The notes under the pieces were generated by a model, which saw nothing but the letters and a program-made list of their open reading frames with translations, ran no database searches and had not been told where the DNA came from. DNA of 64,000 bases, taken from Georgenia sp. EYE_87 (GTDB lineage Bacteria; Actinomycetota; Actinomycetes; Actinomycetales; Actinomycetaceae). This document shows positions 1-64,000 of this stretch, piece after piece; position 1 is the first letter of the stretch, and every line of letters begins with the position of its first letter. The position numbers and the translations under genes were made by a program. The stretch lies in the NCBI RefSeq assembly GCF_023148685.1, contig NZ_JAHXNL010000010.1, positions 1-64,000 on the forward strand. The letters are read 5' to 3'.

Positions 1-188
1 TCACCAAGACCGTCGGCGCCTTCGCCGTCACCCAGCCCGAGCCCGGCATCTTCGTCTGGCTCACCCCCTCCGGGCACACCTACCGCCGCGAACGCAACGG
101 CACCGTCACCCTCCTCGCCGTCCGCCCACCCCACCACGGCCGACCCGAACCCCTCCACGACGAACGCGACGACCCACCACCCTTCTGA
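1..188 (+). CDS. HNH endonuclease (DUF222-type), C-terminal fragment
   Basis: Only the last 61 codons are inside the window; the reading frame begins at base 3 and ends with TGA at 186-188. The visible protein has the segment WLTPSGHTYRRERNGT followed by a Pro/His/Asp-rich tail. That segment resembles the end of the HNH domain in actinobacterial DUF222/13E12-repeat proteins, where a 'P.G..Y.R..DGT' strand follows the metal site. The catalytic HNH residues lie upstream of the window, so activity cannot be judged. The family name rests on this short tail alone. Confidence 0.5.
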   Translation, partial: TKTVGAFAVTQPEPGIFVWLTPSGHTYRRERNGTVTLLAVRPPHHGRPEPLHDERDDPPPF

Positions 189-574
189 CGGCTGACTGCT
201 GAACGACCGACGGCTGACGGCTGACGGCTCAGTTCACGGGTGCTGCGGCGGGTGAGTGCCCGGGCAGGGAGCGCGGCGTGGCGGTGCTACTACCGCCCGC
301 GAGAAGCGTGAAGGGCGTCGTGACGGTGGTTCCGCCGTGAACGCACAAGCCCCGCACGGCACCGATGTGACACACCGCGGCGGCAGGCCGGTTCGGACAG
401 GCACGCAACGCTTTCCCCCTCACCCCCAAGGCCCGTTGACGCACCAACCCCCATGCTGTTCGCGACCATTGGGGAGGGCGCCCCGATGTGGCCCCCATCA
501 CGCTCTTCGTACGTTCGTGTCAGCCGGTCCGGAGCAGTCCGGCGCATCGCTTCGACGGAGAAACGGACACCCAC
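189..574. other. intergenic region upstream of the iniB-like gene
   Basis: This 386-bp stretch holds no convincing gene. It starts with four copies of the heptamer GACGGCT (187-193, 209-215, 216-222, 223-229), the last three in perfect tandem. A TTGACG hexamer at 436-441 could be a -35 box, but no good -10 follows at normal spacing, so the promoter of the downstream operon is not located. A GGAG at 557-560 is the likely ribosome binding site, 14 nt before the ATG at 575. Confidence 0.4.
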
Positions 575-1843
575 ATGACGACGATTGCCAACAACCTCCT
601 CGAGTTTCTGTTGAGTCTCCTGCGCGATCCCGAGGCCGCGGCGGCGTTCCGTCACGACCCGGAGAAGGCCCTTGAGAACGCCGGGCTGAGCGACGTCTGC
701 ACGGAGGACGTCGAGGCCGTGCTGCCGGTGATCTTCGACTACGCACCCGTTCGCGTCGACTCGTCCTTCGATCGGGACTACAATACCGGCCGCAACGAGT
801 CTGACGTCGGCGGGAACATCTCGCAGCCGCCGCCGTGGCGTCCTGACCGGCCCGACCGTGACGACGGCGACCGTCCCCGTGATGACGATGACCGTCCTCA
901 TGACGACGATCGCCCTCGAGACGACGACGACGACCACGCGCACGCCGTTCAGCAGCTGAGCTACGTCGTCAACAACTACTCCTACACCTCCAAGATCGAC
1001 GACCGCGACACCATCACCGACCAGTCGGTTAACCAGAACATCTGGGCCGACGGCGATGTGGTCCAGCTGTTCGACAACGACGCGGTCATCGCCTCGGGCG
1101 ACCACGCCGTCGCGGCCGGCGATGACGCGGACGTCGACAACTCGCACGACGAGTCCACGAACACCTGGGTCGACGTCGAGGACGGCGAGGCCACCGTGGT
1201 CGTCGGCGACGACAACTTCTCGGACGACATCGAGAACTCCGGGAACTACGCCGATCGCGGCGGCTCGGTGGAGGACAACGACACCGAGATCGACAACGAC
1301 GGCCAGTACGCCGACCGCGGTGGCGAGAACCACGACACCGACGTGGACGTCGACTTCGACAACAGCGGCCAGATCGCCGGTGGCGACGCCGTGCACGCCG
1401 AGGACGAGGGCCAGGCCGCCGGCGACGACCTGACGGACAACGACACGGACGTGGACGTCGACGTCGACTTCGACAACAGCGGCCAGATCGCCGGTGGCGA
1501 CGCCACCGACAGCCACGACGAGACGGCCGTCGACGTCGACTTCGACAACAGCGGCCAGATCGCCGGTGGCGACGCCACCAGCACTGACGTGGACGTCGAC
1601 TTCGAGAACGAGGGCCAGATCGCCGGCGGTGACGTCAACCAGAACGAGACGGACATCGACGCGGAGTTCACCGACAACTCCGGCCAGGTCAACGACTCCC
1701 TGAACGGGAACGACATCGGCAACACGGACACCGACGTCGACATCGAGGACTCCTTCACCGTCGAGGACTCCTTCACGCAGGACAACGACGTCGTCGACGT
1801 CGACGACTCCCTCAACGACAACGAGACCGAGGTGGAGCTCTGA
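575..1843 (+). CDS. iniB: IniB-like acidic repeat protein
   Basis: A 422-aa protein in three parts. Residues 1-55 are a small helical domain (NLLEFLLSLLRDPEAAAAF) like the IniB N-terminal domain. Residues about 80-118 are an Arg/Asp linker. The rest is extremely Asp-rich and includes four copies of a DVDFDNSGQIAGGDA-type repeat at about residues 256-354. No signal peptide or membrane segment is visible. Mycobacterial iniB is the first gene of the iniBAC operon, which responds to cell-wall inhibitors; two dynamin-like GTPases also follow here. The frame is open upstream to 488, but the ATG at 575 starts the recognisable domain. The mycobacterial protein is Gly-rich, so the Asp-rich repeats are unusual. 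Their regular spacing could fit a beta-solenoid, which is inference. Molecular function is unknown. Confidence 0.72.
   Translation: MTTIANNLLEFLLSLLRDPEAAAAFRHDPEKALENAGLSDVCTEDVEAVLPVIFDYAPVRVDSSFDRDYNTGRNESDVGGNISQPPPWRPDRPDRDDGDRPRDDDDRPHDDDRPRDDDDDHAHAVQQLSYVVNNYSYTSKIDDRDTITDQSVNQNIWADGDVVQLFDNDAVIASGDHAVAAGDDADVDNSHDESTNTWVDVEDGEATVVVGDDNFSDDIENSGNYADRGGSVEDNDTEIDNDGQYADRGGENHDTDVDVDFDNSGQIAGGDAVHAEDEGQAAGDDLTDNDTDVDVDVDFDNSGQIAGGDATDSHDETAVDVDFDNSGQIAGGDATSTDVDVDFENEGQIAGGDVNQNETDIDAEFTDNSGQVNDSLNGNDIGNTDTDVDIEDSFTVEDSFTQDNDVVDVDDSLNDNETEVEL
1342..1635 (+). repeat. in-frame repeats within the iniB-like gene
   Basis: Four copies of a roughly 48-bp unit encode DVDFDNSGQIAGGDA or close variants, near 1342-1390, 1451-1503, 1530-1575 and 1588-1635. 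The first three are nearly identical at DNA level; the fourth encodes ENEGQIAGGDV. Spacers are short and acidic. This pattern suggests expansion by slippage or unequal recombination. Confidence 0.8.
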
Positions 1844-1876
1844 TACTGACCCTCAATCGGAAATAGACCCCCAGTG

Positions 1877-1915
1877 GGCCCAGCGGCTCCACGTCCCCCC
1901 GTCCGCCGCTGGGCC
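1877..1915 (+). terminator. hairpin between iniB and iniA, possible attenuator
   Basis: A perfect 10-bp stem (GGCCCAGCGG at 1877-1886 with CCGCTGGGCC at 1906-1915) encloses a 19-nt loop and is followed by the weakly T-rich TTCTG. It lies 34 bp after the iniB stop and 43 bp before the iniA start. It could terminate part of the transcripts or protect the iniB message end, giving more IniB than GTPase. Confidence 0.5.
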
Positions 1916-1957
1916 TTCTGTGGTGTCATTGGACAAGCCGACGGCGAGGGAGCCGAC

Positions 1958-3784
1958 GTGGACCTGGTGAAGCTGGTGGAGCAGGGCATCGCCCTGACGG
2001 GGGAGGGGCGTCCCGACCTCGGTCGGCGGCTCGAGCAGACGCGCCGCCGGCTGCTCGACCCGAGCGTGCGAGTGATGGTCGTCGGGGAGTTCAAACAGGG
2101 CAAGAGCCAGCTGGTCAACGCCCTGGTCAACGCGCCGGTCTGCCCCGTCGACGACGACATCGCCACCTCTGTCCCCACGATCGTGCGGCACGGCGAGAAG
2201 CCGGCCGCGTTCGTCGTAGGTCTGCCGTCGGGCCGGCCGCTGGAGGGGGCCGACGACGCACCCCCGGTCCGCGAGCCCGTCCCGCTCGCCGAGCTCGCCG
2301 GCTACGTCTCCGAGCGCGGCAACCCGGGCAACGAGCGCCGGCTTCTGGCCGCCGAGGTGTTCCTCCCGCGGATGATCCTCTCCGGCGGGCTCGCCGTGGT
2401 GGACTCGCCGGGCGTCGGCGGGCTCGAGTCGCCGCACTCGCTGACGACGCTCACCGCCCTCCCCGGCGCCGACGTCGTCCTCCTGGTCTCGGACGCCTCC
2501 CAGGAGTACACCGAGCCGGAGATGCGCTTCCTGCGCCAGGCGATGCGCATGTGTCCCAACGTCGGCTGCGTCCTGACGAAGACGGACATCTACCCGGACT
2601 GGCGACGGATCGTCGAGCTGGACCGCCGCCACCTGGACGCGGTCGCCCCGAACATCCCGATCTTCCCGGTCTCCTCGGTGCTGCGCCTGCACGCCGCCAA
2701 GGAGCAGGACCGGGAGCTCAACGAGGAGTCCGGCTTCCCCGCCCTGGTGCGCTACCTGCGGCAGGACATTCTCGGCCAGGCCGAACGGCTCGCCCGGCGC
2801 TCCGTCGCGCACGACCTGCGCTCGACGGCGGACAACCTGCGCATGTCCGTCCGCGCAGAGCTGCAGGCGCTGCAGAACCCCGGAGCTACGCCACAGCTGA
2901 TCGTCGACCTCGAGGACGCCAAGTCGAAGGCCGACGAGCAGCGACGACGGTCCGCCCGCTGGCAGATCACCCTGGCCGACGGCATGACCGACCTCATCTC
3001 CGACATGGAGCACGACCTGCGCGACCGCATGCGGGCCGTGATGCGCGAGGCCGAGGAGGCCATCGACCGTGGGGACCCCGGCCCGGTGTGGGACCAGTTC
3101 TCGGACTGGTTCGAGCAGCGCACCGCCTCGGCCGTCTCCGACACCTTCGTCTGGACGGACGAACGCTCGCAGTGGCTCGCGCGCCAGGTGGCCGACCACT
3201 TCTCCCTCGAGGAGCTGCGCCTGCCCGACCTTCGCGTCGGGGACACCGACGACGTCCTCGACCCGGTCGAGCCGGTGCCGTTCCTCGACCCCGGCTACAT
3301 GGGCATGGGCCAGAAGGTGCTCGTCGGGATGCGCGGCTCCTACGGCGGCATCCTGATGTTCGGCCTCCTGACCGGCCTGCTGGGCATGTCTTTGGTCAAC
3401 CCCCTCTCCGTCGGTGCGGGCCTCCTCATCGGGACAAAGGCGTACAAGGACGACAAGGAGACCCGCCTCAAGCGGCGCCAGGCAGAGGCGAAGGCACTCG
3501 TGAGACGTGCCACCGACGACGTGATCTTCCAGGTCGGCAAGCAGCTCAAGGACCGGCTGCGGCTGGTGCAGCGCGCCATCCGTGACCACTTCACCGAGCT
3601 TGCGGAGGAGCACCACCGCACCCTCGCCGACTCCGTCCAGGCGGCACAGAAGGCGGCGGCGACGTTCGCCGCCGAGCGGGAGGGGCGGATCAAGGAGCTG
3701 CGCGCCGAGCTGGCCCGCGTCGAGAAGTTCCGCAGCCAGGCCGACCAGATCGAGAAGGATCCGGCACCGGCAGGGCGCCGATGA
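1958..3784 (+). CDS. iniA: dynamin-like GTPase, IniA-like
   Basis: A 608-aa bacterial dynamin-like protein. G1 is the P-loop GEFKQGKS (residues 43-50), with G2-type SVPT, G3 VDSPGVGG and G4 TKTD following in order. A hydrophobic hairpin at about residues 462-492 is the likely membrane paddle, and charged helices follow to the C-terminus. Family knowledge: IniA and related dynamins bind and remodel membranes, and in mycobacteria iniA is induced by cell-wall drugs. The frame opens at 1874 inside the terminator-like hairpin; I chose GTG 1958 because GAGGGA lies about 7 nt upstream and the homologous region starts just after. Its stop overlaps the next start in ATGA, so the two GTPases are probably co-translated and may pair. 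Confidence 0.75.
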   Translation: MDLVKLVEQGIALTGEGRPDLGRRLEQTRRRLLDPSVRVMVVGEFKQGKSQLVNALVNAPVCPVDDDIATSVPTIVRHGEKPAAFVVGLPSGRPLEGADDAPPVREPVPLAELAGYVSERGNPGNERRLLAAEVFLPRMILSGGLAVVDSPGVGGLESPHSLTTLTALPGADVVLLVSDASQEYTEPEMRFLRQAMRMCPNVGCVLTKTDIYPDWRRIVELDRRHLDAVAPNIPIFPVSSVLRLHAAKEQDRELNEESGFPALVRYLRQDILGQAERLARRSVAHDLRSTADNLRMSVRAELQALQNPGATPQLIVDLEDAKSKADEQRRRSARWQITLADGMTDLISDMEHDLRDRMRAVMREAEEAIDRGDPGPVWDQFSDWFEQRTASAVSDTFVWTDERSQWLARQVADHFSLEELRLPDLRVGDTDDVLDPVEPVPFLDPGYMGMGQKVLVGMRGSYGGILMFGLLTGLLGMSLVNPLSVGAGLLIGTKAYKDDKETRLKRRQAEAKALVRRATDDVIFQVGKQLKDRLRLVQRAIRDHFTELAEEHHRTLADSVQAAQKAAATFAAEREGRIKELRAELARVEKFRSQADQIEKDPAPAGRR

Positions 3785-5325
3785 CCGGCCGGCTCGTGGC
3801 GGAGGTGCGCGCGCTTCTCGCCGCGGCCGCGGAGCTCTACGAGGACGACGACGCCGCCGAGACGCTCAGGGCCTACGAACGGCGGCTCGACGAGCCGCTG
3901 CGCGTCGCCGTCGCCGGCATGGTCAAGGCGGGCAAGTCGACGCTGCTCAACGCGATCCTCGGGGAGGAGATCGCGCCCACCGACGCGGGGGAGTGCACCA
4001 CGGTGGTGACCTGGTACCGGTACGGGGCCACGCCGCGCGTCACCCTCGTCCCCGTCGACGGCGCACCTCGGCCGCTGCCCGTGCGCAGGGAGGACGGCCG
4101 CCTGCTCCTGTCGCTCGACGGCACGTCGCCCGAGCGGGTCCGGCGGATCGAGGTCGAGTGGCCCGTGCCCAGCCTGCGGCGCCTCACGCTCGTGGACACG
4201 CCCGGCATCGCCTCCCTCTCGGGGGACGTCTCGGCCCGCACCACGGACTTTCTCACCCCTGAGGACGCGCCCGCGCAGGCGGACGCGGTCGTCTATCTCA
4301 TGCGGCACATGCACGCCTCGGACATCAACTTCCTCCAGTCGTTCCGCGACACCGAGGCCAGCCGGTCGGGCACCGTCAACGCCATCGCCGTCCTTTCCCG
4401 CGCGGACGAGGTGGGCGCGGGCCGGATCGACGCGATGATCTCCGCCGGCGTGGTGGCGGCGCGCTACCGCGAGGACCCCACGCTGCGTCCCCTCGCCCTG
4501 GGGGTGGTGCCGGTGGCCGGCCTCGTCGCGCAGAGCGCCCGCACGCTCCGCCAGGAGGAGTTCACGGCGCTCTCGGCCTTCGCCGAGCTCGACCGGGCCG
4601 CCCGGGAACGCATGCTCATCTCCGCGGACCGCTTCGCCGCCCCGACGGCGCCGGTCGACATCCCTCCGGAGCGGCGCCGTGCGCTGCTGCAGCGGTTCGG
4701 CATCTTCGGCATCCGGCTGGGCGTGGCCCTCGTGCGAGGTGGCACCACGGACCCCACCGGGCTCGCCCACGCGATGGTGCGCCGCAGCGGGCTCGACGCC
4801 CTGCTCGCCCTGCTCGACGCGCAGTTCCAGACCCGAGCCGACCACCTCAAGGCGCGCTCGGCGCTCGTCGCGGTCGAGCAGCTGCTGCGCGAGCGACCTC
4901 GCCCCGGCGCCGAGGACGTCAAGGCGTCCCTGGAACGGGTCCGCGCCGGCGCGCACGAGTTGCGCGAGCTCGGGCTGCTGGCCCAGGCCCGCTCCGCCGG
5001 GCTGCCCCTGCGGGACAGTGCCGCGGCGGCCGAGGCGGAGGTGCTGGTCGGCGGGCGGGGGGCGGCCCCGCGAGCACGGCTCGGTCTCCCGGCGGACGCC
5101 ACCGACGAGGAGGTTCGCGCGGAGGCTGCGGAACGGTTGCGTCACTGGCGCGCACGCGCCGAGAGCCCGCTGACCGACCGGGCGGCGGCCGAGGTCTGCC
5201 GGGTGGTGGTGCGCAGCTGCGAGGGCGTCCTCGCTGAGGTCGGCGCGGCAGACCCGGGGTCAGCGCTCGCGGAGCCAGCGGCCGACGCTCGGCGCGAGGC
5301 TCACGAGGTAGGCCAGGGCGGCTAG
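3781..5325 (+). CDS. iniC: dynamin-like GTPase, IniC-like
   Basis: A 514-aa GTPase translationally coupled to the preceding dynamin by an ATGA overlap. It has P-loop GMVKAGKS (residues 46-53), a threonine-rich switch I (ECTTVVTWYRYG), G3 DTPGIASLSG near residues 138-148, and a degenerate G4 (LSRADEVG instead of NKxD). The C-terminal half is helical and charged with no clear transmembrane hairpin, unlike its partner. This asymmetry fits paired bacterial dynamins in which one member carries the membrane paddle. The last 66 bp overlap the convergent gene ending at 5260. Role in membrane maintenance under envelope stress is inferred from the iniBAC arrangement. Confidence 0.72.
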   Translation: MTGRLVAEVRALLAAAAELYEDDDAAETLRAYERRLDEPLRVAVAGMVKAGKSTLLNAILGEEIAPTDAGECTTVVTWYRYGATPRVTLVPVDGAPRPLPVRREDGRLLLSLDGTSPERVRRIEVEWPVPSLRRLTLVDTPGIASLSGDVSARTTDFLTPEDAPAQADAVVYLMRHMHASDINFLQSFRDTEASRSGTVNAIAVLSRADEVGAGRIDAMISAGVVAARYREDPTLRPLALGVVPVAGLVAQSARTLRQEEFTALSAFAELDRAARERMLISADRFAAPTAPVDIPPERRRALLQRFGIFGIRLGVALVRGGTTDPTGLAHAMVRRSGLDALLALLDAQFQTRADHLKARSALVAVEQLLRERPRPGAEDVKASLERVRAGAHELRELGLLAQARSAGLPLRDSAAAAEAEVLVGGRGAAPRARLGLPADATDEEVRAEAAERLRHWRARAESPLTDRAAAEVCRVVVRSCEGVLAEVGAADPGSALAEPAADARREAHEVGQGG

Positions 5326-5826
5326 GGCCACCCACGCCACGAGCACCACGCGATCGCGGAGCCCGTTCGCGCCCGGGACGGTGAGGTACGCCTCCGCCAC
5401 CAGGGCCACGAGCAAGTGCACGACCAGCAGCACCGTCAGGCCGACGCGCGCCCCGCCCCGCCGCGCCGTCATCCGGCGCACCAGGAGGCTCTCGACCAGG
5501 ACGACGAGCACGATCGCCGCCACCGTGGCGACCAGCACCACCTGGGAGGCCGTCTCGACGGTGCCGGCCGCACGCCCCGGGTCGAGCTCGCGCACCTGCT
5601 CGGCGATGCCCGCCAGGTGCTCCTCACGGCCGAGGAAGGCGAAGACCACCGCAGTCAGGCCCGTGAGGAAGCTGAGCAGCCACAGCGTCCGGGAACGGAG
5701 CAGCGCGGGCGGTGGCGGGACCGTGGCGGGCGCGACCGGCGCGGGCGTGCGGTCCGACATCGCCGGGCGCGGTGGGGGAGAGGCCGAGTCGGGGGTCCGT
5801 GCGGACGGGCCGGGAGGCGTGGCCAT
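5260..5826 (-). CDS. four-helix membrane protein of unknown function
   Basis: A 188-aa protein with a Pro/Ala-rich cytoplasmic N-terminus (residues 1-45) and four predicted transmembrane helices at about 47-65, 93-113, 125-147 and 160-178. No catalytic motif is visible and I do not recognise the family. The ATG at 5826 is supported by a TAGCGT box ending 6 nt upstream, which fits leaderless transcription; a second ATG at residue 23 is possible. The gene is convergent with the iniC-like gene and overlaps its 3' end by 66 bp, so the two could affect each other by antisense transcription. Confidence 0.55.
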   Translation of the reverse strand: MATPPGPSARTPDSASPPPRPAMSDRTPAPVAPATVPPPPALLRSRTLWLLSFLTGLTAVVFAFLGREEHLAGIAEQVRELDPGRAAGTVETASQVVLVATVAAIVLVVLVESLLVRRMTARRGGARVGLTVLLVVHLLVALVAEAYLTVPGANGLRDRVVLVAWVALAALAYLVSLAPSVGRWLRER

Positions 5827-5832
5827 GGCAGC

Positions 5833-5838
5833 ACGCTA
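5833..5838 (-). promoter_or_regulatory. leaderless -10 box for the membrane protein
   Basis: TAGCGT on the minus strand ends 6 nt before the ATG at 5826. It fits the TAnnnT pattern seen before many starts in this window. No clear -35 box is visible. Confidence 0.45.
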
Positions 5839-5872
5839 GCTGCGGGACCGCGCCGGATGGCGGGATTCGTGC

Positions 5873-7588
5873 TCAGTGCGTCAGCGCGTCCCGGAGCACG
5901 TCCAGCCCCACGGACCCGACGTCGAGGGCGCGGCGGTGGAACGCCCTGAGGTCGAACTCCTCGCCCCGGGCGGTCGCGGACTCGCGGGCGGCGTCCCGGG
6001 TCTCCTCCCACAGGCGCTGGCCGATCTTGTAGCTCGGAGCCTGGCCGGGCCAGCCGAGGTACCGGTCGAGCTCGAACGCGAGGAACTCCTCGGCCATGTT
6101 GGCGTTGCCCTTGAGGAACTCCCACGCCCGGGCCGCGTCCCAGGTGCCGCCGCCCCACTCCTGAGGTGCGGGCTTGCCCAGGTGCACGCCGATGTCGAGC
6201 ACCACACGGGCCGCCCGCAGCCGCTGGCCGTCGAGCATGCCCATCCGGTCGCCCGGGTCGTCGAGGAAGCCCAGGTCCGCCATGAGCCGCTCGGCGTACA
6301 GCGCCCAGCCCTCGCCGTGCCCGCTGACCCAGGACGCCAGGCGGCGCCAGAGGTTGAGCAGCTCCGCACGGTAGACGGTCTGCCCGATCTGCAGGTGGTG
6401 ACCCGGCACGCCCTCGTGGTAGACCGTGGTCCGCTCCCGCCAGGTCGCGAACTCGGTGACGCCGTCGGGCACCGACCACCACATGCGGCCCGGCCGCGAG
6501 AAGTCGGCGCTGGGGCCGGTGTAGTAGATGCCGCCGGTGTGGGTCGGGGCGATCAGGCACTCCAGGCGCCGGACCGGCTCGGGGATGTCGAACTGCGTGC
6601 CGGCGAGGGCGGCGACCGCCTCGTCCGAGGTGACCTGCATCCACTCCCGCAGCGCCTCGGTGCCGTGCAGCATGCGCGCCGGGTCCTTGTCCAGGCGTGC
6701 CATGGCCTCGGTGATGTCCGTGCCGGGACCGTAGAGCCGGTCGGCCACCTCCTGCTGCTCGGCGACGATCCGCGCCAGCTCGGCCCGCCCCCACTCGTAG
6801 GTCTCGTCGAGGTCGACGACGGCGCCCAGGAAGTACCGCGACCACAGCGCGTAGCGGTCGCGGCCCACGGCGTCCTCGCGCGGCGCGTCGGGGGCGATCT
6901 CCTCGCCGAGCATCCGCGCCAGGTCGGCGTACGCCTGGCGGGCGTCGGCGGCCCCCTTCTCGAGCGCCGCGGCGAGGGCGCGGGTGGGGGTCTCGCCGCT
7001 CGGCCGGGCAGAGGCGACGAGCGTGGTGAAGAAGGAGGTGTCGGCGTCGGCCAGGTCGTCGGCCTGCTTCAGGCACGCCTCCACCTGGCGCAGCGCCGCC
7101 ACGTTGCCCGCGGCACGGGCGGCCCGCAGGGACTCCTGGTAGCCCTCGAGCGCGTCTGGCACGGCCGCCAGGCGGGTGGCGATCGTCTCCCAGTCCTCCG
7201 CCGTCGCCGTCGGCATGAGGTCGAAGACCTCACGGACGGCCTGCACCGGGGAGGCGATGACGTTGAGCTCGCGCTGGAGCTCGCCGGCCTCGGCCAGCTC
7301 AACCTGCAGGCCCAGGCGCTCGCGCATCGCGGCGTGCGTGACGCCGTCGACGTCGTCCACCGGCGCGAGAACCTCCAGCTCCGCCAGCGTCGCGCGGTCG
7401 AGCATGGCCTGCTCCTCGATCCCGGCGGGGGAGAGGTCCGGCATCTCGTGGTCGTGACCCGGCAGCCCGAGGGTGGTCGCGGTCAGCGGGTCCAGCGCGG
7501 CCAGCCGGTGGACGTAGGCGTCCGCGATCGCGTCGGTCGGGGTCGCGGGACGGGCGGCGGGTGCGCCGTCGGACGTGGTCTGGGTCAC
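5873..7588 (-). CDS. DUF885 family putative metallohydrolase
   Basis: A 571-aa protein of the DUF885 family, recognised by HEGVPGHH at residues 391-398, the family's modified zinc-binding HExxH-like motif, with a later GEGWALYAERL segment that commonly accompanies it. Members are thought to be metal-dependent peptidases or hydrolases, but substrates are unknown. No signal peptide is seen, so it is probably cytoplasmic. The frame is open to 7612; I chose GTG 7588 because a TAGGCT box ends 7 nt upstream and the N-terminus starts just before the conserved region. It lies downstream of accE on the same strand, with a 33-bp gap that contains its own promoter. Confidence 0.8.
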   Translation of the reverse strand: MTQTTSDGAPAARPATPTDAIADAYVHRLAALDPLTATTLGLPGHDHEMPDLSPAGIEEQAMLDRATLAELEVLAPVDDVDGVTHAAMRERLGLQVELAEAGELQRELNVIASPVQAVREVFDLMPTATAEDWETIATRLAAVPDALEGYQESLRAARAAGNVAALRQVEACLKQADDLADADTSFFTTLVASARPSGETPTRALAAALEKGAADARQAYADLARMLGEEIAPDAPREDAVGRDRYALWSRYFLGAVVDLDETYEWGRAELARIVAEQQEVADRLYGPGTDITEAMARLDKDPARMLHGTEALREWMQVTSDEAVAALAGTQFDIPEPVRRLECLIAPTHTGGIYYTGPSADFSRPGRMWWSVPDGVTEFATWRERTTVYHEGVPGHHLQIGQTVYRAELLNLWRRLASWVSGHGEGWALYAERLMADLGFLDDPGDRMGMLDGQRLRAARVVLDIGVHLGKPAPQEWGGGTWDAARAWEFLKGNANMAEEFLAFELDRYLGWPGQAPSYKIGQRLWEETRDAARESATARGEEFDLRAFHRRALDVGSVGLDVLRDALTH

Positions 7589-7595
7589 GGGTGGG

Positions 7596-7601
7596 AGCCT
7601 A
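7596..7601 (-). promoter_or_regulatory. leaderless -10 box for the DUF885 gene
   Basis: TAGGCT on the minus strand ends 7 nt before the GTG at 7588, supporting that start and a transcript with no leader. Confidence 0.5.
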
Positions 7602-7621
7602 GCCCCGCCCACGACCTCCGT

Positions 7622-7966
7622 TCAGCGGTGGAGGGACCAGCGCCAGGAGCCCGCGCCGGGCCCGGGCGGGACCCCGATCACCCGCGCCCGGTCGGTCCAG
7701 CGCGTCCGGACCCGCTCCGCGGCGTCGTCCGGCAGGCCACCGAGCTCGTCGACCCGGCCGCGGGCCGCGACGATCCCCGCCACGAGCGCGGCGAGCTCCA
7801 GCTCGTCGGGCCGGCCGTGGACCACCCGGACCGCGGGAGCCGCCGGCGCCCCGTGCGCCGCCGTGACGGCACCGCCCAGCGCGACGGCGACGACGTCGTC
7901 GTTCCCGCCGCCGGACCACTCCGCGGGCGAGGCGGCGGAGGCCAGGGAGTCGTCGATCGTGGTCAC
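7622..7966 (-). CDS. accE: acyl-CoA carboxylase epsilon subunit
   Basis: A small 114-aa protein directly behind the carboxyltransferase gene. Its C-terminal half has the pattern [18 protein letters not shown] and a Trp-containing tail ([10 protein letters not shown]...SWRWSLHR), characteristic of actinobacterial AccE/PccE subunits that stabilise the carboxylase holo-complex. The N-terminal 40 residues are acidic, Gly-rich and probably disordered. GTG 7966 overlaps the carboxyltransferase stop in GTGA, so the two are translationally coupled. Assignment rests on size, position and the tail motif. Confidence 0.75.
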
Positions 7967-9621
7967 AGCGGGATGTTCCCGTGCTTCTTGGCCGGCAGCG
8001 ACGCGCGCTTGGTCCGCAGCGCGCGCAGCGCCCGCACCACCTGGACCCGCGTCTCGGCCGGGGCGATGACGCCGTCGACGTAGCCTCGCTCGGCCGCCTC
8101 CCACGGGTTCACGAGCGCCTCCTCGTACTCGGCGACGAGCCGGGCCCGCTCGGCCTCGACGTCGCCGCCCTGCTCGGCGACCTTCTTCAGCGCGCCGCGC
8201 TGGAGGATGTTCACCGCGCCTCCCGAGCCCATCACCGCGATCTGCGCCGTCGGCCAGGCGAGGTTGACGTCCGCGCCCAGCTTCTTGGAGCCCATGACGA
8301 TGTAGGCGCCGCCGTAGGCCTTGCGGGTGATGAGCGTGACGAGGGGGACGGTCGCCTCGGCGTACGCGTAGATGAGCTTCGCGCCGCGGCGGATGATGCC
8401 GTTCCACTCCTGGTCGGTGCCCGGCAGGAAACCGGGGACGTCCACGAACGTCAGCACGGGAAGGTTGAACGCGTCGCAGGTGCGCACGAACCGGGCTGCC
8501 TTCTCCGAGGCGTTGATGTCCAGCGTCCCGGCCATCTGCAGCGGCTGGTTCGCCACGATGCCCACCGGTCGGCCCTCGACGTGCCCGAACGCGGTGATCA
8601 TGTTCTGCGCGAACCCGGGCTGGACCTCCAGCAGCTCGCCGTCGTCGACGACGTGCTCGATCACGGTGCGCATGTCGTAGGGCTGGTTGTCCGAGTCGGG
8701 CACGAGGGTGTCGAGCTCGCGGTCGGCGTCGGAGACCTCGAGCGCGGCGGTCGCCTCGGCGTCGGAGGTGGGCCACGACGGCGGGTCGGAGAGGTTGTTC
8801 GACGGCAGGTAGGACAGGAGGGCACGGACGTAGTCGATCGCGTCGTCCTCGTCGGCCGCCTGGTAGTGGGCGACACCGGAGCGCTGGTTATGGGTGGCCG
8901 CGCCGCCGAGCTCCTCGAAGCCGACCTCCTCGCCCGTGACCGCCTTGATGACGTCCGGCCCGGTGATGAACATGTTCGAGGTGCCCTCGGCCATGACGAT
9001 GAAGTCGGTCAGCGCGGGCGAGTAGACCGCGCCGCCGGCGCTGGGGCCCAGGATCAGGGAGATCTGCGGGATGACGCCCGAGGCCGCGACGTTGCGCCGG
9101 AAGATCTCCGCGAACTGCGTCAGCGCCGCCACGCCCTCCTGGATGCGCGCGCCCCCGCCGTCGGAGATCCCGATGAGCGGCACACCGGTGCGCAGCGCCA
9201 GGTCCATGACCTTGGTGATCTTCTGCCCGTGCATCTCCCCGAGCGACCCGCCGAAGACGGTGAAGTCCTGGGAGTACACGCACACCTGGCGGCCGTCCAC
9301 GGTGCCGAAGCCGGTGACGACGCCGTCGCCCGGGATCCGCTTCTTCTCCAGCCCGAAGTTGGTGGAGTGGTGGGTGGCGAAGGCGTCGAGCTCGGTGAAC
9401 GAGCCGGGGTCGAGCAGCGCCTCGAGACGCTCGCGGGCGGACTTCTTGCCGCGCTTGCCCTGCTTCTCGACGGCGACGGCCGCCGGGGCGGTGATCCCGC
9501 GCTCGGTCCGGGCGGCGAGATCCGCCAGCTTCTCGGCCGTCGTCGACGTCGGCGCAGGAGGGGACGTTGCCGTGGAGGGCTGGTCGGCTGCCGCCCCGCG
9601 GGCGGTGGTCGCTTCGGTCAC
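7963..9621 (-). CDS. pccB: acyl-CoA carboxylase carboxyltransferase (beta) subunit
   Basis: A 552-aa carboxyltransferase that moves CO2 from carboxybiotin to acetyl- or propionyl-CoA. The N-terminal half contains [28 protein letters not shown] and [17 protein letters not shown], forming the acyl-CoA oxyanion site; the C-terminal half has [13 protein letters not shown] and [14 protein letters not shown], typical of PccB/AccD5. Length matches the family. I chose GTG 9621 because TACGCT ends 7 nt upstream. It is coupled to accE downstream and divergent from birA, which would biotinylate the alpha subunit; that alpha subunit is not in this window. Substrate preference cannot be read with certainty. 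Confidence 0.93.
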
Positions 9622-9628
9622 TCTCGAC

Positions 9629-9634
9629 AGCGTA
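9629..9634 (-). promoter_or_regulatory. leaderless -10 box for pccB-accE
   Basis: TACGCT on the minus strand ends 7 nt before GTG 9621. It sets the translation start within a longer open frame that extends to 9774. Confidence 0.5.
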
Positions 9635-9818
9635 GTTGTCACTTTCCCACGGCCCGTGCACGGAGAGCGGTGATTCCCGGCATGTCCAGTTGTGCAGGTC
9701 CCACAAGAGCGGAGCGCAGGTGAGGAGGCGCCCGAGCACCAGGGACGTGGCCCTGAGGCGCTTCGGTGCGTCACATGCCTCGCGAATGCGCCGGCGTGTC
9801 ACCGATAAGTGCTGCTGC

Positions 9819-9852
9819 GCAGATGAAGTCGTCCCGGACCGACTTCATCTGC
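9819..9852. repeat. perfect 13-bp inverted repeat between pccB and birA
   Basis: GCAGATGAAGTCG at 9819-9831 and its exact complement at 9840-9852 flank an 8-nt loop. The hairpin lies in the divergent intergenic region, about 190 bp from the pccB start and 120 bp before birA, so it is not an obvious end-of-gene terminator. It could be an operator or a mobile repeat. Confidence 0.7.
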
Positions 9853-9872
9853 TGAGGACCACTTCGGCAGTC

Positions 9873-9960
9873 GGTGGTTTGTCGCGCCAAGGGCACCGGG
9901 TGGGTGGTTGTCGCGCCAAGGGCACCGGGTGGGTGGTTGTCGCACCGGCGGCACGGGGTG
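9873..9960 (+). repeat. 29-bp tandem repeat abutting birA
   Basis: Three head-to-tail copies begin GGTGGTT(T)GTCGC and end CGGGTG or GGGGTG: 9873-9902, 9903-9931 and 9932-9960. The first two differ by one inserted T; the third has several changes. A partial fourth follows into the birA leader. With the inverted repeat at 9819-9852 they fill most of the 352-bp pccB-birA spacer, in which I see no gene. Confidence 0.75.
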
Positions 9961-9973
9961 GTTGGCTTGTGCC

Positions 9974-10849
9974 GTGACCCACGACTCCCCGTTCGCCCGC
10001 GTGGTCCGCGTGCCGCGCACCGGTTCCACCAACGACGACCTGCGCGCCGCCGCCGCTGCCGACCCCGACTCCTGGCCGCACCTGTCGGTGCTCGTCGCGG
10101 ACCACCAGGACGCCGGCAAGGGGCGCGCCGGCCGCACCTGGGTGACCCCGCCGGGCAGCGCGCTGACCGCCTCGGTCCTCCTGCGCACGGAGGTGCCCCG
10201 GGAGCGCCTCGGCTGGGTGCCGCTGCTGGCCGGTCTGGCGGTGCAGCGTGCGTGCGAGCGCCTGCTCGCGGGAGTGGCCGCGGCCGGCGGGGCCGCGGGC
10301 AGCGCCGGGGCGGCCGCCGTCGGGGACACGAGCGGCCCCCGGACGGGCGTGAAGTGGCCCAACGACGTCCTGGCCCTGGGCGTCGGCACGGCAGACGTCG
10401 AACGCTGGGGCCGGGACCGCAAGCTCGCCGGGATCCTCGCGGAGGTGCTGCCCGGCGGCCGCGGGAGCATCGTCGTGCTCGGGATCGGCCTCAACGTGGC
10501 CCAGGCGGAGCTGCCGGTGCCGTGGGCGACGTCGCTGCGGCTGCTCGGCGCCGACGTCGATCCCGCCGGGGCGCTCGACGCGGTCGGGGCGGAGCTGGTC
10601 CCGTTGCTGGACGGGTGGCTGGCGGCCGGCGGGGACGCCGACGTCTCGGGGGTGCGTGACCGGGTGCGGCAGGTCTGCGTGACCCTCGGGCGCCGGGTGC
10701 GCGCCGAGCAGCCCGGCGGCGGGGGCCCGGAGGGGCGGGCGGTCGACCTCGACGCCGACGGCCGGCTGCTCGTCGACACCGGTGCCGGGGTCGAGGCGGT
10801 GGCCGCGGGGGACGTCTGGCACGTCCGGACCGAGCCGGCGGCGGACTAG
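9974..10849 (+). CDS. birA: biotin--[acetyl-CoA-carboxylase] ligase
   Basis: A 291-aa single-function biotin protein ligase. It has the biotinoyl-AMP loop as GKGRAGRTWVTPPG near residues 46-60, the core KWPNDV near 124, and a C-terminal SH3-like segment. The N-terminal DNA-binding domain of the E. coli repressor type is missing, so it should not act as its own repressor. Ala/Gly-rich inserts before KWPNDV are probably loops. The enzyme activates biotin with ATP and attaches it to the carboxylase carrier subunit, which fits its position divergent from pccB-accE. GTG 9974 was chosen because the catalytic domain starts immediately after it. Confidence 0.92.
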   Translation: MTHDSPFARVVRVPRTGSTNDDLRAAAAADPDSWPHLSVLVADHQDAGKGRAGRTWVTPPGSALTASVLLRTEVPRERLGWVPLLAGLAVQRACERLLAGVAAAGGAAGSAGAAAVGDTSGPRTGVKWPNDVLALGVGTADVERWGRDRKLAGILAEVLPGGRGSIVVLGIGLNVAQAELPVPWATSLRLLGADVDPAGALDAVGAELVPLLDGWLAAGGDADVSGVRDRVRQVCVTLGRRVRAEQPGGGGPEGRAVDLDADGRLLVDTGAGVEAVAAGDVWHVRTEPAAD

Positions 10850-10852
10850 GCT
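10847..10852 (+). promoter_or_regulatory. -10 box overlapping the birA stop codon
   Basis: TAGGCT starts with the TAG stop of birA and ends 6 nt before the GTG of the cyclase gene at 10859. One triplet therefore appears to serve as stop codon and promoter element. Confidence 0.5.
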
Positions 10853-10858
10853 CGAAGG

Positions 10859-11989
10859 GTGAGCGAGGACACGCGGGGTGTCGCCCCCGGCGCCGAGGGG
10901 GTCGACCAGCTCCCGGACGGCGAGCTGGGCGTCCCCGACGTGCCGCGCCGGGACGACATCGGGGAGGCGTCCGGCGGCGAGACGTACTCGTCGACCGTGC
11001 GGGCCTCGGTGGAGCAGATCCTGGGCGGGTCGGAGCGCTACACCATCGTCGAGCTCGCACAGCTGGCCGGGGTGGGCGTCGACTTCGCCCGCACGTTCTG
11101 GAAGGCGATGGGCTTCCCGAACGTCACCGACGACGCCGTGCTGTTCGGCGACAGCGACGTCAACGCGCTGCGCGTCATGGGGCAGCTCATCACCGACGGC
11201 CGCATCGACACCAGCACGGCGATCTCCCTGCTGCGCGCGCAGTCCCACACCACCGACCGCCTCGTCCTGTGGCAGACCGAGGCGCTCGCCGAGGGCGCCA
11301 CCCGCAGCATGAGCCTCGACGACGTCTCGGCCCGGCTCGTGGTGCTCGACCGGCTGCCCGGCATCGTCGACGTGCTGCAGTCCCAGCTCAACTACTCCTG
11401 GCGCCGCCAGCTCGCGGCGCTCATGGTGCGCACCGAGGCGGAGGTGGCGGACAGCCGCCGCCCGGACCTGGACCCGTTCCGCATGCCGCTGCAGCGCGCG
11501 GTGGGGTTCATCGACATGGTCGCGTACACCCGCCGCTCCACCGAGCTCGGGTCCCGGGCGCTCGCGGACCTCGTGCAGACCTTCGAGTACACCTCCCGCG
11601 ACGTCATCACCACGCACGGCGCCCGCGTGGTCAAGACCATCGGCGACGCGATCCTCTACGTCGCCGACGACCTGCCCACCGGGGCCGAGGTCACCGTCGA
11701 CCTGCTCAACGCCCTGCAGGCCAGGGAGAACATGCTGCCGGTGCGCGCCTCGGTGGTGTGGGGCGGGGTCATCTCCCGCAACGGCGACGTCTTCGGCCCC
11801 ACCGTCAACCTCGCCTCCCGCCTGGTGGACGTCGCCCCGGCGGGCACGATCCTCATGGACCGCTCGACGGCGGACACCTTCGCCACGCTCCCGGCGGCGG
11901 CGCGGTACACCATGGTCCCGCGGGCGGTCGCCGAGCTCCAGGGGCTCGGCGAGGTCACCCCCATCGAGCTTCGCCGCCGCCCGGGCTGA
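10859..11989 (+). CDS. class III adenylate/guanylate cyclase
   Basis: A 376-aa cytoplasmic cyclase. Residues about 40-190 form a helical regulatory domain (YTIVELAQLAGVGVDFARTF) resembling the autoinhibitory domain of mycobacterial pH-sensing cyclases. Residues 210-375 are the catalytic domain: metal-binding Asp219 in FIDMVAYT and Asp263 in KTIGDAILY, and transition-state residues Asn317 and Arg321 in VNLASRL. Lys259 suits adenine recognition, so cAMP is the likely product. The start 10 nt after the birA stop is supported by the TAGGCT box. What the regulatory domain senses cannot be read. Confidence 0.88.
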   Translation: MSEDTRGVAPGAEGVDQLPDGELGVPDVPRRDDIGEASGGETYSSTVRASVEQILGGSERYTIVELAQLAGVGVDFARTFWKAMGFPNVTDDAVLFGDSDVNALRVMGQLITDGRIDTSTAISLLRAQSHTTDRLVLWQTEALAEGATRSMSLDDVSARLVVLDRLPGIVDVLQSQLNYSWRRQLAALMVRTEAEVADSRRPDLDPFRMPLQRAVGFIDMVAYTRRSTELGSRALADLVQTFEYTSRDVITTHGARVVKTIGDAILYVADDLPTGAEVTVDLLNALQARENMLPVRASVVWGGVISRNGDVFGPTVNLASRLVDVAPAGTILMDRSTADTFATLPAAARYTMVPRAVAELQGLGEVTPIELRRRPG

Positions 11990-12005
11990 CGGCTGCCGAG
12001 CCGTC
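11988..12005 (+). terminator. short hairpin at the end of the cyclase gene
   Basis: GACGGCT (11988-11994) pairs perfectly with AGCCGTC (11999-12005) around a 4-nt loop, starting inside the stop codon. There is no T-run, so efficiency is uncertain. Confidence 0.35.
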
Positions 12006-12093
12006 CCCAGGACCGAGGTCCCGCAACATCCGCACCGGAGTGGTGCCGTGGAGACCCTCCGACATGCGTCGTCGTCCCAGGGGTGAGGGTTAC

Positions 12094-12124
12094 TTGACCT
12101 GTTCTTGGGATTTGGGCCTACGAT
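12094..12124 (+). promoter_or_regulatory. promoter of the two-component operon
   Basis: TTGACC (12094-12099) and TACGAT (12119-12124) are 19 nt apart. The -10 box ends 6 nt before GTG 12131, giving a leaderless transcript. This is among the best -35/-10 pairs in the window. Confidence 0.6.
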
Positions 12125-12130
12125 GACGCC

Positions 12131-12817
<687 letters not shown>

Positions 12818-12822
12818 TCGCC

Positions 12823-14145
12823 GTGCGCCGTCGCGCCATCCAGATGATCGTGGTCGCGGTGACGGTCGCCGTGCTCATCCTGGGTGTGCCGATGGCGGTC
12901 TTCGGCGGCATCTTCGTGTGGGAGGCCGAGCGGGCCACCCTCGACCTGCGCGTCTCCTCGCTCGGGCGCTCCGTCGAGCGGCGCATCAACGTCGGCGAGG
13001 AGCTCGACGACGCGATGCTCGAGCCGTGGGTCGGCGGCAACGTCCAGCACGAGGCCGCCATCCTGGTGCGCGGGCCCGAGGGGGGAGAGTTCCGCGCCGG
13101 CCCAGCGCTGGAGGGGAAGGTGCTCCGCTCCCTGCAGATCACCCCCTCGGGGGCGACGATCCGCATGGACATCGACGCCTCGGACGTGCAGTGGCAGGTG
13201 GCGAGGGTCGTCGCGCTGATCGTCGCGGGCGCCGTCGCGGCGCTGGCGGTGGGGGTGGTCGTCGCCCGGCGCCAGGCGCGCAAGCTCTCCGCGCCGCTCA
13301 TCTACCTCGCAGCCTCCGCCGAGCAGATCGGCTCAGGGCAGGTGCGCCCGCGCATGAAGCCCTCCGGGATCGAGGAGATCGACCTCGTGGCGGCGGAGCT
13401 CGCCCGCACGTCGGACCGTATGGCGGGCCGCCTCGCCGCCGAGCGCCAGTTCGCCGCCGACGCGTCCCACCAGCTGCGCACCCCACTGACGGCGCTGTCG
13501 ATGCGGCTGGAGGAGATCCTCACCGTGTCGGACCAGGAGGAGGTGCGCGAGGAGGCCCGGGTGTCCCTCGAGCAGCTCGAGCGGCTGACCGGTGTGGTGG
13601 AGGACCTGCTGAAGAGCTCCCGGTCCTCCTCGGGCGGGACCACGGAGGCGGTGCACCTCGACGAGGTGTTCGCCCAGCAGGAGGAGGAGTGGGCCGCCAG
13701 CTTCGAGCGGGCGGGCCGCAAGCTCGTCCTCGACGACGCCGCCGGGGTGGCCGTCCTCGCCTCGCCCGGCTCGCTCGCCCAGGTGCTGGCCACGCTGATC
13801 GAGAACTCGCTCAAGTACGGCGACGGGACGACGACGGTGCGCACGCGCGCCTCCGGCAAGGGCACCGGGGTGTTCATCGACGTCGCCGACGAGGGCCAGG
13901 GCGTGAGCGACGAGCTGGCCCCGGACATCTTCACCAAGCACGTCTCCGGCGGCTCGGGCACGGGACTCGGCCTCGCGCTCGCCAAGAGCCTGGTCGCCGC
14001 CGACGGCGGCCGGCTCGAGCTCAGCCAGCGGCGCCCGCCGGTGTTCACGGTCTTCCTCAACGCCCTGCCGAGGACCCTCGACCCCGACGTCGTCCTGCCG
14101 CAGGGGGCGCTGGTGACCGTGGGGCGGCGCCGCCGGCGGCGGTGA
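12823..14145 (+). CDS. sensor histidine kinase, HAMP type
   Basis: A 440-aa membrane kinase. Transmembrane helix 1 is about residues 9-30, a roughly 100-residue extracellular sensor follows, helix 2 is about 127-149, and then come HAMP and HisKA. His216 in ASHQLRTPLTAL is the phospho-site. The ATPase domain has the N-box around Asn328 (ENSLKYGDG) and G-boxes including GSGTGLGLALAKSL. It starts with GTG five bases after the response regulator stop, so the pair is one operon. The sensor region has no domain I recognise, so the signal is unknown. Confidence 0.92.
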   Translation: MRRRAIQMIVVAVTVAVLILGVPMAVFGGIFVWEAERATLDLRVSSLGRSVERRINVGEELDDAMLEPWVGGNVQHEAAILVRGPEGGEFRAGPALEGKVLRSLQITPSGATIRMDIDASDVQWQVARVVALIVAGAVAALAVGVVVARRQARKLSAPLIYLAASAEQIGSGQVRPRMKPSGIEEIDLVAAELARTSDRMAGRLAAERQFAADASHQLRTPLTALSMRLEEILTVSDQEEVREEARVSLEQLERLTGVVEDLLKSSRSSSGGTTEAVHLDEVFAQQEEEWAASFERAGRKLVLDDAAGVAVLASPGSLAQVLATLIENSLKYGDGTTTVRTRASGKGTGVFIDVADEGQGVSDELAPDIFTKHVSGGSGTGLGLALAKSLVAADGGRLELSQRRPPVFTVFLNALPRTLDPDVVLPQGALVTVGRRRRRR

Positions 14146-14183
14146 GCCGCACGGTCGGTGAGACGCCTTCCTGACTGATCGGG

Positions 14184-16559
14184 CTACGGGACTCGGCGCA
14201 CACCCAGAGTGTCGCTCCTGTCGCCGTTCCAGTCGCCGACGTAGATCTCGTCGTCGGCGCGGCCGTAGACGAGGACGAGATCGGCCTTGCCGCCGGCAAT
14301 GGTGTCTTTGACGTGGTACTCGGAACCGCGGCGGACGGCGAGGGTGTCCTTGCGATCTCCGTTCCAGTCGCCGGCGAGGACGGTGTCCTCCGGGCGGCCG
14401 TAAACGACTACCTGGTCGGCCTTGCCGCCGGTGATGGTGTTCTTGATGTGGTACTCGGAGCCGCGGCGGACGGCGAGGGTGTCCTTGCGATCTCCGTTCC
14501 AGTCGCCGGCGAGGACCTGGTCGCCCGAGCGGCCGTAGACGACGACCTGGTCGGCGGGCCCGGAGGTCATGGAGTTGCGCACGTGGTACTGGGCGCCGCG
14601 GCGCACCGTGAAGGTGTCTTTCCCGTCGCCGTTCCAGTCGCCGACGAGGACGGTGTCGCCGGGGCGGCCGTAGGCCACTACCTGGTCCGCCGCGCCGCCA
14701 CCGAGGGCGTTCTTGATGTAGAAGAGGTTTCCCCGGCGCAGAGCGATGGTGTCCTTGTTGTCGCCGTTCCAGTCGCCGACGAAGACCTGGTCGGTCACCC
14801 TGCCGTACTGGAAGACGTGGTTGGCCCTGGTGGTCCACGCGTCGTTGAGGAAGAACCCGTAGCGCTGCTCGGTCGGAGCCGGCTTCGGGGCGGCGGGGTC
14901 TGTCGGCCCCGCCGGGTCGGTGGGTTCGTCCGGGTCGGGGGGGTCGGTCGGCTCCGTCGGGGGCGGCTCCTGGGGGGCCGGACTGCCGTCACCGGTCAGG
15001 AGGGCGGAGTGGACCTCGTACTCCACGTCCGCGGCGAGGATCATGAGGTCCCCGGTCCACCTGTCCTTGGTGCTGGTGGCGTCGTTGAAGCTGCCCGAGA
15101 AGACCTTCTCGGCCGAACCGAAGTCGATGCTGCCGGTCGAGCTCTCGCGCACGAGGATGTCGTCGTAGTTGATCGCCGACGTGTACACCACGTGCAGCGT
15201 CCTCTCGGCCTCGTTCAGCTGCACGATGCCCCGGGTCCCGCTGCCGGAGACCTCGTAGAACGGGTCCCAGCGTCCGGACGGGCGGCGGACGAGAAGTCCG
15301 AGATCGGGATGTGACGAGTCGTTGAAGGAGGTCTTGACCACCGCGTACAGCGTGCCGTCGGACGCCGTGGCGACGTTGATGTGGTCGTCCGCGAAGCCGG
15401 AACCGTTGCTGGCCGCGTAGGCCGCGCCCGGCAACTCGACGGCCCCCCACGAGCCGGGTGCCGAGCTGTTCGGGTGGAAACGGAAGCCGAAGCGGTCCCT
15501 CCGCTGGTCCGACCACATGACTCCGACACCGCCGGACATCGCGGCGACCACGGCGATGTCGTCCTTGTCGATGCCCGTCTCCAGGGTGACCGGACCCGAG
15601 AACGAGCTGTACGGGAAGCTGCTGTACTGAACCTCGACCGAGTTCTCGGTGTCGTAGGCCAGCCACATCCGGCCCGTGGCGTCGATGTCGATCGTGGCGG
15701 TCTCGCCGCCGCTGCCCAGGTCCACCGAGGTTGCTCCCGACCGCGAGCCCCAGGGCCGGTAGCTGCGCGGCCCGGAGTCATACTGGAGCGAGACGAGCTC
15801 GGTGGACCCGTCGTAGAGCAGCACGTGCACGACGTTGCCGACCGCCTTCACGTCGGCCCGCACCGTGGTGTCGTCGGTCAGGCGATAGACGTTGGTCCAG
15901 CTGCCGCCGTCGTGGCGCCAGACCCAGGTGCCGGAGGACGAGGCCAGCACGGCCCACCAGGTGCCGGCGTACTTCCAGGTCTTGGACTGCGGCTTCTCGC
16001 CGGTCGTGACGGTGGAGGAGATGGTCGCGTCGCCCTCGATGATCGCCGTGGCGGCGAGCTGCTCCGGCGCGGCAGCGCGCGCCCCTGGGGCGCCAGCGCT
16101 CGCGCCGTCGTCGCCGTGCCAGGCCAGGTTCACCAGGCCCGGCTCGTCCGACGGCGCCAGCACCTCGATGGCGTAGACGTCTCCGGCGTCGGCCTCGAAG
16201 GTGACGAGGGAAGTGGCGAGGTCGCCGTCGTCGTCGTTCGAGACCAGCGGGGTCTGACTCTCCACGTCGGCGTGGACCGTCAGGACGGTGTCCATCTCGC
16301 TGCCGTGCGTGTAGAAGCGGTAGGTGCCGGTCGCCGGGGCTATCCAGGCCCACCACAACGACGGGTCGTCACCGGAGTCGGCCGGTGAGGACAGCACCGT
16401 GACCGTGCCCTCGGCACCGGTGATCTCCGGGCCGGGCACAGCACCGCTCCCGGCGGTCGCTGCCGAGGCGCCCGCCGCCGGCAACATCGCCAGCACGACC
16501 GCCCCGGCCAGCAGCGCGGCTGCCCACCTCGCTGGCGGGACCTCTGCGGCTCTCGACAT
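14184..16559 (-). CDS. secreted beta-propeller protein with five C-terminal GDWNGD repeats
   Basis: A 791-aa exported protein. Residues 1-38 are a signal peptide. Residues about 45-150 look like a pre-peptidase C-terminal (PPC-like) beta domain (WWAWIAPATGTYRFYTHG). Residues about 165-520 contain repeated WxxD/BNR-like strands suggesting a propeller. A Pro/Thr/Asp linker leads to the terminal module: cap RYGFFLND, then five repeats of about 45 residues, each with a GDWNGDxxDT metal-binding loop. No catalytic signature is evident. ATG 16559 has AGGGAG 7 nt upstream; the longer open frame to 16748 encodes no signal peptide. The same module ends the next gene and the M23 peptidase at 33163, so surface attachment or glycan binding is a reasonable inference. 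Confidence 0.75.
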   Translation of the reverse strand: MSRAAEVPPARWAAALLAGAVVLAMLPAAGASAATAGSGAVPGPEITGAEGTVTVLSSPADSGDDPSLWWAWIAPATGTYRFYTHGSEMDTVLTVHADVESQTPLVSNDDDGDLATSLVTFEADAGDVYAIEVLAPSDEPGLVNLAWHGDDGASAGAPGARAAAPEQLAATAIIEGDATISSTVTTGEKPQSKTWKYAGTWWAVLASSSGTWVWRHDGGSWTNVYRLTDDTTVRADVKAVGNVVHVLLYDGSTELVSLQYDSGPRSYRPWGSRSGATSVDLGSGGETATIDIDATGRMWLAYDTENSVEVQYSSFPYSSFSGPVTLETGIDKDDIAVVAAMSGGVGVMWSDQRRDRFGFRFHPNSSAPGSWGAVELPGAAYAASNGSGFADDHINVATASDGTLYAVVKTSFNDSSHPDLGLLVRRPSGRWDPFYEVSGSGTRGIVQLNEAERTLHVVYTSAINYDDILVRESSTGSIDFGSAEKVFSGSFNDATSTKDRWTGDLMILAADVEYEVHSALLTGDGSPAPQEPPPTEPTDPPDPDEPTDPAGPTDPAAPKPAPTEQRYGFFLNDAWTTRANHVFQYGRVTDQVFVGDWNGDNKDTIALRRGNLFYIKNALGGGAADQVVAYGRPGDTVLVGDWNGDGKDTFTVRRGAQYHVRNSMTSGPADQVVVYGRSGDQVLAGDWNGDRKDTLAVRRGSEYHIKNTITGGKADQVVVYGRPEDTVLAGDWNGDRKDTLAVRRGSEYHVKDTIAGGKADLVLVYGRADDEIYVGDWNGDRSDTLGVRRVP
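14326..14516 (-). repeat. identical 56-bp blocks inside the repeat module
   Basis: Bases 14326-14381 and 14461-14516 match over all 56 positions at a spacing of 135 bp, exactly 45 codons. They cover the GDWNGDRKDTLAVRRG part of two neighbouring repeats. Perfect DNA identity points to recent duplication or gene conversion. Confidence 0.85.
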
Positions 16560-16737
16560 GGCTTGCTCCCTGACGCTCCGGCTGGCTCGTACGCCGGAAG
16601 GCTGCGAGCTCGCGCGAGAAGATGAAGGGTCCTGATCCGTGGTGCTGCCGAGTATCACAACCGGGTCACGGCGTCGGACTTTTTCGGAGGGTGATTTCCG
16701 GGCGACGAAGGAGGTCACCCTTGTGGGAGGACAGAAG

Positions 16738-16766
16738 GGGACCCGCACCCCATGGGTGCGGGTCCC
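16738..16766 (-). terminator. strong intrinsic terminator after the LamG protein
   Basis: A 13-bp perfect stem, GGGACCCGCACCC with its complement, closes a 3-nt loop 24 bp beyond the TAA at 16791. On the minus strand it is followed by CTTCTGT. It separates the LamG protein from the related secreted protein downstream. Confidence 0.7.
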
Positions 16767-16790
16767 GGCCCTGCTGCGAAGCGCCGCTCC

Positions 16791-18521
16791 TTACGGAACT
16801 CGACGGACGCCGAGGGTGTCGGTTCCGTTGCCGTCCCAGTCGCCGACGTAGACCTCGTCGTCGACTCGGCCGAAGCTCTGGACGAGATCGGCTGCGCCAC
16901 CCGAGATGGAGTTCTTGACGTGGTAAACGTTCCCGCGTCGCACGGCGAAGGTGTCCCCGTTCTTGCCGTCCCAGTCACCGGCCAGGACCGTGTCGGTGGC
17001 CCTGCCGTACGCGATAACCCGGTCAGCGACGCCGCCAGAGACCGAGTTCTTGACGTAGTAGGTGTTCCCGCGACGGACGGCGAGCGTGTCCTTGCTGTCG
17101 CCGTCCCAGTCGCCGACCACGACGTCATCGCCGGCCTTGCCGTAGTGCACCACCTGGTCGGCAGGCCCACCGGAGATGGTGTTCTTGATGTGATAGGCGT
17201 TGCCGCGCCGAACCGCGAAGGTGTCGACGCCATCTCCGTCCCAGTCTCCGACCAGCACCACGTCGCCGGTCTTGCCGTAGGCGATGACCTTCTCGGCCTG
17301 TCCGCCACGCTGTGCGTTGCTCACGTAGAACATGTTGCCCCGGCGCACGGTAATCGTGTCTCCGCCCTTTCCGTCCCAGTCACCCATCAGAACCTCGTCG
17401 GTGAACTTGCCGTAGACGAACACGTGGTTCGCCTTGGACGACCAGGAGTCGTTGAGGAAGAACCCGTACCGCTGCTCGGTCGGCGTTCCCGGACCGGGGG
17501 CGGACGGTCCCGTCGAGGTCGAGAAGGTGTGCGTCCAGGTGGTCTTCGCGCCGGCGGCGAAGGTGTAGCCGTCCAGCGCCCGGGCGGTGACCGTGACGGT
17601 GCCGCTGCCCTCATGGGTGCCTGCAGCCTTCACAGCTCCGCTGACGAGGTACTCCACGCCGGTCCTCGTGGGGATGGTGTACGTGTCGGACCCGGTGCCG
17701 GCGCGGTCGTCGAAGGTCACATCCGCCGGCGCCACCTCCACGTCCTCCTCGACAGGCTCGAAGGCCGGGTCAGCGTTCATGAGCTCGGTGATCTCGGCGG
17801 GCGTGAGCGCCCGGTCGTAGATGTGCACCGAGTCGACCGCGCCATTGAACGGTGTTGAGCCGCTGGAGTCAGACTGGGCGCCGATGGTCAGGGGAAGGTC
17901 GTTGGTCGCGACCTCTGCAGGGCCCGTGATCGACGGTCTCGCGTTTCCGTTGACGTACAGCGTCATGCTGGTTCCGTCATAGACACCGACCAGGTGGTTC
18001 CATTGCCCTGGCGTGACAGCGGTCACAGCGCCGGGCGTCGCGGACGAGTCGACCCGGAACGTGTTCTGGTTGGTCTGCTGGTTGAGCCGGAAGAACGCGA
18101 CATCGTTGTTCGACAACGACAGCTCATAGCCACCAGTGACGCCTTGCACCGCCTTCTTGACGATCGACTCCGTGGCAAACGCATCGGGATTCACCCAAGC
18201 AGCCACAGACATCGGACCGGTGAGGTCAAGCTCGGGGGAGTCGGGGATCGTGACGCGGCCGCCGGTGAAGTCCAGTGCGCCGCTGCCACGGTGACCAGGG
18301 ATCCGGGCGACCGACCCCTGGATGGTGCCGTCGTTGTCGCCGACCGAGTCGACGACGGCGGACCCGGAGCCTTCGTCCATCCGCCAGCCTCCGACGAGGC
18401 CCTCGTCGGTCGCTGCAGCGGCCCCTGAAACTGGTAGCACCACGATGGTGGCGCCGAGTGCCATGGCCGCCAGCGCTGGCAGCGCTCTTCGCGACCGGTG
18501 AGTCAACAACGTCTCTGACAT
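16791..18521 (-). CDS. secreted LamG-domain protein with five C-terminal GDWDGD repeats
   Basis: A 576-aa exported protein. Residues 1-36 are a signal peptide ending near SGAAAA. Residues about 40-245 are a LamG/concanavalin-like jelly roll (GGWRMDEGSG, MSVAAWVNPD, GQWNHLVGVYDGTSMTLYVNG, NGAVDSVHIYDRALTPAEI), a fold that often binds sugars. Residues about 255-340 form a beta-rich spacer. From about residue 350 comes the RYGFFLND cap with five GDW(D/N)G repeats ending VRRVP, as in the neighbouring protein. ATG 18521 has GGAGAG 7 nt upstream. A paralogous surface-binding protein is the safest description; no enzymatic residues are seen. Confidence 0.78.
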   Translation of the reverse strand: MSETLLTHRSRRALPALAAMALGATIVVLPVSGAAAATDEGLVGGWRMDEGSGSAVVDSVGDNDGTIQGSVARIPGHRGSGALDFTGGRVTIPDSPELDLTGPMSVAAWVNPDAFATESIVKKAVQGVTGGYELSLSNNDVAFFRLNQQTNQNTFRVDSSATPGAVTAVTPGQWNHLVGVYDGTSMTLYVNGNARPSITGPAEVATNDLPLTIGAQSDSSGSTPFNGAVDSVHIYDRALTPAEITELMNADPAFEPVEEDVEVAPADVTFDDRAGTGSDTYTIPTRTGVEYLVSGAVKAAGTHEGSGTVTVTARALDGYTFAAGAKTTWTHTFSTSTGPSAPGPGTPTEQRYGFFLNDSWSSKANHVFVYGKFTDEVLMGDWDGKGGDTITVRRGNMFYVSNAQRGGQAEKVIAYGKTGDVVLVGDWDGDGVDTFAVRRGNAYHIKNTISGGPADQVVHYGKAGDDVVVGDWDGDSKDTLAVRRGNTYYVKNSVSGGVADRVIAYGRATDTVLAGDWDGKNGDTFAVRRGNVYHVKNSISGGAADLVQSFGRVDDEVYVGDWDGNGTDTLGVRRVP

Positions 18522-18690
18522 GGTTCTCTCCGCCAAGTTGGTCTCTGCCACGGGCCGCCGCCGGTTGGCCACGGAGTGTGACTTGGCTCACCTTTGAGCC
18601 GTGCGGGGAGTCTTGCAGAGGGCCTGCGATTGCGAAGTCGATTGACGGAAACGAAATCAGGATGTTTGCGTCGTCCTGCGAAGCCGCAGG

Positions 18691-19227
18691 TCAGTGCCTC
18701 GAGGTGAAGACCAGATACCGGTAGCACAGGTACCGGAAGGCTGTTCCGAGCACCAGGCCGACGCCGTTGGCCGCGATGTTGTCCGCCAGCGGGGACGTGA
18801 GACCGAGGGCGTAGTGGCTCACCGCGAGGCTCCCCACCGCGATCGCCATGCCGCCGAGGTTGACCAGCGCGAACATCGTGAGCTCGCGCACCTGGGACTC
18901 ACGCCGGCTGCCGGCGAAGGTCCAGTACCGGTTGCCCAGCCAGGCCACGAGCACCGAGACCGTCACCGAGATCACCTTGGCCGTGAGTGGTTTCTCGCCC
19001 AGCACCTCGCCGGGGCCGAAGCGCAGGAGGTTGAACAGGCCGACGTCGACGATGAACGCCGTGCCGCCGACGGCGCAGAAGCGCACGATCTCGAGCAGCC
19101 AGGCGCCGAGGGTCTGGCCGCGCAGGAAGCGCAGCACGAGGCCCGGCGCGGGCGCGGGTGCGGCAGGACCGGTCGGGACGCCAGGGGCGGCTGCCTCCGT
19201 GGCGTTCTCGATGCTGGACCGCGTCAC
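18691..19227 (-). CDS. GtrA family membrane protein
   Basis: A 178-aa protein with four transmembrane helices and GtrA features (IVRFCAVGGTAFIVDVGLF, WLGNRYWTFAG, RYLCYRYLVF). GtrA proteins act in translocation of lipid-linked sugars or in cell-wall arabinogalactan assembly. The GTG at 19227 follows a TACGCT box by 6 nt. It is divergent from purK with only 34 bp between starts. The N-terminal 40 residues are Ala/Pro-rich. The envelope link fits the surrounding genes, but the exact sugar is unknown. Confidence 0.82.
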   Translation of the reverse strand: MTRSSIENATEAAAPGVPTGPAAPAPAPGLVLRFLRGQTLGAWLLEIVRFCAVGGTAFIVDVGLFNLLRFGPGEVLGEKPLTAKVISVTVSVLVAWLGNRYWTFAGSRRESQVRELTMFALVNLGGMAIAVGSLAVSHYALGLTSPLADNIAANGVGLVLGTAFRYLCYRYLVFTSRH

Positions 19228-19233
19228 CGGTCC

Positions 19234-19253
19234 AGCGTATCCGCGGTTAGGCT
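19234..19253. promoter_or_regulatory. back-to-back leaderless promoters for gtrA and purK
   Basis: TACGCT on the minus strand (19239 to 19234) ends 6 nt before the GtrA start, and TAGGCT on the plus strand (19248-19253) ends 8 nt before the purK start. The two -10 boxes are only 8 bp apart, so the promoters must overlap. Confidence 0.5.
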
Positions 19254-19261
19254 CGACGATC

Positions 19262-20479
19262 GTGGAAGCACCGGTCGTGGCAGTCGTGGGTGGGGGCCAG
19301 CTGGCCCGGATGATGCAGCAGCAGGCGATCGCGCTGGGCGTGCACCTTCGGGTTCTCGTCGAGTCGCCCACCGTCGCCACCGCCCAGGTGGTGCCGGATG
19401 CCCCGGTCGGGGCGGCCTCTGACGCCGCGGCGATCCGCTCGCTCGTCGACGGCGCCCACGTGCTCACCTTCGAGCACGAGCACGTCCCGAACGAGCTGCT
19501 CCGGGAGCTCGAGGCCGACGGCGTGCCCGTCCGCCCCGGGCCCGACGCCCTGGTCCACGCCCAGGACAAGATCGTCATGCGCACCCGCCTGACCGACGTC
19601 GGCGCGCCGTGCCCGGCGTGGGCGCCGGTCCGGACCGAGGCCGAGCTGGCCGCGTTCGGCGACGCCACCGGCTGGCCCGTCGTCGTCAAGACGGCCCGCG
19701 GCGGCTACGACGGCAAGGGCGTGCGGGTGGTCCGCTCCGCGGCCGAGGCCGCCGACTGGCTCGAGGCCCTCGACCCCGGCGACGCCCTGCTCGCCGAGGA
19801 GAAGGTGCCCTTCACCCGCGAGCTCGCCGTGCTCGTCGCCCGGCGCCCCACCGGCGGGCCCGACGGCGCCGGCGAGGTGCGGTCCTGGCCCGTCGTCGAG
19901 ACGGTCCAGCAGGACGGCGTCTGCTTCGAGGTCCTCGCCCCGGCTCCGGACCTGGACCCGGCGACGGCGGCCCGGGCGCGAGAGATCGGCGAGCGCATCG
20001 CCACCGGGCTCGGCGTCACGGGCGTCCTCGCCGTCGAGATGTTCGAGGTTCACCACGACGACGGCACCTCCCGCCTCGTGGTCAACGAGCTCGCGATGCG
20101 CCCGCACAACTCTGGCCACTGGACCATCGACGGCGCCGTGACCAGCCAGTTCGAGCAGCATCTGCGCGCCGTCCTCGACTGGCCGCTCGGCGGCGCGGAC
20201 GCCAGTGCCGACCACTCCGTGATGGTGAATCTCCTCGGGTCGGCGCTGGAGGACCCGCGCGCCGCATACCCCGAGCTCATGGCCCGCTACCCCCAGGCCA
20301 AGGTGCATCTGTACGGCAAGGAGGTGCGGCCCGGACGCAAGCTCGGGCACGTCACCGTCACCGGGCCCGACCTCGCCGAGGCGCGGCGCGTGGCCCACGC
20401 CGCCGTCGCCCTGCTGCGCGGGGACGACGTCGAGGTCGAGGCGATCACCGAGGACGACGCCGACCACGTCGACCGGTAG
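19262..20479 (+). CDS. purK: N5-carboxyaminoimidazole ribonucleotide synthase
   Basis: A 405-aa ATP-grasp enzyme converting AIR, ATP and bicarbonate to N5-CAIR in purine synthesis. Visible signatures are VVGGGQLARMMQQQA at the N-terminus, FEHEHV, the ATP-binding VVVKTARGGYDGKGV, and NELAMRPHNSGHWT near the metal-binding strand. GTG 19262 is the leaderless start; the frame upstream to 18848 is antisense to the GtrA gene. The partner purE is on the same strand 2.2 kb away, separated by a gene on the opposite strand. Confidence 0.95.
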   Translation: MEAPVVAVVGGGQLARMMQQQAIALGVHLRVLVESPTVATAQVVPDAPVGAASDAAAIRSLVDGAHVLTFEHEHVPNELLRELEADGVPVRPGPDALVHAQDKIVMRTRLTDVGAPCPAWAPVRTEAELAAFGDATGWPVVVKTARGGYDGKGVRVVRSAAEAADWLEALDPGDALLAEEKVPFTRELAVLVARRPTGGPDGAGEVRSWPVVETVQQDGVCFEVLAPAPDLDPATAARAREIGERIATGLGVTGVLAVEMFEVHHDDGTSRLVVNELAMRPHNSGHWTIDGAVTSQFEQHLRAVLDWPLGGADASADHSVMVNLLGSALEDPRAAYPELMARYPQAKVHLYGKEVRPGRKLGHVTVTGPDLAEARRVAHAAVALLRGDDVEVEAITEDDADHVDR

Positions 20480-20504
20480 ACGCGGACAGCCGCCGTGCGC
20501 TGCC

Positions 20505-20528
20505 GATCTCACGTCGGCGCGTGAGGTC
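20505..20528. terminator. possible bidirectional terminator between purK and the LtaS-like gene
   Basis: GATCTCACG (20505-20513) pairs with CGTGAGGTC (20520-20528) with one G-U pair and a 6-nt loop. It sits between two convergent gene ends. There is no clear T-run. Confidence 0.35.
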
Positions 20529-20542
20529 TCGTGGGTGATCGG

Positions 20543-22519
20543 TCAGTCGACCGGGGGGACGTCGAACAGGGCCGCCTCGGCGTAGCGGCGGCCGACGGCG
20601 AGGTCGTACTGAACCATCTGGTAGTCCTCGAGGAGCTCGAGCGCCCGCGGCGGGAGGTCCGCCGCCGCAATCTGCTGCCCGTCCGGGCCGAGCGTCAGAG
20701 TCCGTTCCACGGCCGAGACCTCATTCTCCAGCTCGGCGAGAAGGGCGTTGAACGGGGTGATGGGCGCATCGGCCGCCGCAAGCATCTGATTGACGAGAAA
20801 GTTCGGACCGAGGGTGGGTGCGGTGTCGAGCTTCCGGGTGGGGAAGTTCGCCCACACTACGTAGGGCGTCTCGAACAAGGTCTGCTCCGGGACGGCGGCT
20901 TTGACGGACTCCGGCCAGAGCGAGGCCAGGTGGTCACCGTACAAAAGCACGATGGTACGTTCGTCCATCTGCTCGAGGTCGGAGACGAGCTGCTCGATCG
21001 CTTGGTCGCTGTGGCGGAGCCCCCGCAGGTACTGCCCGATCTCGGCTCTCTCTGCGTCGCTCATCTCTCCCTCCACCGCGACGGGATCCGAGTACAGGCC
21101 GGAGTAAGGACGGTGGTTCTGCATCGTGACCACGTTGACGAGCATCGGCTCACCGGCCGCCCTGAGCTCGGCGACGACCTCGTCGTAGGTCGCGGCGTCC
21201 GAGACCTGACCCCGGTCCGAGATCCGGCCGGTGTGCTTCATGTCGTCCCGGAACTTGCTGCGGTCGAATCCGAGCGCCGGATATACCGCGTCTCGCCGGT
21301 AGAAGGTGCTCACGAACGGATGGACCGAAAGCGTCTGCCTACCATCGCCGAGACTCCTCACGAAAGAGGGGAAGGTGGCGTGGTGCGGGAGCAGCGTCTG
21401 GAACGGCGTGTGCAGCTGAGGGCGGAAGTTGGTCTGCGCCATCCCGGTGAGCACCTCGAACTCGACGTTGGCGGTCCCGCCGCCGTAACCCGAAGCGACC
21501 GTGGAGCCGGACGTGTTGTTCTCCATGAGGGAGCGGGTGAACGGAATGGGGTCCTCTGACATGCGGATGGGCAGGCGCGACGGATCAGCGAACGTTTCAT
21601 TCAGGACGATGACGACGTTCGTGTCCCTCAGAGCGTCGGGATTCCGCCCTGCGTTGATAGCCGACGCCAGCTCCCCGTACCTGTCGGCAATCTCGTCCAT
21701 CGTCTTCTCGTCGTAGCCGGCGGGCCGCTGCATCGGGGAGGCGGGGAGGTTGTACAGGGTGCCTGCAAGAAATCCGTTCGTCGCATAGTTCCTCGGCTGG
21801 TCCCAGTGGAGCCACACAGGATCCGTCCGTTCGTAAACCTCACGCAGCGCGTTGCCGGGCTCGTTGAAGCCTGCGGCGACAACGAGTGCACCGACCGCGA
21901 GAACTGCTGTTGTCGCCCGAGCCACGTACGAGGGTAGTCGGCCCGGGAGCCGTCTTCGCGTCACGCTTCGAAGTCGGCGGAGGAGGCTCACTGCAACGCC
22001 GCCGACCAGAAGAGCACCGACCACGATCGCGACCTCCTGGTCTACCCCCGCGCTGTCCAGGAGCAGTCCCAGGTCGCGCAGGTACGAGACGTCGGTGGGG
22101 TAGACCGGCTCGTCGCGCAGCCGCATCTTCGAGACGTCGGCGAAAGCGATGACCACACCGGCCGCCAGGCTCAGCGCTCCGGTGACGAGGAACCGGCCGG
22201 TGACCCCCTGCACCAGTGCGACCACGGCCCACACCACGAGGCAGTTCAGTGCCAGACGACCAATGGGCAATGCGTTTACGTGCCCGAACGGGTCGCCCGA
22301 TGCGCCGGTGGCTGCGTGGGAGAGCTCAAGTCCGATCGTGAGCACCACTGCGGTCGCGAGGGTCAGTGCTGCAGCCGGAACGGCTCGTTCCAGCGAGTCG
22401 CGCACTCGGTGGATCCAACCGGTCACGCCGCGCCGGCGTCGAGGTCGACGATGCCGTACGGGCGGGGTGGTGTCCGCGGCGACGGAGGTGGTCTGGCGAG
22501 TTGCTGCGATGGTGCGCAT
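20543..22519 (-). CDS. LtaS-like phosphoglycerol transferase (sulfatase fold)
   Basis: A 658-aa membrane enzyme. About five hydrophobic helices lie in residues 48-216, followed by an extracellular alkaline-phosphatase-fold domain. Residues matching the LtaS active site are all present: Glu308 (NETFAD), nucleophile Thr349 (GGGTANVEFE), His469 (MQNHRPYS) and Asp529-His530 (YGDH). The family transfers phosphoglycerol or related groups onto wall polymers. Base use is less GC-extreme than the neighbouring purine genes, a possible sign of separate ancestry. The gene lies on the minus strand between purK and purE. ATG 22519 is the only good start, though no clear Shine-Dalgarno is seen. The actual polymer made is not known. 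Confidence 0.82.
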   Translation of the reverse strand: MRTIAATRQTTSVAADTTPPVRHRRPRRRRGVTGWIHRVRDSLERAVPAAALTLATAVVLTIGLELSHAATGASGDPFGHVNALPIGRLALNCLVVWAVVALVQGVTGRFLVTGALSLAAGVVIAFADVSKMRLRDEPVYPTDVSYLRDLGLLLDSAGVDQEVAIVVGALLVGGVAVSLLRRLRSVTRRRLPGRLPSYVARATTAVLAVGALVVAAGFNEPGNALREVYERTDPVWLHWDQPRNYATNGFLAGTLYNLPASPMQRPAGYDEKTMDEIADRYGELASAINAGRNPDALRDTNVVIVLNETFADPSRLPIRMSEDPIPFTRSLMENNTSGSTVASGYGGGTANVEFEVLTGMAQTNFRPQLHTPFQTLLPHHATFPSFVRSLGDGRQTLSVHPFVSTFYRRDAVYPALGFDRSKFRDDMKHTGRISDRGQVSDAATYDEVVAELRAAGEPMLVNVVTMQNHRPYSGLYSDPVAVEGEMSDAERAEIGQYLRGLRHSDQAIEQLVSDLEQMDERTIVLLYGDHLASLWPESVKAAVPEQTLFETPYVVWANFPTRKLDTAPTLGPNFLVNQMLAAADAPITPFNALLAELENEVSAVERTLTLGPDGQQIAAADLPPRALELLEDYQMVQYDLAVGRRYAEAALFDVPPVD

Positions 22520-22726
22520 GGGTGCCGTTCGTCTGCCGATGGGGCCGGCCGCGCCCCGGAGTCACGGGTGAACGCGGGCTGAACGGCAGATTACGACAGG
22601 CTGACAGTGGCTGCTGGTGGCATCTCAGCGGGTGCGCCGTCGGTGAACGGCTCGGCGCGTCCGGCGACGGTGCTGCCAGACTGACGCGCGGAGCCGGCGC
22701 GGGCCGGCGCGGGACGAGGAGGAACG

Positions 22727-23254
22727 ATGGGCGCAGCGGTCGGGATCGTCATGGGCTCGGACTCCGACTGGCCGGTGATGAAGGACGCCGCGGACGTCCT
22801 CGCCGAGTTCGACGTCGAGACCGAGGTCGACGTCGTCTCCGCGCACCGCATGCCGGCCGAGATGATCGACTACGGGCGCGAGGCCGCCGGCCGCGGGCTC
22901 CGCGTCATCATCGCCGGAGCCGGGGGAGCGGCCCACCTGCCCGGGATGCTGGCGGCGGTCACCCCGCTGCCCGTGATCGGCGTGCCGGTGCCGCTGCAGT
23001 ACCTCGACGGCATGGACTCCCTCCTCTCGATCGTCCAGATGCCCGCCGGCGTCCCGGTCGCGACCGTCTCCATCGGCGGGGCGCGCAACGCTGGCCTCCT
23101 GGCCGCCCGCATCCTCGCCTCCGGCGCGGACGACGACGCCGCCCGGCTGCGCGAGCAGATGGTGAGCTTCCAGGAGGGGCTGCGTCAAGTCGCGCAGGAG
23201 AAGGGGGCGCGCCTGCGCGCCCAGCGCTCGGGCCGGGTGGGCTTCGGGTCGTGA
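22727..23254 (+). CDS. purE: N5-CAIR mutase
   Basis: A 175-aa class I PurE that rearranges N5-CAIR to CAIR, the step after PurK. It has [21 protein letters not shown] and [11 protein letters not shown], the substrate-binding loops. The ribosome site GGAGGA lies just upstream of ATG 22727. The C-terminal 20 residues are basic. galE follows after 37 bp but has its own -10 box. Confidence 0.95.
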
Positions 23255-23278
23255 CGCCGGGTGCGCTGAGGCAGCCCA

Positions 23279-23284
23279 TAGGGT
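23279..23284 (+). promoter_or_regulatory. leaderless -10 box for galE
   Basis: TAGGGT ends 7 nt before ATG 23292, in the short purE-galE gap. Confidence 0.45.
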
Positions 23285-23291
23285 TACCGGC

Positions 23292-24275
23292 ATGAGCACC
23301 CTCGTCATCGGCGGCGCCGGCTACATCGGCGCGCATGTGGTTCGTCTCCTGCTCCAGCGTGGCGAGGACGTCGTCGTCGTCGACGACCTGTCGACCGGGG
23401 CGGCGGAGCGGGTCGGCGAGGCGACGCTCGTCGAGCTCGACGTCGCCGGGCCCGACGCCCAGGAGAGCCTCGAGCTCGTCATGCGCGAGCGGGGCGTGAC
23501 CTCCGTGATCCACTTCGCTGCGAAGAAGCAGGTGGGGGAGTCGGTGGCGCGTCCGACCTGGTACTACCGGCAGAACATCGGCGGCCTCGCCAACGTCCTC
23601 GGCGCCATGGAGGGGACCGGGGTGGCGAACATGATCTTCTCCTCCTCCGCCGCCGTGTACGGGATGCCGCCGGTGGAGGTCGTCACCGAGGGCACCGACT
23701 GCCGCCCCATCAACCCCTACGGCGAGACCAAGCTGGTCGGCGAGTGGATGCTGGCCGACTGCGAGCGCGCCTGGGGCCTGCGGTGGGCCGGGCTGCGGTA
23801 CTTCAACGTCGCCGGTGCCGGCTGGCCGGAGCTGGGTGACCCCGCCGTCCTCAACCTCGTCCCCATGGTCCTCGACCGCCTGGCGAGGGGGGAGCGGCCG
23901 AAGATCTTCGGCGACGACTACCCCACGCCCGACGGCACGTGCATCCGGGACTACATCCACGTCCTCGACCTCGCCCACGCGCACCTGGCGGCGATGGACC
24001 ACCTGCGCTCCGACGCCGAGCTGACCGAGCACGTCTTCAACGTCGGCACCGGGACCGGGGCGTCCGTGCGCCAGGTGATCGACGCCATCGGCGAGGTGTC
24101 CGGCCTCGACGTGACCGCCGAGGTCGAGCCCCGCCGCGCCGGGGACCCGCCCCAGCTCATCGCGGCGCCGGACCTCGTCCGCGACGTTCTGTCCTGGAAG
24201 GCCGAGCACGGCCTGGGCGACATCATCCGCAGCGCCTGGGAGGCCTGGCAGGCGGGTCCCCGCCGCATCGGCTGA
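23292..24275 (+). CDS. galE: UDP-glucose 4-epimerase
   Basis: A 327-aa short-chain dehydrogenase-type epimerase interconverting UDP-glucose and UDP-galactose. The NAD-binding glycine motif is GGAGYIGAH (residues 7-15), catalytic Ser is in FSSSAAVYG (117-124), and the Tyr143/Lys147 pair is in NPYGETK. The tail has RDYIHVLDLAHAH and GTGTGASVRQV, typical of GalE. It would feed galactose residues to the wall polymers made nearby. A TAGGGT box 7 nt upstream suggests transcription independent of purE. Confidence 0.92.
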   Translation: MSTLVIGGAGYIGAHVVRLLLQRGEDVVVVDDLSTGAAERVGEATLVELDVAGPDAQESLELVMRERGVTSVIHFAAKKQVGESVARPTWYYRQNIGGLANVLGAMEGTGVANMIFSSSAAVYGMPPVEVVTEGTDCRPINPYGETKLVGEWMLADCERAWGLRWAGLRYFNVAGAGWPELGDPAVLNLVPMVLDRLARGERPKIFGDDYPTPDGTCIRDYIHVLDLAHAHLAAMDHLRSDAELTEHVFNVGTGTGASVRQVIDAIGEVSGLDVTAEVEPRRAGDPPQLIAAPDLVRDVLSWKAEHGLGDIIRSAWEAWQAGPRRIG

Positions 24276-24395
24276 CAGGTCCACGATCCGGGACGGCCCC
24301 GAGCGGGCCGACGCCGTCGGAGGGCGGGCGTCAGCATGGTGACCTCGGCACACCCGCCGACCCGCACCCGGTGCGGAGAACGTCGAGGAGGACCC

Positions 24396-24890
24396 ATGAC
24401 CAGCGTCACCGACGAGCTGCTTCGCAACGCCGAGGCCTACGCCGCCACCTTCGAGAAGGGCCAGCTGCCCATGCCGCCCGCGCGCCAGGTGGCCGTGGTG
24501 GCCTGCATGGACGCGCGGCTCAACCCCTACGGTCTCCTCGGCCTGAAGGAGGGCGACGCCCACGTCATCCGCAACGCGGGAGGCGTGATCACCGAGGACG
24601 AGATCCGCTCGCTCACGATCAGCCAGCGGCTGCTCGGCACGCGCGAGATCGTCCTCATCCACCACACCGACTGCGGGATGCTCACCTTCACCGACGACGA
24701 GTTCAAGCAGCAGATCGAGGCGGACACCGGCCTGCGCCCCGCCTGGGCGGCGGAGTCCTTCCGGGATCCCGCGCAGGACGTACGGCAGTCGATCGGGCGG
24801 ATCGCCGCCAGCCCGTTCATCCCGCACAAGGACCACGTTCGTGGGTTCGTGTACTCGGTGGCCGACGGCACACTCACCGAGGTGAGGTGA
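24396..24890 (+). CDS. beta-class carbonic anhydrase
   Basis: A 164-aa cytoplasmic enzyme hydrating CO2 to bicarbonate. Zinc ligands are Cys37, His90 and Cys93 (CMDARLNPYG and HHTDCG), with the Asp39-Arg41 dyad in the first motif. It is short, as in the mycobacterial Rv1284-like subclass. ATG 24396 has GAGGAGG a few bases upstream. Bicarbonate is used by both PurK and acyl-CoA carboxylase in this window, but regulation in common is not shown. Confidence 0.92.
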   Translation: MTSVTDELLRNAEAYAATFEKGQLPMPPARQVAVVACMDARLNPYGLLGLKEGDAHVIRNAGGVITEDEIRSLTISQRLLGTREIVLIHHTDCGMLTFTDDEFKQQIEADTGLRPAWAAESFRDPAQDVRQSIGRIAASPFIPHKDHVRGFVYSVADGTLTEVR

Positions 24891-24932
24891 GCCCGGGTCA
24901 TCACTGACCCGGGTCGTCAATGACCCGGGTCA
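24888..24932. repeat. three clustered GACCCGGGTC-type palindromes
   Basis: Three near-identical self-complementary blocks follow the carbonic anhydrase stop: GAGCCCGGGTCA ending at 24900, TGACCCGGGTCG at 24905-24916 and TGACCCGGGTCA at 24921-24932. They can fold singly or pair with one another, so they may end transcription. The three-fold repetition is more than a simple terminator needs. Confidence 0.65.
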
Positions 24933-25258
24933 CCCCCCGACCGGGTCACCCCAGGACCCGGGGCGCCCCTTGCCCGACCCGCCAACAGGCCCGGGCAGCC
25001 CCCGGTCTTCGGGCACCCGCCGCTCGCCGACCGCGCGGGCGAACACGTACACCCCCCGTGCAGCCCCCCTCACCCTCAGGGTGGGGCGTCCGATTTCACC
25101 CTCCCCTCGTCTTACCCACCCGGTTACGGGCGTCCGGTTCTCGGTGTGTGATGGATCACAAGTCGCCGGTCCGGGGGCCCTCGGTCACCCGCTCTCCCGG
25201 CGCACAGAACCTTCGTACTGACCGGCGCGTGAGCTGGTCCCGCATGAGGAGGACGCGC
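24933..25258. other. intergenic region upstream of whiB
   Basis: No gene is supported here. The first 150 bp are C-rich (many CCC runs on the plus strand). The second part contains the palindrome at 25147-25160 and probably the whiB promoter, whose -35/-10 boxes I could not place. The length of 326 bp is large for this genome and fits a regulated gene. Confidence 0.4.
25147..25160. promoter_or_regulatory. TGTGAT-GG-ATCACA palindrome upstream of whiB
   Basis: Two perfect 6-bp arms are separated by 2 bp, about 100 bp before the whiB start. The half-sites match the TGTGA/TCACA of CRP/FNR-type regulators, but the spacing is 4 bp rather than the usual 6, so the binding protein is uncertain. A cyclase gene capable of making cAMP is in the same window. 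Confidence 0.35.
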
Positions 25259-25597
25259 GTGATCGATGACCGGACGTGGGCGGGCTCGGCCGCCTGCGCG
25301 CAGACCTCGCCGGACACCCTCTTCGTGCGCGGCGCCGCACAGCGCACGGCGCGGGAGCTCTGCTTCTCGTGCCCGGTCCGCATGGCCTGCCTCGTGGAGG
25401 CGCTGTCCAGCGCCACCGAGTTCGGCGTGTGGGGCGGGATGACCGAGCGCGAACGGCGTGCCCTCCTCAAGCGGTACCCCGACGTGACGGACTGGGCGAG
25501 CTGGCTCGCCGAGCACGGCCACGAGGTGGAGACGCCCTCGATGGCGGCCTCCCGCCGGCGGGTCGCCGCCCTCGGTGCGGCGGCGCGCGCGAGCTGA
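25259..25597 (+). CDS. WhiB-family iron-sulfur transcription factor
   Basis: A 112-aa WhiB-like protein. Cysteines 13, 35, 38 and 44 form the C-X21-C-X2-C-X5-C cluster-binding pattern, followed by GVWGG (residues 56-60) and a basic C-terminal patch (ERERRALLKR, SRRRVAAL) for DNA contact. The frame extends upstream, but GTG 25259 has AGGAGG 7 nt before it and gives a normal Wbl length; ATG 25244 is an alternative. WhiB proteins bind the primary sigma factor and respond to redox or nutrient state. The subgroup is not assigned. Confidence 0.9.
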   Translation: MIDDRTWAGSAACAQTSPDTLFVRGAAQRTARELCFSCPVRMACLVEALSSATEFGVWGGMTERERRALLKRYPDVTDWASWLAEHGHEVETPSMAASRRRVAALGAAARAS

Positions 25598-25694
25598 GCC
25601 CGGCTCGTCACCCCGGGCGCCGGGGGCGACGGGGATCGCCCCCGCGTCGTGACCAGATCGTGACATTGGGGGTGCGAGGCACGGAGCGGCGACC

Positions 25695-25700
25695 TAGCGT
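25695..25700 (+). promoter_or_regulatory. leaderless -10 box for the acyltransferase
   Basis: TAGCGT ends 8 nt before ATG 25709. No convincing -35 box is found at standard spacing. Confidence 0.45.
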
Positions 25701-25708
25701 GGAAGGCC

Positions 25709-26899
25709 ATGGCCGCCACCCACGTCACGACAGCCACGCCGTCGGCTCCTCCTCCACGGCCCCTCGAGGGACCGGAGAACCGGGGGCCGTCGTCCGCCCG
25801 GCCGCGGCTCTACGCCATCGACGGTCTGCGGTTCCTGGCCGCTCTCGCCGTCGTCCTGTACCACTTCGCCGCGCGGTGGTCGCAGGTGTGGGGGGACGAG
25901 CCGGGGCACGTCTTCCCGGAGATCGGCCCCGTGCTGATCTACGGCGTGCTCGCGCCGGAGCTGTTCTTCGTCATCTCCGGCTTCGCGATCCTCATGACCG
26001 CGTGGGGGCGGGACGTCCCGCACGTCGTCGCCTCCCGCCTGGCGCGGCTGTACCCCTCGTACTGGATCGCGGTGATCGCCACGTCGGTCCTGCTCCTGTG
26101 GATCTGGCCGGCCGGCAAGGACATCAGCGTGGGCGAGGCGCTCGTGAACCTCACGATGTTCCAGGAGGCCTTCGGCGTCCGGCACGTCGACGGCGTGTAC
26201 TGGACCTTGTGGACCGAGCTCCGGTTCTACGCGCTCATGGTGCTGTTCGTCGCCTGGGGGATCACCCGGCGCCGTCTGCTCTGGGTGAGCGCGCTGTGGC
26301 CCCTCGCCGCGCAGGTGGCGCACGAGCTCCAGGTGCCCGTGCTGCAGGAGGTCCTCGTCGAGCAGTACGCCCCCTTCTTCGCCGGCGGCATGCTCATCTA
26401 CCTGATGCACCGCGAGGGCCAGTCGCGGACGGCCTGGCTGATCGTCGCCATGAACGCGGCGCTCGCGGTGCGCAACACCGTGCCGTGGCAGATGCACTCC
26501 GTGAGCACGAACACCGTCTTCACCCCGGACCCCTGGGTCCTGGGCACCCTGACCGCCGGGTGTTTCGCCCTCGTGGCGCTGCTGACGCTGACCCGGGTCC
26601 AGCGCCTGCGGTGGGCGTGGCTGCTGCCCGTCGGCGCCCTGACCTACCCGCTGTACCTCGTGCACGAGTTCTGGGGCTGGTGGCTGATCGACAACCTCGC
26701 CGCCCACGCCGACCGGTGGGTCGTCCTGGGGGCCGCTGTCGCCTTCTCCCTGGTCCTCGCGTGGCTCGTCCACCAGGCGGAGAAGCGGGTCGGGCCGCCG
26801 ATGCGGCGGTGGATCGAGCGCAAGTTGCGCCGTCGTCCCGCGGCACCTGACCGGGCGAGGGCGGGCGAGCGGCGGGATCGCGTGCCCGCCCCGGCCTGA
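25709..26899 (+). CDS. acyltransferase family 3 (OafA-like) membrane protein
   Basis: A 396-aa integral membrane O-acyltransferase. After a Pro-rich N-terminus it has RLYAIDGLRFLAALAVVLYHF with the family's conserved His, then FFVISGFAI and RLARLYPSYW, with about ten helices. Family members move acetyl or other acyl groups onto surface sugars or lipids. The C-terminal 30 residues are strongly basic and cytoplasmic. It stands alone, convergent with the CoA-binding protein gene; acetylating a nearby wall polymer is plausible but not shown. Confidence 0.88.
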   Translation: MAATHVTTATPSAPPPRPLEGPENRGPSSARPRLYAIDGLRFLAALAVVLYHFAARWSQVWGDEPGHVFPEIGPVLIYGVLAPELFFVISGFAILMTAWGRDVPHVVASRLARLYPSYWIAVIATSVLLLWIWPAGKDISVGEALVNLTMFQEAFGVRHVDGVYWTLWTELRFYALMVLFVAWGITRRRLLWVSALWPLAAQVAHELQVPVLQEVLVEQYAPFFAGGMLIYLMHREGQSRTAWLIVAMNAALAVRNTVPWQMHSVSTNTVFTPDPWVLGTLTAGCFALVALLTLTRVQRLRWAWLLPVGALTYPLYLVHEFWGWWLIDNLAAHADRWVVLGAAVAFSLVLAWLVHQAEKRVGPPMRRWIERKLRRRPAAPDRARAGERRDRVPAPA

Positions 26900-26906
26900 C
26901 GGCGGC

Positions 26907-26935
26907 GCACCGGCTCAGATGCCGAGAGCCGGTGC
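26907..26935. terminator. bidirectional terminator hairpin
   Basis: GCACCGGCT (26907-26915) pairs perfectly with AGCCGGTGC (26927-26935) around an 11-nt loop. It lies between the ends of the convergent acyltransferase and CoA-binding genes, covering the latter's stop codon. Confidence 0.5.
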
Positions 26936-27331
26936 CTCCATCGCCGGGCAGGTGTCCATGACGACGGCGAGGCCGGCCGCCGCGGCGCGCGCCGCGGCCG
27001 CCTCGTCGACCACGCCGAGCTGGAGCCACACCGCGCCGGCGCCGACGGCGATCGCCTGGTCCACGATGTCGCCGGCGAGCTCGGACCGCACGAAGACGTC
27101 GACGACGTCGATCCGGCCGGGCACGTCGGCGAGCGTGGCGTACCCCGTGGCGCCGTGGACCTCCTCCGCCCTCGGGTGGACCGGGGCGATCTCCATCCCG
27201 AGGTCGTCCCTCAGGTACCTCGCGATGCCGTAGGCGGTCCGGGTGGTGTTCCGGGACAGCCCGACCACCGCCCAGCGGCCGGGTGTGGTCAGGAGACGGC
27301 GGACGACGTCCGGGTCGTTCACGTGAGCCAT
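26915..27331 (-). CDS. CoA-binding protein (YccU-like)
   Basis: A 138-aa Rossmann-fold protein of the CoA_binding_2 family: WAVVGLSRNTTRTAYGIARYL near the N-terminus binds the nucleotide, followed by PVHPRAEEVHGATGYATLAD and VWLQLGVVDE. The precise role is unknown; members bind CoA and may report metabolic state. ATG 27331 gives the standard length. The longer open frame to 27940 is antisense to the next gene and is not used. Confidence 0.85.
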   Translation of the reverse strand: MAHVNDPDVVRRLLTTPGRWAVVGLSRNTTRTAYGIARYLRDDLGMEIAPVHPRAEEVHGATGYATLADVPGRIDVVDVFVRSELAGDIVDQAIAVGAGAVWLQLGVVDEAAAARAAAAGLAVVMDTCPAMEAPALGI

Positions 27332-27356
27332 GCCCCAAGCGAACCACGTCCGCTGA

Positions 27357-27362
27357 TACGTT
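27357..27362 (+). promoter_or_regulatory. -10 box before the short leader peptide
   Basis: TACGTT ends 6 nt before GTG 27369. That GTG opens an 11-codon frame (stop included) coupled to the large membrane protein gene, the same geometry as the other leaderless starts here. Confidence 0.45.
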
Positions 27363-27368
27363 CCACCA

Positions 27369-27401
27369 GTGCACGACGCCGTCGGGACCAGGGTCCCGTG
27401 A
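27369..27401 (+). CDS. putative 10-residue leader peptide MHDAVGTRVP
   Basis: The frame GTG to TGA encodes ten residues. Its stop (TGA, 27399-27401) overlaps the GTG of the membrane protein at 27398 in a GTGA junction, and the leaderless box lies 6 nt upstream. A ribosome finishing the peptide would re-start on the large gene. The peptide has no run of one amino acid that would suggest attenuation, so simple translational coupling is more likely. It may also be chance. Confidence 0.4.
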   Translation: MHDAVGTRVP

Positions 27402-29380
27402 CCTGGGGCGAGACCGTCCCGCCCGGTCTGGCGCTGTGGGCGTCGCTGGTGCTGCCGGGCTGGGCGTCCCTGCGTCTCCTCGGGGTCCGCGGGCTCGTCG
27501 CCCTCGCCGCGGCACCGGCGGTGACCACCGCGCTCGCCGGCGTTCTCGGACTGCTGTACCCGGTCCTCGAGGTCCGGTGGACCCTGCCCTCCGCCGTCGT
27601 CGGTGTGGCGGCCGGCGTGCTGGTCGCCGCCGCGGCCGGGTTCCTCCTCGGCACCGCGGCCCGGCGGAGCACGGACGAGCGCCATGCGCTCTGGCTGCCC
27701 CCGCCGCTGCCGGAGCGCTCGGCGGGCCTGCTGAGCGGCTCCCTCGCGCTGGCGGTCGCGCTGGTGTGCGTCCCGATGGCGGTGGGAATGTCGTCGCCCG
27801 ACTCGCCGGCGCAGGCCTGGGACGCGGTGTTCCACCTCAACGCGATCGGGTCGGTCCGCAGCACCGGGAACGCCTCCACCCTCGGTGGTCTCGCGGAGCT
27901 GTACGGCGGCCGGGCGGTGTACTACCCCGCGGTGTGGCACGCGATCGTGGCGGTCGCGCCCGGGTTCACCTCGGTGCCCGCCGCCGCCAGCACCGCCGCA
28001 CTGGTGGTCGGCGGGCCCGTCTGGCTGGTCGGTGTCGCCGCGTTCACCCGCGCGGTGCTGCCGGAGCGGGCGCTGCCCGCGCTGGTCGCCCCCGTCCTGG
28101 CCGCCACCTTCGTCGCCTTCCCGGTCGTGGTGCTCACCGTCCTCGCCCAGGAGCCGATGGGCCTGAGCCTCGCGCTCCTGCCCGGGGTTCTCGCGCTGCT
28201 CGTCGTGGCACTGAGAACCCGCTGGTTCTGGCCGGCGAAGGTCTCAGCGGCCCTCGCCCTCGCCCCGGCCGCGGCGGGCGTCGCGCTGGCGCACGGCTCG
28301 GGGGTGTTCTCGCTGCTCGTGCTCGGCGGGCTCCCGAGCGTGGTGATCCTCGTCCGGCAGGCACGCCAGGGCTGGGCCGCGGGGCGGCCGCGGGCCGTGC
28401 TGGCCGGCGTCGCGGTCGCCCTCGTCGTCACGGCGACCACCGTCACCCTGCTCGTCACCTTCCCGGCCTTCCTCGCGACCCTGTCCTACGAGCGCGCGGG
28501 TGCCGGGAGCTACCTGCCGGTCCTGGCCAGGCTCGTCACGGACACCCCGCAGGTCTACTGGTACGGGAAGGGTGCGGGGAATCTCGTGGTGAGTGCCCTC
28601 GCGATTATCGGGGCGGCCATGAGCGTTCGCGAGCAACGGCACCGGCACCTGGTGGCCGTCCTCGTCGTCGCCGCGGCCCTGGTCCTGCTCGCAGCCGGCC
28701 CGCCCGAGAACCCGCTGCGCGTGCTCACCGGGTTCTGGTACACGCAGGCGGCGCGCATCGCACCCCTCGTGGTCATCCCCGCGGTCGTGCTCGCGGCGGG
28801 CGCTCTCGCCGCGCTCGCCGAACGGCTCGACGCCGGCCTCCACGCCCGGGCGCGCGCGGTCCCGCCCTGGGCGGTGCCGGTCTCGCTGCTCCTCGTCGTC
28901 GTCATGCTCACCGCCGGGGCCCGGTGGGACCTGAAGGTGCGGATCACCGCCTCCGTGCACGATCCCGGTGCGATCGCCTGGGGCACCATGCTCGTCGACG
29001 ACGAGCTCGCCATGATCGAGCGCCTGCCGGAGCGCCTGCCCGAGGGCGCAGTCGTCCTCGGTGATCCGTTCAACGGCTCGGCCTACCTGCCCGCGCTCGC
29101 GGGCGTCGACGTCGTCTTCCCGCAGCTCGGCCCCCTGGGCGGCGAGGACCGTCGTCTGCTCGAGACGTCCTTCCGCGAGCTGCGCGACGACCCCGCCGTG
29201 TGCCGCGCGGTGGACGCCCTGGGCGTCACGCACGTCTACACGGACACCGCCGGCGCGGAGGACGGCGCCAAGGTGTCCGACCGCACCTCCGGTCTGCGGG
29301 AGGTCGACACCTCCGCCGGGTTCACGCTCGTCGACCGCGGGGGCACCGCGAGCGTGTGGCGGCTGACGGCCTGCTCGTAG
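27398..29380 (+). CDS. large multi-pass membrane protein, DUF6541-like (paralogue 1)
   Basis: A 660-aa protein with roughly 12-14 hydrophobic helices and a soluble C-terminal domain from about residue 525. Shared blocks with the genes at 50449 and 53386 are WDAVFHLNAIGS, GGLAELYG, YYPAVWHAIVA, GDPFNGSAYLPALAG and LGVTHVYTDT. This pattern resembles the actinobacterial DUF6541 family; the topology is like GT-C glycosyltransferases, but no proven activity is known. GTG 27398 is supported by the coupled leader. A role in sugar transfer from lipid-linked donors is inferred from fold and locus. Confidence 0.7.
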   Translation: MTWGETVPPGLALWASLVLPGWASLRLLGVRGLVALAAAPAVTTALAGVLGLLYPVLEVRWTLPSAVVGVAAGVLVAAAAGFLLGTAARRSTDERHALWLPPPLPERSAGLLSGSLALAVALVCVPMAVGMSSPDSPAQAWDAVFHLNAIGSVRSTGNASTLGGLAELYGGRAVYYPAVWHAIVAVAPGFTSVPAAASTAALVVGGPVWLVGVAAFTRAVLPERALPALVAPVLAATFVAFPVVVLTVLAQEPMGLSLALLPGVLALLVVALRTRWFWPAKVSAALALAPAAAGVALAHGSGVFSLLVLGGLPSVVILVRQARQGWAAGRPRAVLAGVAVALVVTATTVTLLVTFPAFLATLSYERAGAGSYLPVLARLVTDTPQVYWYGKGAGNLVVSALAIIGAAMSVREQRHRHLVAVLVVAAALVLLAAGPPENPLRVLTGFWYTQAARIAPLVVIPAVVLAAGALAALAERLDAGLHARARAVPPWAVPVSLLLVVVMLTAGARWDLKVRITASVHDPGAIAWGTMLVDDELAMIERLPERLPEGAVVLGDPFNGSAYLPALAGVDVVFPQLGPLGGEDRRLLETSFRELRDDPAVCRAVDALGVTHVYTDTAGAEDGAKVSDRTSGLREVDTSAGFTLVDRGGTASVWRLTACS

Positions 29381-29459
29381 GCACGGCCGCCCGCGTTATC
29401 GGACTGTGATCTTTGCCTCTGAGCGTCCGGTGGGCTTTATCGGACCGGGCCGGCCTCCC

Positions 29460-29465
29460 TAGCCT
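29460..29465 (+). promoter_or_regulatory. -10 box upstream of the CAP-domain gene
   Basis: TAGCCT lies 42 nt before ATG 29508, allowing a short leader with the GAGGAG ribosome site. Upstream, TTATCGGAC occurs twice (near 29397 and 29437). Confidence 0.4.
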
Positions 29466-29507
29466 CGACGGCGGTCCGGTACACCGACGCGAGGAGCAGA
29501 CGGGCAC

Positions 29508-30311
29508 ATGATCAAGCGAGCGGCTCTGGCCGCGGCAGGGCTGGCCGTAGGGATCGGGTTGGCCGCCGGCGTGTCCCAGGCCGCGATCGGGCCCGTCTCC
29601 CAGCTCACCACCGCCCACGTCTCCACGGCGGAGCAGGCGCCGAAGCCCAAGGAGGCGCTGGCCACCGCCACGCCCGCACCCCGGCCGGAGCCGACCGCCG
29701 CGACGCCTCAGGCCCCCGAGGAGCCCCCCGAGGAGCCGACCGAGGTCCCGGTCGCCGGCGAGGCGACCGGCGAGGCACCCGTCGAGCCCGAGGCCCCGGT
29801 GGAGGAGCCCGCCGCGGCCCCCGAGCCGGAGGCGCCGACCGAGGATACCGACGCCCCGGCTCCCGCTCCTGAGCCTGTGCCCGCCCCGGCGCCGGAGGCG
29901 CCGGACTCCGGCTCGTCCGCCACCGACCAGGGCTTCGACCAGCGCATGGTCGCCCTCATCAACGCCGAGCGTCAGGCGGCCGGCGTGGCGCCGCTGCAGT
30001 ACCAGGCCGGGCTGCGTGCGGGTGCGCTGGCGCACTCGAGCTGGATGGACGACAACGACTTCCAGCACGCCTCCGACGCCACGATGGACGCCGACACCGC
30101 GGTAGCGGGCTGCTCGGGCGGCTGGGCCGAGAACATCTACTGGGCGTCGGACACCGGGACGTCGCCCGAGGCGGCGATGAGCGCCTACATGGACTCGCCC
30201 GGGCACCGGGAGAACATCGTGCACCCAGACCTGCGCCACGTCGCGACCGGCACGGTCATGACCGACGGCGGGCTGTTCAACACGCAGCGGTTCAGCTTCG
30301 GCTGCGCCTGA
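29508..30311 (+). CDS. secreted CAP/SCP-domain protein
   Basis: A 267-aa exported protein. Residues 1-26 are a signal peptide. Residues about 45-140 are a Pro/Glu/Ala-rich linker of the wall-spanning type. Residues 145-267 are a CAP (SCP/PR-1) domain with MVALINAERQAAGVAPL, LAHSSWM, a WAENIYW segment and SPGHRENI. Two cysteines (in AVAGCSGG and FSFGCA) may form a disulfide. Bacterial CAP proteins are often extracellular, with roles in lipid or wall binding that are not settled. ATG 29508 has GAGGAG upstream. Confidence 0.88.
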   Translation: MIKRAALAAAGLAVGIGLAAGVSQAAIGPVSQLTTAHVSTAEQAPKPKEALATATPAPRPEPTAATPQAPEEPPEEPTEVPVAGEATGEAPVEPEAPVEEPAAAPEPEAPTEDTDAPAPAPEPVPAPAPEAPDSGSSATDQGFDQRMVALINAERQAAGVAPLQYQAGLRAGALAHSSWMDDNDFQHASDATMDADTAVAGCSGGWAENIYWASDTGTSPEAAMSAYMDSPGHRENIVHPDLRHVATGTVMTDGGLFNTQRFSFGCA

Positions 30312-30341
30312 CGGTCGGTCGGCGCCCCCGCACGACGAGCG

Positions 30342-31610
30342 CTACCCGGGCGTCCGCACGTCCGACGGCGTCAGCTCGCCGTCCCGCAGACGCTGGAAGA
30401 ACTGCGGGGCGAGGTCCTCGTCGAGGAGCACGGTCGACCCGATCGTGCCCGGTCGGTAGTCGAAGTCCGCGATCGGTGGCGCGCCCGTCACGCCGTCGGG
30501 GCCGGTGGCGTTGCGGAATGCCAGGGCCATGCGCCCGAGGTCGACGATGCCCGTGTCCGTGTCGGTGACCAGAGCCCCGGTGCCGGCCTCGACGAGCTGG
30601 ACGTGGTCGACCGGGTTGACGAGGGTGGCGGGCGCGGCGACCTCCCTCATCACCGCCCCGATCACCTGGCGCTGACGGTCCGCACGGCCGATGTCGCCGT
30701 TGGGGTCCGCGTAGCGCATCCGGGCGAACGCCAGGGCGGTGGGGCCGTCGGCGACCCGGCAGCCGGCCGTCCACCGCAGCCCGGAGAGCTCGTCGTCGAC
30801 GTCGTAGTCCAGGCACAGCTCCACGCCGCCCACCGCGTCGACAACCTCCTGGACCCCGCCCATCCCGATCTCGACGTAGTGGTCGACGGTCAGGCCGGTC
30901 AGCTGCTCCACCGTCTCCGCGAGCAGCGGCGGGCCACCCAGGGAGTAGGAGGTGTTGAGCTTCTCCGGGCCGTACCCGGGGATCTCGACGAGGGTGTCGC
31001 GCGGGAGCGAGACGAGGGCCGTCGGGCCGGAGTCCGGCACGTGCATCACCATGATGGTGTCGGAGCGCTGGCCCTCGGTCGCGTCCGCCACCGCGCCGTC
31101 GGCGCGGGAGTCGGAACCGGCGAGGAGGTAGGTCGTCCCCGCGGTGCCCGGAGCGCCGGTGAGCGCGTCGACGTGCTGGATCTTGCCGTTCGCCCAGATC
31201 AGCAGGCCGATCGGCCAGGCCAGCAGCACCACGAGCAGCACGCCGAGCAGCACCAGGCCCGGGCGGCGCCGCCTGCGCCGGCCCGTCGCGCTCGGGGCGG
31301 GCGGCGCCGGAGCCCGGACTGGGCGCCGGGGCGGCGCCGCCGTCGTCCCGGCGGAGGAGGGTTGCGCACCGCGCGGCGAGTACGAGGGCGGCGCGGCGTC
31401 GGGCGTGCGGCCGCGGCCGGCGGGGCGCTGAGCCGGTCGCGGCGCGGCCTCGGACGAACCGCGGGCCGGGCGTGCGTGCCGACGCGGATGGGCGGGCTGC
31501 GACGTCGGCTCGCGCGGACCGACCGGACGGGCGGTGCGCGGGTCCGGGCGGCTGCCGCCCGAGACGGGGCGGAAGCTGGGGGGCAGTTTCGCCCGCTCGT
31601 CCTCGCTCAT
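30342..31610 (-). CDS. LytR-CpsA-Psr family glycopolymer transferase
   Basis: A 422-aa protein with a 115-residue disordered Arg/Pro/Ala-rich cytoplasmic tail, one transmembrane helix at about 118-140, and an extracellular LCP domain. LCP residues are seen in LLAGSDSR, RSDTIMVMHV, SLPRDTLVEIPGYG and RMRYADPNGDIGRADRQRQ. The family moves polyprenyl-phosphate-linked polymers onto peptidoglycan or galactan. ATG 31610 has GGAGG close upstream. It follows a second LCP gene on the same strand after 97 bp, so they may be one operon. They are likely ligases for polymers made by this locus. Confidence 0.92.
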   Translation of the reverse strand: MSEDERAKLPPSFRPVSGGSRPDPRTARPVGPREPTSQPAHPRRHARPARGSSEAAPRPAQRPAGRGRTPDAAPPSYSPRGAQPSSAGTTAAPPRRPVRAPAPPAPSATGRRRRRRPGLVLLGVLLVVLLAWPIGLLIWANGKIQHVDALTGAPGTAGTTYLLAGSDSRADGAVADATEGQRSDTIMVMHVPDSGPTALVSLPRDTLVEIPGYGPEKLNTSYSLGGPPLLAETVEQLTGLTVDHYVEIGMGGVQEVVDAVGGVELCLDYDVDDELSGLRWTAGCRVADGPTALAFARMRYADPNGDIGRADRQRQVIGAVMREVAAPATLVNPVDHVQLVEAGTGALVTDTDTGIVDLGRMALAFRNATGPDGVTGAPPIADFDYRPGTIGSTVLLDEDLAPQFFQRLRDGELTPSDVRTPG

Positions 31611-31707
31611 GCCCCTCCACGTCTCGCTGGTCCCGGCCCCGCGCCGGCAGGGCGCCGTTCGTGCGCACGCCAGGGTAGCCCCGACACCTGTGCGACGGGG
31701 CCGGCCG

Positions 31708-32985
31708 TCACTTGGTGCACACCGGGATGGTCGGCTCGGGGGAGGGGGCGGCCGTGACCACGCCGTCGTCGGTCGGCTCCTCGGTGGGCGGCGAGGTCGG
31801 GTCGTCCGTCGCGGTCTCCGTCGGCTCGGGGACGGGCGCCTCTCCCGTGCCGGTCAGCGTCGCGTCGATGGGACGGTCCGCCTTGATATTCTCCCACATC
31901 TGCTCCGCGTCCACGGAGGGGACGACGCGCGGACCCGCCCAGTCGAAGGGCATGGTCGCGAAGCTGATCGCCCCGGGCTCGAGGCCGCGCAGCGAGTTGG
32001 CGAGACCCGCCATGGTCGGCAGGCCGCCGATGTACGGGCCGGTCGTCAGGGTGGACGTGGCGGCGTCGAGGAACTGGTAGAGCGCGGGCAGGTCGGTGAG
32101 GAGGTTCTTGCTCAGGGCCTCGCGGGCGATCGCCGCGACGAGCTCCTGCTGGCGGCCGATGCGCGAGATGTCGGAGCCGTCGCCGACCGTCTTTCGCGCG
32201 CGGGCGACCCCGAGCGCCTCGGTGCCGTCCAGCACCTGGCACCCGGCCGCCACCTGCAGCTGCGCGAACGGGTCGTCGATCGGCTCAGGGATGTAGAGGG
32301 GGACGCCGTCGAGCGCCTCCACGACGTTCTTGAACCCGGCGAAGTCCACGACCACGAAGTCGTCGATGAAGATGCCGGTCAGGTCCTCGACGGTCCGGAT
32401 CGTGCAGGCAGCCGCGGCGCCGACGTCGCCGGTCTCGCCACCGGTCTGGAAGGCCGAGTTGAACATCACGTCGTACTGCTCGGGCGTCTCGGTGCCGTCC
32501 GGGAGCCGGCAGGACGGGACGTCGACGAGGGTGTCGCGCGGGATCGAGACGACGTCGACGCGGGACCGGTCGGCGGAGACATGCGCGATCATCGTCGTGT
32601 CCGAACGCATGCCGGTGACCTCGCCGGCGGCGCCGGCGCCGTCGACGTCGCTCTCGCCCGCGCGCACGTCGGACCCCATGACCAGCAGGTTGATCGGCTG
32701 GCCCGCCTTGGAGTCGATCGGCTCGGCGGAGGCGACGGCGGAGGGGCGGTCGTCCCCGAGCAGATCGTCGATGTCGTGGCGGCCGATGTTGCCCTGCAGC
32801 TCGCTGTATGCGAAGGTCGCGCCGGACCCGAGGAACAGGGCCGCGGCCAGGGCGCCGACCCCGGTGCGGCGGAGCAGCCGGTGCCGCTCGAGCGTCCGGG
32901 CGTGCCGGGGAGACGTGAGCGGCTGCTCCGTCACGGCTCGCGTCAGGGACGCCCGGGGTCCGGGCGCGTTGGCATGTCTCGGCAC
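31708..32985 (-). CDS. LytR-CpsA-Psr family glycopolymer transferase, second copy
   Basis: A 425-aa LCP protein: transmembrane helix about residues 40-62, then LVMGSDVRAGE, RSDTTMIAHV, SIPRDTLVDVPSC, FNSAF and ARKTVGDGSDISRIGRQQE. It ends in a Thr/Pro/Glu-rich tail with a terminal PVCTK. Extra cysteines in the LCP domain (VPSCRL, AAACTIRT, AGCQVL) may pair outside the cell. GTG 32985 follows a TAGGAT box by 6 nt. It is divergent from the M23 peptidase gene. Confidence 0.92.
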   Translation of the reverse strand: MPRHANAPGPRASLTRAVTEQPLTSPRHARTLERHRLLRRTGVGALAAALFLGSGATFAYSELQGNIGRHDIDDLLGDDRPSAVASAEPIDSKAGQPINLLVMGSDVRAGESDVDGAGAAGEVTGMRSDTTMIAHVSADRSRVDVVSIPRDTLVDVPSCRLPDGTETPEQYDVMFNSAFQTGGETGDVGAAAACTIRTVEDLTGIFIDDFVVVDFAGFKNVVEALDGVPLYIPEPIDDPFAQLQVAAGCQVLDGTEALGVARARKTVGDGSDISRIGRQQELVAAIAREALSKNLLTDLPALYQFLDAATSTLTTGPYIGGLPTMAGLANSLRGLEPGAISFATMPFDWAGPRVVPSVDAEQMWENIKADRPIDATLTGTGEAPVPEPTETATDDPTSPPTEEPTDDGVVTAAPSPEPTIPVCTK

Positions 32986-32991
32986 GGTGTG

Positions 32992-32997
32992 ATCCTA
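32992..32997 (-). promoter_or_regulatory. leaderless -10 box for the LCP pair
   Basis: TAGGAT on the minus strand ends 6 nt before GTG 32985 and supports that unusual start codon. Confidence 0.5.
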
Positions 32998-33107
32998 CGG
33001 TTCGTTTCGACGACCCACGGTACAGGCGGCGCGGTCGCGCGCCGTACCCCTTCCCGGCGGGCGGCACGACGCTCCCGGGATTTCCGGACGTGCGGCGGAT
33101 CCTGCTC

Positions 33108-33113
33108 TAGGGT
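33108..33113 (+). promoter_or_regulatory. -10 box upstream of the M23 peptidase gene
   Basis: TAGGGT lies 49 nt before ATG 33163, leaving a leader of roughly 40 nt. No strong -35 is visible. Confidence 0.35.
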
Positions 33114-33162
33114 CGGCGGTGGACCAGCTCGGAGCCCCTCGGGGCGCACCTCGGGGGATCAC

Positions 33163-34815
33163 ATGGCACGGTCGTTCCGCGTTGTTCTCGCCGCCACTCT
33201 CGTCGGAGCCCTGAGCGCGATGCCGACGTCGTCGGCCTCTGCCGCCCCGCCGCGCGGCGCCGTCGACGGACCTCTCGACACCGGCACGTACGCCGTGACG
33301 TCCTACTTCGGGGCCCGCTGCCTGCCGATCATCAACGCCTCGACGTCCCACGGCGGCGTCGACCTGGGCGCCGCCGACGGCTCGCCCCTCTACGCCGTGG
33401 CCGACGGGCGCGTGGTGCGCGCCGAGCCCAACTTCTCCGCGGGCCAGTGGCTGGTGGTCGAGCACGTGGTGGGCGGGCGCCGGGTCCAGGTGAGCTACTC
33501 CCACATGTGGGACGCCGACCGGTTCGTCCGCGTGGGGCAGACCGTGCGGCGCGGCCAGAAGATCGCCGAGGTCGGCTCGTCCGGCGTCTCCACCTCACCG
33601 CACCTGCACCTCGAGGTGTGGCTGGGCTCCTACGGCAGCGGCACCCAGGTGGACCCGCTCGGGTGGTTCCGGTCCCAGGGGGTCGACCTGCTCGGTGCGG
33701 CCATGAGGGTCGTGCCGCGGTCCGGCCCGGGCAGCTGCACGTACTACGCCGTCGGACCCACCCCCGTGCGCACGTCGGCCTCGGCCGGCGCCCCCGTGGT
33801 GGCCACGGTGCCGAACCACACGGTCCTGACGTCCAGCCCGGGCACCAAGTCCAACGGGTTCCTGCCGGTCCGGGCGGGGAACGTGTCGGGGTGGGCGCAC
33901 GCCAGCGACGTCTCACCCACCCGGCTCGGGGTGCCGACGGCGCGCACCACCGGGGACGTGGTGCTCAGGAGCGCGCCCAGCGCCTCCGCCGCGGAGGTGG
34001 CGCCGCTCGGTGCGGGAACCGGCCTCGAGGACGTCGTGGCACTGTCCGCCGGGTGGTACCAGGTCGAGACGGGCGGGCGCACCGGCTGGCTGCCCGCCGG
34101 GCGGGTGCGGCTCGAGGCCGGCACGTCGCGCACGATCGACTACGGCTTCTTCCTCGCGAACACGTTCACCACGACGGCGGACACCGTCTTCGAGTACGGC
34201 GACTACTTCGACGAGTTCTTCGTCGGCGACTTCGACGGCGACGGCGTGGACACATTCGCGTACCGGCGCGGACGGATCTTCTACATTCGGGACACCAACC
34301 TGCCAGGCAGGCCGGATCGGACCGTCGCCTACGGGAGGCCGGGGGACACGGTCCTCGTCGGCGACTGGGACGGCGACGGGGTGGACACGTTCGCGGTCCG
34401 GCGGGGCAGCAGCTACCACATCAAGAACTCCGTCACCTCGGGACCGGCCGACATCGTGGTGGTTTACGGGCGCTCCGGCGACACGGTGCTCGTGGGTGAC
34501 TGGGACGGGACCGGCGGGGACACGCTCGCCGTGCGCCGCGGGGCGGAGTACCACGTCAAGAACTCGATCACGGCCGGAGCCGCCGACCAGGTGGTCGTCT
34601 ACGGCCGGTCGGGAGACGACGTGCTCGCCGGGGACTGGGACAGCGACGGGCGCGACTCGCTGGCCGTCCGGCGCGGGGCGGAGTACCACGTCAAGAACGC
34701 CATCGCGCCGGGCGGCGCCGACGTCCGGGTGGTTTACGGTCGCGCCACCGACGAGGTCTACGGCGGGGACTGGAACGGCGACGGCGAGGACAGCCTGGCT
34801 GTCTATCGCTTCTGA
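33163..34815 (+). CDS. secreted M23 peptidase with SH3 domains and five GDWDGD repeats
   Basis: A 550-aa exported protein. A signal peptide covers about residues 1-29. Residues about 40-180 are an M23/LytM domain with ligands in SHGGVDLG and SPHLHLEVW. Two SH3-like segments follow (about 190-325; TPVRTSASAGAPVVATV, GWYQVETGGRTGWLPAG). Residues 327-550 are the YGFFL cap with five GDW(D/N) repeats also found in the genes at 14184 and 16791. M23 enzymes cut peptidoglycan cross-bridges. The domain order fits a wall-remodelling enzyme with wall-binding modules. The open frame extends far upstream to 31534, but that part is antisense to LCP genes. The end overlaps the next convergent gene by 13 bp. 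Confidence 0.9.
   Translation: MARSFRVVLAATLVGALSAMPTSSASAAPPRGAVDGPLDTGTYAVTSYFGARCLPIINASTSHGGVDLGAADGSPLYAVADGRVVRAEPNFSAGQWLVVEHVVGGRRVQVSYSHMWDADRFVRVGQTVRRGQKIAEVGSSGVSTSPHLHLEVWLGSYGSGTQVDPLGWFRSQGVDLLGAAMRVVPRSGPGSCTYYAVGPTPVRTSASAGAPVVATVPNHTVLTSSPGTKSNGFLPVRAGNVSGWAHASDVSPTRLGVPTARTTGDVVLRSAPSASAAEVAPLGAGTGLEDVVALSAGWYQVETGGRTGWLPAGRVRLEAGTSRTIDYGFFLANTFTTTADTVFEYGDYFDEFFVGDFDGDGVDTFAYRRGRIFYIRDTNLPGRPDRTVAYGRPGDTVLVGDWDGDGVDTFAVRRGSSYHIKNSVTSGPADIVVVYGRSGDTVLVGDWDGTGGDTLAVRRGAEYHVKNSITAGAADQVVVYGRSGDDVLAGDWDSDGRDSLAVRRGAEYHVKNAIAPGGADVRVVYGRATDEVYGGDWNGDGEDSLAVYRF
34141..34812 (+). repeat. YGFFL + five-repeat module in the M23 peptidase
   Basis: Five repeats of about 45 codons follow a YGFFLAN cap, each with GDxDGDGxDT-like loops and a YGR turn. 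Matching modules are encoded at about 14187-14862 and 16794-17468 on the minus strand. Confidence 0.8.
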
Positions 34816-35285
34816 CGCTCCCGTGAGGGCGGTGAGGCGATCGTCGGGTCGCCGCCGGGACCCGTGGCGGGAAGCTCGCGGCGCGCCGTCGGCTCCGCGT
34901 CCGCGCGCCGGACCGCGTCGCGACCCTCCGGCTGGGCCTCGTTGATCGCCTCCTGGGCGGCGATGGCCGCCTCCGCCAGCGCGATCTTGCGGGCCAGGAC
35001 CGTGATCCGTCGGTTGAGCAGCGCCGTCGTGCGGTAGGTCGTGGCGAGCGAGCTCAGGAAGGCGATCACCAGGGCGTACAGCAGGAGGTCCGCGCCTCGG
35101 CCGACACCGAGCAGCCGGGCCAGCCAGGTGAGCCAGCTGGGGAAGAGCACCGACAGGACCGCCAGTAGGACGAACCCGACAAGCATCAGCCGGCGGACCG
35201 CCTGGTGGCGTGCCCCCGCCGTCGACCGCGTGAGCAGGACGGTGATGATGGCGATGGCCACCAGCAGGATGATCTGGATCAGCAC
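34803..35285 (-). CDS. DUF2304 domain membrane protein
   Basis: A 160-aa protein with three hydrophobic helices (about residues 2-18, 32-52, 62-82) and a long basic/acidic cytoplasmic tail predicted as helical (LLNRRITVLARKIALAEAAI). The DUF2304 family often sits next to dolichol-phosphate-mannose-type glycosyltransferases, as here: the GT2 gene lies 14 bp upstream on the same strand. It may anchor or assist that enzyme. GTG 35285 has a GGGGGCG run just upstream. Confidence 0.75.
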   Translation of the reverse strand: MLIQIILLVAIAIITVLLTRSTAGARHQAVRRLMLVGFVLLAVLSVLFPSWLTWLARLLGVGRGADLLLYALVIAFLSSLATTYRTTALLNRRITVLARKIALAEAAIAAQEAINEAQPEGRDAVRRADAEPTARRELPATGPGGDPTIASPPSRERQKR

Positions 35286-35299
35286 GACAGCGCCCCCAA

Positions 35300-35992
35300 C
35301 TAGTTGAACACCAGGTCGACAAGGATGTTGACCGAGTTGAGCAGCGACTGGCCCTTGCCCTTGGAGTAGTCCGTGTACAGGACGTGCACCGGGTACTCGG
35401 CCCACGGGAGTCCGGTCCGTCCGAGGTTCAGCACGATCTCCGTGGCGTGCGCCATCCGGTTCTGTCGGAGGTCGAGCTTGGAGGCCGCGTCCCGCCGGAT
35501 CACCCGCAGCCCGTTGTGCGCGTCGGTAAGCCGCAGCCCGGTGGACTGGTTCGTGACCCAGACCGCGGTGCGTAGCACCAGGCGTTTGGCCAGGCCGGGG
35601 CGGGTGCGCGCGTCGAGGAAGCGGGAGCCGAAGACGATGGCGAGGTCGTCACGCCGGGCGAGCTGCACCATCGCCTCGGCGTCCTCGACCTGGTGCTGAC
35701 CGTCGGCGTCGAACGTGACGATGTACTCGGCATCCGTCTGTTCGAGCACGTACCGCATGCCCGTCTGCAGCGCCGCGCCCTGACCGAGGTTGAAGGGGTG
35801 CCGGACGACGACGGCCCCCGCCCGTTCCGCCGCCGCGGCCGAGGCGTCGGCCGAGCCGTCGTCGACGCAGACGACGTTCGGGAAACGCTCGCGGGCGCGC
35901 GTGACGACGTCACCGATGACTGCGGCCTCGTTGTACAGGGGGACGACGAGCCACGCGTCGGTCACGGGAGGCACGGTGGACATGGACGACAT
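35300..35992 (-). CDS. GT2 glycosyltransferase, polyprenyl-phosphate sugar synthase type
   Basis: A 230-aa family 2 enzyme: WLVVPLYNEAAVIGDVV at the N-terminus, VCVDDGSADAS, TFDADGQHQ with the metal-binding DxD, and GSRFLDARTRPGLAKR. No C-terminal membrane helices are present, so the downstream DUF2304 protein may provide the anchor. Such enzymes load a sugar onto polyprenyl phosphate for use by GT-C transferases; the donor sugar cannot be read. ATG 35992 gives MSSMST; ATG 35983 is possible. Upstream it is divergent from the wbpD-like gene. Confidence 0.85.
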   Translation of the reverse strand: MSSMSTVPPVTDAWLVVPLYNEAAVIGDVVTRARERFPNVVCVDDGSADASAAAAERAGAVVVRHPFNLGQGAALQTGMRYVLEQTDAEYIVTFDADGQHQVEDAEAMVQLARRDDLAIVFGSRFLDARTRPGLAKRLVLRTAVWVTNQSTGLRLTDAHNGLRVIRRDAASKLDLRQNRMAHATEIVLNLGRTGLPWAEYPVHVLYTDYSKGKGQSLLNSVNILVDLVFN

Positions 35993-36111
35993 TCTCGCAG
36001 GAGATCGGTCTGTCCCATTCGATGGTCCCGGGAGGCGGGTCGTGGTCTGGGATACCGTTCCCCCCGACCCGCCGCACAGCCCGGAGCGGGCCCAAGGACA
36101 AGGATGACTGC

Positions 36112-36705
36112 ATGACGACGCGCATCGTTGACAGCGCAGATGTGTCGCCGGAGGCCGTGGTCGGGGACGGATCCTCGGTGTGGCACCTGGCACAGGTCCG
36201 CGAGGGGGCGGTCCTCGGTGAGGGGTGCGTGGTGGGTCGCGGCGCGTACATCGGCACCGGGGTGCGGATGGGGCGGCACTGCAAGGTGCAGAACTACGCG
36301 CTGGTGTACGAGCCGGCGGTGCTGGGCGACGGGGTGTTCATCGGCCCGGCGGTGGTGCTGACCAACGACACCTTCCCGCGCGCGGTGAACCCGGACGGGT
36401 CGCTGAAGTCGGCGCACGACTGGGAGCCGGTCGGGGTCACGATCGGGGACGGCGCGTCGATCGGCGCGCGGGCCGTGTGCATCGCACCGGTGACGATCGG
36501 GGCCTGGGCAACGGTGGCCGCCGGGGCGGTGGTGACGAAGGACGTCCCGGCGCACGCGCTGGTGGCCGGGGTGCCGGCCCGCCGGATCGGGTGGGTCGGT
36601 GCGGCCGGGGTTCCCCTGGTGCGCGAGGATGAGTTGTGGCGGTGCCCGGCCACGGGTGCGGTGTACGAAGAGTTCGAGGACACGATCAGAGAGGTGCGGG
36701 CCTGA
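36112..36705 (+). CDS. wbpD: UDP-2-acetamido-3-amino-glucuronate N-acetyltransferase
   Basis: A 197-aa left-handed beta-helix acetyltransferase (hexapeptide repeats such as VVGDGSSV, GCVVGRGAYIGTGV, GDGVFIGPAVVLTND). GDGVFIGPAVVLTNDTFPRA matches the WbpD/WlbB block that binds the UDP-sugar. It would acetylate the 3-amino group, the fourth step to UDP-ManNAc3NAcA. ATG 36112 has AAGGA upstream. Its stop overlaps the next start (TGATG), and the following two genes are the aminotransferase and dehydrogenase of the same pathway. Confidence 0.88.
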   Translation: MTTRIVDSADVSPEAVVGDGSSVWHLAQVREGAVLGEGCVVGRGAYIGTGVRMGRHCKVQNYALVYEPAVLGDGVFIGPAVVLTNDTFPRAVNPDGSLKSAHDWEPVGVTIGDGASIGARAVCIAPVTIGAWATVAAGAVVTKDVPAHALVAGVPARRIGWVGAAGVPLVREDELWRCPATGAVYEEFEDTIREVRA

Positions 36706-37820
36706 TGAGCCTGGAGATGATTCCTGCGGCGAGGCCGATCATCGGCGAGGACGAGCGGGTCGCGGTCGACCGGGTGCTCGCCTCGGGGATGGTGGCGCAG
36801 GGCCCGGAGGTCAAGGCCTTCGAGGCCGAGTTCGCCGAGCACCTGGTGCAGGGGCGGGAGTGCGTGGCGGTGAACTCGGGCACCTCGGGGCTGCACCTGG
36901 GGCTGCTCGCGGCCGGGATCGGGCCGGGGGACGAGGTCATCGTGCCCTCGTTCACCTTCGCCGCGACCGGGAACTCGGTGGCGCTGACCGGGGCGACGCC
37001 GGTGTTCGCGGACATCGAGCCGGACTTCTTCTGCCTGGACCCGGAGTCGGTGCGGGCGGCGGTGACGGAGCGGACGAAGGGCATCATGCCGGTGCACCTG
37101 TACGGGCACCCGGCGAACATGCCGGCCCTGCAGGCGATCGCGGACGAGCACGGCCTGATGGTGTTCGAGGACGCCGCACAGGCCCACGGCGCCTCGCTGG
37201 AGGGGAAGAAGGTGGGCACGTTCGGGGCGTTCGGGATGTTCTCGCTGTACCCGACGAAGAACATGACCTCCGGGGAGGGCGGGATGGTCTCCTGCGCCGA
37301 GCCGGAGATCGCGCGCCGGGTGCGGCTGCTGCGCAACCAGGGCATGGAGCGCCAGTACGCCAACGAGCTGGTCGGGCTGAACAACCGGATGACGGACATC
37401 CACGCCGCGATCGGCCGGGTCCAGCTGACCAAGGTCGACGCCTGGACGAAGCGACGCCAGGACAACGCCGCGTTCCTGGACGCGAACCTGGAGGGGGTGA
37501 CCACCCCGCCGGTCGCGGCCGGGGCGGTGCACGTCTACCACCAGTACACGATCCGCATCCCCGGCGCGGCCGGGGCGGAGCGGGACCGGGTCGTGACCGC
37601 GCTGCGCGAGGAGCACCAGGTCGGCTCGGGGGTGTACTACCCGATCCCGAACCACCGCCTGGAGTCCCTGAAGGGCTACGCGCCGGGTTTGGAGCTGGCG
37701 GAGACGGAGAGGGCGGCGGCGGAGGTCATCTCCCTGCCCGTGCACCCCTCCCTGACCCAGGAGCACCTGGAGCGGATCGTCACCGCGGTCAACACCGTCG
37801 TGGTGAAGGCAGGAGCCTGA
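36705..37820 (+). CDS. wbpE: DegT/DnrJ-family sugar aminotransferase (WbpE-like)
   Basis: A 371-aa PLP enzyme. Lys185 in LYPTKNMTSGEGGM is the PLP lysine, preceded by VNSGTSGLHLGL (phosphate clamp) and VFEDAAQAHGA (Asp stacking partner). In the WbpE/WlbC role it transfers an amino group from glutamate to UDP-3-keto-GlcNAcA. Family alone could mean other amino sugars; the flanking wbpD and wbpB make this assignment strong. ATG 36705 shares one base with the preceding stop. GC-rich codon use is very uniform across 36112-38862. Confidence 0.88.
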   Translation: MSLEMIPAARPIIGEDERVAVDRVLASGMVAQGPEVKAFEAEFAEHLVQGRECVAVNSGTSGLHLGLLAAGIGPGDEVIVPSFTFAATGNSVALTGATPVFADIEPDFFCLDPESVRAAVTERTKGIMPVHLYGHPANMPALQAIADEHGLMVFEDAAQAHGASLEGKKVGTFGAFGMFSLYPTKNMTSGEGGMVSCAEPEIARRVRLLRNQGMERQYANELVGLNNRMTDIHAAIGRVQLTKVDAWTKRRQDNAAFLDANLEGVTTPPVAAGAVHVYHQYTIRIPGAAGAERDRVVTALREEHQVGSGVYYPIPNHRLESLKGYAPGLELAETERAAAEVISLPVHPSLTQEHLERIVTAVNTVVVKAGA

Positions 37821-37821
37821 C

Positions 37822-38862
37822 ATGACCCAGCAGAACCTTCAGGACGCCGTCACCGACGCGGGCGAGCGTCCTGCGCTGCGGATGGGGCTGATCGGGCTGG
37901 GGTCGATGGGCCGCCACCACGCCCGGGTGATCCGCGAGACCCCCGGCATGGACCTCGTCGCGGTCGCCGACCCGGGCGGGGACAAGTTCGGCGTCGCCCG
38001 CGACCTGCCCGTCCTGCCCGACGTCCACGCCCTCATCGACGCCGGCCTGGACGCGGCGATGGTCGCGGTGCCGACGATCTACCACGAGGACGTCGCCCTG
38101 GCCCTGGCCGCCGCGGGGGTGCACACCATGGTGGAGAAGCCCATCGCCCACACGGCCGAGGCCGGCCAAAGGGTCGCCGACGCCTTCGACGCCGCCGGCC
38201 TGGTCGGCGCGGTCGGCTACGTCGAGCGGTGCAACCCGGCCCTGCTGGAGATGCGCCGCCGGATCGCCGACGGCGAGCTCGGCGAGGTCTACCAGATCGC
38301 CACCTCCCGCCAGGGCCCCTTCCCCGGCCGCATCAGCGACGTCGGGGTCGTCAAGGACCTCGCCACCCACGACGTGGACCTGACCGCCTGGCTCGCCCAG
38401 TCCCCCTACGAGTCCGTCTCGGCGCAGGTCACCCACCGCTCCGGCCGCGAGCACGAGGACATGGTCGTCGCCGTCGGGCGCCTGGCGAACGGGATCATCG
38501 TCAACCACATGGTCAACTGGCTCTCACCGCGCAAGGAGCGCCAGACCGTCGTCACCGGTGAGAATGGCGCCCTGGTCGCGGACACCGTCGCCGGAGACCT
38601 GACCTTCTACGCCAACGGCACCGTGGCGACCCAGTGGGACGCCGTCGCCACCTTCCGCGGCGTGTCCGAGGGCGACGCCATCCGCTACGCCATCAACAAA
38701 CGCGAACCCCTGCGGGTGGAGCAGGAGAACTTCCGCGACACCATCCACGGCACCAACACCCCCACCACCACCGCCGTGTCCATGGCGGAGGGCGTGCACA
38801 CCCTCACCGTCGTCGAAGCCCTCCTCGACTCCGCGAGTACCGGACGGTTCACAGGGATCTGA
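37822..38862 (+). CDS. wbpB: UDP-N-acetylglucosaminuronate 3-dehydrogenase, Gfo/Idh/MocA type
   Basis: A 346-aa NAD-dependent oxidoreductase. GLIGLGSMGRHHARVI binds the dinucleotide, MVEKPIAHT contains the catalytic Lys, and VVKDLATHDVDLTAWL holds the conserved DxxxHD. In WbpB/WlbA it oxidises C3 of UDP-GlcNAcA. AGGAG lies before ATG 37822, one base after the aminotransferase stop. The three genes form a compact operon; the product assignment leans on that context. Confidence 0.85.
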   Translation: MTQQNLQDAVTDAGERPALRMGLIGLGSMGRHHARVIRETPGMDLVAVADPGGDKFGVARDLPVLPDVHALIDAGLDAAMVAVPTIYHEDVALALAAAGVHTMVEKPIAHTAEAGQRVADAFDAAGLVGAVGYVERCNPALLEMRRRIADGELGEVYQIATSRQGPFPGRISDVGVVKDLATHDVDLTAWLAQSPYESVSAQVTHRSGREHEDMVVAVGRLANGIIVNHMVNWLSPRKERQTVVTGENGALVADTVAGDLTFYANGTVATQWDAVATFRGVSEGDAIRYAINKREPLRVEQENFRDTIHGTNTPTTTAVSMAEGVHTLTVVEALLDSASTGRFTGI

Positions 38863-38924
38863 CGCGCTGGTCGCCGCTCTCGGGGCCCCGGTTCCGAATC
38901 TGATGGCGTCCCGAAGGGCGGCTG

Positions 38925-40637
38925 TCAGTGGAGGAAGTACTTCTCCAGTGCGGCGACGGCGGTGAGCGCCTGCGTCTTCTCCAGGACGGTTCCCTGCTGG
39001 AACATCTCTGTGAGGTCGGACCGCACCTCGTTGCCCACGGGAAGGGTGTCGACGGTCCTGGCCCGTCGCGAGAAATGTTCCCGCACCGCAGGCTTCGTGG
39101 CGTACCAGAACTCGAACGGGTTCATGGAGTTCGCCGTCGCGCGCGCGGGAGCCGGAAGACGGAGCGCCTTCCGGAGCCGGGGAGGGCCGTACTTCCTGAC
39201 GCCTCTAAGTTTGGCGCCCAGGCGCCCCTCGGAGAGATAGGCACCGGTCTTCTCCCACCGGAAGGAAGCGGCGCCCGGGTGCTTCCGCACGATCCACTCC
39301 TTGTACAGCTTGTGGTTCGCACGCAGCGCGAGCGGGACGCCGAGGCAGAACTCCATGAGCTCGACGTTCAGGAACGGGCTGCCGACCTCCGTGTAGTGCT
39401 GCCGGATCAGGTGGGTGTTCAGTGCGCCGTTGAATCCTCGCTGGTAGAACATGTAGATCTCCTGGTCCGAGTACGCATCGAGGTGCGTTCGGTCCAGCTT
39501 GTCCGCGAACCTGCTCGAGTACGCCCCCGCCATCCGGACCGGAGTCGTGCCGCTCGATCGCGGCAGGAACGAGCCGACGACGACGTCGCCCAGCTGACCC
39601 GTGTGCTCGATCCCGAAGTGGTCGAGGTTCAGCACGTCTAGCAGCTGCTTCCCGCCGGTGATGCCGGAGTAGAGGGCCAGGCCGTGGTTCATCGCGACGA
39701 TCTGGCTGTCGTCGAAGATGAAGCTCGCGTCGTCCAGGCTCTTGAGCAGGAACTCGTTGCCGAGGTGATCGGCGATGTGGGCCGCGATGGTCGCGTCGAG
39801 GTAGCCGGACTGACTGAAGGTGATGTTGAGCATGTCCTGGTAGCCCAGCTGGTGGGCCACCCACGTCACCATCCGCGAGTCGAGCCCCCCGCTCAGGTCG
39901 ACCAGGTGCCGGTACCCGTACTCGACGTCCTTCTCGAACTCCGTCCGCACGGCGTCCTGGAACATCGCGTCGAGCTGATCGACGATCTCCTCGACGGCCA
40001 CGCCCGTGAGCTCGTCAGGTCGCCGGACGAGCTGGTGGTACCGGTGGACCGTCGCGGTTCCTCCCAGGACCTTCAGGTAGTGGCCGGGCGGAACGCGCGT
40101 GATCTCGTTCGCGTAGGTCTCGCCACCGGTCATGAAGCCGTAGGTGAGGATCGAGTACACGGCGTTCTCATTGACGGAGAGCTGTCGCCCGACCGCCCGG
40201 TTCCACGTGAGCAGATCGTTGACGTCGGAGCTGATCGCGAACATCTCGCCGGCGGTCGACCAGAAGACAGCCTTGTCGCCGACGTGGTTGGTGAAGGCCG
40301 TCCATTCGCGGGACGACTTGTCGTAGAAGGCGCCGGAGAAGCTGCCCCGGAAATACCTGAAGAAATCGTGCACGTCGTCGTCGAGATAGCCGCGCACCAG
40401 CTCGGCCAGCGAGCTCGCGTTCCGGTCCCGGAGCAGCGCGGACTTGTTGAGCAGCACGCCGTCGGTCACGACGATGTAGCGCTCGTCCTCGTGGAAGAGC
40501 TTGTCGTCGAGAAAGCGGGGGAGCGTGGCGCGGCGGACGTGGAGATCCTGGTGGTGGATCGATTCCGTGAGCAGCGAGCTGCCGCTGGCGGCCGTGGCCT
40601 TCCCGGGATCTCGGTTGGACACGAAAAACCCTGGCAA
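38925..40637 (-). CDS. asparagine-synthetase-like ATP-dependent amidotransferase lacking the glutaminase Cys
   Basis: A 570-aa AsnB-like protein. The C-terminal synthetase has the ATP pyrophosphatase loop LSGGLDSR (residues 249-255). The N-terminal part keeps a glutaminase-like fold (FRGSFSGAFYD, NHVGDKAVFW) but starts MPGFF, so the invariant nucleophile Cys2 is absent. It cannot release ammonia from glutamine in the usual way and may use free ammonia or another nitrogen donor. Related proteins in O-antigen loci amidate uronic acids; a diacetamido-uronate pathway ends 62 bp away. The start is TTG 40637 with GGAGG about 8 nt upstream. Making asparagine is unlikely in this setting; it is not a truncation. 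Confidence 0.72.
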   Translation of the reverse strand: MPGFFVSNRDPGKATAASGSSLLTESIHHQDLHVRRATLPRFLDDKLFHEDERYIVVTDGVLLNKSALLRDRNASSLAELVRGYLDDDVHDFFRYFRGSFSGAFYDKSSREWTAFTNHVGDKAVFWSTAGEMFAISSDVNDLLTWNRAVGRQLSVNENAVYSILTYGFMTGGETYANEITRVPPGHYLKVLGGTATVHRYHQLVRRPDELTGVAVEEIVDQLDAMFQDAVRTEFEKDVEYGYRHLVDLSGGLDSRMVTWVAHQLGYQDMLNITFSQSGYLDATIAAHIADHLGNEFLLKSLDDASFIFDDSQIVAMNHGLALYSGITGGKQLLDVLNLDHFGIEHTGQLGDVVVGSFLPRSSGTTPVRMAGAYSSRFADKLDRTHLDAYSDQEIYMFYQRGFNGALNTHLIRQHYTEVGSPFLNVELMEFCLGVPLALRANHKLYKEWIVRKHPGAASFRWEKTGAYLSEGRLGAKLRGVRKYGPPRLRKALRLPAPARATANSMNPFEFWYATKPAVREHFSRRARTVDTLPVGNEVRSDLTEMFQQGTVLEKTQALTAVAALEKYFLH

Positions 40638-40780
40638 GGCGAGACCTCCAGTGGCGCGGGCGAGAAAATCCGGGTCAGTCTACTGGCCGCTCCTGCTGTC
40701 TCCGGGTTCCGCAGGGCGAGCCGGGTAGGGACTGGCCAGCTCCGGGTGGTGCCGATGTCAGGTCGGTTCTTCGCAGGCAC

Positions 40781-40786
40781 TAGCCT
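40781..40786 (+). promoter_or_regulatory. -10 box upstream of the flippase gene
   Basis: TAGCCT lies 71 nt before TTG 40858. A direct repeat AGCCTCGTC (40782-40790 and near 40800) overlaps it and could be a control site. Confidence 0.35.
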
Positions 40787-40857
40787 CGTCCGAGGCGGGA
40801 GCCTCGTCGGAATGCGGGCACCGGCAGGTCATCAGTCATCGGAGGAGGTGCGGTGGA

Positions 40858-42165
40858 TTGGTTTCTCGGCTCCGGACCTGGCTGACCGCGCAGCTCGGCG
40901 GCTCCCGGTTCGTCCGTCATGTCATGACGCTGATGTCGGGGACGATCTTCGCGCAGGTCGTCGCGATGGCGGCCTCGCTGGTGCTTGCTCGCATCTTCTC
41001 GCCCGAGGCGTACGGCGGCATCGCGATCTTCACCTCGGTCACCGGCGTGATCGTGACAGTCGCGTCGCTGCGGTACGAGGTCGCCATCATGCTCCCGAAG
41101 ACGAACGACGACGCCCGCGTCGTCTACCGCCTCGCCTCTCGCTCCATCGCCATCGTGTGCCTCCTCGCCACTGTCGTGTTCGTCGCAGCCTCGCCGTGGG
41201 TGGCCGACCATTTCGACGACGTCGCCCTCTCTCGCTGGCTCATGCTCGGCGGACTCTCGGCCTACTTCCTCGCGCAGATCAACGCCATCAGCTACTGGCT
41301 CAACCGGCACACGCGGTACCGGACCATCGCAGCGAACAAGATGCAGCAGAGCCTCGGGACGGCCGGCGGCCAGATCGGGCTCGGTCTTGCGGGGCTCGTC
41401 TCCATGACTGGGCTGGTGCTGGGCCAGATCCTCGGGCAGGCGTGGGCGTGGGCGCGGCTCGTGCGCCACACGCCCGAGCTGCGCGGTCCGTTGCCCGAAG
41501 GCGGCCCCAGCGTTCGCGACATGGCGCGCCGCTACCGACGGATGCCCCTTCTCACCGGCCCGGCCGCGCTCCTCGACAGCCTGAGGCTGAACGGCATCAA
41601 CCTGCTGGTCGCGACTTACGCGGTCTCCGCTCTCGGCCAGTTCAACATGGCCTGGCGCCTGCTCCAGGCGCCGGTGATGGTCATCAACGGTGCCGTCCAA
41701 CAGGTGTTCCTCCAGCGCCTGGCCGCTGCCGTCCCCGGGGAGATGACCCGGCTGGTCCGCGCGGCGGTCGGTCGGTCCGCAGCCATCGGCGTTGTGCCGT
41801 TCGCGTTCCTCTGGATGATCTCGCCCTGGCTGTTCCCGTTCGTGCTCGGCGAGCAGTGGGACAGGTCCGGCGACTTCGCACGTGCCCTCACCCCGTGGCT
41901 CTACATGCAGCTCGTGACGGCGCCCATCTCCACCGTCTTCGTGGTCGCCGAGAAGCAGCAGCGGATGCTCGTCTTCTCCGCGGTGTTCTGCGTCCTGCCG
42001 CTCAGCCTGCTGGCGTTCTCGCCGTGGGACCTGCTCACCACCACCTACCTCCTGGGCGCTCTCATGGCGGCCATGCTGGTGATGATGGTCGTCATGACCG
42101 ACGTGACGGCACGTGAGTACGACAGAACCGGCTCCGTGCGGGCCTCTGAAGGAGACCGACCGTGA
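40858..42165 (+). CDS. wzx: oligosaccharide flippase, Wzx-like (MOP superfamily)
   Basis: A 435-aa protein with about 12 transmembrane helices and the polysaccharide-transporter pattern near the start (GTIFAQVVAMAASLVLARIF, YGGIAIFTSV), followed by SLRYEVAIMLPK. It moves lipid-linked repeat units across the membrane. The start appears to be TTG 40858 with GGAGGAGG about 9 nt upstream; no ATG or GTG fits the conserved N-terminus. The stop overlaps the GTG of the following glycosyltransferase (GTGA). Confidence 0.82.
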   Translation: MVSRLRTWLTAQLGGSRFVRHVMTLMSGTIFAQVVAMAASLVLARIFSPEAYGGIAIFTSVTGVIVTVASLRYEVAIMLPKTNDDARVVYRLASRSIAIVCLLATVVFVAASPWVADHFDDVALSRWLMLGGLSAYFLAQINAISYWLNRHTRYRTIAANKMQQSLGTAGGQIGLGLAGLVSMTGLVLGQILGQAWAWARLVRHTPELRGPLPEGGPSVRDMARRYRRMPLLTGPAALLDSLRLNGINLLVATYAVSALGQFNMAWRLLQAPVMVINGAVQQVFLQRLAAAVPGEMTRLVRAAVGRSAAIGVVPFAFLWMISPWLFPFVLGEQWDRSGDFARALTPWLYMQLVTAPISTVFVVAEKQQRMLVFSAVFCVLPLSLLAFSPWDLLTTTYLLGALMAAMLVMMVVMTDVTAREYDRTGSVRASEGDRP

Positions 42166-43295
42166 CCACCGCGCGCGACCGTCCCACGATGGTCTTCCAC
42201 GCCCCGTACGCGATCGACCCGAACCCCACGTCGGCGAGTCGGCTGCGGCCCCTGCGCATGCGTGACGCGTTCGGCGAGCTGGGCTACGACGTCATCGAGG
42301 TCACCGGCCGGCCCGGGGAGCGGCGGGCGGCGCTCCGGGCGCTGCGCCAGCACCTGCGGGCCGGCGGCCGGGTGGACTTCCTGTACTCGGAGAGCTCGAC
42401 CATGCCCAACGCGCTCGGCACCTCCGTCCGGCAGGGCTTCCCGCTGCTGCTCGAGCCGGCGCTCTGGCGGCTCTGCCGCGCGCACGGCGTGCCGTACGGC
42501 GTGTTCTACCGGGACGTGTACTGGCGATTCGAGACGTCCATGGCGGGGGCTTCCTGGTGGTGGTCCGCGCTCCTCCAGGTGCTCTACCGCTTCGATCTTC
42601 TGGTCTACCGGCTCGCTCGCCCCCACTTCTTCCTACCCTCGGAGCACATGGCCCCGGTGGTCCCGGTCCCGCCCCGCAGCTCCTTCACCGCCCTTCCGCC
42701 AGGGTCGGAGGTCCGCGACTCTCCGACGCCGCGCGGGCTGAGCCTCTTTTACGTCGGGGGCATCGGTGGTGACTACGACCTGCGGGTCTTTGTGCGCGCC
42801 GTCGGTCGCCTGGCGGGCCTGCCCCTCACCATGTGCGTACCACCGGCCCACTGGGAACGGGCGCGGCAGGAGTACGAGCCGCTGCTCGGGGACGCGACGG
42901 CCGTCGTCTATGCGCGCAGCGACAGGCTGGACGTCCACTACGAGGCGGCCTCCGTGGCCGTCCTCTATCTCCAGCCGACCGAGTACCGCCGGTTCGCGGT
43001 GCCTGTGAAGCTGTTCGAGTACCTCGGCCGGGGCAGGCCCGTCATCGCCTCCGAAGGCACGCTGGCCGGCGACATCGTCCGCGACAGCGGTGCGGGCTGG
43101 GTGCTGCCGTACGACGAGGAGGCGCTCGCCGCTCTGCTCGAGCGGCTCCGGGACGCGCCCGAGGAGGTGGCAGAGCGGGCCGCTGTCGCTCGCCGGGTGC
43201 GCGAGGACCACACGTGGCGGGCCCGGGCGGCCGAGGTGGCACGGGTGCTCGCAGGCGAGGGTGCGCTGGAGGATCAGGGCGTCAACGAGCGGTAG
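42162..43295 (+). CDS. GT4-like glycosyltransferase
   Basis: A 377-aa GT-B fold enzyme. N-terminal DPNPTSASRLRPLRM resembles the acceptor-side motif of GT4 proteins, and the C-terminal part has VKLFEYLGRGRPVIASEGT with a donor-binding Glu. The middle is unusual for its Trp-rich stretch (ASWWWSALLQ), which may touch the membrane. GTG 42162 is coupled to the flippase gene. The final 22 bp overlap the convergent glycosyltransferase gene. Sugar specificity is unknown. Confidence 0.8.
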   Translation: MTTARDRPTMVFHAPYAIDPNPTSASRLRPLRMRDAFGELGYDVIEVTGRPGERRAALRALRQHLRAGGRVDFLYSESSTMPNALGTSVRQGFPLLLEPALWRLCRAHGVPYGVFYRDVYWRFETSMAGASWWWSALLQVLYRFDLLVYRLARPHFFLPSEHMAPVVPVPPRSSFTALPPGSEVRDSPTPRGLSLFYVGGIGGDYDLRVFVRAVGRLAGLPLTMCVPPAHWERARQEYEPLLGDATAVVYARSDRLDVHYEAASVAVLYLQPTEYRRFAVPVKLFEYLGRGRPVIASEGTLAGDIVRDSGAGWVLPYDEEALAALLERLRDAPEEVAERAAVARRVREDHTWRARAAEVARVLAGEGALEDQGVNER

Positions 43296-44383
43296 ATGTC
43301 CTCGAGCTCCGCGACGGCGTGCGCCGTCGACCGACGGGACTCGACGAACTCGCGGCCGCGCCGGCCCATGTCCCGCCGCTCCTCGGCTGGCATCTCGAGC
43401 ATGGCGCGCAGGGTCTCGGTGAGGGACTCGACGTCCTTCTCGCGGGCGAGCAGGCCCGTCTCGCCCCGGACGAGCATCTCGGAAGCACCGCCGGAGTCAT
43501 TCACGACCACGGGTACGCCGCACGCCTGCGCCTCCAGGGTGACCAGCCCAGCGGCCTCTCGCCACCCTTCGTGTTCCTGCGTCGCCAGCACGAAGATGTC
43601 GCTGGCGCGCAGGGCGTCGCGCACCTGCGTGCGGTCGAGCGCGCCGCGCAGCTTGATGTGCTGATGGGTGCGCGCCTGCGCGGCGACGTCGTCCCGCAGC
43701 GGTCCGGTGCCGATCAGGTGGAGCTCATGAGGTACGACGTCGGCCAGGGCAAGGGACGCGGCCACGAGGTCGTGCACGCCCTTCCGCCGGTGCAGCGCCC
43801 CCACGTGGGTTACGACCGGAAGATCCCGCTCCTCCATGGGGCCCGGCGTGAACACGTCCGTGTCGACACCCTGGTAGTGAACGATCAGCCTGTGACGCGG
43901 AACGCCGGCATCCGCCGCGCGGTCCGCCAGGAATTTGCTCACCGGGAGCACCACCCGCGACGCGCGGGCGGCGGCGCGGAAGTTCTTCCGGTGCCAGCGC
44001 TGCATCACCGTCGTCACGGGCCGCAGGTTGAGGAAGACGTCCGCGCCGTGGAGCGTGGTGACGAGCGGTGCGCCCGTCCGTCGCGACGCCCGCACCGCCG
44101 GCAACGTCCAGGTGCCGGTGTGCTGGTGGACGACGTCGGGGCGGTACCTCGCGATCATCCGGGCCATGCGGCGCAGGAAGAGCGGTTCGAGCACCTCCCG
44201 CTGCCGGAAAGAGAGCAGCCCCGCACCCGGGACGGCCGCGTGCACAGGGGTGCGCAGAGCAGGGTCGGTGACCTCGGCGACGAGGGCGAAGAGCGAAGCC
44301 TCGCCGTCGAGCCGCTCGGCGTGCTGCAGCACGAAGTACGTCGGCGGGATCCGGACGGTGCCGACGGAGAGAGCGACCCTCAC
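43274..44383 (-). CDS. GT4 glycosyltransferase
   Basis: A 369-aa GT-B enzyme with VVHQHTGTWTLPAV, the N-domain HGADV segment, VGALHRRKGVHDLV starting the C-domain, and the EX7E-type donor site in EHEGWREAAGLVTLEAQACG. GTG 44383 overlaps the epimerase stop (GTGA), so it is translated with that gene and may use the epimerase's product. It should act on the cytoplasmic face. A frame open to 44590 is antisense-overlapping and not used. Confidence 0.87.
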   Translation of the reverse strand: MRVALSVGTVRIPPTYFVLQHAERLDGEASLFALVAEVTDPALRTPVHAAVPGAGLLSFRQREVLEPLFLRRMARMIARYRPDVVHQHTGTWTLPAVRASRRTGAPLVTTLHGADVFLNLRPVTTVMQRWHRKNFRAAARASRVVLPVSKFLADRAADAGVPRHRLIVHYQGVDTDVFTPGPMEERDLPVVTHVGALHRRKGVHDLVAASLALADVVPHELHLIGTGPLRDDVAAQARTHQHIKLRGALDRTQVRDALRASDIFVLATQEHEGWREAAGLVTLEAQACGVPVVVNDSGGASEMLVRGETGLLAREKDVESLTETLRAMLEMPAEERRDMGRRGREFVESRRSTAHAVAELEDIYRSLTP

Positions 44384-45465
44384 CGCGCCGGCACGGTGGC
44401 GGGAACGCCGGCGAGCAGCGCGTCGACCACCTTCTCGGCGGCGCGGCCTTCCCCGTACGGGGCGGCGTCCGTCTCGGCCGGCCGGGGCCTGGTAGCCGCG
44501 GCGACGAGTCCCTCGCCGGGCTCGGCGAGGACGTTCCACCCGAGCTCGACGGTCTCCACCCACTCCGTCTCGGTGCGTACGGTCGTGCACGGCGTGCGGA
44601 GGAGGAAGGCCTCCTTCTGCAGCCCGCCGGAGTCAGTGACGACGCCACGGGCACGCATCGTCGTGGCGACGAGCTCGCGGTAGGCCAGGGGCTCCACGAC
44701 TCGGAGGGAGCCACCGGCGAGAGACAACCCGTGCTCGGCGGCCTTGGCGACCAGCCGGGGGTGGGCGGGCAGGACGACGGGCGCGTCCAGAGCCGCGAGC
44801 GAACCGATCGTGTCCGCGAGGCGCTGCGGGTCGTCGGTGGACTCGGCGCGGTGGATCGTCGCGAGGTAGAACTCACCGTCGCGGAGCCCGAGGCGCTCGA
44901 GCGACGCAGGCCGATCGCCCGTCAGCCCGTCCCGGGTCTGCAGCAGCACGTCGGTCATGACGTCTCCCACCACCCGGGTGCGCTCGCGGAGGCCCTCGCG
45001 CTCGAGGTGGCGGGCTGCCGTGTCGGTGGGCGCGAGGAGCAGGTCGGCGCAGTGGTCGGTCAGGACCCGGTTGTGCTCCTCCGGCATCTGCCGGTTGAAG
45101 GAACGCAGGCCTGCCTCGAGGTGCGCCACCGGCAGGTGGATCTTCACGGCGGCGAGCGCGGCGGCCAGCGTGGAGTTCGTGTCGCCGTACACCAGCACCC
45201 AGTCCGGGCGGTGCTCGGCGAGCACGTCCTCCAGCCTGGCGAGCATGGCGCCGGTCTGGTGACCGTGGCTCGCCGACCCGACGCCGAGGTGGACGTCGGG
45301 CGCCGGGATGCCGAGCTCGTCGAAGAAGACGTCCGAGAGCATCGGGTCGTAGTGCTGCCCGGTGTGGACGATGACGTGGTGGACGCCGCGCGCGGCGGCC
45401 TCGTGCGCCACCGGCGCGAGCTTGACGAACTGTGGACGGGCGCCGACGACGGAGAGAACCTTCAT
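44380..45465 (-). CDS. wbpI: non-hydrolysing UDP-N-acetylglucosamine 2-epimerase family (WecB/WbpI)
   Basis: A 361-aa epimerase. It begins MKVLSVVGARPQFVKLAPV, followed by HTGQHYDPMLSDVFF, HLEAGLRSFNRQMPEEHNR and TDSGGLQKEAF, all typical of this family. Plain WecB makes UDP-ManNAc; WbpI uses UDP-GlcNAc3NAcA. Because this locus has the other four enzymes of that route, WbpI is the better guess, but sequence reading alone does not separate them. The ATG at 45465 follows a TAGGGT box by 7 nt. Confidence 0.82.
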   Translation of the reverse strand: MKVLSVVGARPQFVKLAPVAHEAAARGVHHVIVHTGQHYDPMLSDVFFDELGIPAPDVHLGVGSASHGHQTGAMLARLEDVLAEHRPDWVLVYGDTNSTLAAALAAVKIHLPVAHLEAGLRSFNRQMPEEHNRVLTDHCADLLLAPTDTAARHLEREGLRERTRVVGDVMTDVLLQTRDGLTGDRPASLERLGLRDGEFYLATIHRAESTDDPQRLADTIGSLAALDAPVVLPAHPRLVAKAAEHGLSLAGGSLRVVEPLAYRELVATTMRARGVVTDSGGLQKEAFLLRTPCTTVRTETEWVETVELGWNVLAEPGEGLVAAATRPRPAETDAAPYGEGRAAEKVVDALLAGVPATVPAR

Positions 45466-45472
45466 GTCGGAT

Positions 45473-45478
45473 ACCCTA
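45473..45478 (-). promoter_or_regulatory. leaderless -10 box for the epimerase
   Basis: TAGGGT on the minus strand ends 7 nt before ATG 45465, in the short gap to a divergent glycosyltransferase. Confidence 0.5.
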
Positions 45479-45515
45479 AGCGCGACCGCGAAGCGTTTCG
45501 GAAGGGGCCGCCGGG

Positions 45516-46691
45516 GTGCACGTCCTGCAGGTCCCGTCCTGGTACCCCGACGACGCGAACCCTCTCGGCGGGAGCTTCTTCCGGGACCAGACGCACATGC
45601 TCCGCGACGGCGGCCTCGAGGTGGGTGTCTGCTCCGTGGCCCACACGCATCTCGCGCGGTGGGTGCGCGGGGGTGGGGCGACGGTCAGCAGGGAGGACGG
45701 CGTCGTCGTCGTTCGCGGCGTCGTGCCGACCATGCCCGGCAAGGTGCAGGTGATGGAAGGCGCTGTAGTCCGGCGGCTGGCACGGCGTGCGCTCGCCGCC
45801 TACGAGCGCGAGGCCGGCGTCCCGGACGTGGTCCACGCCCACTCCGTCCTGCCGGCGGTGCACGTGGCGGCCGAGGCGTCCCGGCGCTGGGGCGTTCCCT
45901 ACGTCCTCACGGAGCACCGGCCGTGGTCCCTCACCGTGCCGCGCACGGGGGGCCGCTTCGCCGGCATCCGCGGTGCCGTCCGGGGAGCGAGCGGCCTCGC
46001 CACCGTCTCCACGGCGATCGCGAGCGAGCTCGCGGCGCACTACGGAACCCCGCCGTGGGACGTGATCGCGCTCCCGGTCCCCGACGCCTTCTTCGCCGAG
46101 CCGTTGCGCGCGCGGAACGCCGACGACGAGGTGGTGCTGACGCACATCTCCCATCTCGACGTGAACAAGCGCCCAGAGCTGACCCTGCGGGCCTTCGCCA
46201 CCGTCCACCGGCGCGTGCCCCGGACCAGACTCCGCATCGTGGGCGGCAGTCCTCTTCGAGTCGAGGAACTGTCGGCAGTGGCAGCCGAGCTGGGGATCTC
46301 CGATCACGTGGAGCTGCCCGGGCGGCTTCCGCGTCAGGAGGTGGCCGGCGTTCTCGCGTCGAGCGACGTCTTCGTGCTCGCCAGTGCCGTCGAGGCCGGC
46401 GGGACGGTGCTCTCCGAGGCACAGGCGTGCGGCGTGCCGGTCGTGGCCACCCGGACGTGGGCGGGTCAGTTCTCCGTGGAGCCGGGCACCGGCCTGCTCG
46501 TCGACGTCGACGACGAGGCGGGGCTCGCGGACGCCCTCACGCACATGGTCCGCCACCTCGACGACTTCCCTCGGGAGTCGATCCGGGCCCGGGCGCGGCA
46601 ACGCTTCAGCGCCTCCACGTTCGTGGGTGCGAGCACGGACCTGTACGAAAGGGCGCTCGCTGGTACGAGGCCCGCTGCGGACGTCCCGTAG
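45516..46691 (+). CDS. GT4 glycosyltransferase
   Basis: A 391-aa GT-B enzyme: HVLQVPSWYPDDANPLGGSF at the N-terminus, VVHAHSVLPAVHVA, then HISHLDVNKRPELTL, and the donor site SAVEAGGTVLSEAQACGVPV. It starts at GTG 45516 with an AAGGGG a short way upstream, divergent from the epimerase with 50 bp between starts. It is followed 39 bp later by another glycosyltransferase on the same strand. Specificity is unknown. Confidence 0.87.
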   Translation: MHVLQVPSWYPDDANPLGGSFFRDQTHMLRDGGLEVGVCSVAHTHLARWVRGGGATVSREDGVVVVRGVVPTMPGKVQVMEGAVVRRLARRALAAYEREAGVPDVVHAHSVLPAVHVAAEASRRWGVPYVLTEHRPWSLTVPRTGGRFAGIRGAVRGASGLATVSTAIASELAAHYGTPPWDVIALPVPDAFFAEPLRARNADDEVVLTHISHLDVNKRPELTLRAFATVHRRVPRTRLRIVGGSPLRVEELSAVAAELGISDHVELPGRLPRQEVAGVLASSDVFVLASAVEAGGTVLSEAQACGVPVVATRTWAGQFSVEPGTGLLVDVDDEAGLADALTHMVRHLDDFPRESIRARARQRFSASTFVGASTDLYERALAGTRPAADVP

Positions 46692-46730
46692 GCTGCCAGG
46701 GCTGAACGGACGGCACTGCAGGAGGACTCG

Positions 46731-47885
46731 GTGGGGAGCAGCACAAGGGCGTTCGTGGCGTCCCGGATCTTCGTGCCGGAGCCGGCGGCGGCCTCCTTCC
46801 GGCTGGAGGCACTGGCCCTGGCCCTGCAGGACGACGGTGCCGACGTCACGGTCCTGACCACGCGTGCTCCCGACGGCGCGACGCCGGACGTCCCCGGCGT
46901 CGACGTGCGTCGCTGGCCGGTGCTGCGCGACCCGACCGGCTATGTCCGGGGCTACGTGCAGTACTTGAGCTTCGACGTTCCGCTCTTCCTCCGCCTGCTC
47001 CTCGCGCGGAGGCCGGACGTCGTCGTCGCTGAGCCACCGCCCACGACCGGTGCCGTGGTGGCGCTGGCGGGCATCGTGCGGCGGTTCCCCTACGTCTACT
47101 ACGCGGCGGACATCTGGTCCGACGCGGCAGGGGCGAGCGCGCCGCGGCCGGTGGTGGCCGCGCTCCGGGCCGTCGAGCGACTCGTCCTGCGCCGCGCGGC
47201 GGCGGTCCTCGCCGTCTCGCCCGAGGTGGGCGAGCGTGTCCAAGAGCTCGGAGCCAGGCGGGTCTCGGTCGTGCCGAACGGGATCGACACCCGCGTCTTC
47301 GCAGCCGAGGGCGCCGCACCGGCCCCCGCGGCGGGCCGGTACTTCCTGTACGCCGGCACGGCTTCGGAGTGGCAGGGCGCGGAGGTATTTGCGAGCGCGA
47401 TGCGCCGCGTTTACGCCCGCCACCCCGACGTCCGGCTCGTGTACCTCGGCCAGGGCAGCTCCTGGGAACGAATCCGCGAGATAGCCCGCACGCTCCCGGA
47501 CGGTGTCGTCCGTATGCACGACAGAGTCTCCCCGGCCGAGGCCGCTGCCTGGTTGCTCGGTGCCGTCGCGTCGCTGGTGAGCATCCGGCCCGGACTGGGC
47601 TACGACCTCGCCAGGCCGACGAAGGTGTTCGCCGCGCTCGCCGTCGGGTGCCCCGTGGTCTACGCCGGCCCGGGCCCCCTTCGTGACGTGGTCGACCAGG
47701 GGTTCGGCTGGACCACCAAGCACGACGAGGAGGCCGTCGCCGAGGCGATGCTCCGTGCGCTGGACGGACCACGCCCGGACCCGGCGTCCGCGCGCAGGTG
47801 GGTGGAGGAGCACGCCTCGTTGCGCGCGACTGGCGAGCGGGCGGCCGATTCGGTGCTGGGTGTCGCTCGGCGGCTCACGCTGTGA
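46731..47885 (+). CDS. GT4-like glycosyltransferase
   Basis: A 384-aa GT-B protein with RIFVPEPAAASFRLEALA, YYAADIWSDAAG, VVPNGIDTRVF, YAGTASEWQGAEVF and ARPTKVFAALAVGCPVVYAG. The pattern resembles WbuB/aminosugar transferases of capsule loci. GGAGGA precedes GTG 46731. Its 3' end overlaps the convergent gene by 11 bp. It probably forms a two-gene unit with the preceding transferase. Confidence 0.83.
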   Translation: MGSSTRAFVASRIFVPEPAAASFRLEALALALQDDGADVTVLTTRAPDGATPDVPGVDVRRWPVLRDPTGYVRGYVQYLSFDVPLFLRLLLARRPDVVVAEPPPTTGAVVALAGIVRRFPYVYYAADIWSDAAGASAPRPVVAALRAVERLVLRRAAAVLAVSPEVGERVQELGARRVSVVPNGIDTRVFAAEGAAPAPAAGRYFLYAGTASEWQGAEVFASAMRRVYARHPDVRLVYLGQGSSWERIREIARTLPDGVVRMHDRVSPAEAAAWLLGAVASLVSIRPGLGYDLARPTKVFAALAVGCPVVYAGPGPLRDVVDQGFGWTTKHDEEAVAEAMLRALDGPRPDPASARRWVEEHASLRATGERAADSVLGVARRLTL

Positions 47886-49017
47886 TCGTCGTAATGATCT
47901 CCCGGGCGAGTGCGGCCTCTCTCTCGAAGGACAGCTCGCGACTGGCCTGGTGCGAGGCCTGCTTGTAACGGGCGATCTCCTCCCGGCCGAGGCCGCGAAG
48001 GCTGTCGACGATCGTGTCGAGCTCGAAATCGTCGCTGACGATTCCCAGGCGGTGATCCCGGACCACCCTCGCCATCTCGGGTGTCGGTCCGATGGCGACG
48101 GCCAGGCGGGCCTGGACGAAGTCGAAGAGCTTGTTGGGCAGGGTGCGGGCCGCGTTGGGGTTGTACGGCGGGATCCAGAAAACCCCGACGTCGTAGGCGT
48201 TCAGCGTCGTGGCCAGCGCGTCGGGCGCGACCGGCGGGTGAAACCTGATGTGCGGCGCTCCGTGCGCACGCTCCTCGAGCGAGCGCAGGTACCGCCCCCC
48301 GTCAGCAGCCGGCACCAGGTACAGGTCCAGGCTGAAGTCGTCGCCCAGCCGGACGGCGGCGTCAAGCATGAGTTCGATCGATCTGCCCGGCACCGCGCCG
48401 CCCGAGTGGACGAGGCGGATCCGGTCGTCATCGACCGGTGTCGGCCGGAGATCTGCCCACGCTGCGGCGTTGCGCATGACGCGCGGCCGGACGCCGTACC
48501 GGTCGGCGTAGAGGTCCGCGATGGAGCCCGCAACGGTGGTCGTGGCCGCGCACCTCGGGAGGTACACGCGGCAGCAGTGGTCCATCAGGGGTGCGACCAG
48601 CAGACGCCACGAGGTGAGCTGGGTGCGCTCCTCGGGGGCCCACTCGTGCATGTCCGCCCACACCGGCGCATCACCCGCGAGCCGGAAGGCAGCAGGGAGC
48701 GACCTAGCATCGTTCGCCACCACGGCGTCCCACCGCCGTCCCTGGCCGAGACGCAGCGCCGCTCTCGACGCCGGGGCGGCTAGCTCGGCCGACCGCAGGC
48801 GTCGCGTGGCGAGCTTGAGTACGCCCGAGGGCGTCTGCGGCAGGGACATCGCCGAAGTGGGTATCTCAAGGTGTTCCGTGGCGCCCGACGGACGCGGCCC
48901 GTACCCCATCGTTGTGACCTCGGCCACCTGTGACACCGCGGAGATCTGCCGGAGGAGGCGCGCGTCGCGCACGAGTTCGGAAAAAGACAGGATGAGCACG
49001 CGCGGGCGTTTCGGCAT
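47875..49017 (-). CDS. GT4-like glycosyltransferase
   Basis: A 380-aa GT-B enzyme beginning MPKRPRVLILSFSELVRDAR, with VVANDARSLPAAF, ADMHEWAPEE, VMRNAA, RLVHSGGAVPGRSIELML and KLFDFVQARLAVAIGPTPEM. The SFS..RD.R start is common in capsule transferases. ATG 49017 follows a TACCAT box by 7 nt; ATG 49026, three codons upstream, overlaps that box and is less likely. It is divergent from the wbpA-like gene. Confidence 0.8.
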   Translation of the reverse strand: MPKRPRVLILSFSELVRDARLLRQISAVSQVAEVTTMGYGPRPSGATEHLEIPTSAMSLPQTPSGVLKLATRRLRSAELAAPASRAALRLGQGRRWDAVVANDARSLPAAFRLAGDAPVWADMHEWAPEERTQLTSWRLLVAPLMDHCCRVYLPRCAATTTVAGSIADLYADRYGVRPRVMRNAAAWADLRPTPVDDDRIRLVHSGGAVPGRSIELMLDAAVRLGDDFSLDLYLVPAADGGRYLRSLEERAHGAPHIRFHPPVAPDALATTLNAYDVGVFWIPPYNPNAARTLPNKLFDFVQARLAVAIGPTPEMARVVRDHRLGIVSDDFELDTIVDSLRGLGREEIARYKQASHQASRELSFEREAALAREIITTITA

Positions 49018-49024
49018 GCCGCCC

Positions 49025-49030
49025 ATGGTA
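49025..49030 (-). promoter_or_regulatory. leaderless -10 box for the glycosyltransferase at 49017
   Basis: TACCAT on the minus strand ends 7 nt before ATG 49017 and decides between two in-frame ATGs. Confidence 0.45.
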
Positions 49031-49124
49031 GGGCGGGCCCCGGCGGCTTCCGGACGGTCCCAGGAGCCAGCGCGCCGGCGTGGGTACGCTGGCCCCCGAC
49101 CTACTCTCGTCTCTGAGGAGAAGC

Positions 49125-50420
49125 ATGCGCATCGCAGTCGTCGCACTGGGCAAGATCGGTCTTCCCCTGGCGGTCCAGTTCGCCGACGCCGGCCACGAGG
49201 TGGTCGGGGTGGATGTGCAGAGATCAGTCGTGGACCTGGTCAACGCCGGGACGGAGCCGTTCCCGGGTGAGGCGCACCTGCAGGAGAAGCTGGCCGAGCT
49301 GGTGCCGGCCGGGCGCCTGCGGGCGACGACGGAGTACGCCGAGGCGATCCCGGGCGCGGACGCGGTGGTGCTGGTGGTGCCGCTGTTCGTCGACGACGAG
49401 ACGTGGGCGCCGGACTTTGAATGGATGGACGCCGCGACCCGGTCGCTGGCCGAGCACCTCACGCCCGGGACGCTGATCTCGTACGAGACGACCCTGCCGG
49501 TGGGGACCACCCGGAACCGGTGGAAGCCGCTGATCGAGGAGATCTCGGGGCTGAGCGAGGGTGAGGACTTCCACCTGGTGTTCTCCCCGGAGCGGGTGCT
49601 GACCGGGCGGGTGTTCGCCGACCTGCGGCGCTACCCCAAGCTGGTGGGCGGGCTGTCCGAGGCGGGCACGAGGCGGGCGGTGGAGTTCTACGAGGCCGTG
49701 CTGTCCTTCGACGACCGGCCCGACCTGGCCCGGCCGAACGGGGTGTGGGACATGGGCACCGCCGAGGCGGCGGAGATGGCCAAGCTCGCCGAGACCACCT
49801 ACCGCGACGTCAACATCGGCCTGGCGAACCAGTTCGCGCTGTTCGCGGACAAGGCCGGGATCGACGTGTACAAGGTCATCGAGGCCTGCAACTCCCAGCC
49901 ATACTCCCACATCCACCGCCCGGGCATCGCGGTGGGCGGGCACTGCATCCCGGTCTACCCGCGCCTGTACCTCTCCACCGACCCGGACGCGTCCATCGTG
50001 CGCACCGCCCGCCAGTCCAACGCGGCCATGCCCGCGCACGTGGTCGCCCGGGCCGCGGAGGTCCTGGGGGACCTGTCCGGGCTGCGGGCCGTGGTCCTCG
50101 GCGCCTCCTACCGCGGCCGGGTCAAGGAGACCGCGTTCTCCGGGGCCTTCGCCACCGTCGACGCCCTGCGCGAGCGCGGGGCGGCCGTGGCGGTGCACGA
50201 CCCGATGTACACCGACGACGAGCTCGCCGCCCTCGGCTGGGAGCCCTACCACCTCGGCGAGAGCGCGGACCTGGCCATCGTCCAGGCCGACCACCCCGAG
50301 TACGCCGACCTGACCCCGGCCGACCTGCCCGGGCTCCGGCTGCTCTTCGACGGCCGCCGGGTCACCGACGCCGCGGCCTGGAACGGCACCCCCCGGCTAG
50401 TGATCGGCGGCGGCGCATGA
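49125..50420 (+). CDS. wbpA: UDP-N-acetyl-hexosamine 6-dehydrogenase (WbpA/WecC-like)
   Basis: A 431-aa UDP-sugar dehydrogenase that oxidises C6 to a uronate in two NAD-dependent steps. The NAD region is RIAVVALGKIGLPLAVQFAD; Cys274 in VGGHCIPVYP is the thioester nucleophile; FSPERVLTGR and AEMAKLAETTYRDVNI are further conserved parts. It would make UDP-GlcNAcA, the first step to UDP-ManNAc3NAcA, although WecC-type UDP-ManNAc oxidation is an alternative. GAGGAG precedes ATG 49125. It shares the very GC-rich codon style of the wbpDEB cluster 10 kb away. Confidence 0.88.
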   Translation: MRIAVVALGKIGLPLAVQFADAGHEVVGVDVQRSVVDLVNAGTEPFPGEAHLQEKLAELVPAGRLRATTEYAEAIPGADAVVLVVPLFVDDETWAPDFEWMDAATRSLAEHLTPGTLISYETTLPVGTTRNRWKPLIEEISGLSEGEDFHLVFSPERVLTGRVFADLRRYPKLVGGLSEAGTRRAVEFYEAVLSFDDRPDLARPNGVWDMGTAEAAEMAKLAETTYRDVNIGLANQFALFADKAGIDVYKVIEACNSQPYSHIHRPGIAVGGHCIPVYPRLYLSTDPDASIVRTARQSNAAMPAHVVARAAEVLGDLSGLRAVVLGASYRGRVKETAFSGAFATVDALRERGAAVAVHDPMYTDDELAALGWEPYHLGESADLAIVQADHPEYADLTPADLPGLRLLFDGRRVTDAAAWNGTPRLVIGGGA

Positions 50421-50448
50421 GGTCGGTGCGTCCGACGTCGGCGCATTG

Positions 50449-52461
50449 ATGACCTGGACGCAGACGCTGCCGGTGGCCCTGGCCGCCCTGGCGGTGCTCT
50501 ACATCCCCGGGGCACTAGTGCTTCGAGCCCTGCCGGCCCGCGGTCTCGTCGCCCTCGCAGGCGCGCCGGCCGTGACCTTCGGCGCCCTCGGTGCCGTGGC
50601 AATCGGCCTATCCGCGGTGGGTGTGCCCTGGTCCCCACTCTCGGTGGGCCTCGTGCTCGTCGCGCTCCTGGCTGTGGGCGTCGCGGTCACGTGGAAGATG
50701 CGAACCCGGGAGGCTCCGGCGGAGGACGGCGGCCGATGGTGGGCGGTGGCCGTCGCGGGCTCGGCGGCGGTCGGGTTCCTCGTGCAGGCGCTGCCGCTCA
50801 AGGCGGGGATGATCCATCCCGGAGCTTTGCTGCAGGCGTGGGACGCGCCCTTTCACTACAGCGCCATCGAGATCGTCAGAGACTTCGGCGACGCGTCGCC
50901 GTTCGGGGGCCTTGATCCGCTCTACGGAGACTCGGCGCAGTCCGTCTTCTACCCGTCGCTCTGGCACGCGGTCGCAGGGCTGCTCCCCGGGCCTGCGGTG
51001 CTCGTCGCGAACGTCATGCTCTTCGTCGCGCTCGGCACCTGGATGCTCGGCGTGGCGGCGCTGGCCCGAGTCTGCTTTCCCAGCTTGCCGGCGGTCGCGG
51101 TGGTCGCGCCGCTGGTGGCGGGGGCGTCGACCGCCTACCCGTCGGTCATGATCCGCATGTCGCAGTACCCGCTGACCGTGGCCGTCGCCCTGGTCCCGGG
51201 CGTTCTCGCGCTCGTCGCTCACGTGGTGCTCGGGCGGAGGAGCAGCCGCCGCGCGAGGGGCGGCCTAGCCAGACCCGCGACCATCCTCGTGCTCCTCGGT
51301 CTCGCGGCCCTCGGCCTGTTCGCGGTTCATACCTCCGCCCTGGTGGCCGTGGCGTTCGCCCTCGCACCGCTGGTGCTGCTCCAGGTCGCCACCGTCGTCC
51401 GGAGCCTCGCGCGCGCCGGTCGAGGTGTGGCAGCTGCCGCCGTCGCTGCCGGATCTGTTGCCGTGGCGGCCGCGGCAGTCTGGTCGGTGCTCTCGACGGA
51501 GCGGCTGCGCTCGATGATGGGATTCGAGCGCGACGTGACGGCCGTCGGGGCCAGCGTGCGCAACGCCCTGCTCATGGACTCGTTCGGGCCCGCCGACCCG
51601 TTGGTGAACCTGCCGCTGGCTGTCGCCGGAGGCATCGGGCTAGTCGTGGCGCTCACCCGCCGCAGCAGTCGCTGGCTGGCTCTCGCGTGGGCGCTCTTCC
51701 TCGCGGTGTACGTGGTGGCTTACCTGCCCGCGGGACCCTGGAAGTTGCTCAGCGCCTTCTGGTACAACGAGGGCTCGCGCGTCCAGGCGGTCGCAGACAC
51801 CCTGTGGGCCCCGCTCGTGGCCGTCGGCGTCTGCTTCGTCGGGAGCCTGCTCGTCTACCTCGTGCCCGGGCGTGCGCGGACCGCTCCGAGACGCGCGCGG
51901 ACCGCTCAGGGAGGGTGGCGGGCGGTGACGGCGGGTGTGCTGGCCGTTGTGCTCGGGATCGGATGCTTCCTGGTCTCCGGAGGTTTCCGCGCGGAGGAGA
52001 AGTCGCAGTTCTGGATCGCGCCGTACTTCGTCCCCGACGCGATGGCGGCCCGTGGCGCCTACGCCTCCGACGAGGAGGTGGCGATGCTCTGGCGGCTCCG
52101 GCAGACGCTGCCGGCGGATGCGGTGGTCGTGGGGGACCCGTTCAACGGAGCGGCGTTCGTGCCCGCCGTGACCGGACGCAGGGCCGTTCCGCCCCACGTC
52201 TCCGGCGGCAGCGCTCGGGCAGCCGACGCCCAGTACCTGCTCCAGCACTTCAGGGACGTCGGCGAGGACCCCGCGGTGTGCGCCGCGATCGGACGCCTCG
52301 GAGTCACGCACGTGTACCTCGACGCGCCGATCACCATCTACGGGTGGGATCTCGCCCAGAGCAATCCCGGCATGTACGGCGTCGACACGGCCGGGTTCGA
52401 ACGGGTCGACGCCGGTGGGACCGCCTCTGTGTGGAAGATCACTTCCTGCGGTGGTTTCTGA
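50449..52461 (+). CDS. large multi-pass membrane protein, DUF6541-like (paralogue 2)
   Basis: A 670-aa paralogue of the genes at 27398 and 53386. It has about 12-14 helices and the shared blocks WDAPFHYSAIEI, FGGLDPLYG, FYPSLWHAVAG, VVGDPFNGAAFVPAVTG and LGVTHVYLD. It follows wbpA by 28 bp; TTG 50446 directly before ATG 50449 is an alternative start. No Shine-Dalgarno is clear, so translation may depend on the upstream gene. A GT-C-like or polymerase role would suit the locus, but no catalytic residue is proven. Confidence 0.68.
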   Translation: MTWTQTLPVALAALAVLYIPGALVLRALPARGLVALAGAPAVTFGALGAVAIGLSAVGVPWSPLSVGLVLVALLAVGVAVTWKMRTREAPAEDGGRWWAVAVAGSAAVGFLVQALPLKAGMIHPGALLQAWDAPFHYSAIEIVRDFGDASPFGGLDPLYGDSAQSVFYPSLWHAVAGLLPGPAVLVANVMLFVALGTWMLGVAALARVCFPSLPAVAVVAPLVAGASTAYPSVMIRMSQYPLTVAVALVPGVLALVAHVVLGRRSSRRARGGLARPATILVLLGLAALGLFAVHTSALVAVAFALAPLVLLQVATVVRSLARAGRGVAAAAVAAGSVAVAAAAVWSVLSTERLRSMMGFERDVTAVGASVRNALLMDSFGPADPLVNLPLAVAGGIGLVVALTRRSSRWLALAWALFLAVYVVAYLPAGPWKLLSAFWYNEGSRVQAVADTLWAPLVAVGVCFVGSLLVYLVPGRARTAPRRARTAQGGWRAVTAGVLAVVLGIGCFLVSGGFRAEEKSQFWIAPYFVPDAMAARGAYASDEEVAMLWRLRQTLPADAVVVGDPFNGAAFVPAVTGRRAVPPHVSGGSARAADAQYLLQHFRDVGEDPAVCAAIGRLGVTHVYLDAPITIYGWDLAQSNPGMYGVDTAGFERVDAGGTASVWKITSCGGF

Positions 52462-52492
52462 CGGCCCGGATGGGACGCCGGGGCCGACGTAT

Positions 52493-52498
52493 TAGCCT
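52493..52498 (+). promoter_or_regulatory. leaderless -10 box for the GT2 gene
   Basis: TAGCCT ends 6 nt before ATG 52505, so this gene can be transcribed separately from the wbpA operon. Confidence 0.5.
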
Positions 52499-52504
52499 GA
52501 GCGA

Positions 52505-53389
52505 ATGGTCCGAGACGGGGAGAGTGTTGGTGGGTCCCGCGTACGGGTGGTGAGCGTGACGTTCAACCCCGGCCCCGAGCTCGAGCACTTCGCGCGTTCG
52601 TTGAGCGAGGCGACGCGGTCGCCCTACACGTTCGTGCTGGTCGACAACGGGGACGAGCGCGATGTGGTCGACGACGTCGCGGAACGGTACGGCGCCGAGG
52701 TCCTGCGCCCCGGCACCAACCTCGGGTACGGCGCCGCCGCCAACCTCGGCGCCCGCGCCGGCGCCGAACCCTGGGTCGTCGTCGCGAACCCGGACGTGAT
52801 CTGGCGGCCCGGCTCGCTCGACGCGCTTGTGGAAGCAGGAGACCGGCTCCCCGACGCGGGCGCCCTGGGACCGCAGATCCTCAACACCGACGGCACTGTC
52901 TACCCGTCGGCGCGCGCGGTGCCCTCGCTGCGGCAGGGCGCCGGGCATGCGCTGCTCGCGAGGGTCTGGCAGAACAACCCGTGGACCCGTGCCTACCGGC
53001 GCGAGCACGAGTTCGTCGAGCCGGCGGAGCACGCCGTCGGCTGGCTCTCCGGCGCGTGCCTGCTGCTGCGGCGCGCGGCGCTGGCGCCCGCCGGGGGCTT
53101 CGACGAGAGCTACTTCATGTTCTTCGAGGATCTTGATCTGGGTGAGCGACTCGGTCGAGCGGGCTGGCACAACATCTACGTTCCCTCCGCGGTGGTGGTC
53201 CACGACCAGGGCGCGAGCTGGCGGGAGCGGCCGGCCTCGATGATCCGGGCGCACCACCGCAGCGCGGAGCACTACCTGCACAGGCGTTACGCCGCCTGGT
53301 ACCTCGCTCCGCTGCGGCTCGCCATCTCGGCGGGACTGCGGGCGCGCGCATGGTGGGAAACGCGCGGGTCGACGCGCCGCGCCGCATGA
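52505..53389 (+). CDS. GT2 glycosyltransferase, rhamnosyltransferase-like (WbbL type)
   Basis: A 294-aa GT-A enzyme: VRVVSVTFNPGPELEHFARS, VLVDNGD, LGYGAAANLG, VVVANPDVIW (metal site) and YFMFFEDLDLGERLGRAG. This layout resembles mycobacterial WbbL, which adds rhamnose to the GlcNAc-pyrophosphoryl-polyprenol linker between peptidoglycan and galactan. No dTDP-rhamnose genes are in the window, so the donor is not confirmed. Its stop overlaps the following start in ATGA. Confidence 0.82.
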   Translation: MVRDGESVGGSRVRVVSVTFNPGPELEHFARSLSEATRSPYTFVLVDNGDERDVVDDVAERYGAEVLRPGTNLGYGAAANLGARAGAEPWVVVANPDVIWRPGSLDALVEAGDRLPDAGALGPQILNTDGTVYPSARAVPSLRQGAGHALLARVWQNNPWTRAYRREHEFVEPAEHAVGWLSGACLLLRRAALAPAGGFDESYFMFFEDLDLGERLGRAGWHNIYVPSAVVVHDQGASWRERPASMIRAHHRSAEHYLHRRYAAWYLAPLRLAISAGLRARAWWETRGSTRRAA

Positions 53390-55344
53390 CGATGCTCGAC
53401 CTTCTCGCCTCCGTAGCGGTTGTCGTGCTGCTGCTGTTTGTACCCGGTGCCGCCTGTCTGCGCCTCCTCGGCGTCCGGGGGATCCTCGTCGTCGGCGCTG
53501 CGCCGGCCGCGAGTATCGCCGTCATCGGTGCCGGCACAGTGCTGCTGGACCTCCTCGGCGTCCCGTGGCTCTGGTGGTCGGCGGGCCTCTGGCTGGTGCT
53601 GGTCTGCGGCGTCGTCGGTCTGTTCGGGCGGCTCACCGCCGGCTCCGTGCGGCTGGCGGCCCCGGACAGGCGCGGGCTTGCCATGGTCGTCGGGGGCCTC
53701 GCCGTCGCCTTCGCGGTCCAGGTCGCGGCGTACCACCAGGGCATGGGCAGCCTGAGTGCCGTCCCGCAGATGCACGACTCCCTCTTCCACCTCAACGGTG
53801 TCGAGCTCGTCAGTCGCACCGGCAACGCCTCGCCGTTCGGTGGTCTGGCGGGGATGTACGGCGACGGCGGAACCGGGTACTACCCGAGCGCTTGGCACGC
53901 GGTCGTCGCGCTCGCCTCGGCCGTGGCGCCGATCGAGGTGGCGACCGGCGCCGCGCTGTACGTCGCCATCCTCATGCCGTGGCTGTTGGGGATCGCGGCG
54001 CTGGGCGCGGTGGCGGTGCCCGGGCGTCCGGTCGTCGCGGCGGTCGCCCCCGTCGTCGCATGCTCGTTCCTCACCTTCCCGACGATCGCTGCGGTGTTCA
54101 AGGGAATGTATCCGTTCGGGTTCTCGGTAGCCCTGACCCCTGGTGCGCTCGCGCTCGCCGTGGCGGTGCTGCAACGTCTCCGGGAGAGCCGTGGGCGCGG
54201 GGTCCTCACCGCCGCGCTGTCCTCCGCAGGGGTCGTGCTCGCACACGCCTCGGGCGCGGCGGCGCTGGCGCTGCTCGTCTCGCCCGTGCTCGTGCAGGAG
54301 TGCTGGCGGCTCGGGACTCGTCTGGTGCGGGGACGCAGGGGCGTGCCGGGGGTTGCGGTTGCCGCCGCTCCGTGGGTGCTGGGTCTCGCGTTCGTGGTCG
54401 CCGTCTACACCGTGCCGCGCCTGCAGGCGATGGCGAACTTCGCCAGCCCGGAGCAGGGCCGGTCCACAGCACTCGTCCAGGCGCTGCTGTCCGAGCGCAC
54501 CGGCGAGGCCTCGACGTGGGTCAACGTCGTCATGGTGGCGCTCGTCAGCGTCGGGCTCGCCGCGGCCGCAGCGAGAGCGCATACGCGCTGGCTCGCCTTC
54601 TCGTGGTTGCTCGCCCTCGCCGCGTACGTCGTGACGGCCGGCCCCGAGGGACGACTCCGGGTGCTTGCCGGCTTCTGGTACAAGTCTCCGGACCGCGTCG
54701 ACTCCCTTCTGGTGACGATGTCCGCGGTCCTCGGCGCCGTCGGCCTCGCTGCCGTGGGGATCACCGTGATGAAGGCGGTGCCGCGGGTCGCGCCCCGGGT
54801 GCCGGCTCGGGCCGCGTCGGTCGCTGCAGCCGCCGTGGTACTGGTCCTCCTCGGGCTCTCCTTCGCGACGTCCGGCGGCTTTCGCCACGACGAGCGTGTG
54901 CTGTGGACCGCCCGGGCGTACGACCCGGAGCGGATGATCCACCCTCCCTGGGCGAGTGGGTCCGAGCTGGACTTCGTTCGCGGTCTGCGCGACGTCCTGC
55001 CGGCGGACGCGCAGGTGCTCGGGGACCCTATGAACGGGGCCGGCTTCATACCTGCGCTGGCCGGCCGGCAGACCGCCGTCCCGGCGTTGGGTGACTCGGT
55101 TCCCACCGAGGCCGAGGACTTCCTCATGCAGACCTTTCGCAACATCCACACCGACCCGACGGTGTGCGACGTGCTCGACGAGGAGGGCATCGGCTACTAC
55201 TACGAGGACGTGTCCGTGCCCTACGGGGCACGGACACTGGCCGACTTTCGGCCGGGACTCTACGGCGTCGACACCGCCGACGGGTTCGACCTGCTGGCAC
55301 GGGAGGGGACCGCGGCCCTCTACCGGATCACCGCCTGCGGCTGA
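53386..55344 (+). CDS. large multi-pass membrane protein, DUF6541-like (paralogue 3)
   Basis: A 652-aa paralogue of the genes at 27398 and 50449 with the blocks HDSLFHLNGVEL, NASPFGGLAGMYG, YYPSAWHAVVA and LGDPMNGAGFIPALAG. It has about 12-14 helices and a C-terminal soluble domain. I chose ATG 53386 because it overlaps the preceding stop (ATGA); ATG 53350 is possible but lies inside the GT2 gene. Coupling to a glycosyltransferase supports joint work on one glycan. Function remains undetermined. Confidence 0.7.
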   Translation: MTMLDLLASVAVVVLLLFVPGAACLRLLGVRGILVVGAAPAASIAVIGAGTVLLDLLGVPWLWWSAGLWLVLVCGVVGLFGRLTAGSVRLAAPDRRGLAMVVGGLAVAFAVQVAAYHQGMGSLSAVPQMHDSLFHLNGVELVSRTGNASPFGGLAGMYGDGGTGYYPSAWHAVVALASAVAPIEVATGAALYVAILMPWLLGIAALGAVAVPGRPVVAAVAPVVACSFLTFPTIAAVFKGMYPFGFSVALTPGALALAVAVLQRLRESRGRGVLTAALSSAGVVLAHASGAAALALLVSPVLVQECWRLGTRLVRGRRGVPGVAVAAAPWVLGLAFVVAVYTVPRLQAMANFASPEQGRSTALVQALLSERTGEASTWVNVVMVALVSVGLAAAAARAHTRWLAFSWLLALAAYVVTAGPEGRLRVLAGFWYKSPDRVDSLLVTMSAVLGAVGLAAVGITVMKAVPRVAPRVPARAASVAAAAVVLVLLGLSFATSGGFRHDERVLWTARAYDPERMIHPPWASGSELDFVRGLRDVLPADAQVLGDPMNGAGFIPALAGRQTAVPALGDSVPTEAEDFLMQTFRNIHTDPTVCDVLDEEGIGYYYEDVSVPYGARTLADFRPGLYGVDTADGFDLLAREGTAALYRITACG

Positions 55345-55379
55345 GGAAGGCGTCGCACGGCTGATCTGTCAGGCCCCGA

Positions 55380-56585
55380 TCAGGGCGTGACGGTGACCCT
55401 GGGCCTGCTGTGCAGGTATCCGACCGTCTGACCGGAGGACGTGACCGTGAAGCTTGCGGCCCGGGCGGCGCGGTCGATGTCCTTGCCCGCGGAGTCGCGC
55501 ACCGCGACGTTGACCGCATAGTCGCCCTGACCGATCTCCAGCGCGGGCAGGGTCACCGAGAAGTTGACCGAGTTGTCGACGGGCGGGAGGGACACGTCGA
55601 GGAGCGTGGTGTCGGTGCCGAAGATGACCTGCCCGAGCGGGGTCTCGATGCTGGTCGCCAGGGTCCAGGCCTCCAGCGGCTCGCGAACCTCGAGCACGCC
55701 GCTCACGGTCAGGTCGTCACCGGGCACGATGGAGAGCGACTCGCCGTCCTGACCGGGCGAGGAGAGCGCCACACCGCTGATCCGTCCCCTGCGGGCGGCT
55801 GTCGGCCCGCTGACCGTCGTGGCCTCCCGCTGCTGGATGTCCTCCTGGATCTGCGCCTCGTAGTCCCTGCGCAGCCGGCGCAACGCCTCACGGGGCGTTC
55901 CATCGGCCAGGATCTTGCCTTTCTCGAGGACGACGGCGCGGTCGCAGACCTCGGCCACCTGCTCGGCGGAGTGGCTCACCAGCACGATCGTGCGACCGTC
56001 GTGCTGGAACTCGCGGATCTTCTCCATGCACTTGCGCTGGAACGGCTCGTCGCCCACGGCCAGCACCTCGTCGACGAGGAGCACGTCCGGGTCCACGTGC
56101 ACGGCCACGGCGAAGGCGAGGCGCACATACATCCCGGACGAGTAGAACTTCACCTGCGTGTCGATAAAGTCCTCGATGCCGGAGAAGTCCACGATGGCGT
56201 CGAAGTGCCGGTCCGTCTCGCGCTGGTGGAGACCGAGGATCGCGGCGTTCAGGTACACGTTCTCGCGCCCGGTGAGGTCGGGGTGGAAGCCCGCTCCGAG
56301 CTCGAGGAGAGCCGCCAGGCGCCCACGGCGCAGCACCTCGCCGGACGTCGGCTGGATGATCCCGCCGATCGTCTTGAGCAACGTCGACTTTCCCGAACCG
56401 TTGGGCCCGACGAGACCCACCGAGGTGCCCGCGTCGATCGCGAGGCTGACGTGGTCGAGGGCCCAGAAGTCCTCCTTGAACCTCGCCGACCGGCCCGCGT
56501 TGACGATGCGTTCCTTGAGCGACTTCTCCTTGCGGATGACGAACCGCTTGGACACGTCGCGGATGTCGATAACGCTGCAGTTCAT
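55380..56585 (-). CDS. wzt: ABC transporter ATPase Wzt with C-terminal glycan-binding domain
   Basis: A 401-aa polysaccharide-export ATPase. Walker A is GPNGSGKST (60-68), the signature is YSSGM, and Walker B is LLVDEVLAVGD. Residues about 265-401 form a beta-sandwich extension (GDDLTVSGVLEVREPLEAW) like the Wzt carbohydrate-binding domain that recognises the finished chain end in E. coli O8/O9a. ATG 56585 comes one base after the permease stop. With such a domain, export is expected to need a terminal modification on the glycan. Confidence 0.88.
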   Translation of the reverse strand: MNCSVIDIRDVSKRFVIRKEKSLKERIVNAGRSARFKEDFWALDHVSLAIDAGTSVGLVGPNGSGKSTLLKTIGGIIQPTSGEVLRRGRLAALLELGAGFHPDLTGRENVYLNAAILGLHQRETDRHFDAIVDFSGIEDFIDTQVKFYSSGMYVRLAFAVAVHVDPDVLLVDEVLAVGDEPFQRKCMEKIREFQHDGRTIVLVSHSAEQVAEVCDRAVVLEKGKILADGTPREALRRLRRDYEAQIQEDIQQREATTVSGPTAARRGRISGVALSSPGQDGESLSIVPGDDLTVSGVLEVREPLEAWTLATSIETPLGQVIFGTDTTLLDVSLPPVDNSVNFSVTLPALEIGQGDYAVNVAVRDSAGKDIDRAARAASFTVTSSGQTVGYLHSRPRVTVTP

Positions 56586-56586
56586 C

Positions 56587-57489
56587 TCAGAGCTCCTGGG
56601 CGAAGTTGCCCTGCATGGTGGCGAACAGACGTTGGGAGATCACCAGCATGACAAGGCCGACGGCGAGCGCCACCAGCAGCCGCATGGCGAGGTCGCCCGG
56701 GAAGGCGCCCTCCGGTGCGGCCGTCCAGACGGCGCGCTGAAAGCCGAGGACGGCGATCGTGACCGGATTGTCGAGGTAAAGCAGGGCGATGGTGGGGCTG
56801 ACGGCGCCATTGACCATCTGCCAGGAGTAGACGATCGGCGATGCCCAGAAGCCGAGCATGAGCGCCACCTCCACCAGGTACTGGACGTCGCGGAGGTAGA
56901 CGTTCGCGGCCGAGAGCACGAGGGCGGCGGCGGTGGCCCACACCAGGGTCACGGCGAGGGCCGCCGGCAGGTAGAGCAAGCGGCTGTCGAAGACCAGTCC
57001 GCGTATGGCGAGTGCGGCGACAAGGAGGATGGCCAGCTGGATCGCGAAGTTGAACAGCGCCGATCCCACGGTGGCCAGCGGGAAGATCTCCCGGGGAAGG
57101 TAGATCTTCTTGACGATCCCGTCGTTGGCGAGGATGGATGCGGTCCCGTTCGCCACGATCTCGTTGAAGAGCTGCCAGACGGTCAGCCCGGTGAAGACGT
57201 AGATGGCGAAGTCCGGGATAGCCCGCTCGGCGCCGAGGAAGCGACCGATGGCGACGTAGTAGATGAGCAGCGAGACCAGCGGTCGAGCCAGCGTCCACAG
57301 GAACCCCAGCGCGCTGTCCTTGTACCGCGCACGCAACTCCCGGCGCACCAGCATGCCGAGCAGCTCGCGACGTTCCCAGATCGCACCGACAGAGTCACGG
57401 GCGCCGACGAAGAACCCGCTCGGCGGGCTCGCGCGACGCAACGGCTGCGTGGCGAGCTCTCGCATCCGTGCCTCTGCTTCGGGACTCAT
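56587..57489 (-). CDS. wzm: ABC transporter permease Wzm
   Basis: A 300-aa permease of the ABC-2 polysaccharide export type with six hydrophobic helices, a RRELRARYKDSALGFLW amphipathic segment before helix 1, and VKKIYLPREIFPLA, common in this family. It pairs with Wzt directly downstream. ATG 57489 has AGGGAG 4 nt upstream; GTG 57510 is in frame but lacks a ribosome site. The pyruvyltransferase gene lies 42 bp upstream on the same strand, so all three may be one operon. Confidence 0.88.
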   Translation of the reverse strand: MSPEAEARMRELATQPLRRASPPSGFFVGARDSVGAIWERRELLGMLVRRELRARYKDSALGFLWTLARPLVSLLIYYVAIGRFLGAERAIPDFAIYVFTGLTVWQLFNEIVANGTASILANDGIVKKIYLPREIFPLATVGSALFNFAIQLAILLVAALAIRGLVFDSRLLYLPAALAVTLVWATAAALVLSAANVYLRDVQYLVEVALMLGFWASPIVYSWQMVNGAVSPTIALLYLDNPVTIAVLGFQRAVWTAAPEGAFPGDLAMRLLVALAVGLVMLVISQRLFATMQGNFAQEL

Positions 57490-57531
57490 CGATCTCCCTA
57501 GGTGGTTCACGGGCGGACGTGATCCGACCGC

Positions 57532-58836
57532 CTACTGACGGACCAGGATAGATCGGATCCTGTCGACGACAGTTCGCGCGGCGGCCCGGAACCGGCGGTC
57601 CAACGTCCCGTCGAGCAGGGCCAGCGCGTTGTCCAGGTCGGCCTGCAGTCGGGCTGTGTGCTCTGCCCCCGCGGCCAGCTCAGCCCGCAGCACGCGCTGC
57701 TCGGCGCCAAGGGCCCGCACCTGTGCCGTCAGGTCCCCGGTCCTGCGGTGAGCTTCCGCGAGCGCGACGTCGCGGTCGCGCACCACCGCCTCCTGCTGCT
57801 GCAGGAGGAAGGTTCTGACGGTGAGCGGGTCCTCCGCCGCGGGAAGAAGCTTCGGCTCTGCTGCGCCGTTCGTGGCGGTGGCCTGACCTTCGCCTCCCTC
57901 GTCCGTGCGCTCCTTCTGACCCCCCGCGAGGGCCGCGACACGGGCGAACGCCTCGTGCACCGCGTTCCTGTCGGCCGCGATCTGCGCTGAAAAGTCTGGG
58001 CGTTCCTCCTCCGTCTGCCGGACGAGGTCCTTCAGGGACGCGCCGTCGTGGAAGATGCGTTCGGACAGGCCGCGGTCGTCGAGGTAGTTGCGCACCTTGC
58101 GTTGGTCCGCCGTGATGAACGGCACGTTCTGGGAGTACGAGAAGATCGTGCCGTGCAGCGTCGAGACGACGACGTAGGACATCTGCCGCATGACGGCGTG
58201 CAGCTCGAGCGGGTCCAGCCGCGGCAGCACGACCGCGCGGGAGCGGTCGAAGGGGAGCGACTCCATGAAGCTGTCGTCGTAGTTGTAATGCGTGAAGGGG
58301 ATGAATACCTTCGGCCGGTCGATCGCGTCCACAATCTCGACCAGCTCGGGCACGAGGCGCAGGGTGTGGGGAACTACGTGGATGCCCACCGCCGGCTCGT
58401 CGTCCGGAAGTCCTTCGATCCTGAAGTCGGGCGACTCGAGCGTGGTGGTCGTGCACGGCAGCAGCTGGGCGTCCGGGACGGCGGAACGCAGCACGTCCAC
58501 CTCGCGCGAGGTGCGGGCGCTGACGAACTCGTAGTCGCGCAGGTACTCCAGCTGGTCCGCGTCGTCCCACACGCCGGCGGAGTTGAGGACGGCCGGGCCG
58601 GACGCGCGGAATCGGTCGTAGAAGGGGTCGCCCAGGGGCCGGATGAGGTCGCCCCCCCCGACGACGACCAGCCGGCCTCGCGTATCGACCTCCTCGAAGG
58701 GGGAGAGGACCTGCGTCGTGCCCACGCCGTGCCGGGCGAGCTCCTGGCCGACGGCGATACCGATGGCCCGATCACCCGTGTTGGGACTGACCGAGTCGTA
58801 CAAGGCACCGACGTCGGTGCCGCTCCTGGCTGGCAT
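57532..58836 (-). CDS. polysaccharide pyruvyl transferase with coiled-coil tail
   Basis: A 434-aa protein. Residues 1-310 match the polysaccharide pyruvyl transferase family (NTGDRAIGIAVGQEL at the start, VVVGGGDLIRP, STLHGTIFSYSQNVPFI), which adds ketal pyruvate from PEP to sugars and so adds negative charge. Residues about 345-415 form a coiled coil (AEAHRRTGDLTAQVRALGAE), ending in a basic helix. The coiled coil is not part of the usual family. It lies just upstream of wzm-wzt. See the methyltransferase opposite, which also has a coiled-coil tail. Confidence 0.82.
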   Translation of the reverse strand: MPARSGTDVGALYDSVSPNTGDRAIGIAVGQELARHGVGTTQVLSPFEEVDTRGRLVVVGGGDLIRPLGDPFYDRFRASGPAVLNSAGVWDDADQLEYLRDYEFVSARTSREVDVLRSAVPDAQLLPCTTTTLESPDFRIEGLPDDEPAVGIHVVPHTLRLVPELVEIVDAIDRPKVFIPFTHYNYDDSFMESLPFDRSRAVVLPRLDPLELHAVMRQMSYVVVSTLHGTIFSYSQNVPFITADQRKVRNYLDDRGLSERIFHDGASLKDLVRQTEEERPDFSAQIAADRNAVHEAFARVAALAGGQKERTDEGGEGQATATNGAAEPKLLPAAEDPLTVRTFLLQQQEAVVRDRDVALAEAHRRTGDLTAQVRALGAEQRVLRAELAAGAEHTARLQADLDNALALLDGTLDRRFRAAARTVVDRIRSILVRQ

Positions 58837-58905
58837 GGGTGAACGAGTCTCCTTCGTCGACTTCGGGTCGCGGCGTGGTCTTCGTGCGTGCGGCCTGACG
58901 CTGGC

Positions 58906-58911
58906 ATGCTA
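58906..58911 (-). promoter_or_regulatory. -10 box for the pyruvyltransferase-wzm-wzt unit
   Basis: TAGCAT on the minus strand lies about 70 nt before ATG 58836. AGGAGA precedes the ATG by 11 nt. Confidence 0.35.
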
Positions 58912-59031
58912 GGACACCGACGTCGTCGCGCCTCCGCGGCAGGGGGCTGCAGCCGTTCGTGGCGCCGTGCCCCGGAGCAAGCACCCGGAGCGCGATGCGA
59001 TGATGTGCCCATGCTGAGGAGAGGAACTCCA

Positions 59032-59985
59032 GTGCGGAAGGATCTGTCCGTTGCCGGACAGGCGCAGATCGTCGAGGCCGTAGGGGAGCGGCGTACCGTC
59101 CTCGACGTCGGCCGCACGCTCGGTCCCGAGGCGCTGATCCTGGCCGAGCGGGGCTGCGCCGTCACTGCGATCAGCACCGACCCGCGGGTGGACGGGGAGC
59201 CGGCGTCCTACCTCGCACGGACGGTCGTCGCGCAGGACAGGCCGTTCGACCCCGCCGCCGTGCTGGACGAGAACGACATGTTCGACGTCGTCGTCCTCGG
59301 CGAGGAGCTGGCGCGCTCGGAGGATCCGGTCGCGCTGCTCAGGGCAGTGCAGCCGCACCTCCGGCCGGACGGCGAGCTCATCCTCTCCGCGCCCAACCTC
59401 ACACACGGATCGGTACGGCTGGCCGCGCTGGCCGGGCGATGGGACCCCGCCAGAGGCCCGGTCCGGAACCACTTCGCCCTCGGCACGCTGGCGAGGCTCG
59501 TCCAGGAGGCGGGCCTGGAGGTGGCGGCGGTACGCGCTACCGTGGCCGACGCGTTGGCGACGCCCTACGACGTACCCGACGACGTTCCGTCCGTCAGCGT
59601 GCAGTGGGTGCGCAACCAGCCTGAGGCGGCGTACTTCCACTACGTCCTATCGGCCCGGCGGCCGGCGAGCGGCCCGGTACCTCGGACGGAGATTCCGGAG
59701 GTGCTCGCCGACGGCGCTGTGCAGCCGGTCCAGGACCACCACGCCGAGGCTGTGGCTCGGGCCGAGGCACGCACGGACGACCTGCGTCACCGGGTCCTCA
59801 CGCAACGCGACCACATCATCGGCCTCGAGGCCACCGCGGCCAGGGCCACCGCGGAGCTCGCACGGGTGCGGCGCGAGGCCGAGCAGGAGATCGCTGAGCT
59901 CCGGGCCACCACGACCTGGCGGGCGGGGCGGCTGGCCGTCGCGCCGGTTGCGAAGGTGCGCAGTCTCCTGGGTGGCCGCCCATGA
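59032..59985 (+). CDS. SAM-dependent methyltransferase with coiled-coil tail
   Basis: A 317-aa class I methyltransferase. Motif I is VLDVGRTLGPEAL (a DxGxxxG variant), strand 2 ends ISTDP, and LRPDGELILSAPNLTH is motif III-like. Residues about 240-300 are a coiled coil (ARTDDLRHRVLTQRDHI, RREAEQEIAELRA), followed by the TTTWRAGRLAVAPV tail seen in many glycan-modifying enzymes. GTG 59032 has AGGAGAGGAA upstream; ATG 59011 is an alternative. It is coupled to the next gene (ATGA). A role in capping a polysaccharide chain, like WbdD, is inference from architecture and from Wzt's glycan-binding domain. Confidence 0.72.
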   Translation: MRKDLSVAGQAQIVEAVGERRTVLDVGRTLGPEALILAERGCAVTAISTDPRVDGEPASYLARTVVAQDRPFDPAAVLDENDMFDVVVLGEELARSEDPVALLRAVQPHLRPDGELILSAPNLTHGSVRLAALAGRWDPARGPVRNHFALGTLARLVQEAGLEVAAVRATVADALATPYDVPDDVPSVSVQWVRNQPEAAYFHYVLSARRPASGPVPRTEIPEVLADGAVQPVQDHHAEAVARAEARTDDLRHRVLTQRDHIIGLEATAARATAELARVRREAEQEIAELRATTTWRAGRLAVAPVAKVRSLLGGRP

Positions 59986-61574
59986 CGGCCCCGATGTTCT
60001 CGGTCGTCACACCTGTCTACAACCCGCCGGTCGGGGCCCTTCGAGAGATGGTCGCCTCGGTCCTCGCACAGACGTACGGCTCGTTCGAGCTGATCCTGGT
60101 GGACGACTGCTCGCCCGACGCCGAGGTACGCACGGTGCTGCACGAGCTCGCCGCGGCGGATCGGCGGATCGTGCTGGTGGAGCGCGAGAAGAACGGCGGC
60201 ATCGTCGCCGCGTCGAACACGGCGCTGGAGCAGGTGCGCGGCGAGTTCGTGGTCCTGGTGGACCACGACGACCTGATCGAGCCCCAGGCGCTCGCACGGG
60301 TTCGCGAGCGGCTCGACGCCGAGCCGGAGATCGACTACCTCTACACCAACGAGGACAAGGTCGACGACGCCGGCAGGCGGTTCGACGTCTTCCTGAAGCC
60401 CGACTGGTCGCCCGAACGGCTGCGTGGGCAGATGTACACGTCGCACCTGTCGGTGCTGCGGACCGAGCTCGTGCGTGCCGTCGGCGGGTTCCGGCCCGGC
60501 TTCGAGGGTTCCCAAGACCACGACCTGGTGCTTCGGGTGGTCGAACGGGCACGACAGGTCGCGCACGTCCCCGAGGTGCTGTACCACTGGCGCGCCCACC
60601 CCGGGTCGACGGCGGCGAACTATCAGGAGAAGTCTTACGCATGGCTCGCCGGGCAGCGGGCCGTGCAGGACCACGTCGACCGGGTGGGGATTCGCGCGAC
60701 GGTCGAGCTCGGAGAGCTCCCCGGCACCTACCGGCTCGACCGGCGGGCGCCGTCGGGTCTGAGCGTCAGCGTCGTCATCCCGACGAACGGCTCGGCCGGG
60801 ATGGTGTGGGGCGAGGAGCGGGTCTACGTCGTCGAGTGCGTCCGTTCGCTGCTCGAGCGGCTTGGCGGCGTCCATCTCGAGGTGGTCGTCGTCTACGACG
60901 AGCCGAGCACGCCCGGGGCGGTGCTCGAGGAGCTCGAGGAGATCGCCGGCGCCTCGCTGGTGCTGGTTCCCTACCGCCGCCCGTTCAACTTCTCGCAGAA
61001 GTGCAACGTCGGCTTCCTGGCGGCGACCGGTGACGTCGTCGTCCTTCTCAACGACGACCTCCAGGTCGTCTCGGACGGCTTCCTGGAGCAGCTCGTGGCG
61101 CCGCTGAGCGAGCCGGACGTCGGCATGACGGGGGCGCGGCTGCTCTTCGCGGACGGGACGCTCCAGCACGGAGGTCACCAGTACTCCCGCGGCGACATCA
61201 CGCATGTGTTCCTGGGGGCCGACGGCACGTGGGGCGGGCCCTTCTCGGAGCTGACGATCAACCGGGAGTGCTCCGGGCTCACCGCTGCCGCCGCCGCGCT
61301 GAGGCGCGAGGTGTTCGAGGAGGTGGGGGGCTTCTGCGAGGCGCTGCCGGGCAACTTCAACGACGTCGACCTCTCGCGCAAGGTGGGCAGCGCCGGCTAC
61401 CGCATGGTGTGGGTCGCGGGCGCCAGTGCGTACCACTTCGAGTCCCGCACGCGCGAACCGAGCGTGCGCAGGTGGGAGTACGAGAACCTGCTCGCGAGGT
61501 GGGACTTTTCGGGCGACGACCGGTACATGCCCGTCTCCCTGACTGGAGCGTTCCGCGAGAGGATCGGGCGGTAG
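59982..61574 (+). CDS. glycosyltransferase with two tandem GT2 domains
   Basis: A 530-aa protein with two GT-A units. Unit 1 (1-260) has FSVVTPVYNPPVGALREMV, VDDCSPDAE, VDHDDLIEP and SQDHDLVLRV. Unit 2 (265-530) has VSVVIPTNGSAG, NFSQKCNVGFLAATGD, LLNDDLQ and FNDVDLSRKVG. Such double transferases often build alternating linkages. ATG 59982 overlaps the methyltransferase stop; the next gene starts one base into its own stop. Sugars unknown. Confidence 0.87.
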   Translation: MTAPMFSVVTPVYNPPVGALREMVASVLAQTYGSFELILVDDCSPDAEVRTVLHELAAADRRIVLVEREKNGGIVAASNTALEQVRGEFVVLVDHDDLIEPQALARVRERLDAEPEIDYLYTNEDKVDDAGRRFDVFLKPDWSPERLRGQMYTSHLSVLRTELVRAVGGFRPGFEGSQDHDLVLRVVERARQVAHVPEVLYHWRAHPGSTAANYQEKSYAWLAGQRAVQDHVDRVGIRATVELGELPGTYRLDRRAPSGLSVSVVIPTNGSAGMVWGEERVYVVECVRSLLERLGGVHLEVVVVYDEPSTPGAVLEELEEIAGASLVLVPYRRPFNFSQKCNVGFLAATGDVVVLLNDDLQVVSDGFLEQLVAPLSEPDVGMTGARLLFADGTLQHGGHQYSRGDITHVFLGADGTWGGPFSELTINRECSGLTAAAAALRREVFEEVGGFCEALPGNFNDVDLSRKVGSAGYRMVWVAGASAYHFESRTREPSVRRWEYENLLARWDFSGDDRYMPVSLTGAFRERIGR

Positions 61575-62932
61575 TGGCCGCCGCCGTCCTGATCGCCACG
61601 CTGGACACCCTCGGTGACCGGATGGCGGGTCCCGCCATCCGTGCCTGGAAGATCGCCACGGCCCTGGCCGCCGAGAACGACGTTCACCTGGTGACGTTCG
61701 CCGCATGCGATCGCCGGGCGGAGCAGTTCACCGCACGGCACGTCTCCGTCCCCGAGTTCCGCGCCGAGGTCGAGGGCGCCGACGTCGTCATCATCCAGGG
61801 ATACCTGCTCCGCAACTTCCCATGGCTGGCGGCCTCGGAGAAGGTCATCGTCGTCGATCTCTACGACCCGTTCCACCTCGAGAGCCTCGAGGTCCTGCGG
61901 AACCACCCCGAGGAGGAACGGCGCGGCGCGATGGCCGGGGCTCTGGCGGAGCTCCACGCCCAGCTGCGGAGGGGCGACCTGTTCCTCTGCGCGTCGGAGA
62001 AGCAGCGGGACCTCTGGCTCGGGCACCTGGCGATCGCGGGCAGGATCACCCCGGCGACGTACGACGCCGACCCCTCCCTGCGGGAGCTCGTCACCGTGGT
62101 CCCCTTCGGGCTCGACCCGGAACTGCCCGTCCGGCGGGCGCATGGGATCAAGGGCGTGGTGCCAGGGGTCGGTCCCGAGGACCCCGTAGTCCTCTGGGGC
62201 GGCGGTGTGTACAACTGGTTCGACCCGCTGACGGTGATCGACGCGGTCGCGCGCGTGCGCGAGCGCGTGCCCGCCGTCCGACTGTACTTCCTCGGGATGA
62301 AGCACCCGAACCCCGACGTCCCCGAGATGGCGATGGCGGTCGCGGCGAGACGGCGCGCGGACGAGCTCGGGCTGACCGGCCGGCACGTCTTCTTCAACGA
62401 GGAGTGGGTGCCCTACGAGCGGCGCGCCGACTACCTGCTGGACGCCGATGTCGCTGTGAGCGCCCACTTCGACCAGATCGAGACGGCCTTCAGCTTTCGC
62501 ACGCGGATGCTGGACTACCTGTGGGCCGCACGGCCGATCGTCTGCACGGCGGGTGACACGTTCGGCGATCTGGTCGACGCCGAGGGCCTCGGAGCCTCCG
62601 TCGAGGCGGGCGACGTCGTCGGCCTCGCGGCGGCCCTCGAACGTCTGCTCACCGAGCCCGCGGCATGGCACCGTGCGCACGAGAATGCGCGGCGGGTTGC
62701 CGAGAACTACACGTGGCACGTGGCGCTGGCGCCGCTCGTCGAGTTCTGCCGCGCGCCGCGGCGGGCGCGGGACGCCGGGCAGCCGTCGCTCGCGCCGGTG
62801 ACCGGGACGAGGACCGGTGCCCTCCTCCGCCGGACGCGCTCGGACGTGGCGGCCACCGTGCGGCACCTGCGCACGGGCGGGCCGCGTGCCGTCGCCAGCC
62901 GGATCGCCTGGCGACTCGGACGCTCCTCGTGA
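61574..62932 (+). CDS. GT4-like glycosyltransferase
   Basis: A 452-aa GT-B protein. LIATLDTLGDRMAGPAIRAW opens the N-domain, with VDLYDPFHLESLEVL, LCASEKQRDLWLGHL, VVLWGGGVYNWFDPLTVIDA, and SFRTRMLDYLWAARPIVCTAGDT (the donor side) following. This is the long form found in O-antigen clusters with double GT2 partners. GTG 61574 shares a base with the previous TAG stop. The final 50 residues are basic. It is coupled to the next gene (GTGA). Confidence 0.83.
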   Translation: MAAAVLIATLDTLGDRMAGPAIRAWKIATALAAENDVHLVTFAACDRRAEQFTARHVSVPEFRAEVEGADVVIIQGYLLRNFPWLAASEKVIVVDLYDPFHLESLEVLRNHPEEERRGAMAGALAELHAQLRRGDLFLCASEKQRDLWLGHLAIAGRITPATYDADPSLRELVTVVPFGLDPELPVRRAHGIKGVVPGVGPEDPVVLWGGGVYNWFDPLTVIDAVARVRERVPAVRLYFLGMKHPNPDVPEMAMAVAARRRADELGLTGRHVFFNEEWVPYERRADYLLDADVAVSAHFDQIETAFSFRTRMLDYLWAARPIVCTAGDTFGDLVDAEGLGASVEAGDVVGLAAALERLLTEPAAWHRAHENARRVAENYTWHVALAPLVEFCRAPRRARDAGQPSLAPVTGTRTGALLRRTRSDVAATVRHLRTGGPRAVASRIAWRLGRSS

Positions 62933-64000
62933 GTCGGCGTGGCGAGCGTCGCCAACCTGCCCGTCGTCCGCTCAGCGCTCTCACGGCGTGGCTCGCGCCC
63001 GTCCTGCTGCTGCTCGTCCTGGTGGGACCGGCTTTGGCCGGGCAGCAGGTGTTTGCGGCGGGCGACCTCATCGACCGCAACGCGGCCCCCTGGACCGAGT
63101 CGTCCACGGTGGAGGAGATCACCAACGTCTGCGTGTCCGACACCGTCGACTCCACGCTCCCGTCGGCGCTCGTCTTCCGTGACAGGGTGGCCGACGGGGA
63201 CGTCGCGCCGCTGTGGGACAACTCCGCGTCGGCCGGGGCGCTGCTCGGCGCGGCGCCGCCGCAGGGGACCTCCTCACCCATCTTCCTCGCCACGCTGCCG
63301 TTCTCGGACACCTCCTTCACCGCCTGGATGAAGGTGCTGGAGACCGCCGTCGTCCTGACTGGCACCGTCCTGTGGGCCCGCCGTCTCGGCCTGAGCTCGG
63401 CTGCGGGTGCGGTGGCTGGTGTCGTCTACGCGTTCGGCGGCTTCATGGTCATGTGGACTAACTGGCCCCAGTCACGCACCGCGGCGTTCCTGCCCCTGCT
63501 CTTCTGGGCGCTCGAGCGCATCGTCCAGGACCGCACCCTCCGCTCTGCGCTGCCGCTCCCGCTGGTGGTGGCGGCGCTGGTTCTCGGTGGGTTTCCCACC
63601 GTGGTGGTGTACGGCGTGTACTTCGCCGCCGTCTACGCCATGGTTCGGCTGGTGGCGGAGAACCGGCGTCGCGCACGCTCGCGCACCCTCGACGGCCCCG
63701 TCGACCGCCCCGGAGACGGCACCGGAGGCCGGGTCTGGCGCGACTGGCTGAAGCCGCCCGCCCTCGCCGCGGTCGGCGGAGGGCTCGGAGCGCTCCTCGT
63801 CGCCTTCCAGCTGGTGCCCTGGTTCAAGCAGCTCACCGCGACGGACCTCAGTTACCGCGAGAACATGTGGGCCGGCACGTTCAGCTGGGGCGAGTTCCTC
63901 ACTCTCGCCTACCCGCAGGCGCTCGGCACCTGCGCCTCGGACGCGCTGCGCTGGGGCTCGGTCATCCCGGTCGAGGGTGTCTCCTTCGTCGGCGCCGGGG
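62929..64000 (+). CDS. YfhO-like multi-pass membrane protein, 5' part
   Basis: The frame runs from GTG 62929 to the window edge (357 codons) without a stop. After a basic N-terminus there is a hydrophobic helix at about residues 19-38, an extracellular loop with APWTESSTVEEI and PLWDNSASAGALLGA, and several further helices (FGGFMVMWTNWPQSRTAAFL; LPLPLVVAALVLGGFPTVVV). These match the YfhO family, GT-C-like proteins that decorate wall polymers with sugars. GTGA overlap with the previous stop joins it to the methyltransferase operon. The C-terminus is outside the window. Confidence 0.75.
   Translation, partial: MSRRGERRQPARRPLSALTAWLAPVLLLLVLVGPALAGQQVFAAGDLIDRNAAPWTESSTVEEITNVCVSDTVDSTLPSALVFRDRVADGDVAPLWDNSASAGALLGAAPPQGTSSPIFLATLPFSDTSFTAWMKVLETAVVLTGTVLWARRLGLSSAAGAVAGVVYAFGGFMVMWTNWPQSRTAAFLPLLFWALERIVQDRTLRSALPLPLVVAALVLGGFPTVVVYGVYFAAVYAMVRLVAENRRRARSRTLDGPVDRPGDGTGGRVWRDWLKPPALAAVGGGLGALLVAFQLVPWFKQLTATDLSYRENMWAGTFSWGEFLTLAYPQALGTCASDALRWGSVIPVEGVSFVGAG

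What the first reader, a model, noticed from the sequence alone, without database searches (positions are those of the whole stretch)
14184..34815. Shared YGFFL + exactly five GDWxGD repeats in three secreted proteins
Proteins at 14184, 16791 and 33163 have unrelated N-terminal parts (PPC plus propeller-like, LamG, M23 peptidase) but the same C-terminal module: a YGFFL cap, five 45-residue repeats with Dx(D/N)xD loops, and an end strand. Exactly five each time fits a closed five-bladed propeller. It could be a surface-anchoring or glycan-binding module shared by this organism's exoproteins, perhaps recognising the polymer made by the neighbouring locus.
Basis: partly seen in the sequence, partly recalled or inferred. 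Interest (0 to 1): 0.72.

Follow-up and report, generated by a model that had tools for sequence, protein, structure and literature searches.

The report
Five-bladed propeller module on secreted proteins
Three secreted bacterial proteins share a ring-shaped five-bladed domain, probably a non-covalent anchor that holds different enzymes to the cell-wall sugar polymer; the ring is well supported, what it binds is not yet tested.

Summary
The proteins at 14184, 16791 and 33163 share a module of exactly five 45-residue repeats (225, 225 and 224 aa) with nothing left over. The "YGFFL cap" is the first strand of repeat 1, and the "end strand" is the last strand of repeat 5. The assembly, which looks like a Georgenia relative, holds 19 copies: 18 have five repeats, one has four. 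Of 96 distinct complete-ORF modules examined, 94 span five repeats, although chains start and stop at different strands in different lineages. AlphaFold2 with 104 aligned sequences gives pLDDT 97.9 and 20 strands in the order CD-(ABCD)x4-AB. A closed five-bladed propeller is therefore very likely. All 19 proteins have a signal-peptide-like start (heuristic). Partners include peptidoglycan hydrolases and unrelated exoenzymes. Module genes often lie near a twin-LCP wall-polymer locus (8 of 14 genomes within 6 kb, about 1 expected). A non-covalent wall-glycopolymer anchor is the best explanation but is unproven. The specific idea that it binds ManNAc3NAcA is not supported across the phylum. Only chance-level Pfam/NCBIfam hits and no solved relative were found for the window modules. 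It is a distinct five-bladed variant in the VCBS/FG-GAP propeller world.

The parts
14184..16748 (-). Secreted protein (ORF as listed; signal-peptide-like stretch near ORF residue 74), C-terminal propeller module
14184..14861 (-). Module A: five 45-aa blades (225 aa) plus stop
16791..18572 (-). Secreted LamG (Laminin_G_3) protein with C-terminal propeller module
16791..17468 (-). Module B: five 45-aa blades (225 aa) plus stop
33163..34815 (+). Secreted M23 peptidase with SH3_3 and C-terminal propeller module
34141..34815 (+). Module C: five blades (224 aa) plus stop; AF2 pLDDT 97.9, pTM 0.92
30342..31610 (-). LytR-CpsA-Psr (LCP) protein, wall-polymer attachment (function recalled)
31708..32985 (-). 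Second LCP protein, 178 bp from and divergent to the M23-module gene
36022..36705 (+). Hexapeptide acyltransferase (WbpD/UtrJ-like)
   Evidence: pathway assignment by comparison with PMC13274773 passages
36636..37820 (+). DegT-type aminotransferase (WbpE-like)
37822..38862 (+). GFO/IDH/MocA oxidoreductase (WbpB-like)
44383..45465 (-). UDP-GlcNAc 2-epimerase family (WbpI-like)
49080..50417 (+). UDP-sugar dehydrogenase (WbpA-like)
55383..57510 (-). Wzt-like (Wzt_C) and Wzm-like ABC polysaccharide exporter genes
57535..58836 (-). Polysaccharide pyruvyl transferase

Best explanation
The module is a closed five-bladed beta-propeller of the VCBS/FG-GAP type. Each 45-residue repeat gives four strands: A (VLVGDW), a metal-type loop (DxDGDGxDT), B (TLAVRRG), C (YxVKNS) and D (ADxVxxYGR). 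In the window proteins the chain starts at strand C, so N-terminal CD and C-terminal AB strands make the fifth blade together and the ring closes only at five. It is spread as a whole domain onto many secreted proteins. Most likely it works as a non-covalent lectin-like anchor that keeps peptidoglycan hydrolases, nutrient enzymes and adhesin-like proteins on the producer's own wall by binding an LCP-attached wall glycopolymer. The strongly conserved Arg-Arg of the blades, on the BC/DA' side where related propeller lectins bind sugars, would make up to five cationic pockets for an anionic polymer. Shown: repeat number, strand order (as a prediction), signal peptides (heuristic), partners, and clustering with an LCP locus. 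Inferred: wall binding, ligand, pocket residues, metal binding.
For: Five repeats in 18 of 19 genome copies and in 94 of 96 distinct complete-ORF modules. Two ring openings with the same total: CD-(ABCD)x4-AB in the window and most Actinomycetota copies read, BCD-(ABCD)x4-A in the Bifidobacterium and several Lachnospiraceae/Clostridiales copies read. AF2 with 104 sequences: pLDDT 97.9, pTM 0.92, 20 strands. The Foldseek matches listed (50 of 526) are largely propeller proteins by recall, among them the PVL lectins. Signal-peptide-like stretch in 19 of 19 and no LPxTG. Varied partners: in the genome M23, Amidase_2 x2, SpoIID, NlpC/P60, CAP, 5'-nucleotidase, phytase, subtilase, GGACT, BNR_4+LGFP, LamG (12 of 19 proteins above Pfam cut-off); elsewhere Amidase_2 in 8 and CAP in 6 of 75 partner segments. 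Clustering: 8 of 19 copies on one 138.7-kb contig (0.6 expected); a module within 6 kb of the LCP ortholog in 8 of 14 genomes (0.97 expected, P about 5e-7 under uniform placement). The two Arg are present in 96% and 98% of 560 aligned repeats. A Streptomyces propeller lectin (UmbA4, six blades) binds a wall teichuronic acid (PMC13274773, passages read).
Against: No binding data exist. The metal loop lacks the usual Asp at position 9 (T 86%, S 12% of 560 repeats, with Asp at position 8 in 98%), so calcium binding may differ. The loop-CD W and loop-DA' GW described for tachylectin-2/PVL-type sites are not in the repeat consensus. The Arg pair is weaker in blade 5 (65 and 73 of 85 rows) and its second Arg in blade 1 (72 of 85). 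Clustering with the LCP locus may partly reflect genomic islands, tandem copies and related genomes; module positions were read by hand from a truncated list; 6 of 14 genomes show no module within 6 kb, and 10 of 24 module-bearing genomes have no LCP ortholog at E<=1e-60. In a 296-genome Actinomycetota sample, genomes with a module match (22, about half of them weak) and genomes with WbpB (16) overlap only in the window's own genome. One genome copy and one Lachnospiraceae copy have four blades.
Confidence: 0.6

Rival explanations
1. The module is a lectin for foreign glycans (prey bacteria, plant or host polymers, biofilm matrix): it aims exoenzymes outward rather than keeping them on the producer's wall.
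For: UmbA lectins of Streptomyces, including five-bladed propellers, aim toxins at competitors (PMC13274773, passages). Several partners are lytic to peptidoglycan. The genome holds many divergent copies (the 12 other full-length matches are 54-66% identical to module C).
Against: Partners include ordinary nutrient enzymes (phytase, 5'-nucleotidase, subtilase). No ALF (UmbC-type) repeat was found in the genome, although the control for that search was uninformative. The genes cluster at the producer's own wall-polymer locus.
Confidence: 0.2
2. The module is a protein-protein docking ring: the exoproteins assemble on a protein scaffold through it, not on a glycan.
For: FG-GAP propellers of integrins bind proteins (recalled), and KICSTOR complex chains are the top Foldseek matches. 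Many different proteins share one module, as cellulosome parts share dockerins (recalled).
Against: No scaffold candidate was identified or sought. The Arg pair recurs in the blades, which fits repeated small-ligand sites better than a single protein interface.
Confidence: 0.12
3. The module is only a stability or secretion add-on (rigid cap) without a specific ligand.
For: It is found both at the C-terminal end and at the N-terminal side of proteins, so position does not matter.
Against: Repeat-specific invariants (R-R, D8-T9) are conserved across phyla beyond the fold motif, and the genes cluster at a wall-polymer locus.
Confidence: 0.08

Closest known systems
VCBS / FG-GAP beta-propeller supercluster (PF13517 FG-GAP_3; PVL lectins, integrin alpha head)
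   Same: Four-stranded blades, DxDxDG-type loop AB, often carbohydrate-binding (PMC8023676 and PMC9218822 passages). FG-GAP_3 matches 4 of 16 non-window genome copies at E<=0.01, one with a whole-protein score over the cut-off. PVL lectins are among the Foldseek matches.
   Different: Five blades of 45 aa, where the solved PVL, TcB and AUDH members are seven-bladed (PMC8023676). Position 9 of the metal loop is T/S. Arg-Arg motif in the repeats. No FG-GAP_3 match in the three window proteins at E<=1; the only Pfam hits touching those modules are below cut-off.
Tachylectin-2 and 'VCBS actinolectins'
   Same: Tachylectin-2 is a five-bladed secreted propeller lectin with repeats of about 47 aa (recalled). 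Actinolectins are actinobacterial secreted VCBS propellers (PMC8023676 passage).
   Different: Tachylectin-like propellers lack the DxDxDG motif, which this module has. The module also occurs in Bacillota, whereas actinolectins are described as exclusive to actinobacteria and as alone or preceded by a TIM barrel (PMC8023676).
UmbA propeller lectins of Streptomyces umbrella toxins
   Same: C-terminal propeller lectins on secreted proteins; 12 five-bladed families are described and a six-bladed one binds ManNAc3NAcA teichuronic acid (PMC13274773 passages).
   Different: UmbA proteins carry an inactive trypsin-like domain, which is not among the partner families seen (all tables; 25 of 58 families shown). 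No ALF repeat hit in the genome (control uninformative). UmbA sequences were not compared directly.
Gram-positive non-covalent wall anchors (SLH, CWB2, LysM, SH3b, choline-binding repeats; recalled)
   Same: A repeated secreted module shared by unrelated exoproteins and attached to wall hydrolases.
   Different: Different fold: a closed propeller with near-fixed repeat number.

Membership tests
beta-propeller fold (five-bladed) | Whole number of four-stranded blades arranged as a closed ring | tested here: met
   Five 45-aa repeats, 20 predicted strands with pLDDT 97.9, two ring openings with the same total, propellers among the Foldseek matches. A prediction, not a solved structure; closure not measured on coordinates.
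VCBS / FG-GAP propellers | DxDxDG motif in loop AB | tested here: met
   Loop positions 1, 3, 5, 6 in 560 aligned repeats: D 98%, D/N 99%, D/N 94%, G 87%. The second table (544 loops) forces positions 1-3 by its search pattern and is not used here.
VCBS / FG-GAP propellers | Asp at loop position 9 (DxDxDGxxD, recalled for FG-GAP) | tested here: not met
   T 86%, S 12% at position 9; D 98% at position 8 (560 repeats)
VCBS / FG-GAP propellers | G and W in loop CD, GW in loop DA' (PMC8023676; stated there not to be universal) | tested here: not met
   Loop CD has G (91%) and A (92%) but no conserved W; loop DA' is YGRxxD without GW
VCBS / FG-GAP propellers | Pfam FG-GAP_3 score over cut-off | tested here: inconclusive
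   1 of 19 copies over the cut-off (27.7 vs 26.9 whole-protein bits, L110); 3 more below it at E<=0.01; window proteins no FG-GAP_3 match at E<=1
Tachylectin-like | Absence of DxDxDG with GW in loop DA' | tested here: not met
   against PMC8023676
UmbA lectin | Inactive trypsin-like domain on the same protein, ALF-repeat UmbC partner in the genome | tested here: inconclusive
   No trypsin family in the own-genome tables or among the 25 of 58 families shown for other genomes; ALF 0 hits but the control rang nowhere
Cell-wall anchor module | Binds the producer's wall | not testable with these tools
   needs a binding assay

The most novel reading that the evidence does not exclude
An undescribed, ring-closed five-bladed propeller family is a generic non-covalent surface anchor of Georgenia, Actinomyces, Actinotignum and some gut Bacillota. 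It reads an anionic wall glycopolymer installed by LCP enzymes through Arg-Arg pockets, one per blade, a propeller counterpart of SLH/CWB2 anchoring, with its genes kept beside the polymer locus.
Probability: 0.4. Interest if true: 0.7.

Novelty: new variant of a known kind. Interest (0 to 1): 0.5.

Why it matters
How exoenzymes are held at the surface of Actinomycetota is, as far as I recall, little known outside sortase, SLH and LysM-like systems. A module with near-fixed blade number, giving 25-32 matches in each of three Georgenia-group genomes (matches, not counted genes) and often lying near wall-polymer genes, would offer a testable anchor-ligand pair and a name for many unannotated proteins. 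It is also a natural case where blade number stays at five although middle blades of one protein resemble each other more (63-66%) than matched blades of other proteins (56-60%). This contrasts with VCBS propellers reported to vary in blade number within a lineage (PMC9218822, passages).

Tried and rejected
Single-sequence AF2 of module C: useless (pLDDT 36.4); replaced by the 104-row alignment. PDB sequence search with one sequence (only chance-level hits) and with the profile (none at E<=1). Viral fold library: no match at E<=0.001. Phage genomes: no tblastn match. PHROGs: only weak fragmentary hits.

Idea rejected: a general tie to the ManNAc3NAcA pathway. WbpB is present in 12 of 24 module-bearing genomes at E<=1e-30, but in a 296-genome phylum sample 22 module carriers (E<=1e-3) and 16 WbpB carriers (E<=1e-90) share only the window's own genome. 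About half of the 22 are weak, distant matches, and the search scored only up to 10 and 7 candidates per genome.

Idea weakened: strict five in distant relatives. In 28 ORFs of the phylum-sample loci (two of them the own genome's) a regular-expression count was noisy (5 in 10, 6 in 7, 4 in 7, 1 or 2 in 3, 7 in 1); it both missed real A strands and took in chance ones. By reading most GDW-type ones have five A strands, one (L123) appears to have four, and relatives with 40-residue GDY-type repeats have five or six. Strict five is claimed for the close family only.

Retrieval bias: the 80 public loci were the best matches to a five-blade query out of 338, so copies with fewer blades could be under-sampled; the own-genome search is the fairer count. 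Tallies hold some genes twice (overlapping loci), and arrays cut by locus ends (22 fives, 2 sixes, 7 shorter) were set aside; removes identical modules (96 left, 16 of them from the own genome, the three window copies not among them). An earlier thought that the Lachnospiraceae exception was cut short by a stop was dropped: no repeat follows it.

In one search distances were entered by hand; one search did not list all matches; module counts per genome are match counts (upper bounds), except 19 genes for the own genome; one LCP per genome was assumed although four genomes have two or three; G312 has both on one large contig but far apart and was coded as no neighbour, like G301 and G313.

Full report
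OBSERVATION. In the proteins at 14184-16748 (-), 16791-18572 (-) and 33163-34815 (+) the motif GDW/GDF recurs five times at exactly 45-residue steps, and the region from YGFFL to the stop is 225, 225 and 224 aa. Cut from YGFFL, it falls into five 45-mers with no remainder (the last of module C is one residue short). Pfam confirms M23 plus SH3_3 and LamG as partners. The N-terminal part of the 14184 protein has no relevant Pfam hit at E<=1, and the Pfam and NCBIfam hits that touch the modules are chance-level and below cut-off.

COPY NUMBER IN THE GENOME. The window lies in an unnamed 4.35-Mb assembly whose closest public matches are Georgenia (kinship inferred from hits only). The module search gave 25 matches, which belong to 19 genes. 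With a repeat HMM, 15 of the 16 genes outside the window have five repeats and one has four; with the three window genes this is 18 of 19. Twelve of 19 modules end the protein; seven are followed by 71-501 residues. The four-repeat copy lies between LGFP and BNR_4 domains. Two of its units are 90% identical in DNA with a 63-nt identical run, so loss of a unit by recombination and by assembly collapse are both possible.

COPY NUMBER ELSEWHERE. Of 338 confirmed relatives in genome contigs the best 80 were kept. Among complete ORFs there, 73 arrays gave five HMM hits and 8 gave six (some genes occur in two loci), but all eight span only 221-233 residues. Reading several of them shows why: in the Bifidobacterium and several Lachnospiraceae/Clostridiales copies the chain starts at strand B (DTLAVRRG...) and ends with a bare strand A (YAGKWK). 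They have the same five A, B, C and D strands, opened at another point of the ring. Of 96 distinct complete-ORF modules (16 from the own genome, window copies not counted), 94 span 4.7-5.2 repeats. The two exceptions are the four-blade copy above and a Lachnospiraceae metagenome ORF with four GDW repeats and none downstream. Constant total with movable ends is what a closed ring predicts and an open solenoid does not. Retrieval favoured five-blade copies, and more distant relatives with 40-residue GDY repeats have five or six by reading.

STRUCTURE. AF2 with 104 aligned modules gives pLDDT 97.9 and pTM 0.92, with every residue at 90 or above, and twenty strands in the order CD-(ABCD)x4-AB. The same protein alone gave pLDDT 36.4, so the result rests on the alignment. 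Foldseek against the PDB gives 526 matches at E<=10, six at E<=0.001, all KICSTOR complex chains. The 50 listed include Tc-toxin, BBS and PVL-lectin chains (their propeller nature is recalled), with query TM up to 0.52. No solved chain matches by sequence or profile at a meaningful E-value.

CONSERVATION. In 560 aligned repeats the strongest positions are GDW, Y/F-G, D, the loop D-W-D/N-G-D/N-G-x-D-T/S, and R-R at the end of strand B (96% and 98%). In the 85 rows of alignment A1 the Arg pair is full in blades 2 and 3, nearly so in blade 4, and weaker in blade 1 (second Arg 72 of 85) and blade 5 (65 and 73 of 85). Loop AB keeps DxDxDG, but the usual Asp at position 9 (recalled) is T/S. Strand B ends on the BC/DA' side (topology recalled). 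In PVL and tachylectin-2 the DA' loop helps form the sugar pocket (PMC8023676, passages); placing the Arg pair there is inference.

PARTNERS AND SECRETION. All 19 proteins show a signal-peptide-like stretch by a hydrophobicity heuristic (17; L114 and L115 after extending the search). None has LPxTG; the genome does encode two sortase-family proteins. Twelve of 19 have a partner family above Pfam cut-off: M23, LamG, Amidase_2 twice, GGACT, SpoIID, BNR_4 with LGFP, CAP, 5'-nucleotidase, NlpC/P60, phytase, subtilase. Five of these 12 (M23, Amidase_2 twice, SpoIID, NlpC/P60) are peptidoglycan-active families by recall. In other genomes, 75 non-redundant partner segments (of 104) match 58 families (25 shown), led by Amidase_2 (8), CAP (6) and 5'-nucleotidase (4), with glucosaminidase (3) and GH25 (2).

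NEIGHBOURHOOD. The window holds two LCP genes (30342-32985), an acetyltransferase/aminotransferase/oxidoreductase trio (36022-38862), a 2-epimerase, a UDP-sugar dehydrogenase, flippase and ABC exporter genes and a pyruvyl transferase. This set fits the UDP-ManNAc3NAcA route that PMC13274773 describes for S. griseus teichuronic acid (passages). Eight of 19 module genes lie on the same 138.7-kb contig (0.6 expected). Gene calls in regions of four other genomes, chosen because module genes cluster there, show the adjacent LCP pair in all four, and WbpB/WbpE-like genes in three (not in G296), among or within tens of kilobases of module genes. Over 14 of 24 genomes with an ortholog of the LCP at 31708, a module lies within 6 kb in 8, within 12 kb in 9 and within 25 kb in 10 (expected 0.97, 1.73 and 3.19 under uniform placement). 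The genomes are not independent and module genes also cluster with one another, so the P values are indicative only.

TEST THAT FAILED. If the ManNAc3NAcA sugar were the general ligand, module and WbpB should co-occur. They do in 12 of 24 module-bearing genomes. But in 296 sampled Actinomycetota genomes the module search rings in 22 and WbpB in 16, with only the window's own genome in both, about what chance gives. G. subflava (G296; 25 module matches) has no WbpB at E<=1e-30. The ligand, if a wall polymer, must be broader or differ between lineages.

MECHANISM. Best reading: secreted proteins carry the ring as a non-covalent anchor; repeated cationic pockets grip an anionic wall glycopolymer and keep the enzymes near the cell. 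In my judgement the ring is close to certain (about 0.95), surface retention likely (about 0.6), the neighbouring polymer as ligand possible (about 0.35).

NOVELTY. I searched the held library with eight term sets. I found the VCBS supercluster papers (PMC8023676, PMC9218822) and the umbrella-toxin paper (PMC13274773), each read in passages only, but no paper in those listings whose title or abstract start describes this module as an anchor. Most subscription literature is not in the library. It is a distinct five-bladed variant of a known fold group.

Noticed in passing
window 36022-38862, 44383-45465, 49080-50417, 55383-58836: A complete-looking gene set for UDP-ManNAc3NAcA with ABC exporter and pyruvyl transferase: probably a pyruvylated, teichuronic-acid-like wall polymer (inference).
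   Followed up: partly
L107:7725-10457 (-), contig C2:83724-86456 of the same genome: A four-blade copy between LGFP and BNR_4 domains, opened at strand B; two units share a 63-nt identical run.
   Followed up: partly
L059:3281-5980 (+), Faecalicatena contorta: By reading, the same LGFP-propeller-BNR_4 layout as the four-blade Georgenia copy, but with five blades: suggests transfer between Actinomycetota and Bacillota (domains not scanned one by one).
   Followed up: no
L066, L059, L067, L080: Ring opened at strand B instead of C, with the last strand A lacking the metal loop.
   Followed up: yes
window 27155-29380 and 53350-55341: Two DUF6541 proteins in the polymer region; relatives also lie next to module genes in Actinomyces ruminicola (L160).
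   Followed up: no
alignment A1, blades 2-4: Middle blades resemble each other more within a protein (63-66%) than matched blades between proteins (56-60%), so blades seem homogenised while their number stays five.
   Followed up: partly
L091:6841-8373 (+), Lachnospiraceae metagenome assembly: A second four-repeat array, opened at strand A, with no repeat downstream.
   Followed up: partly
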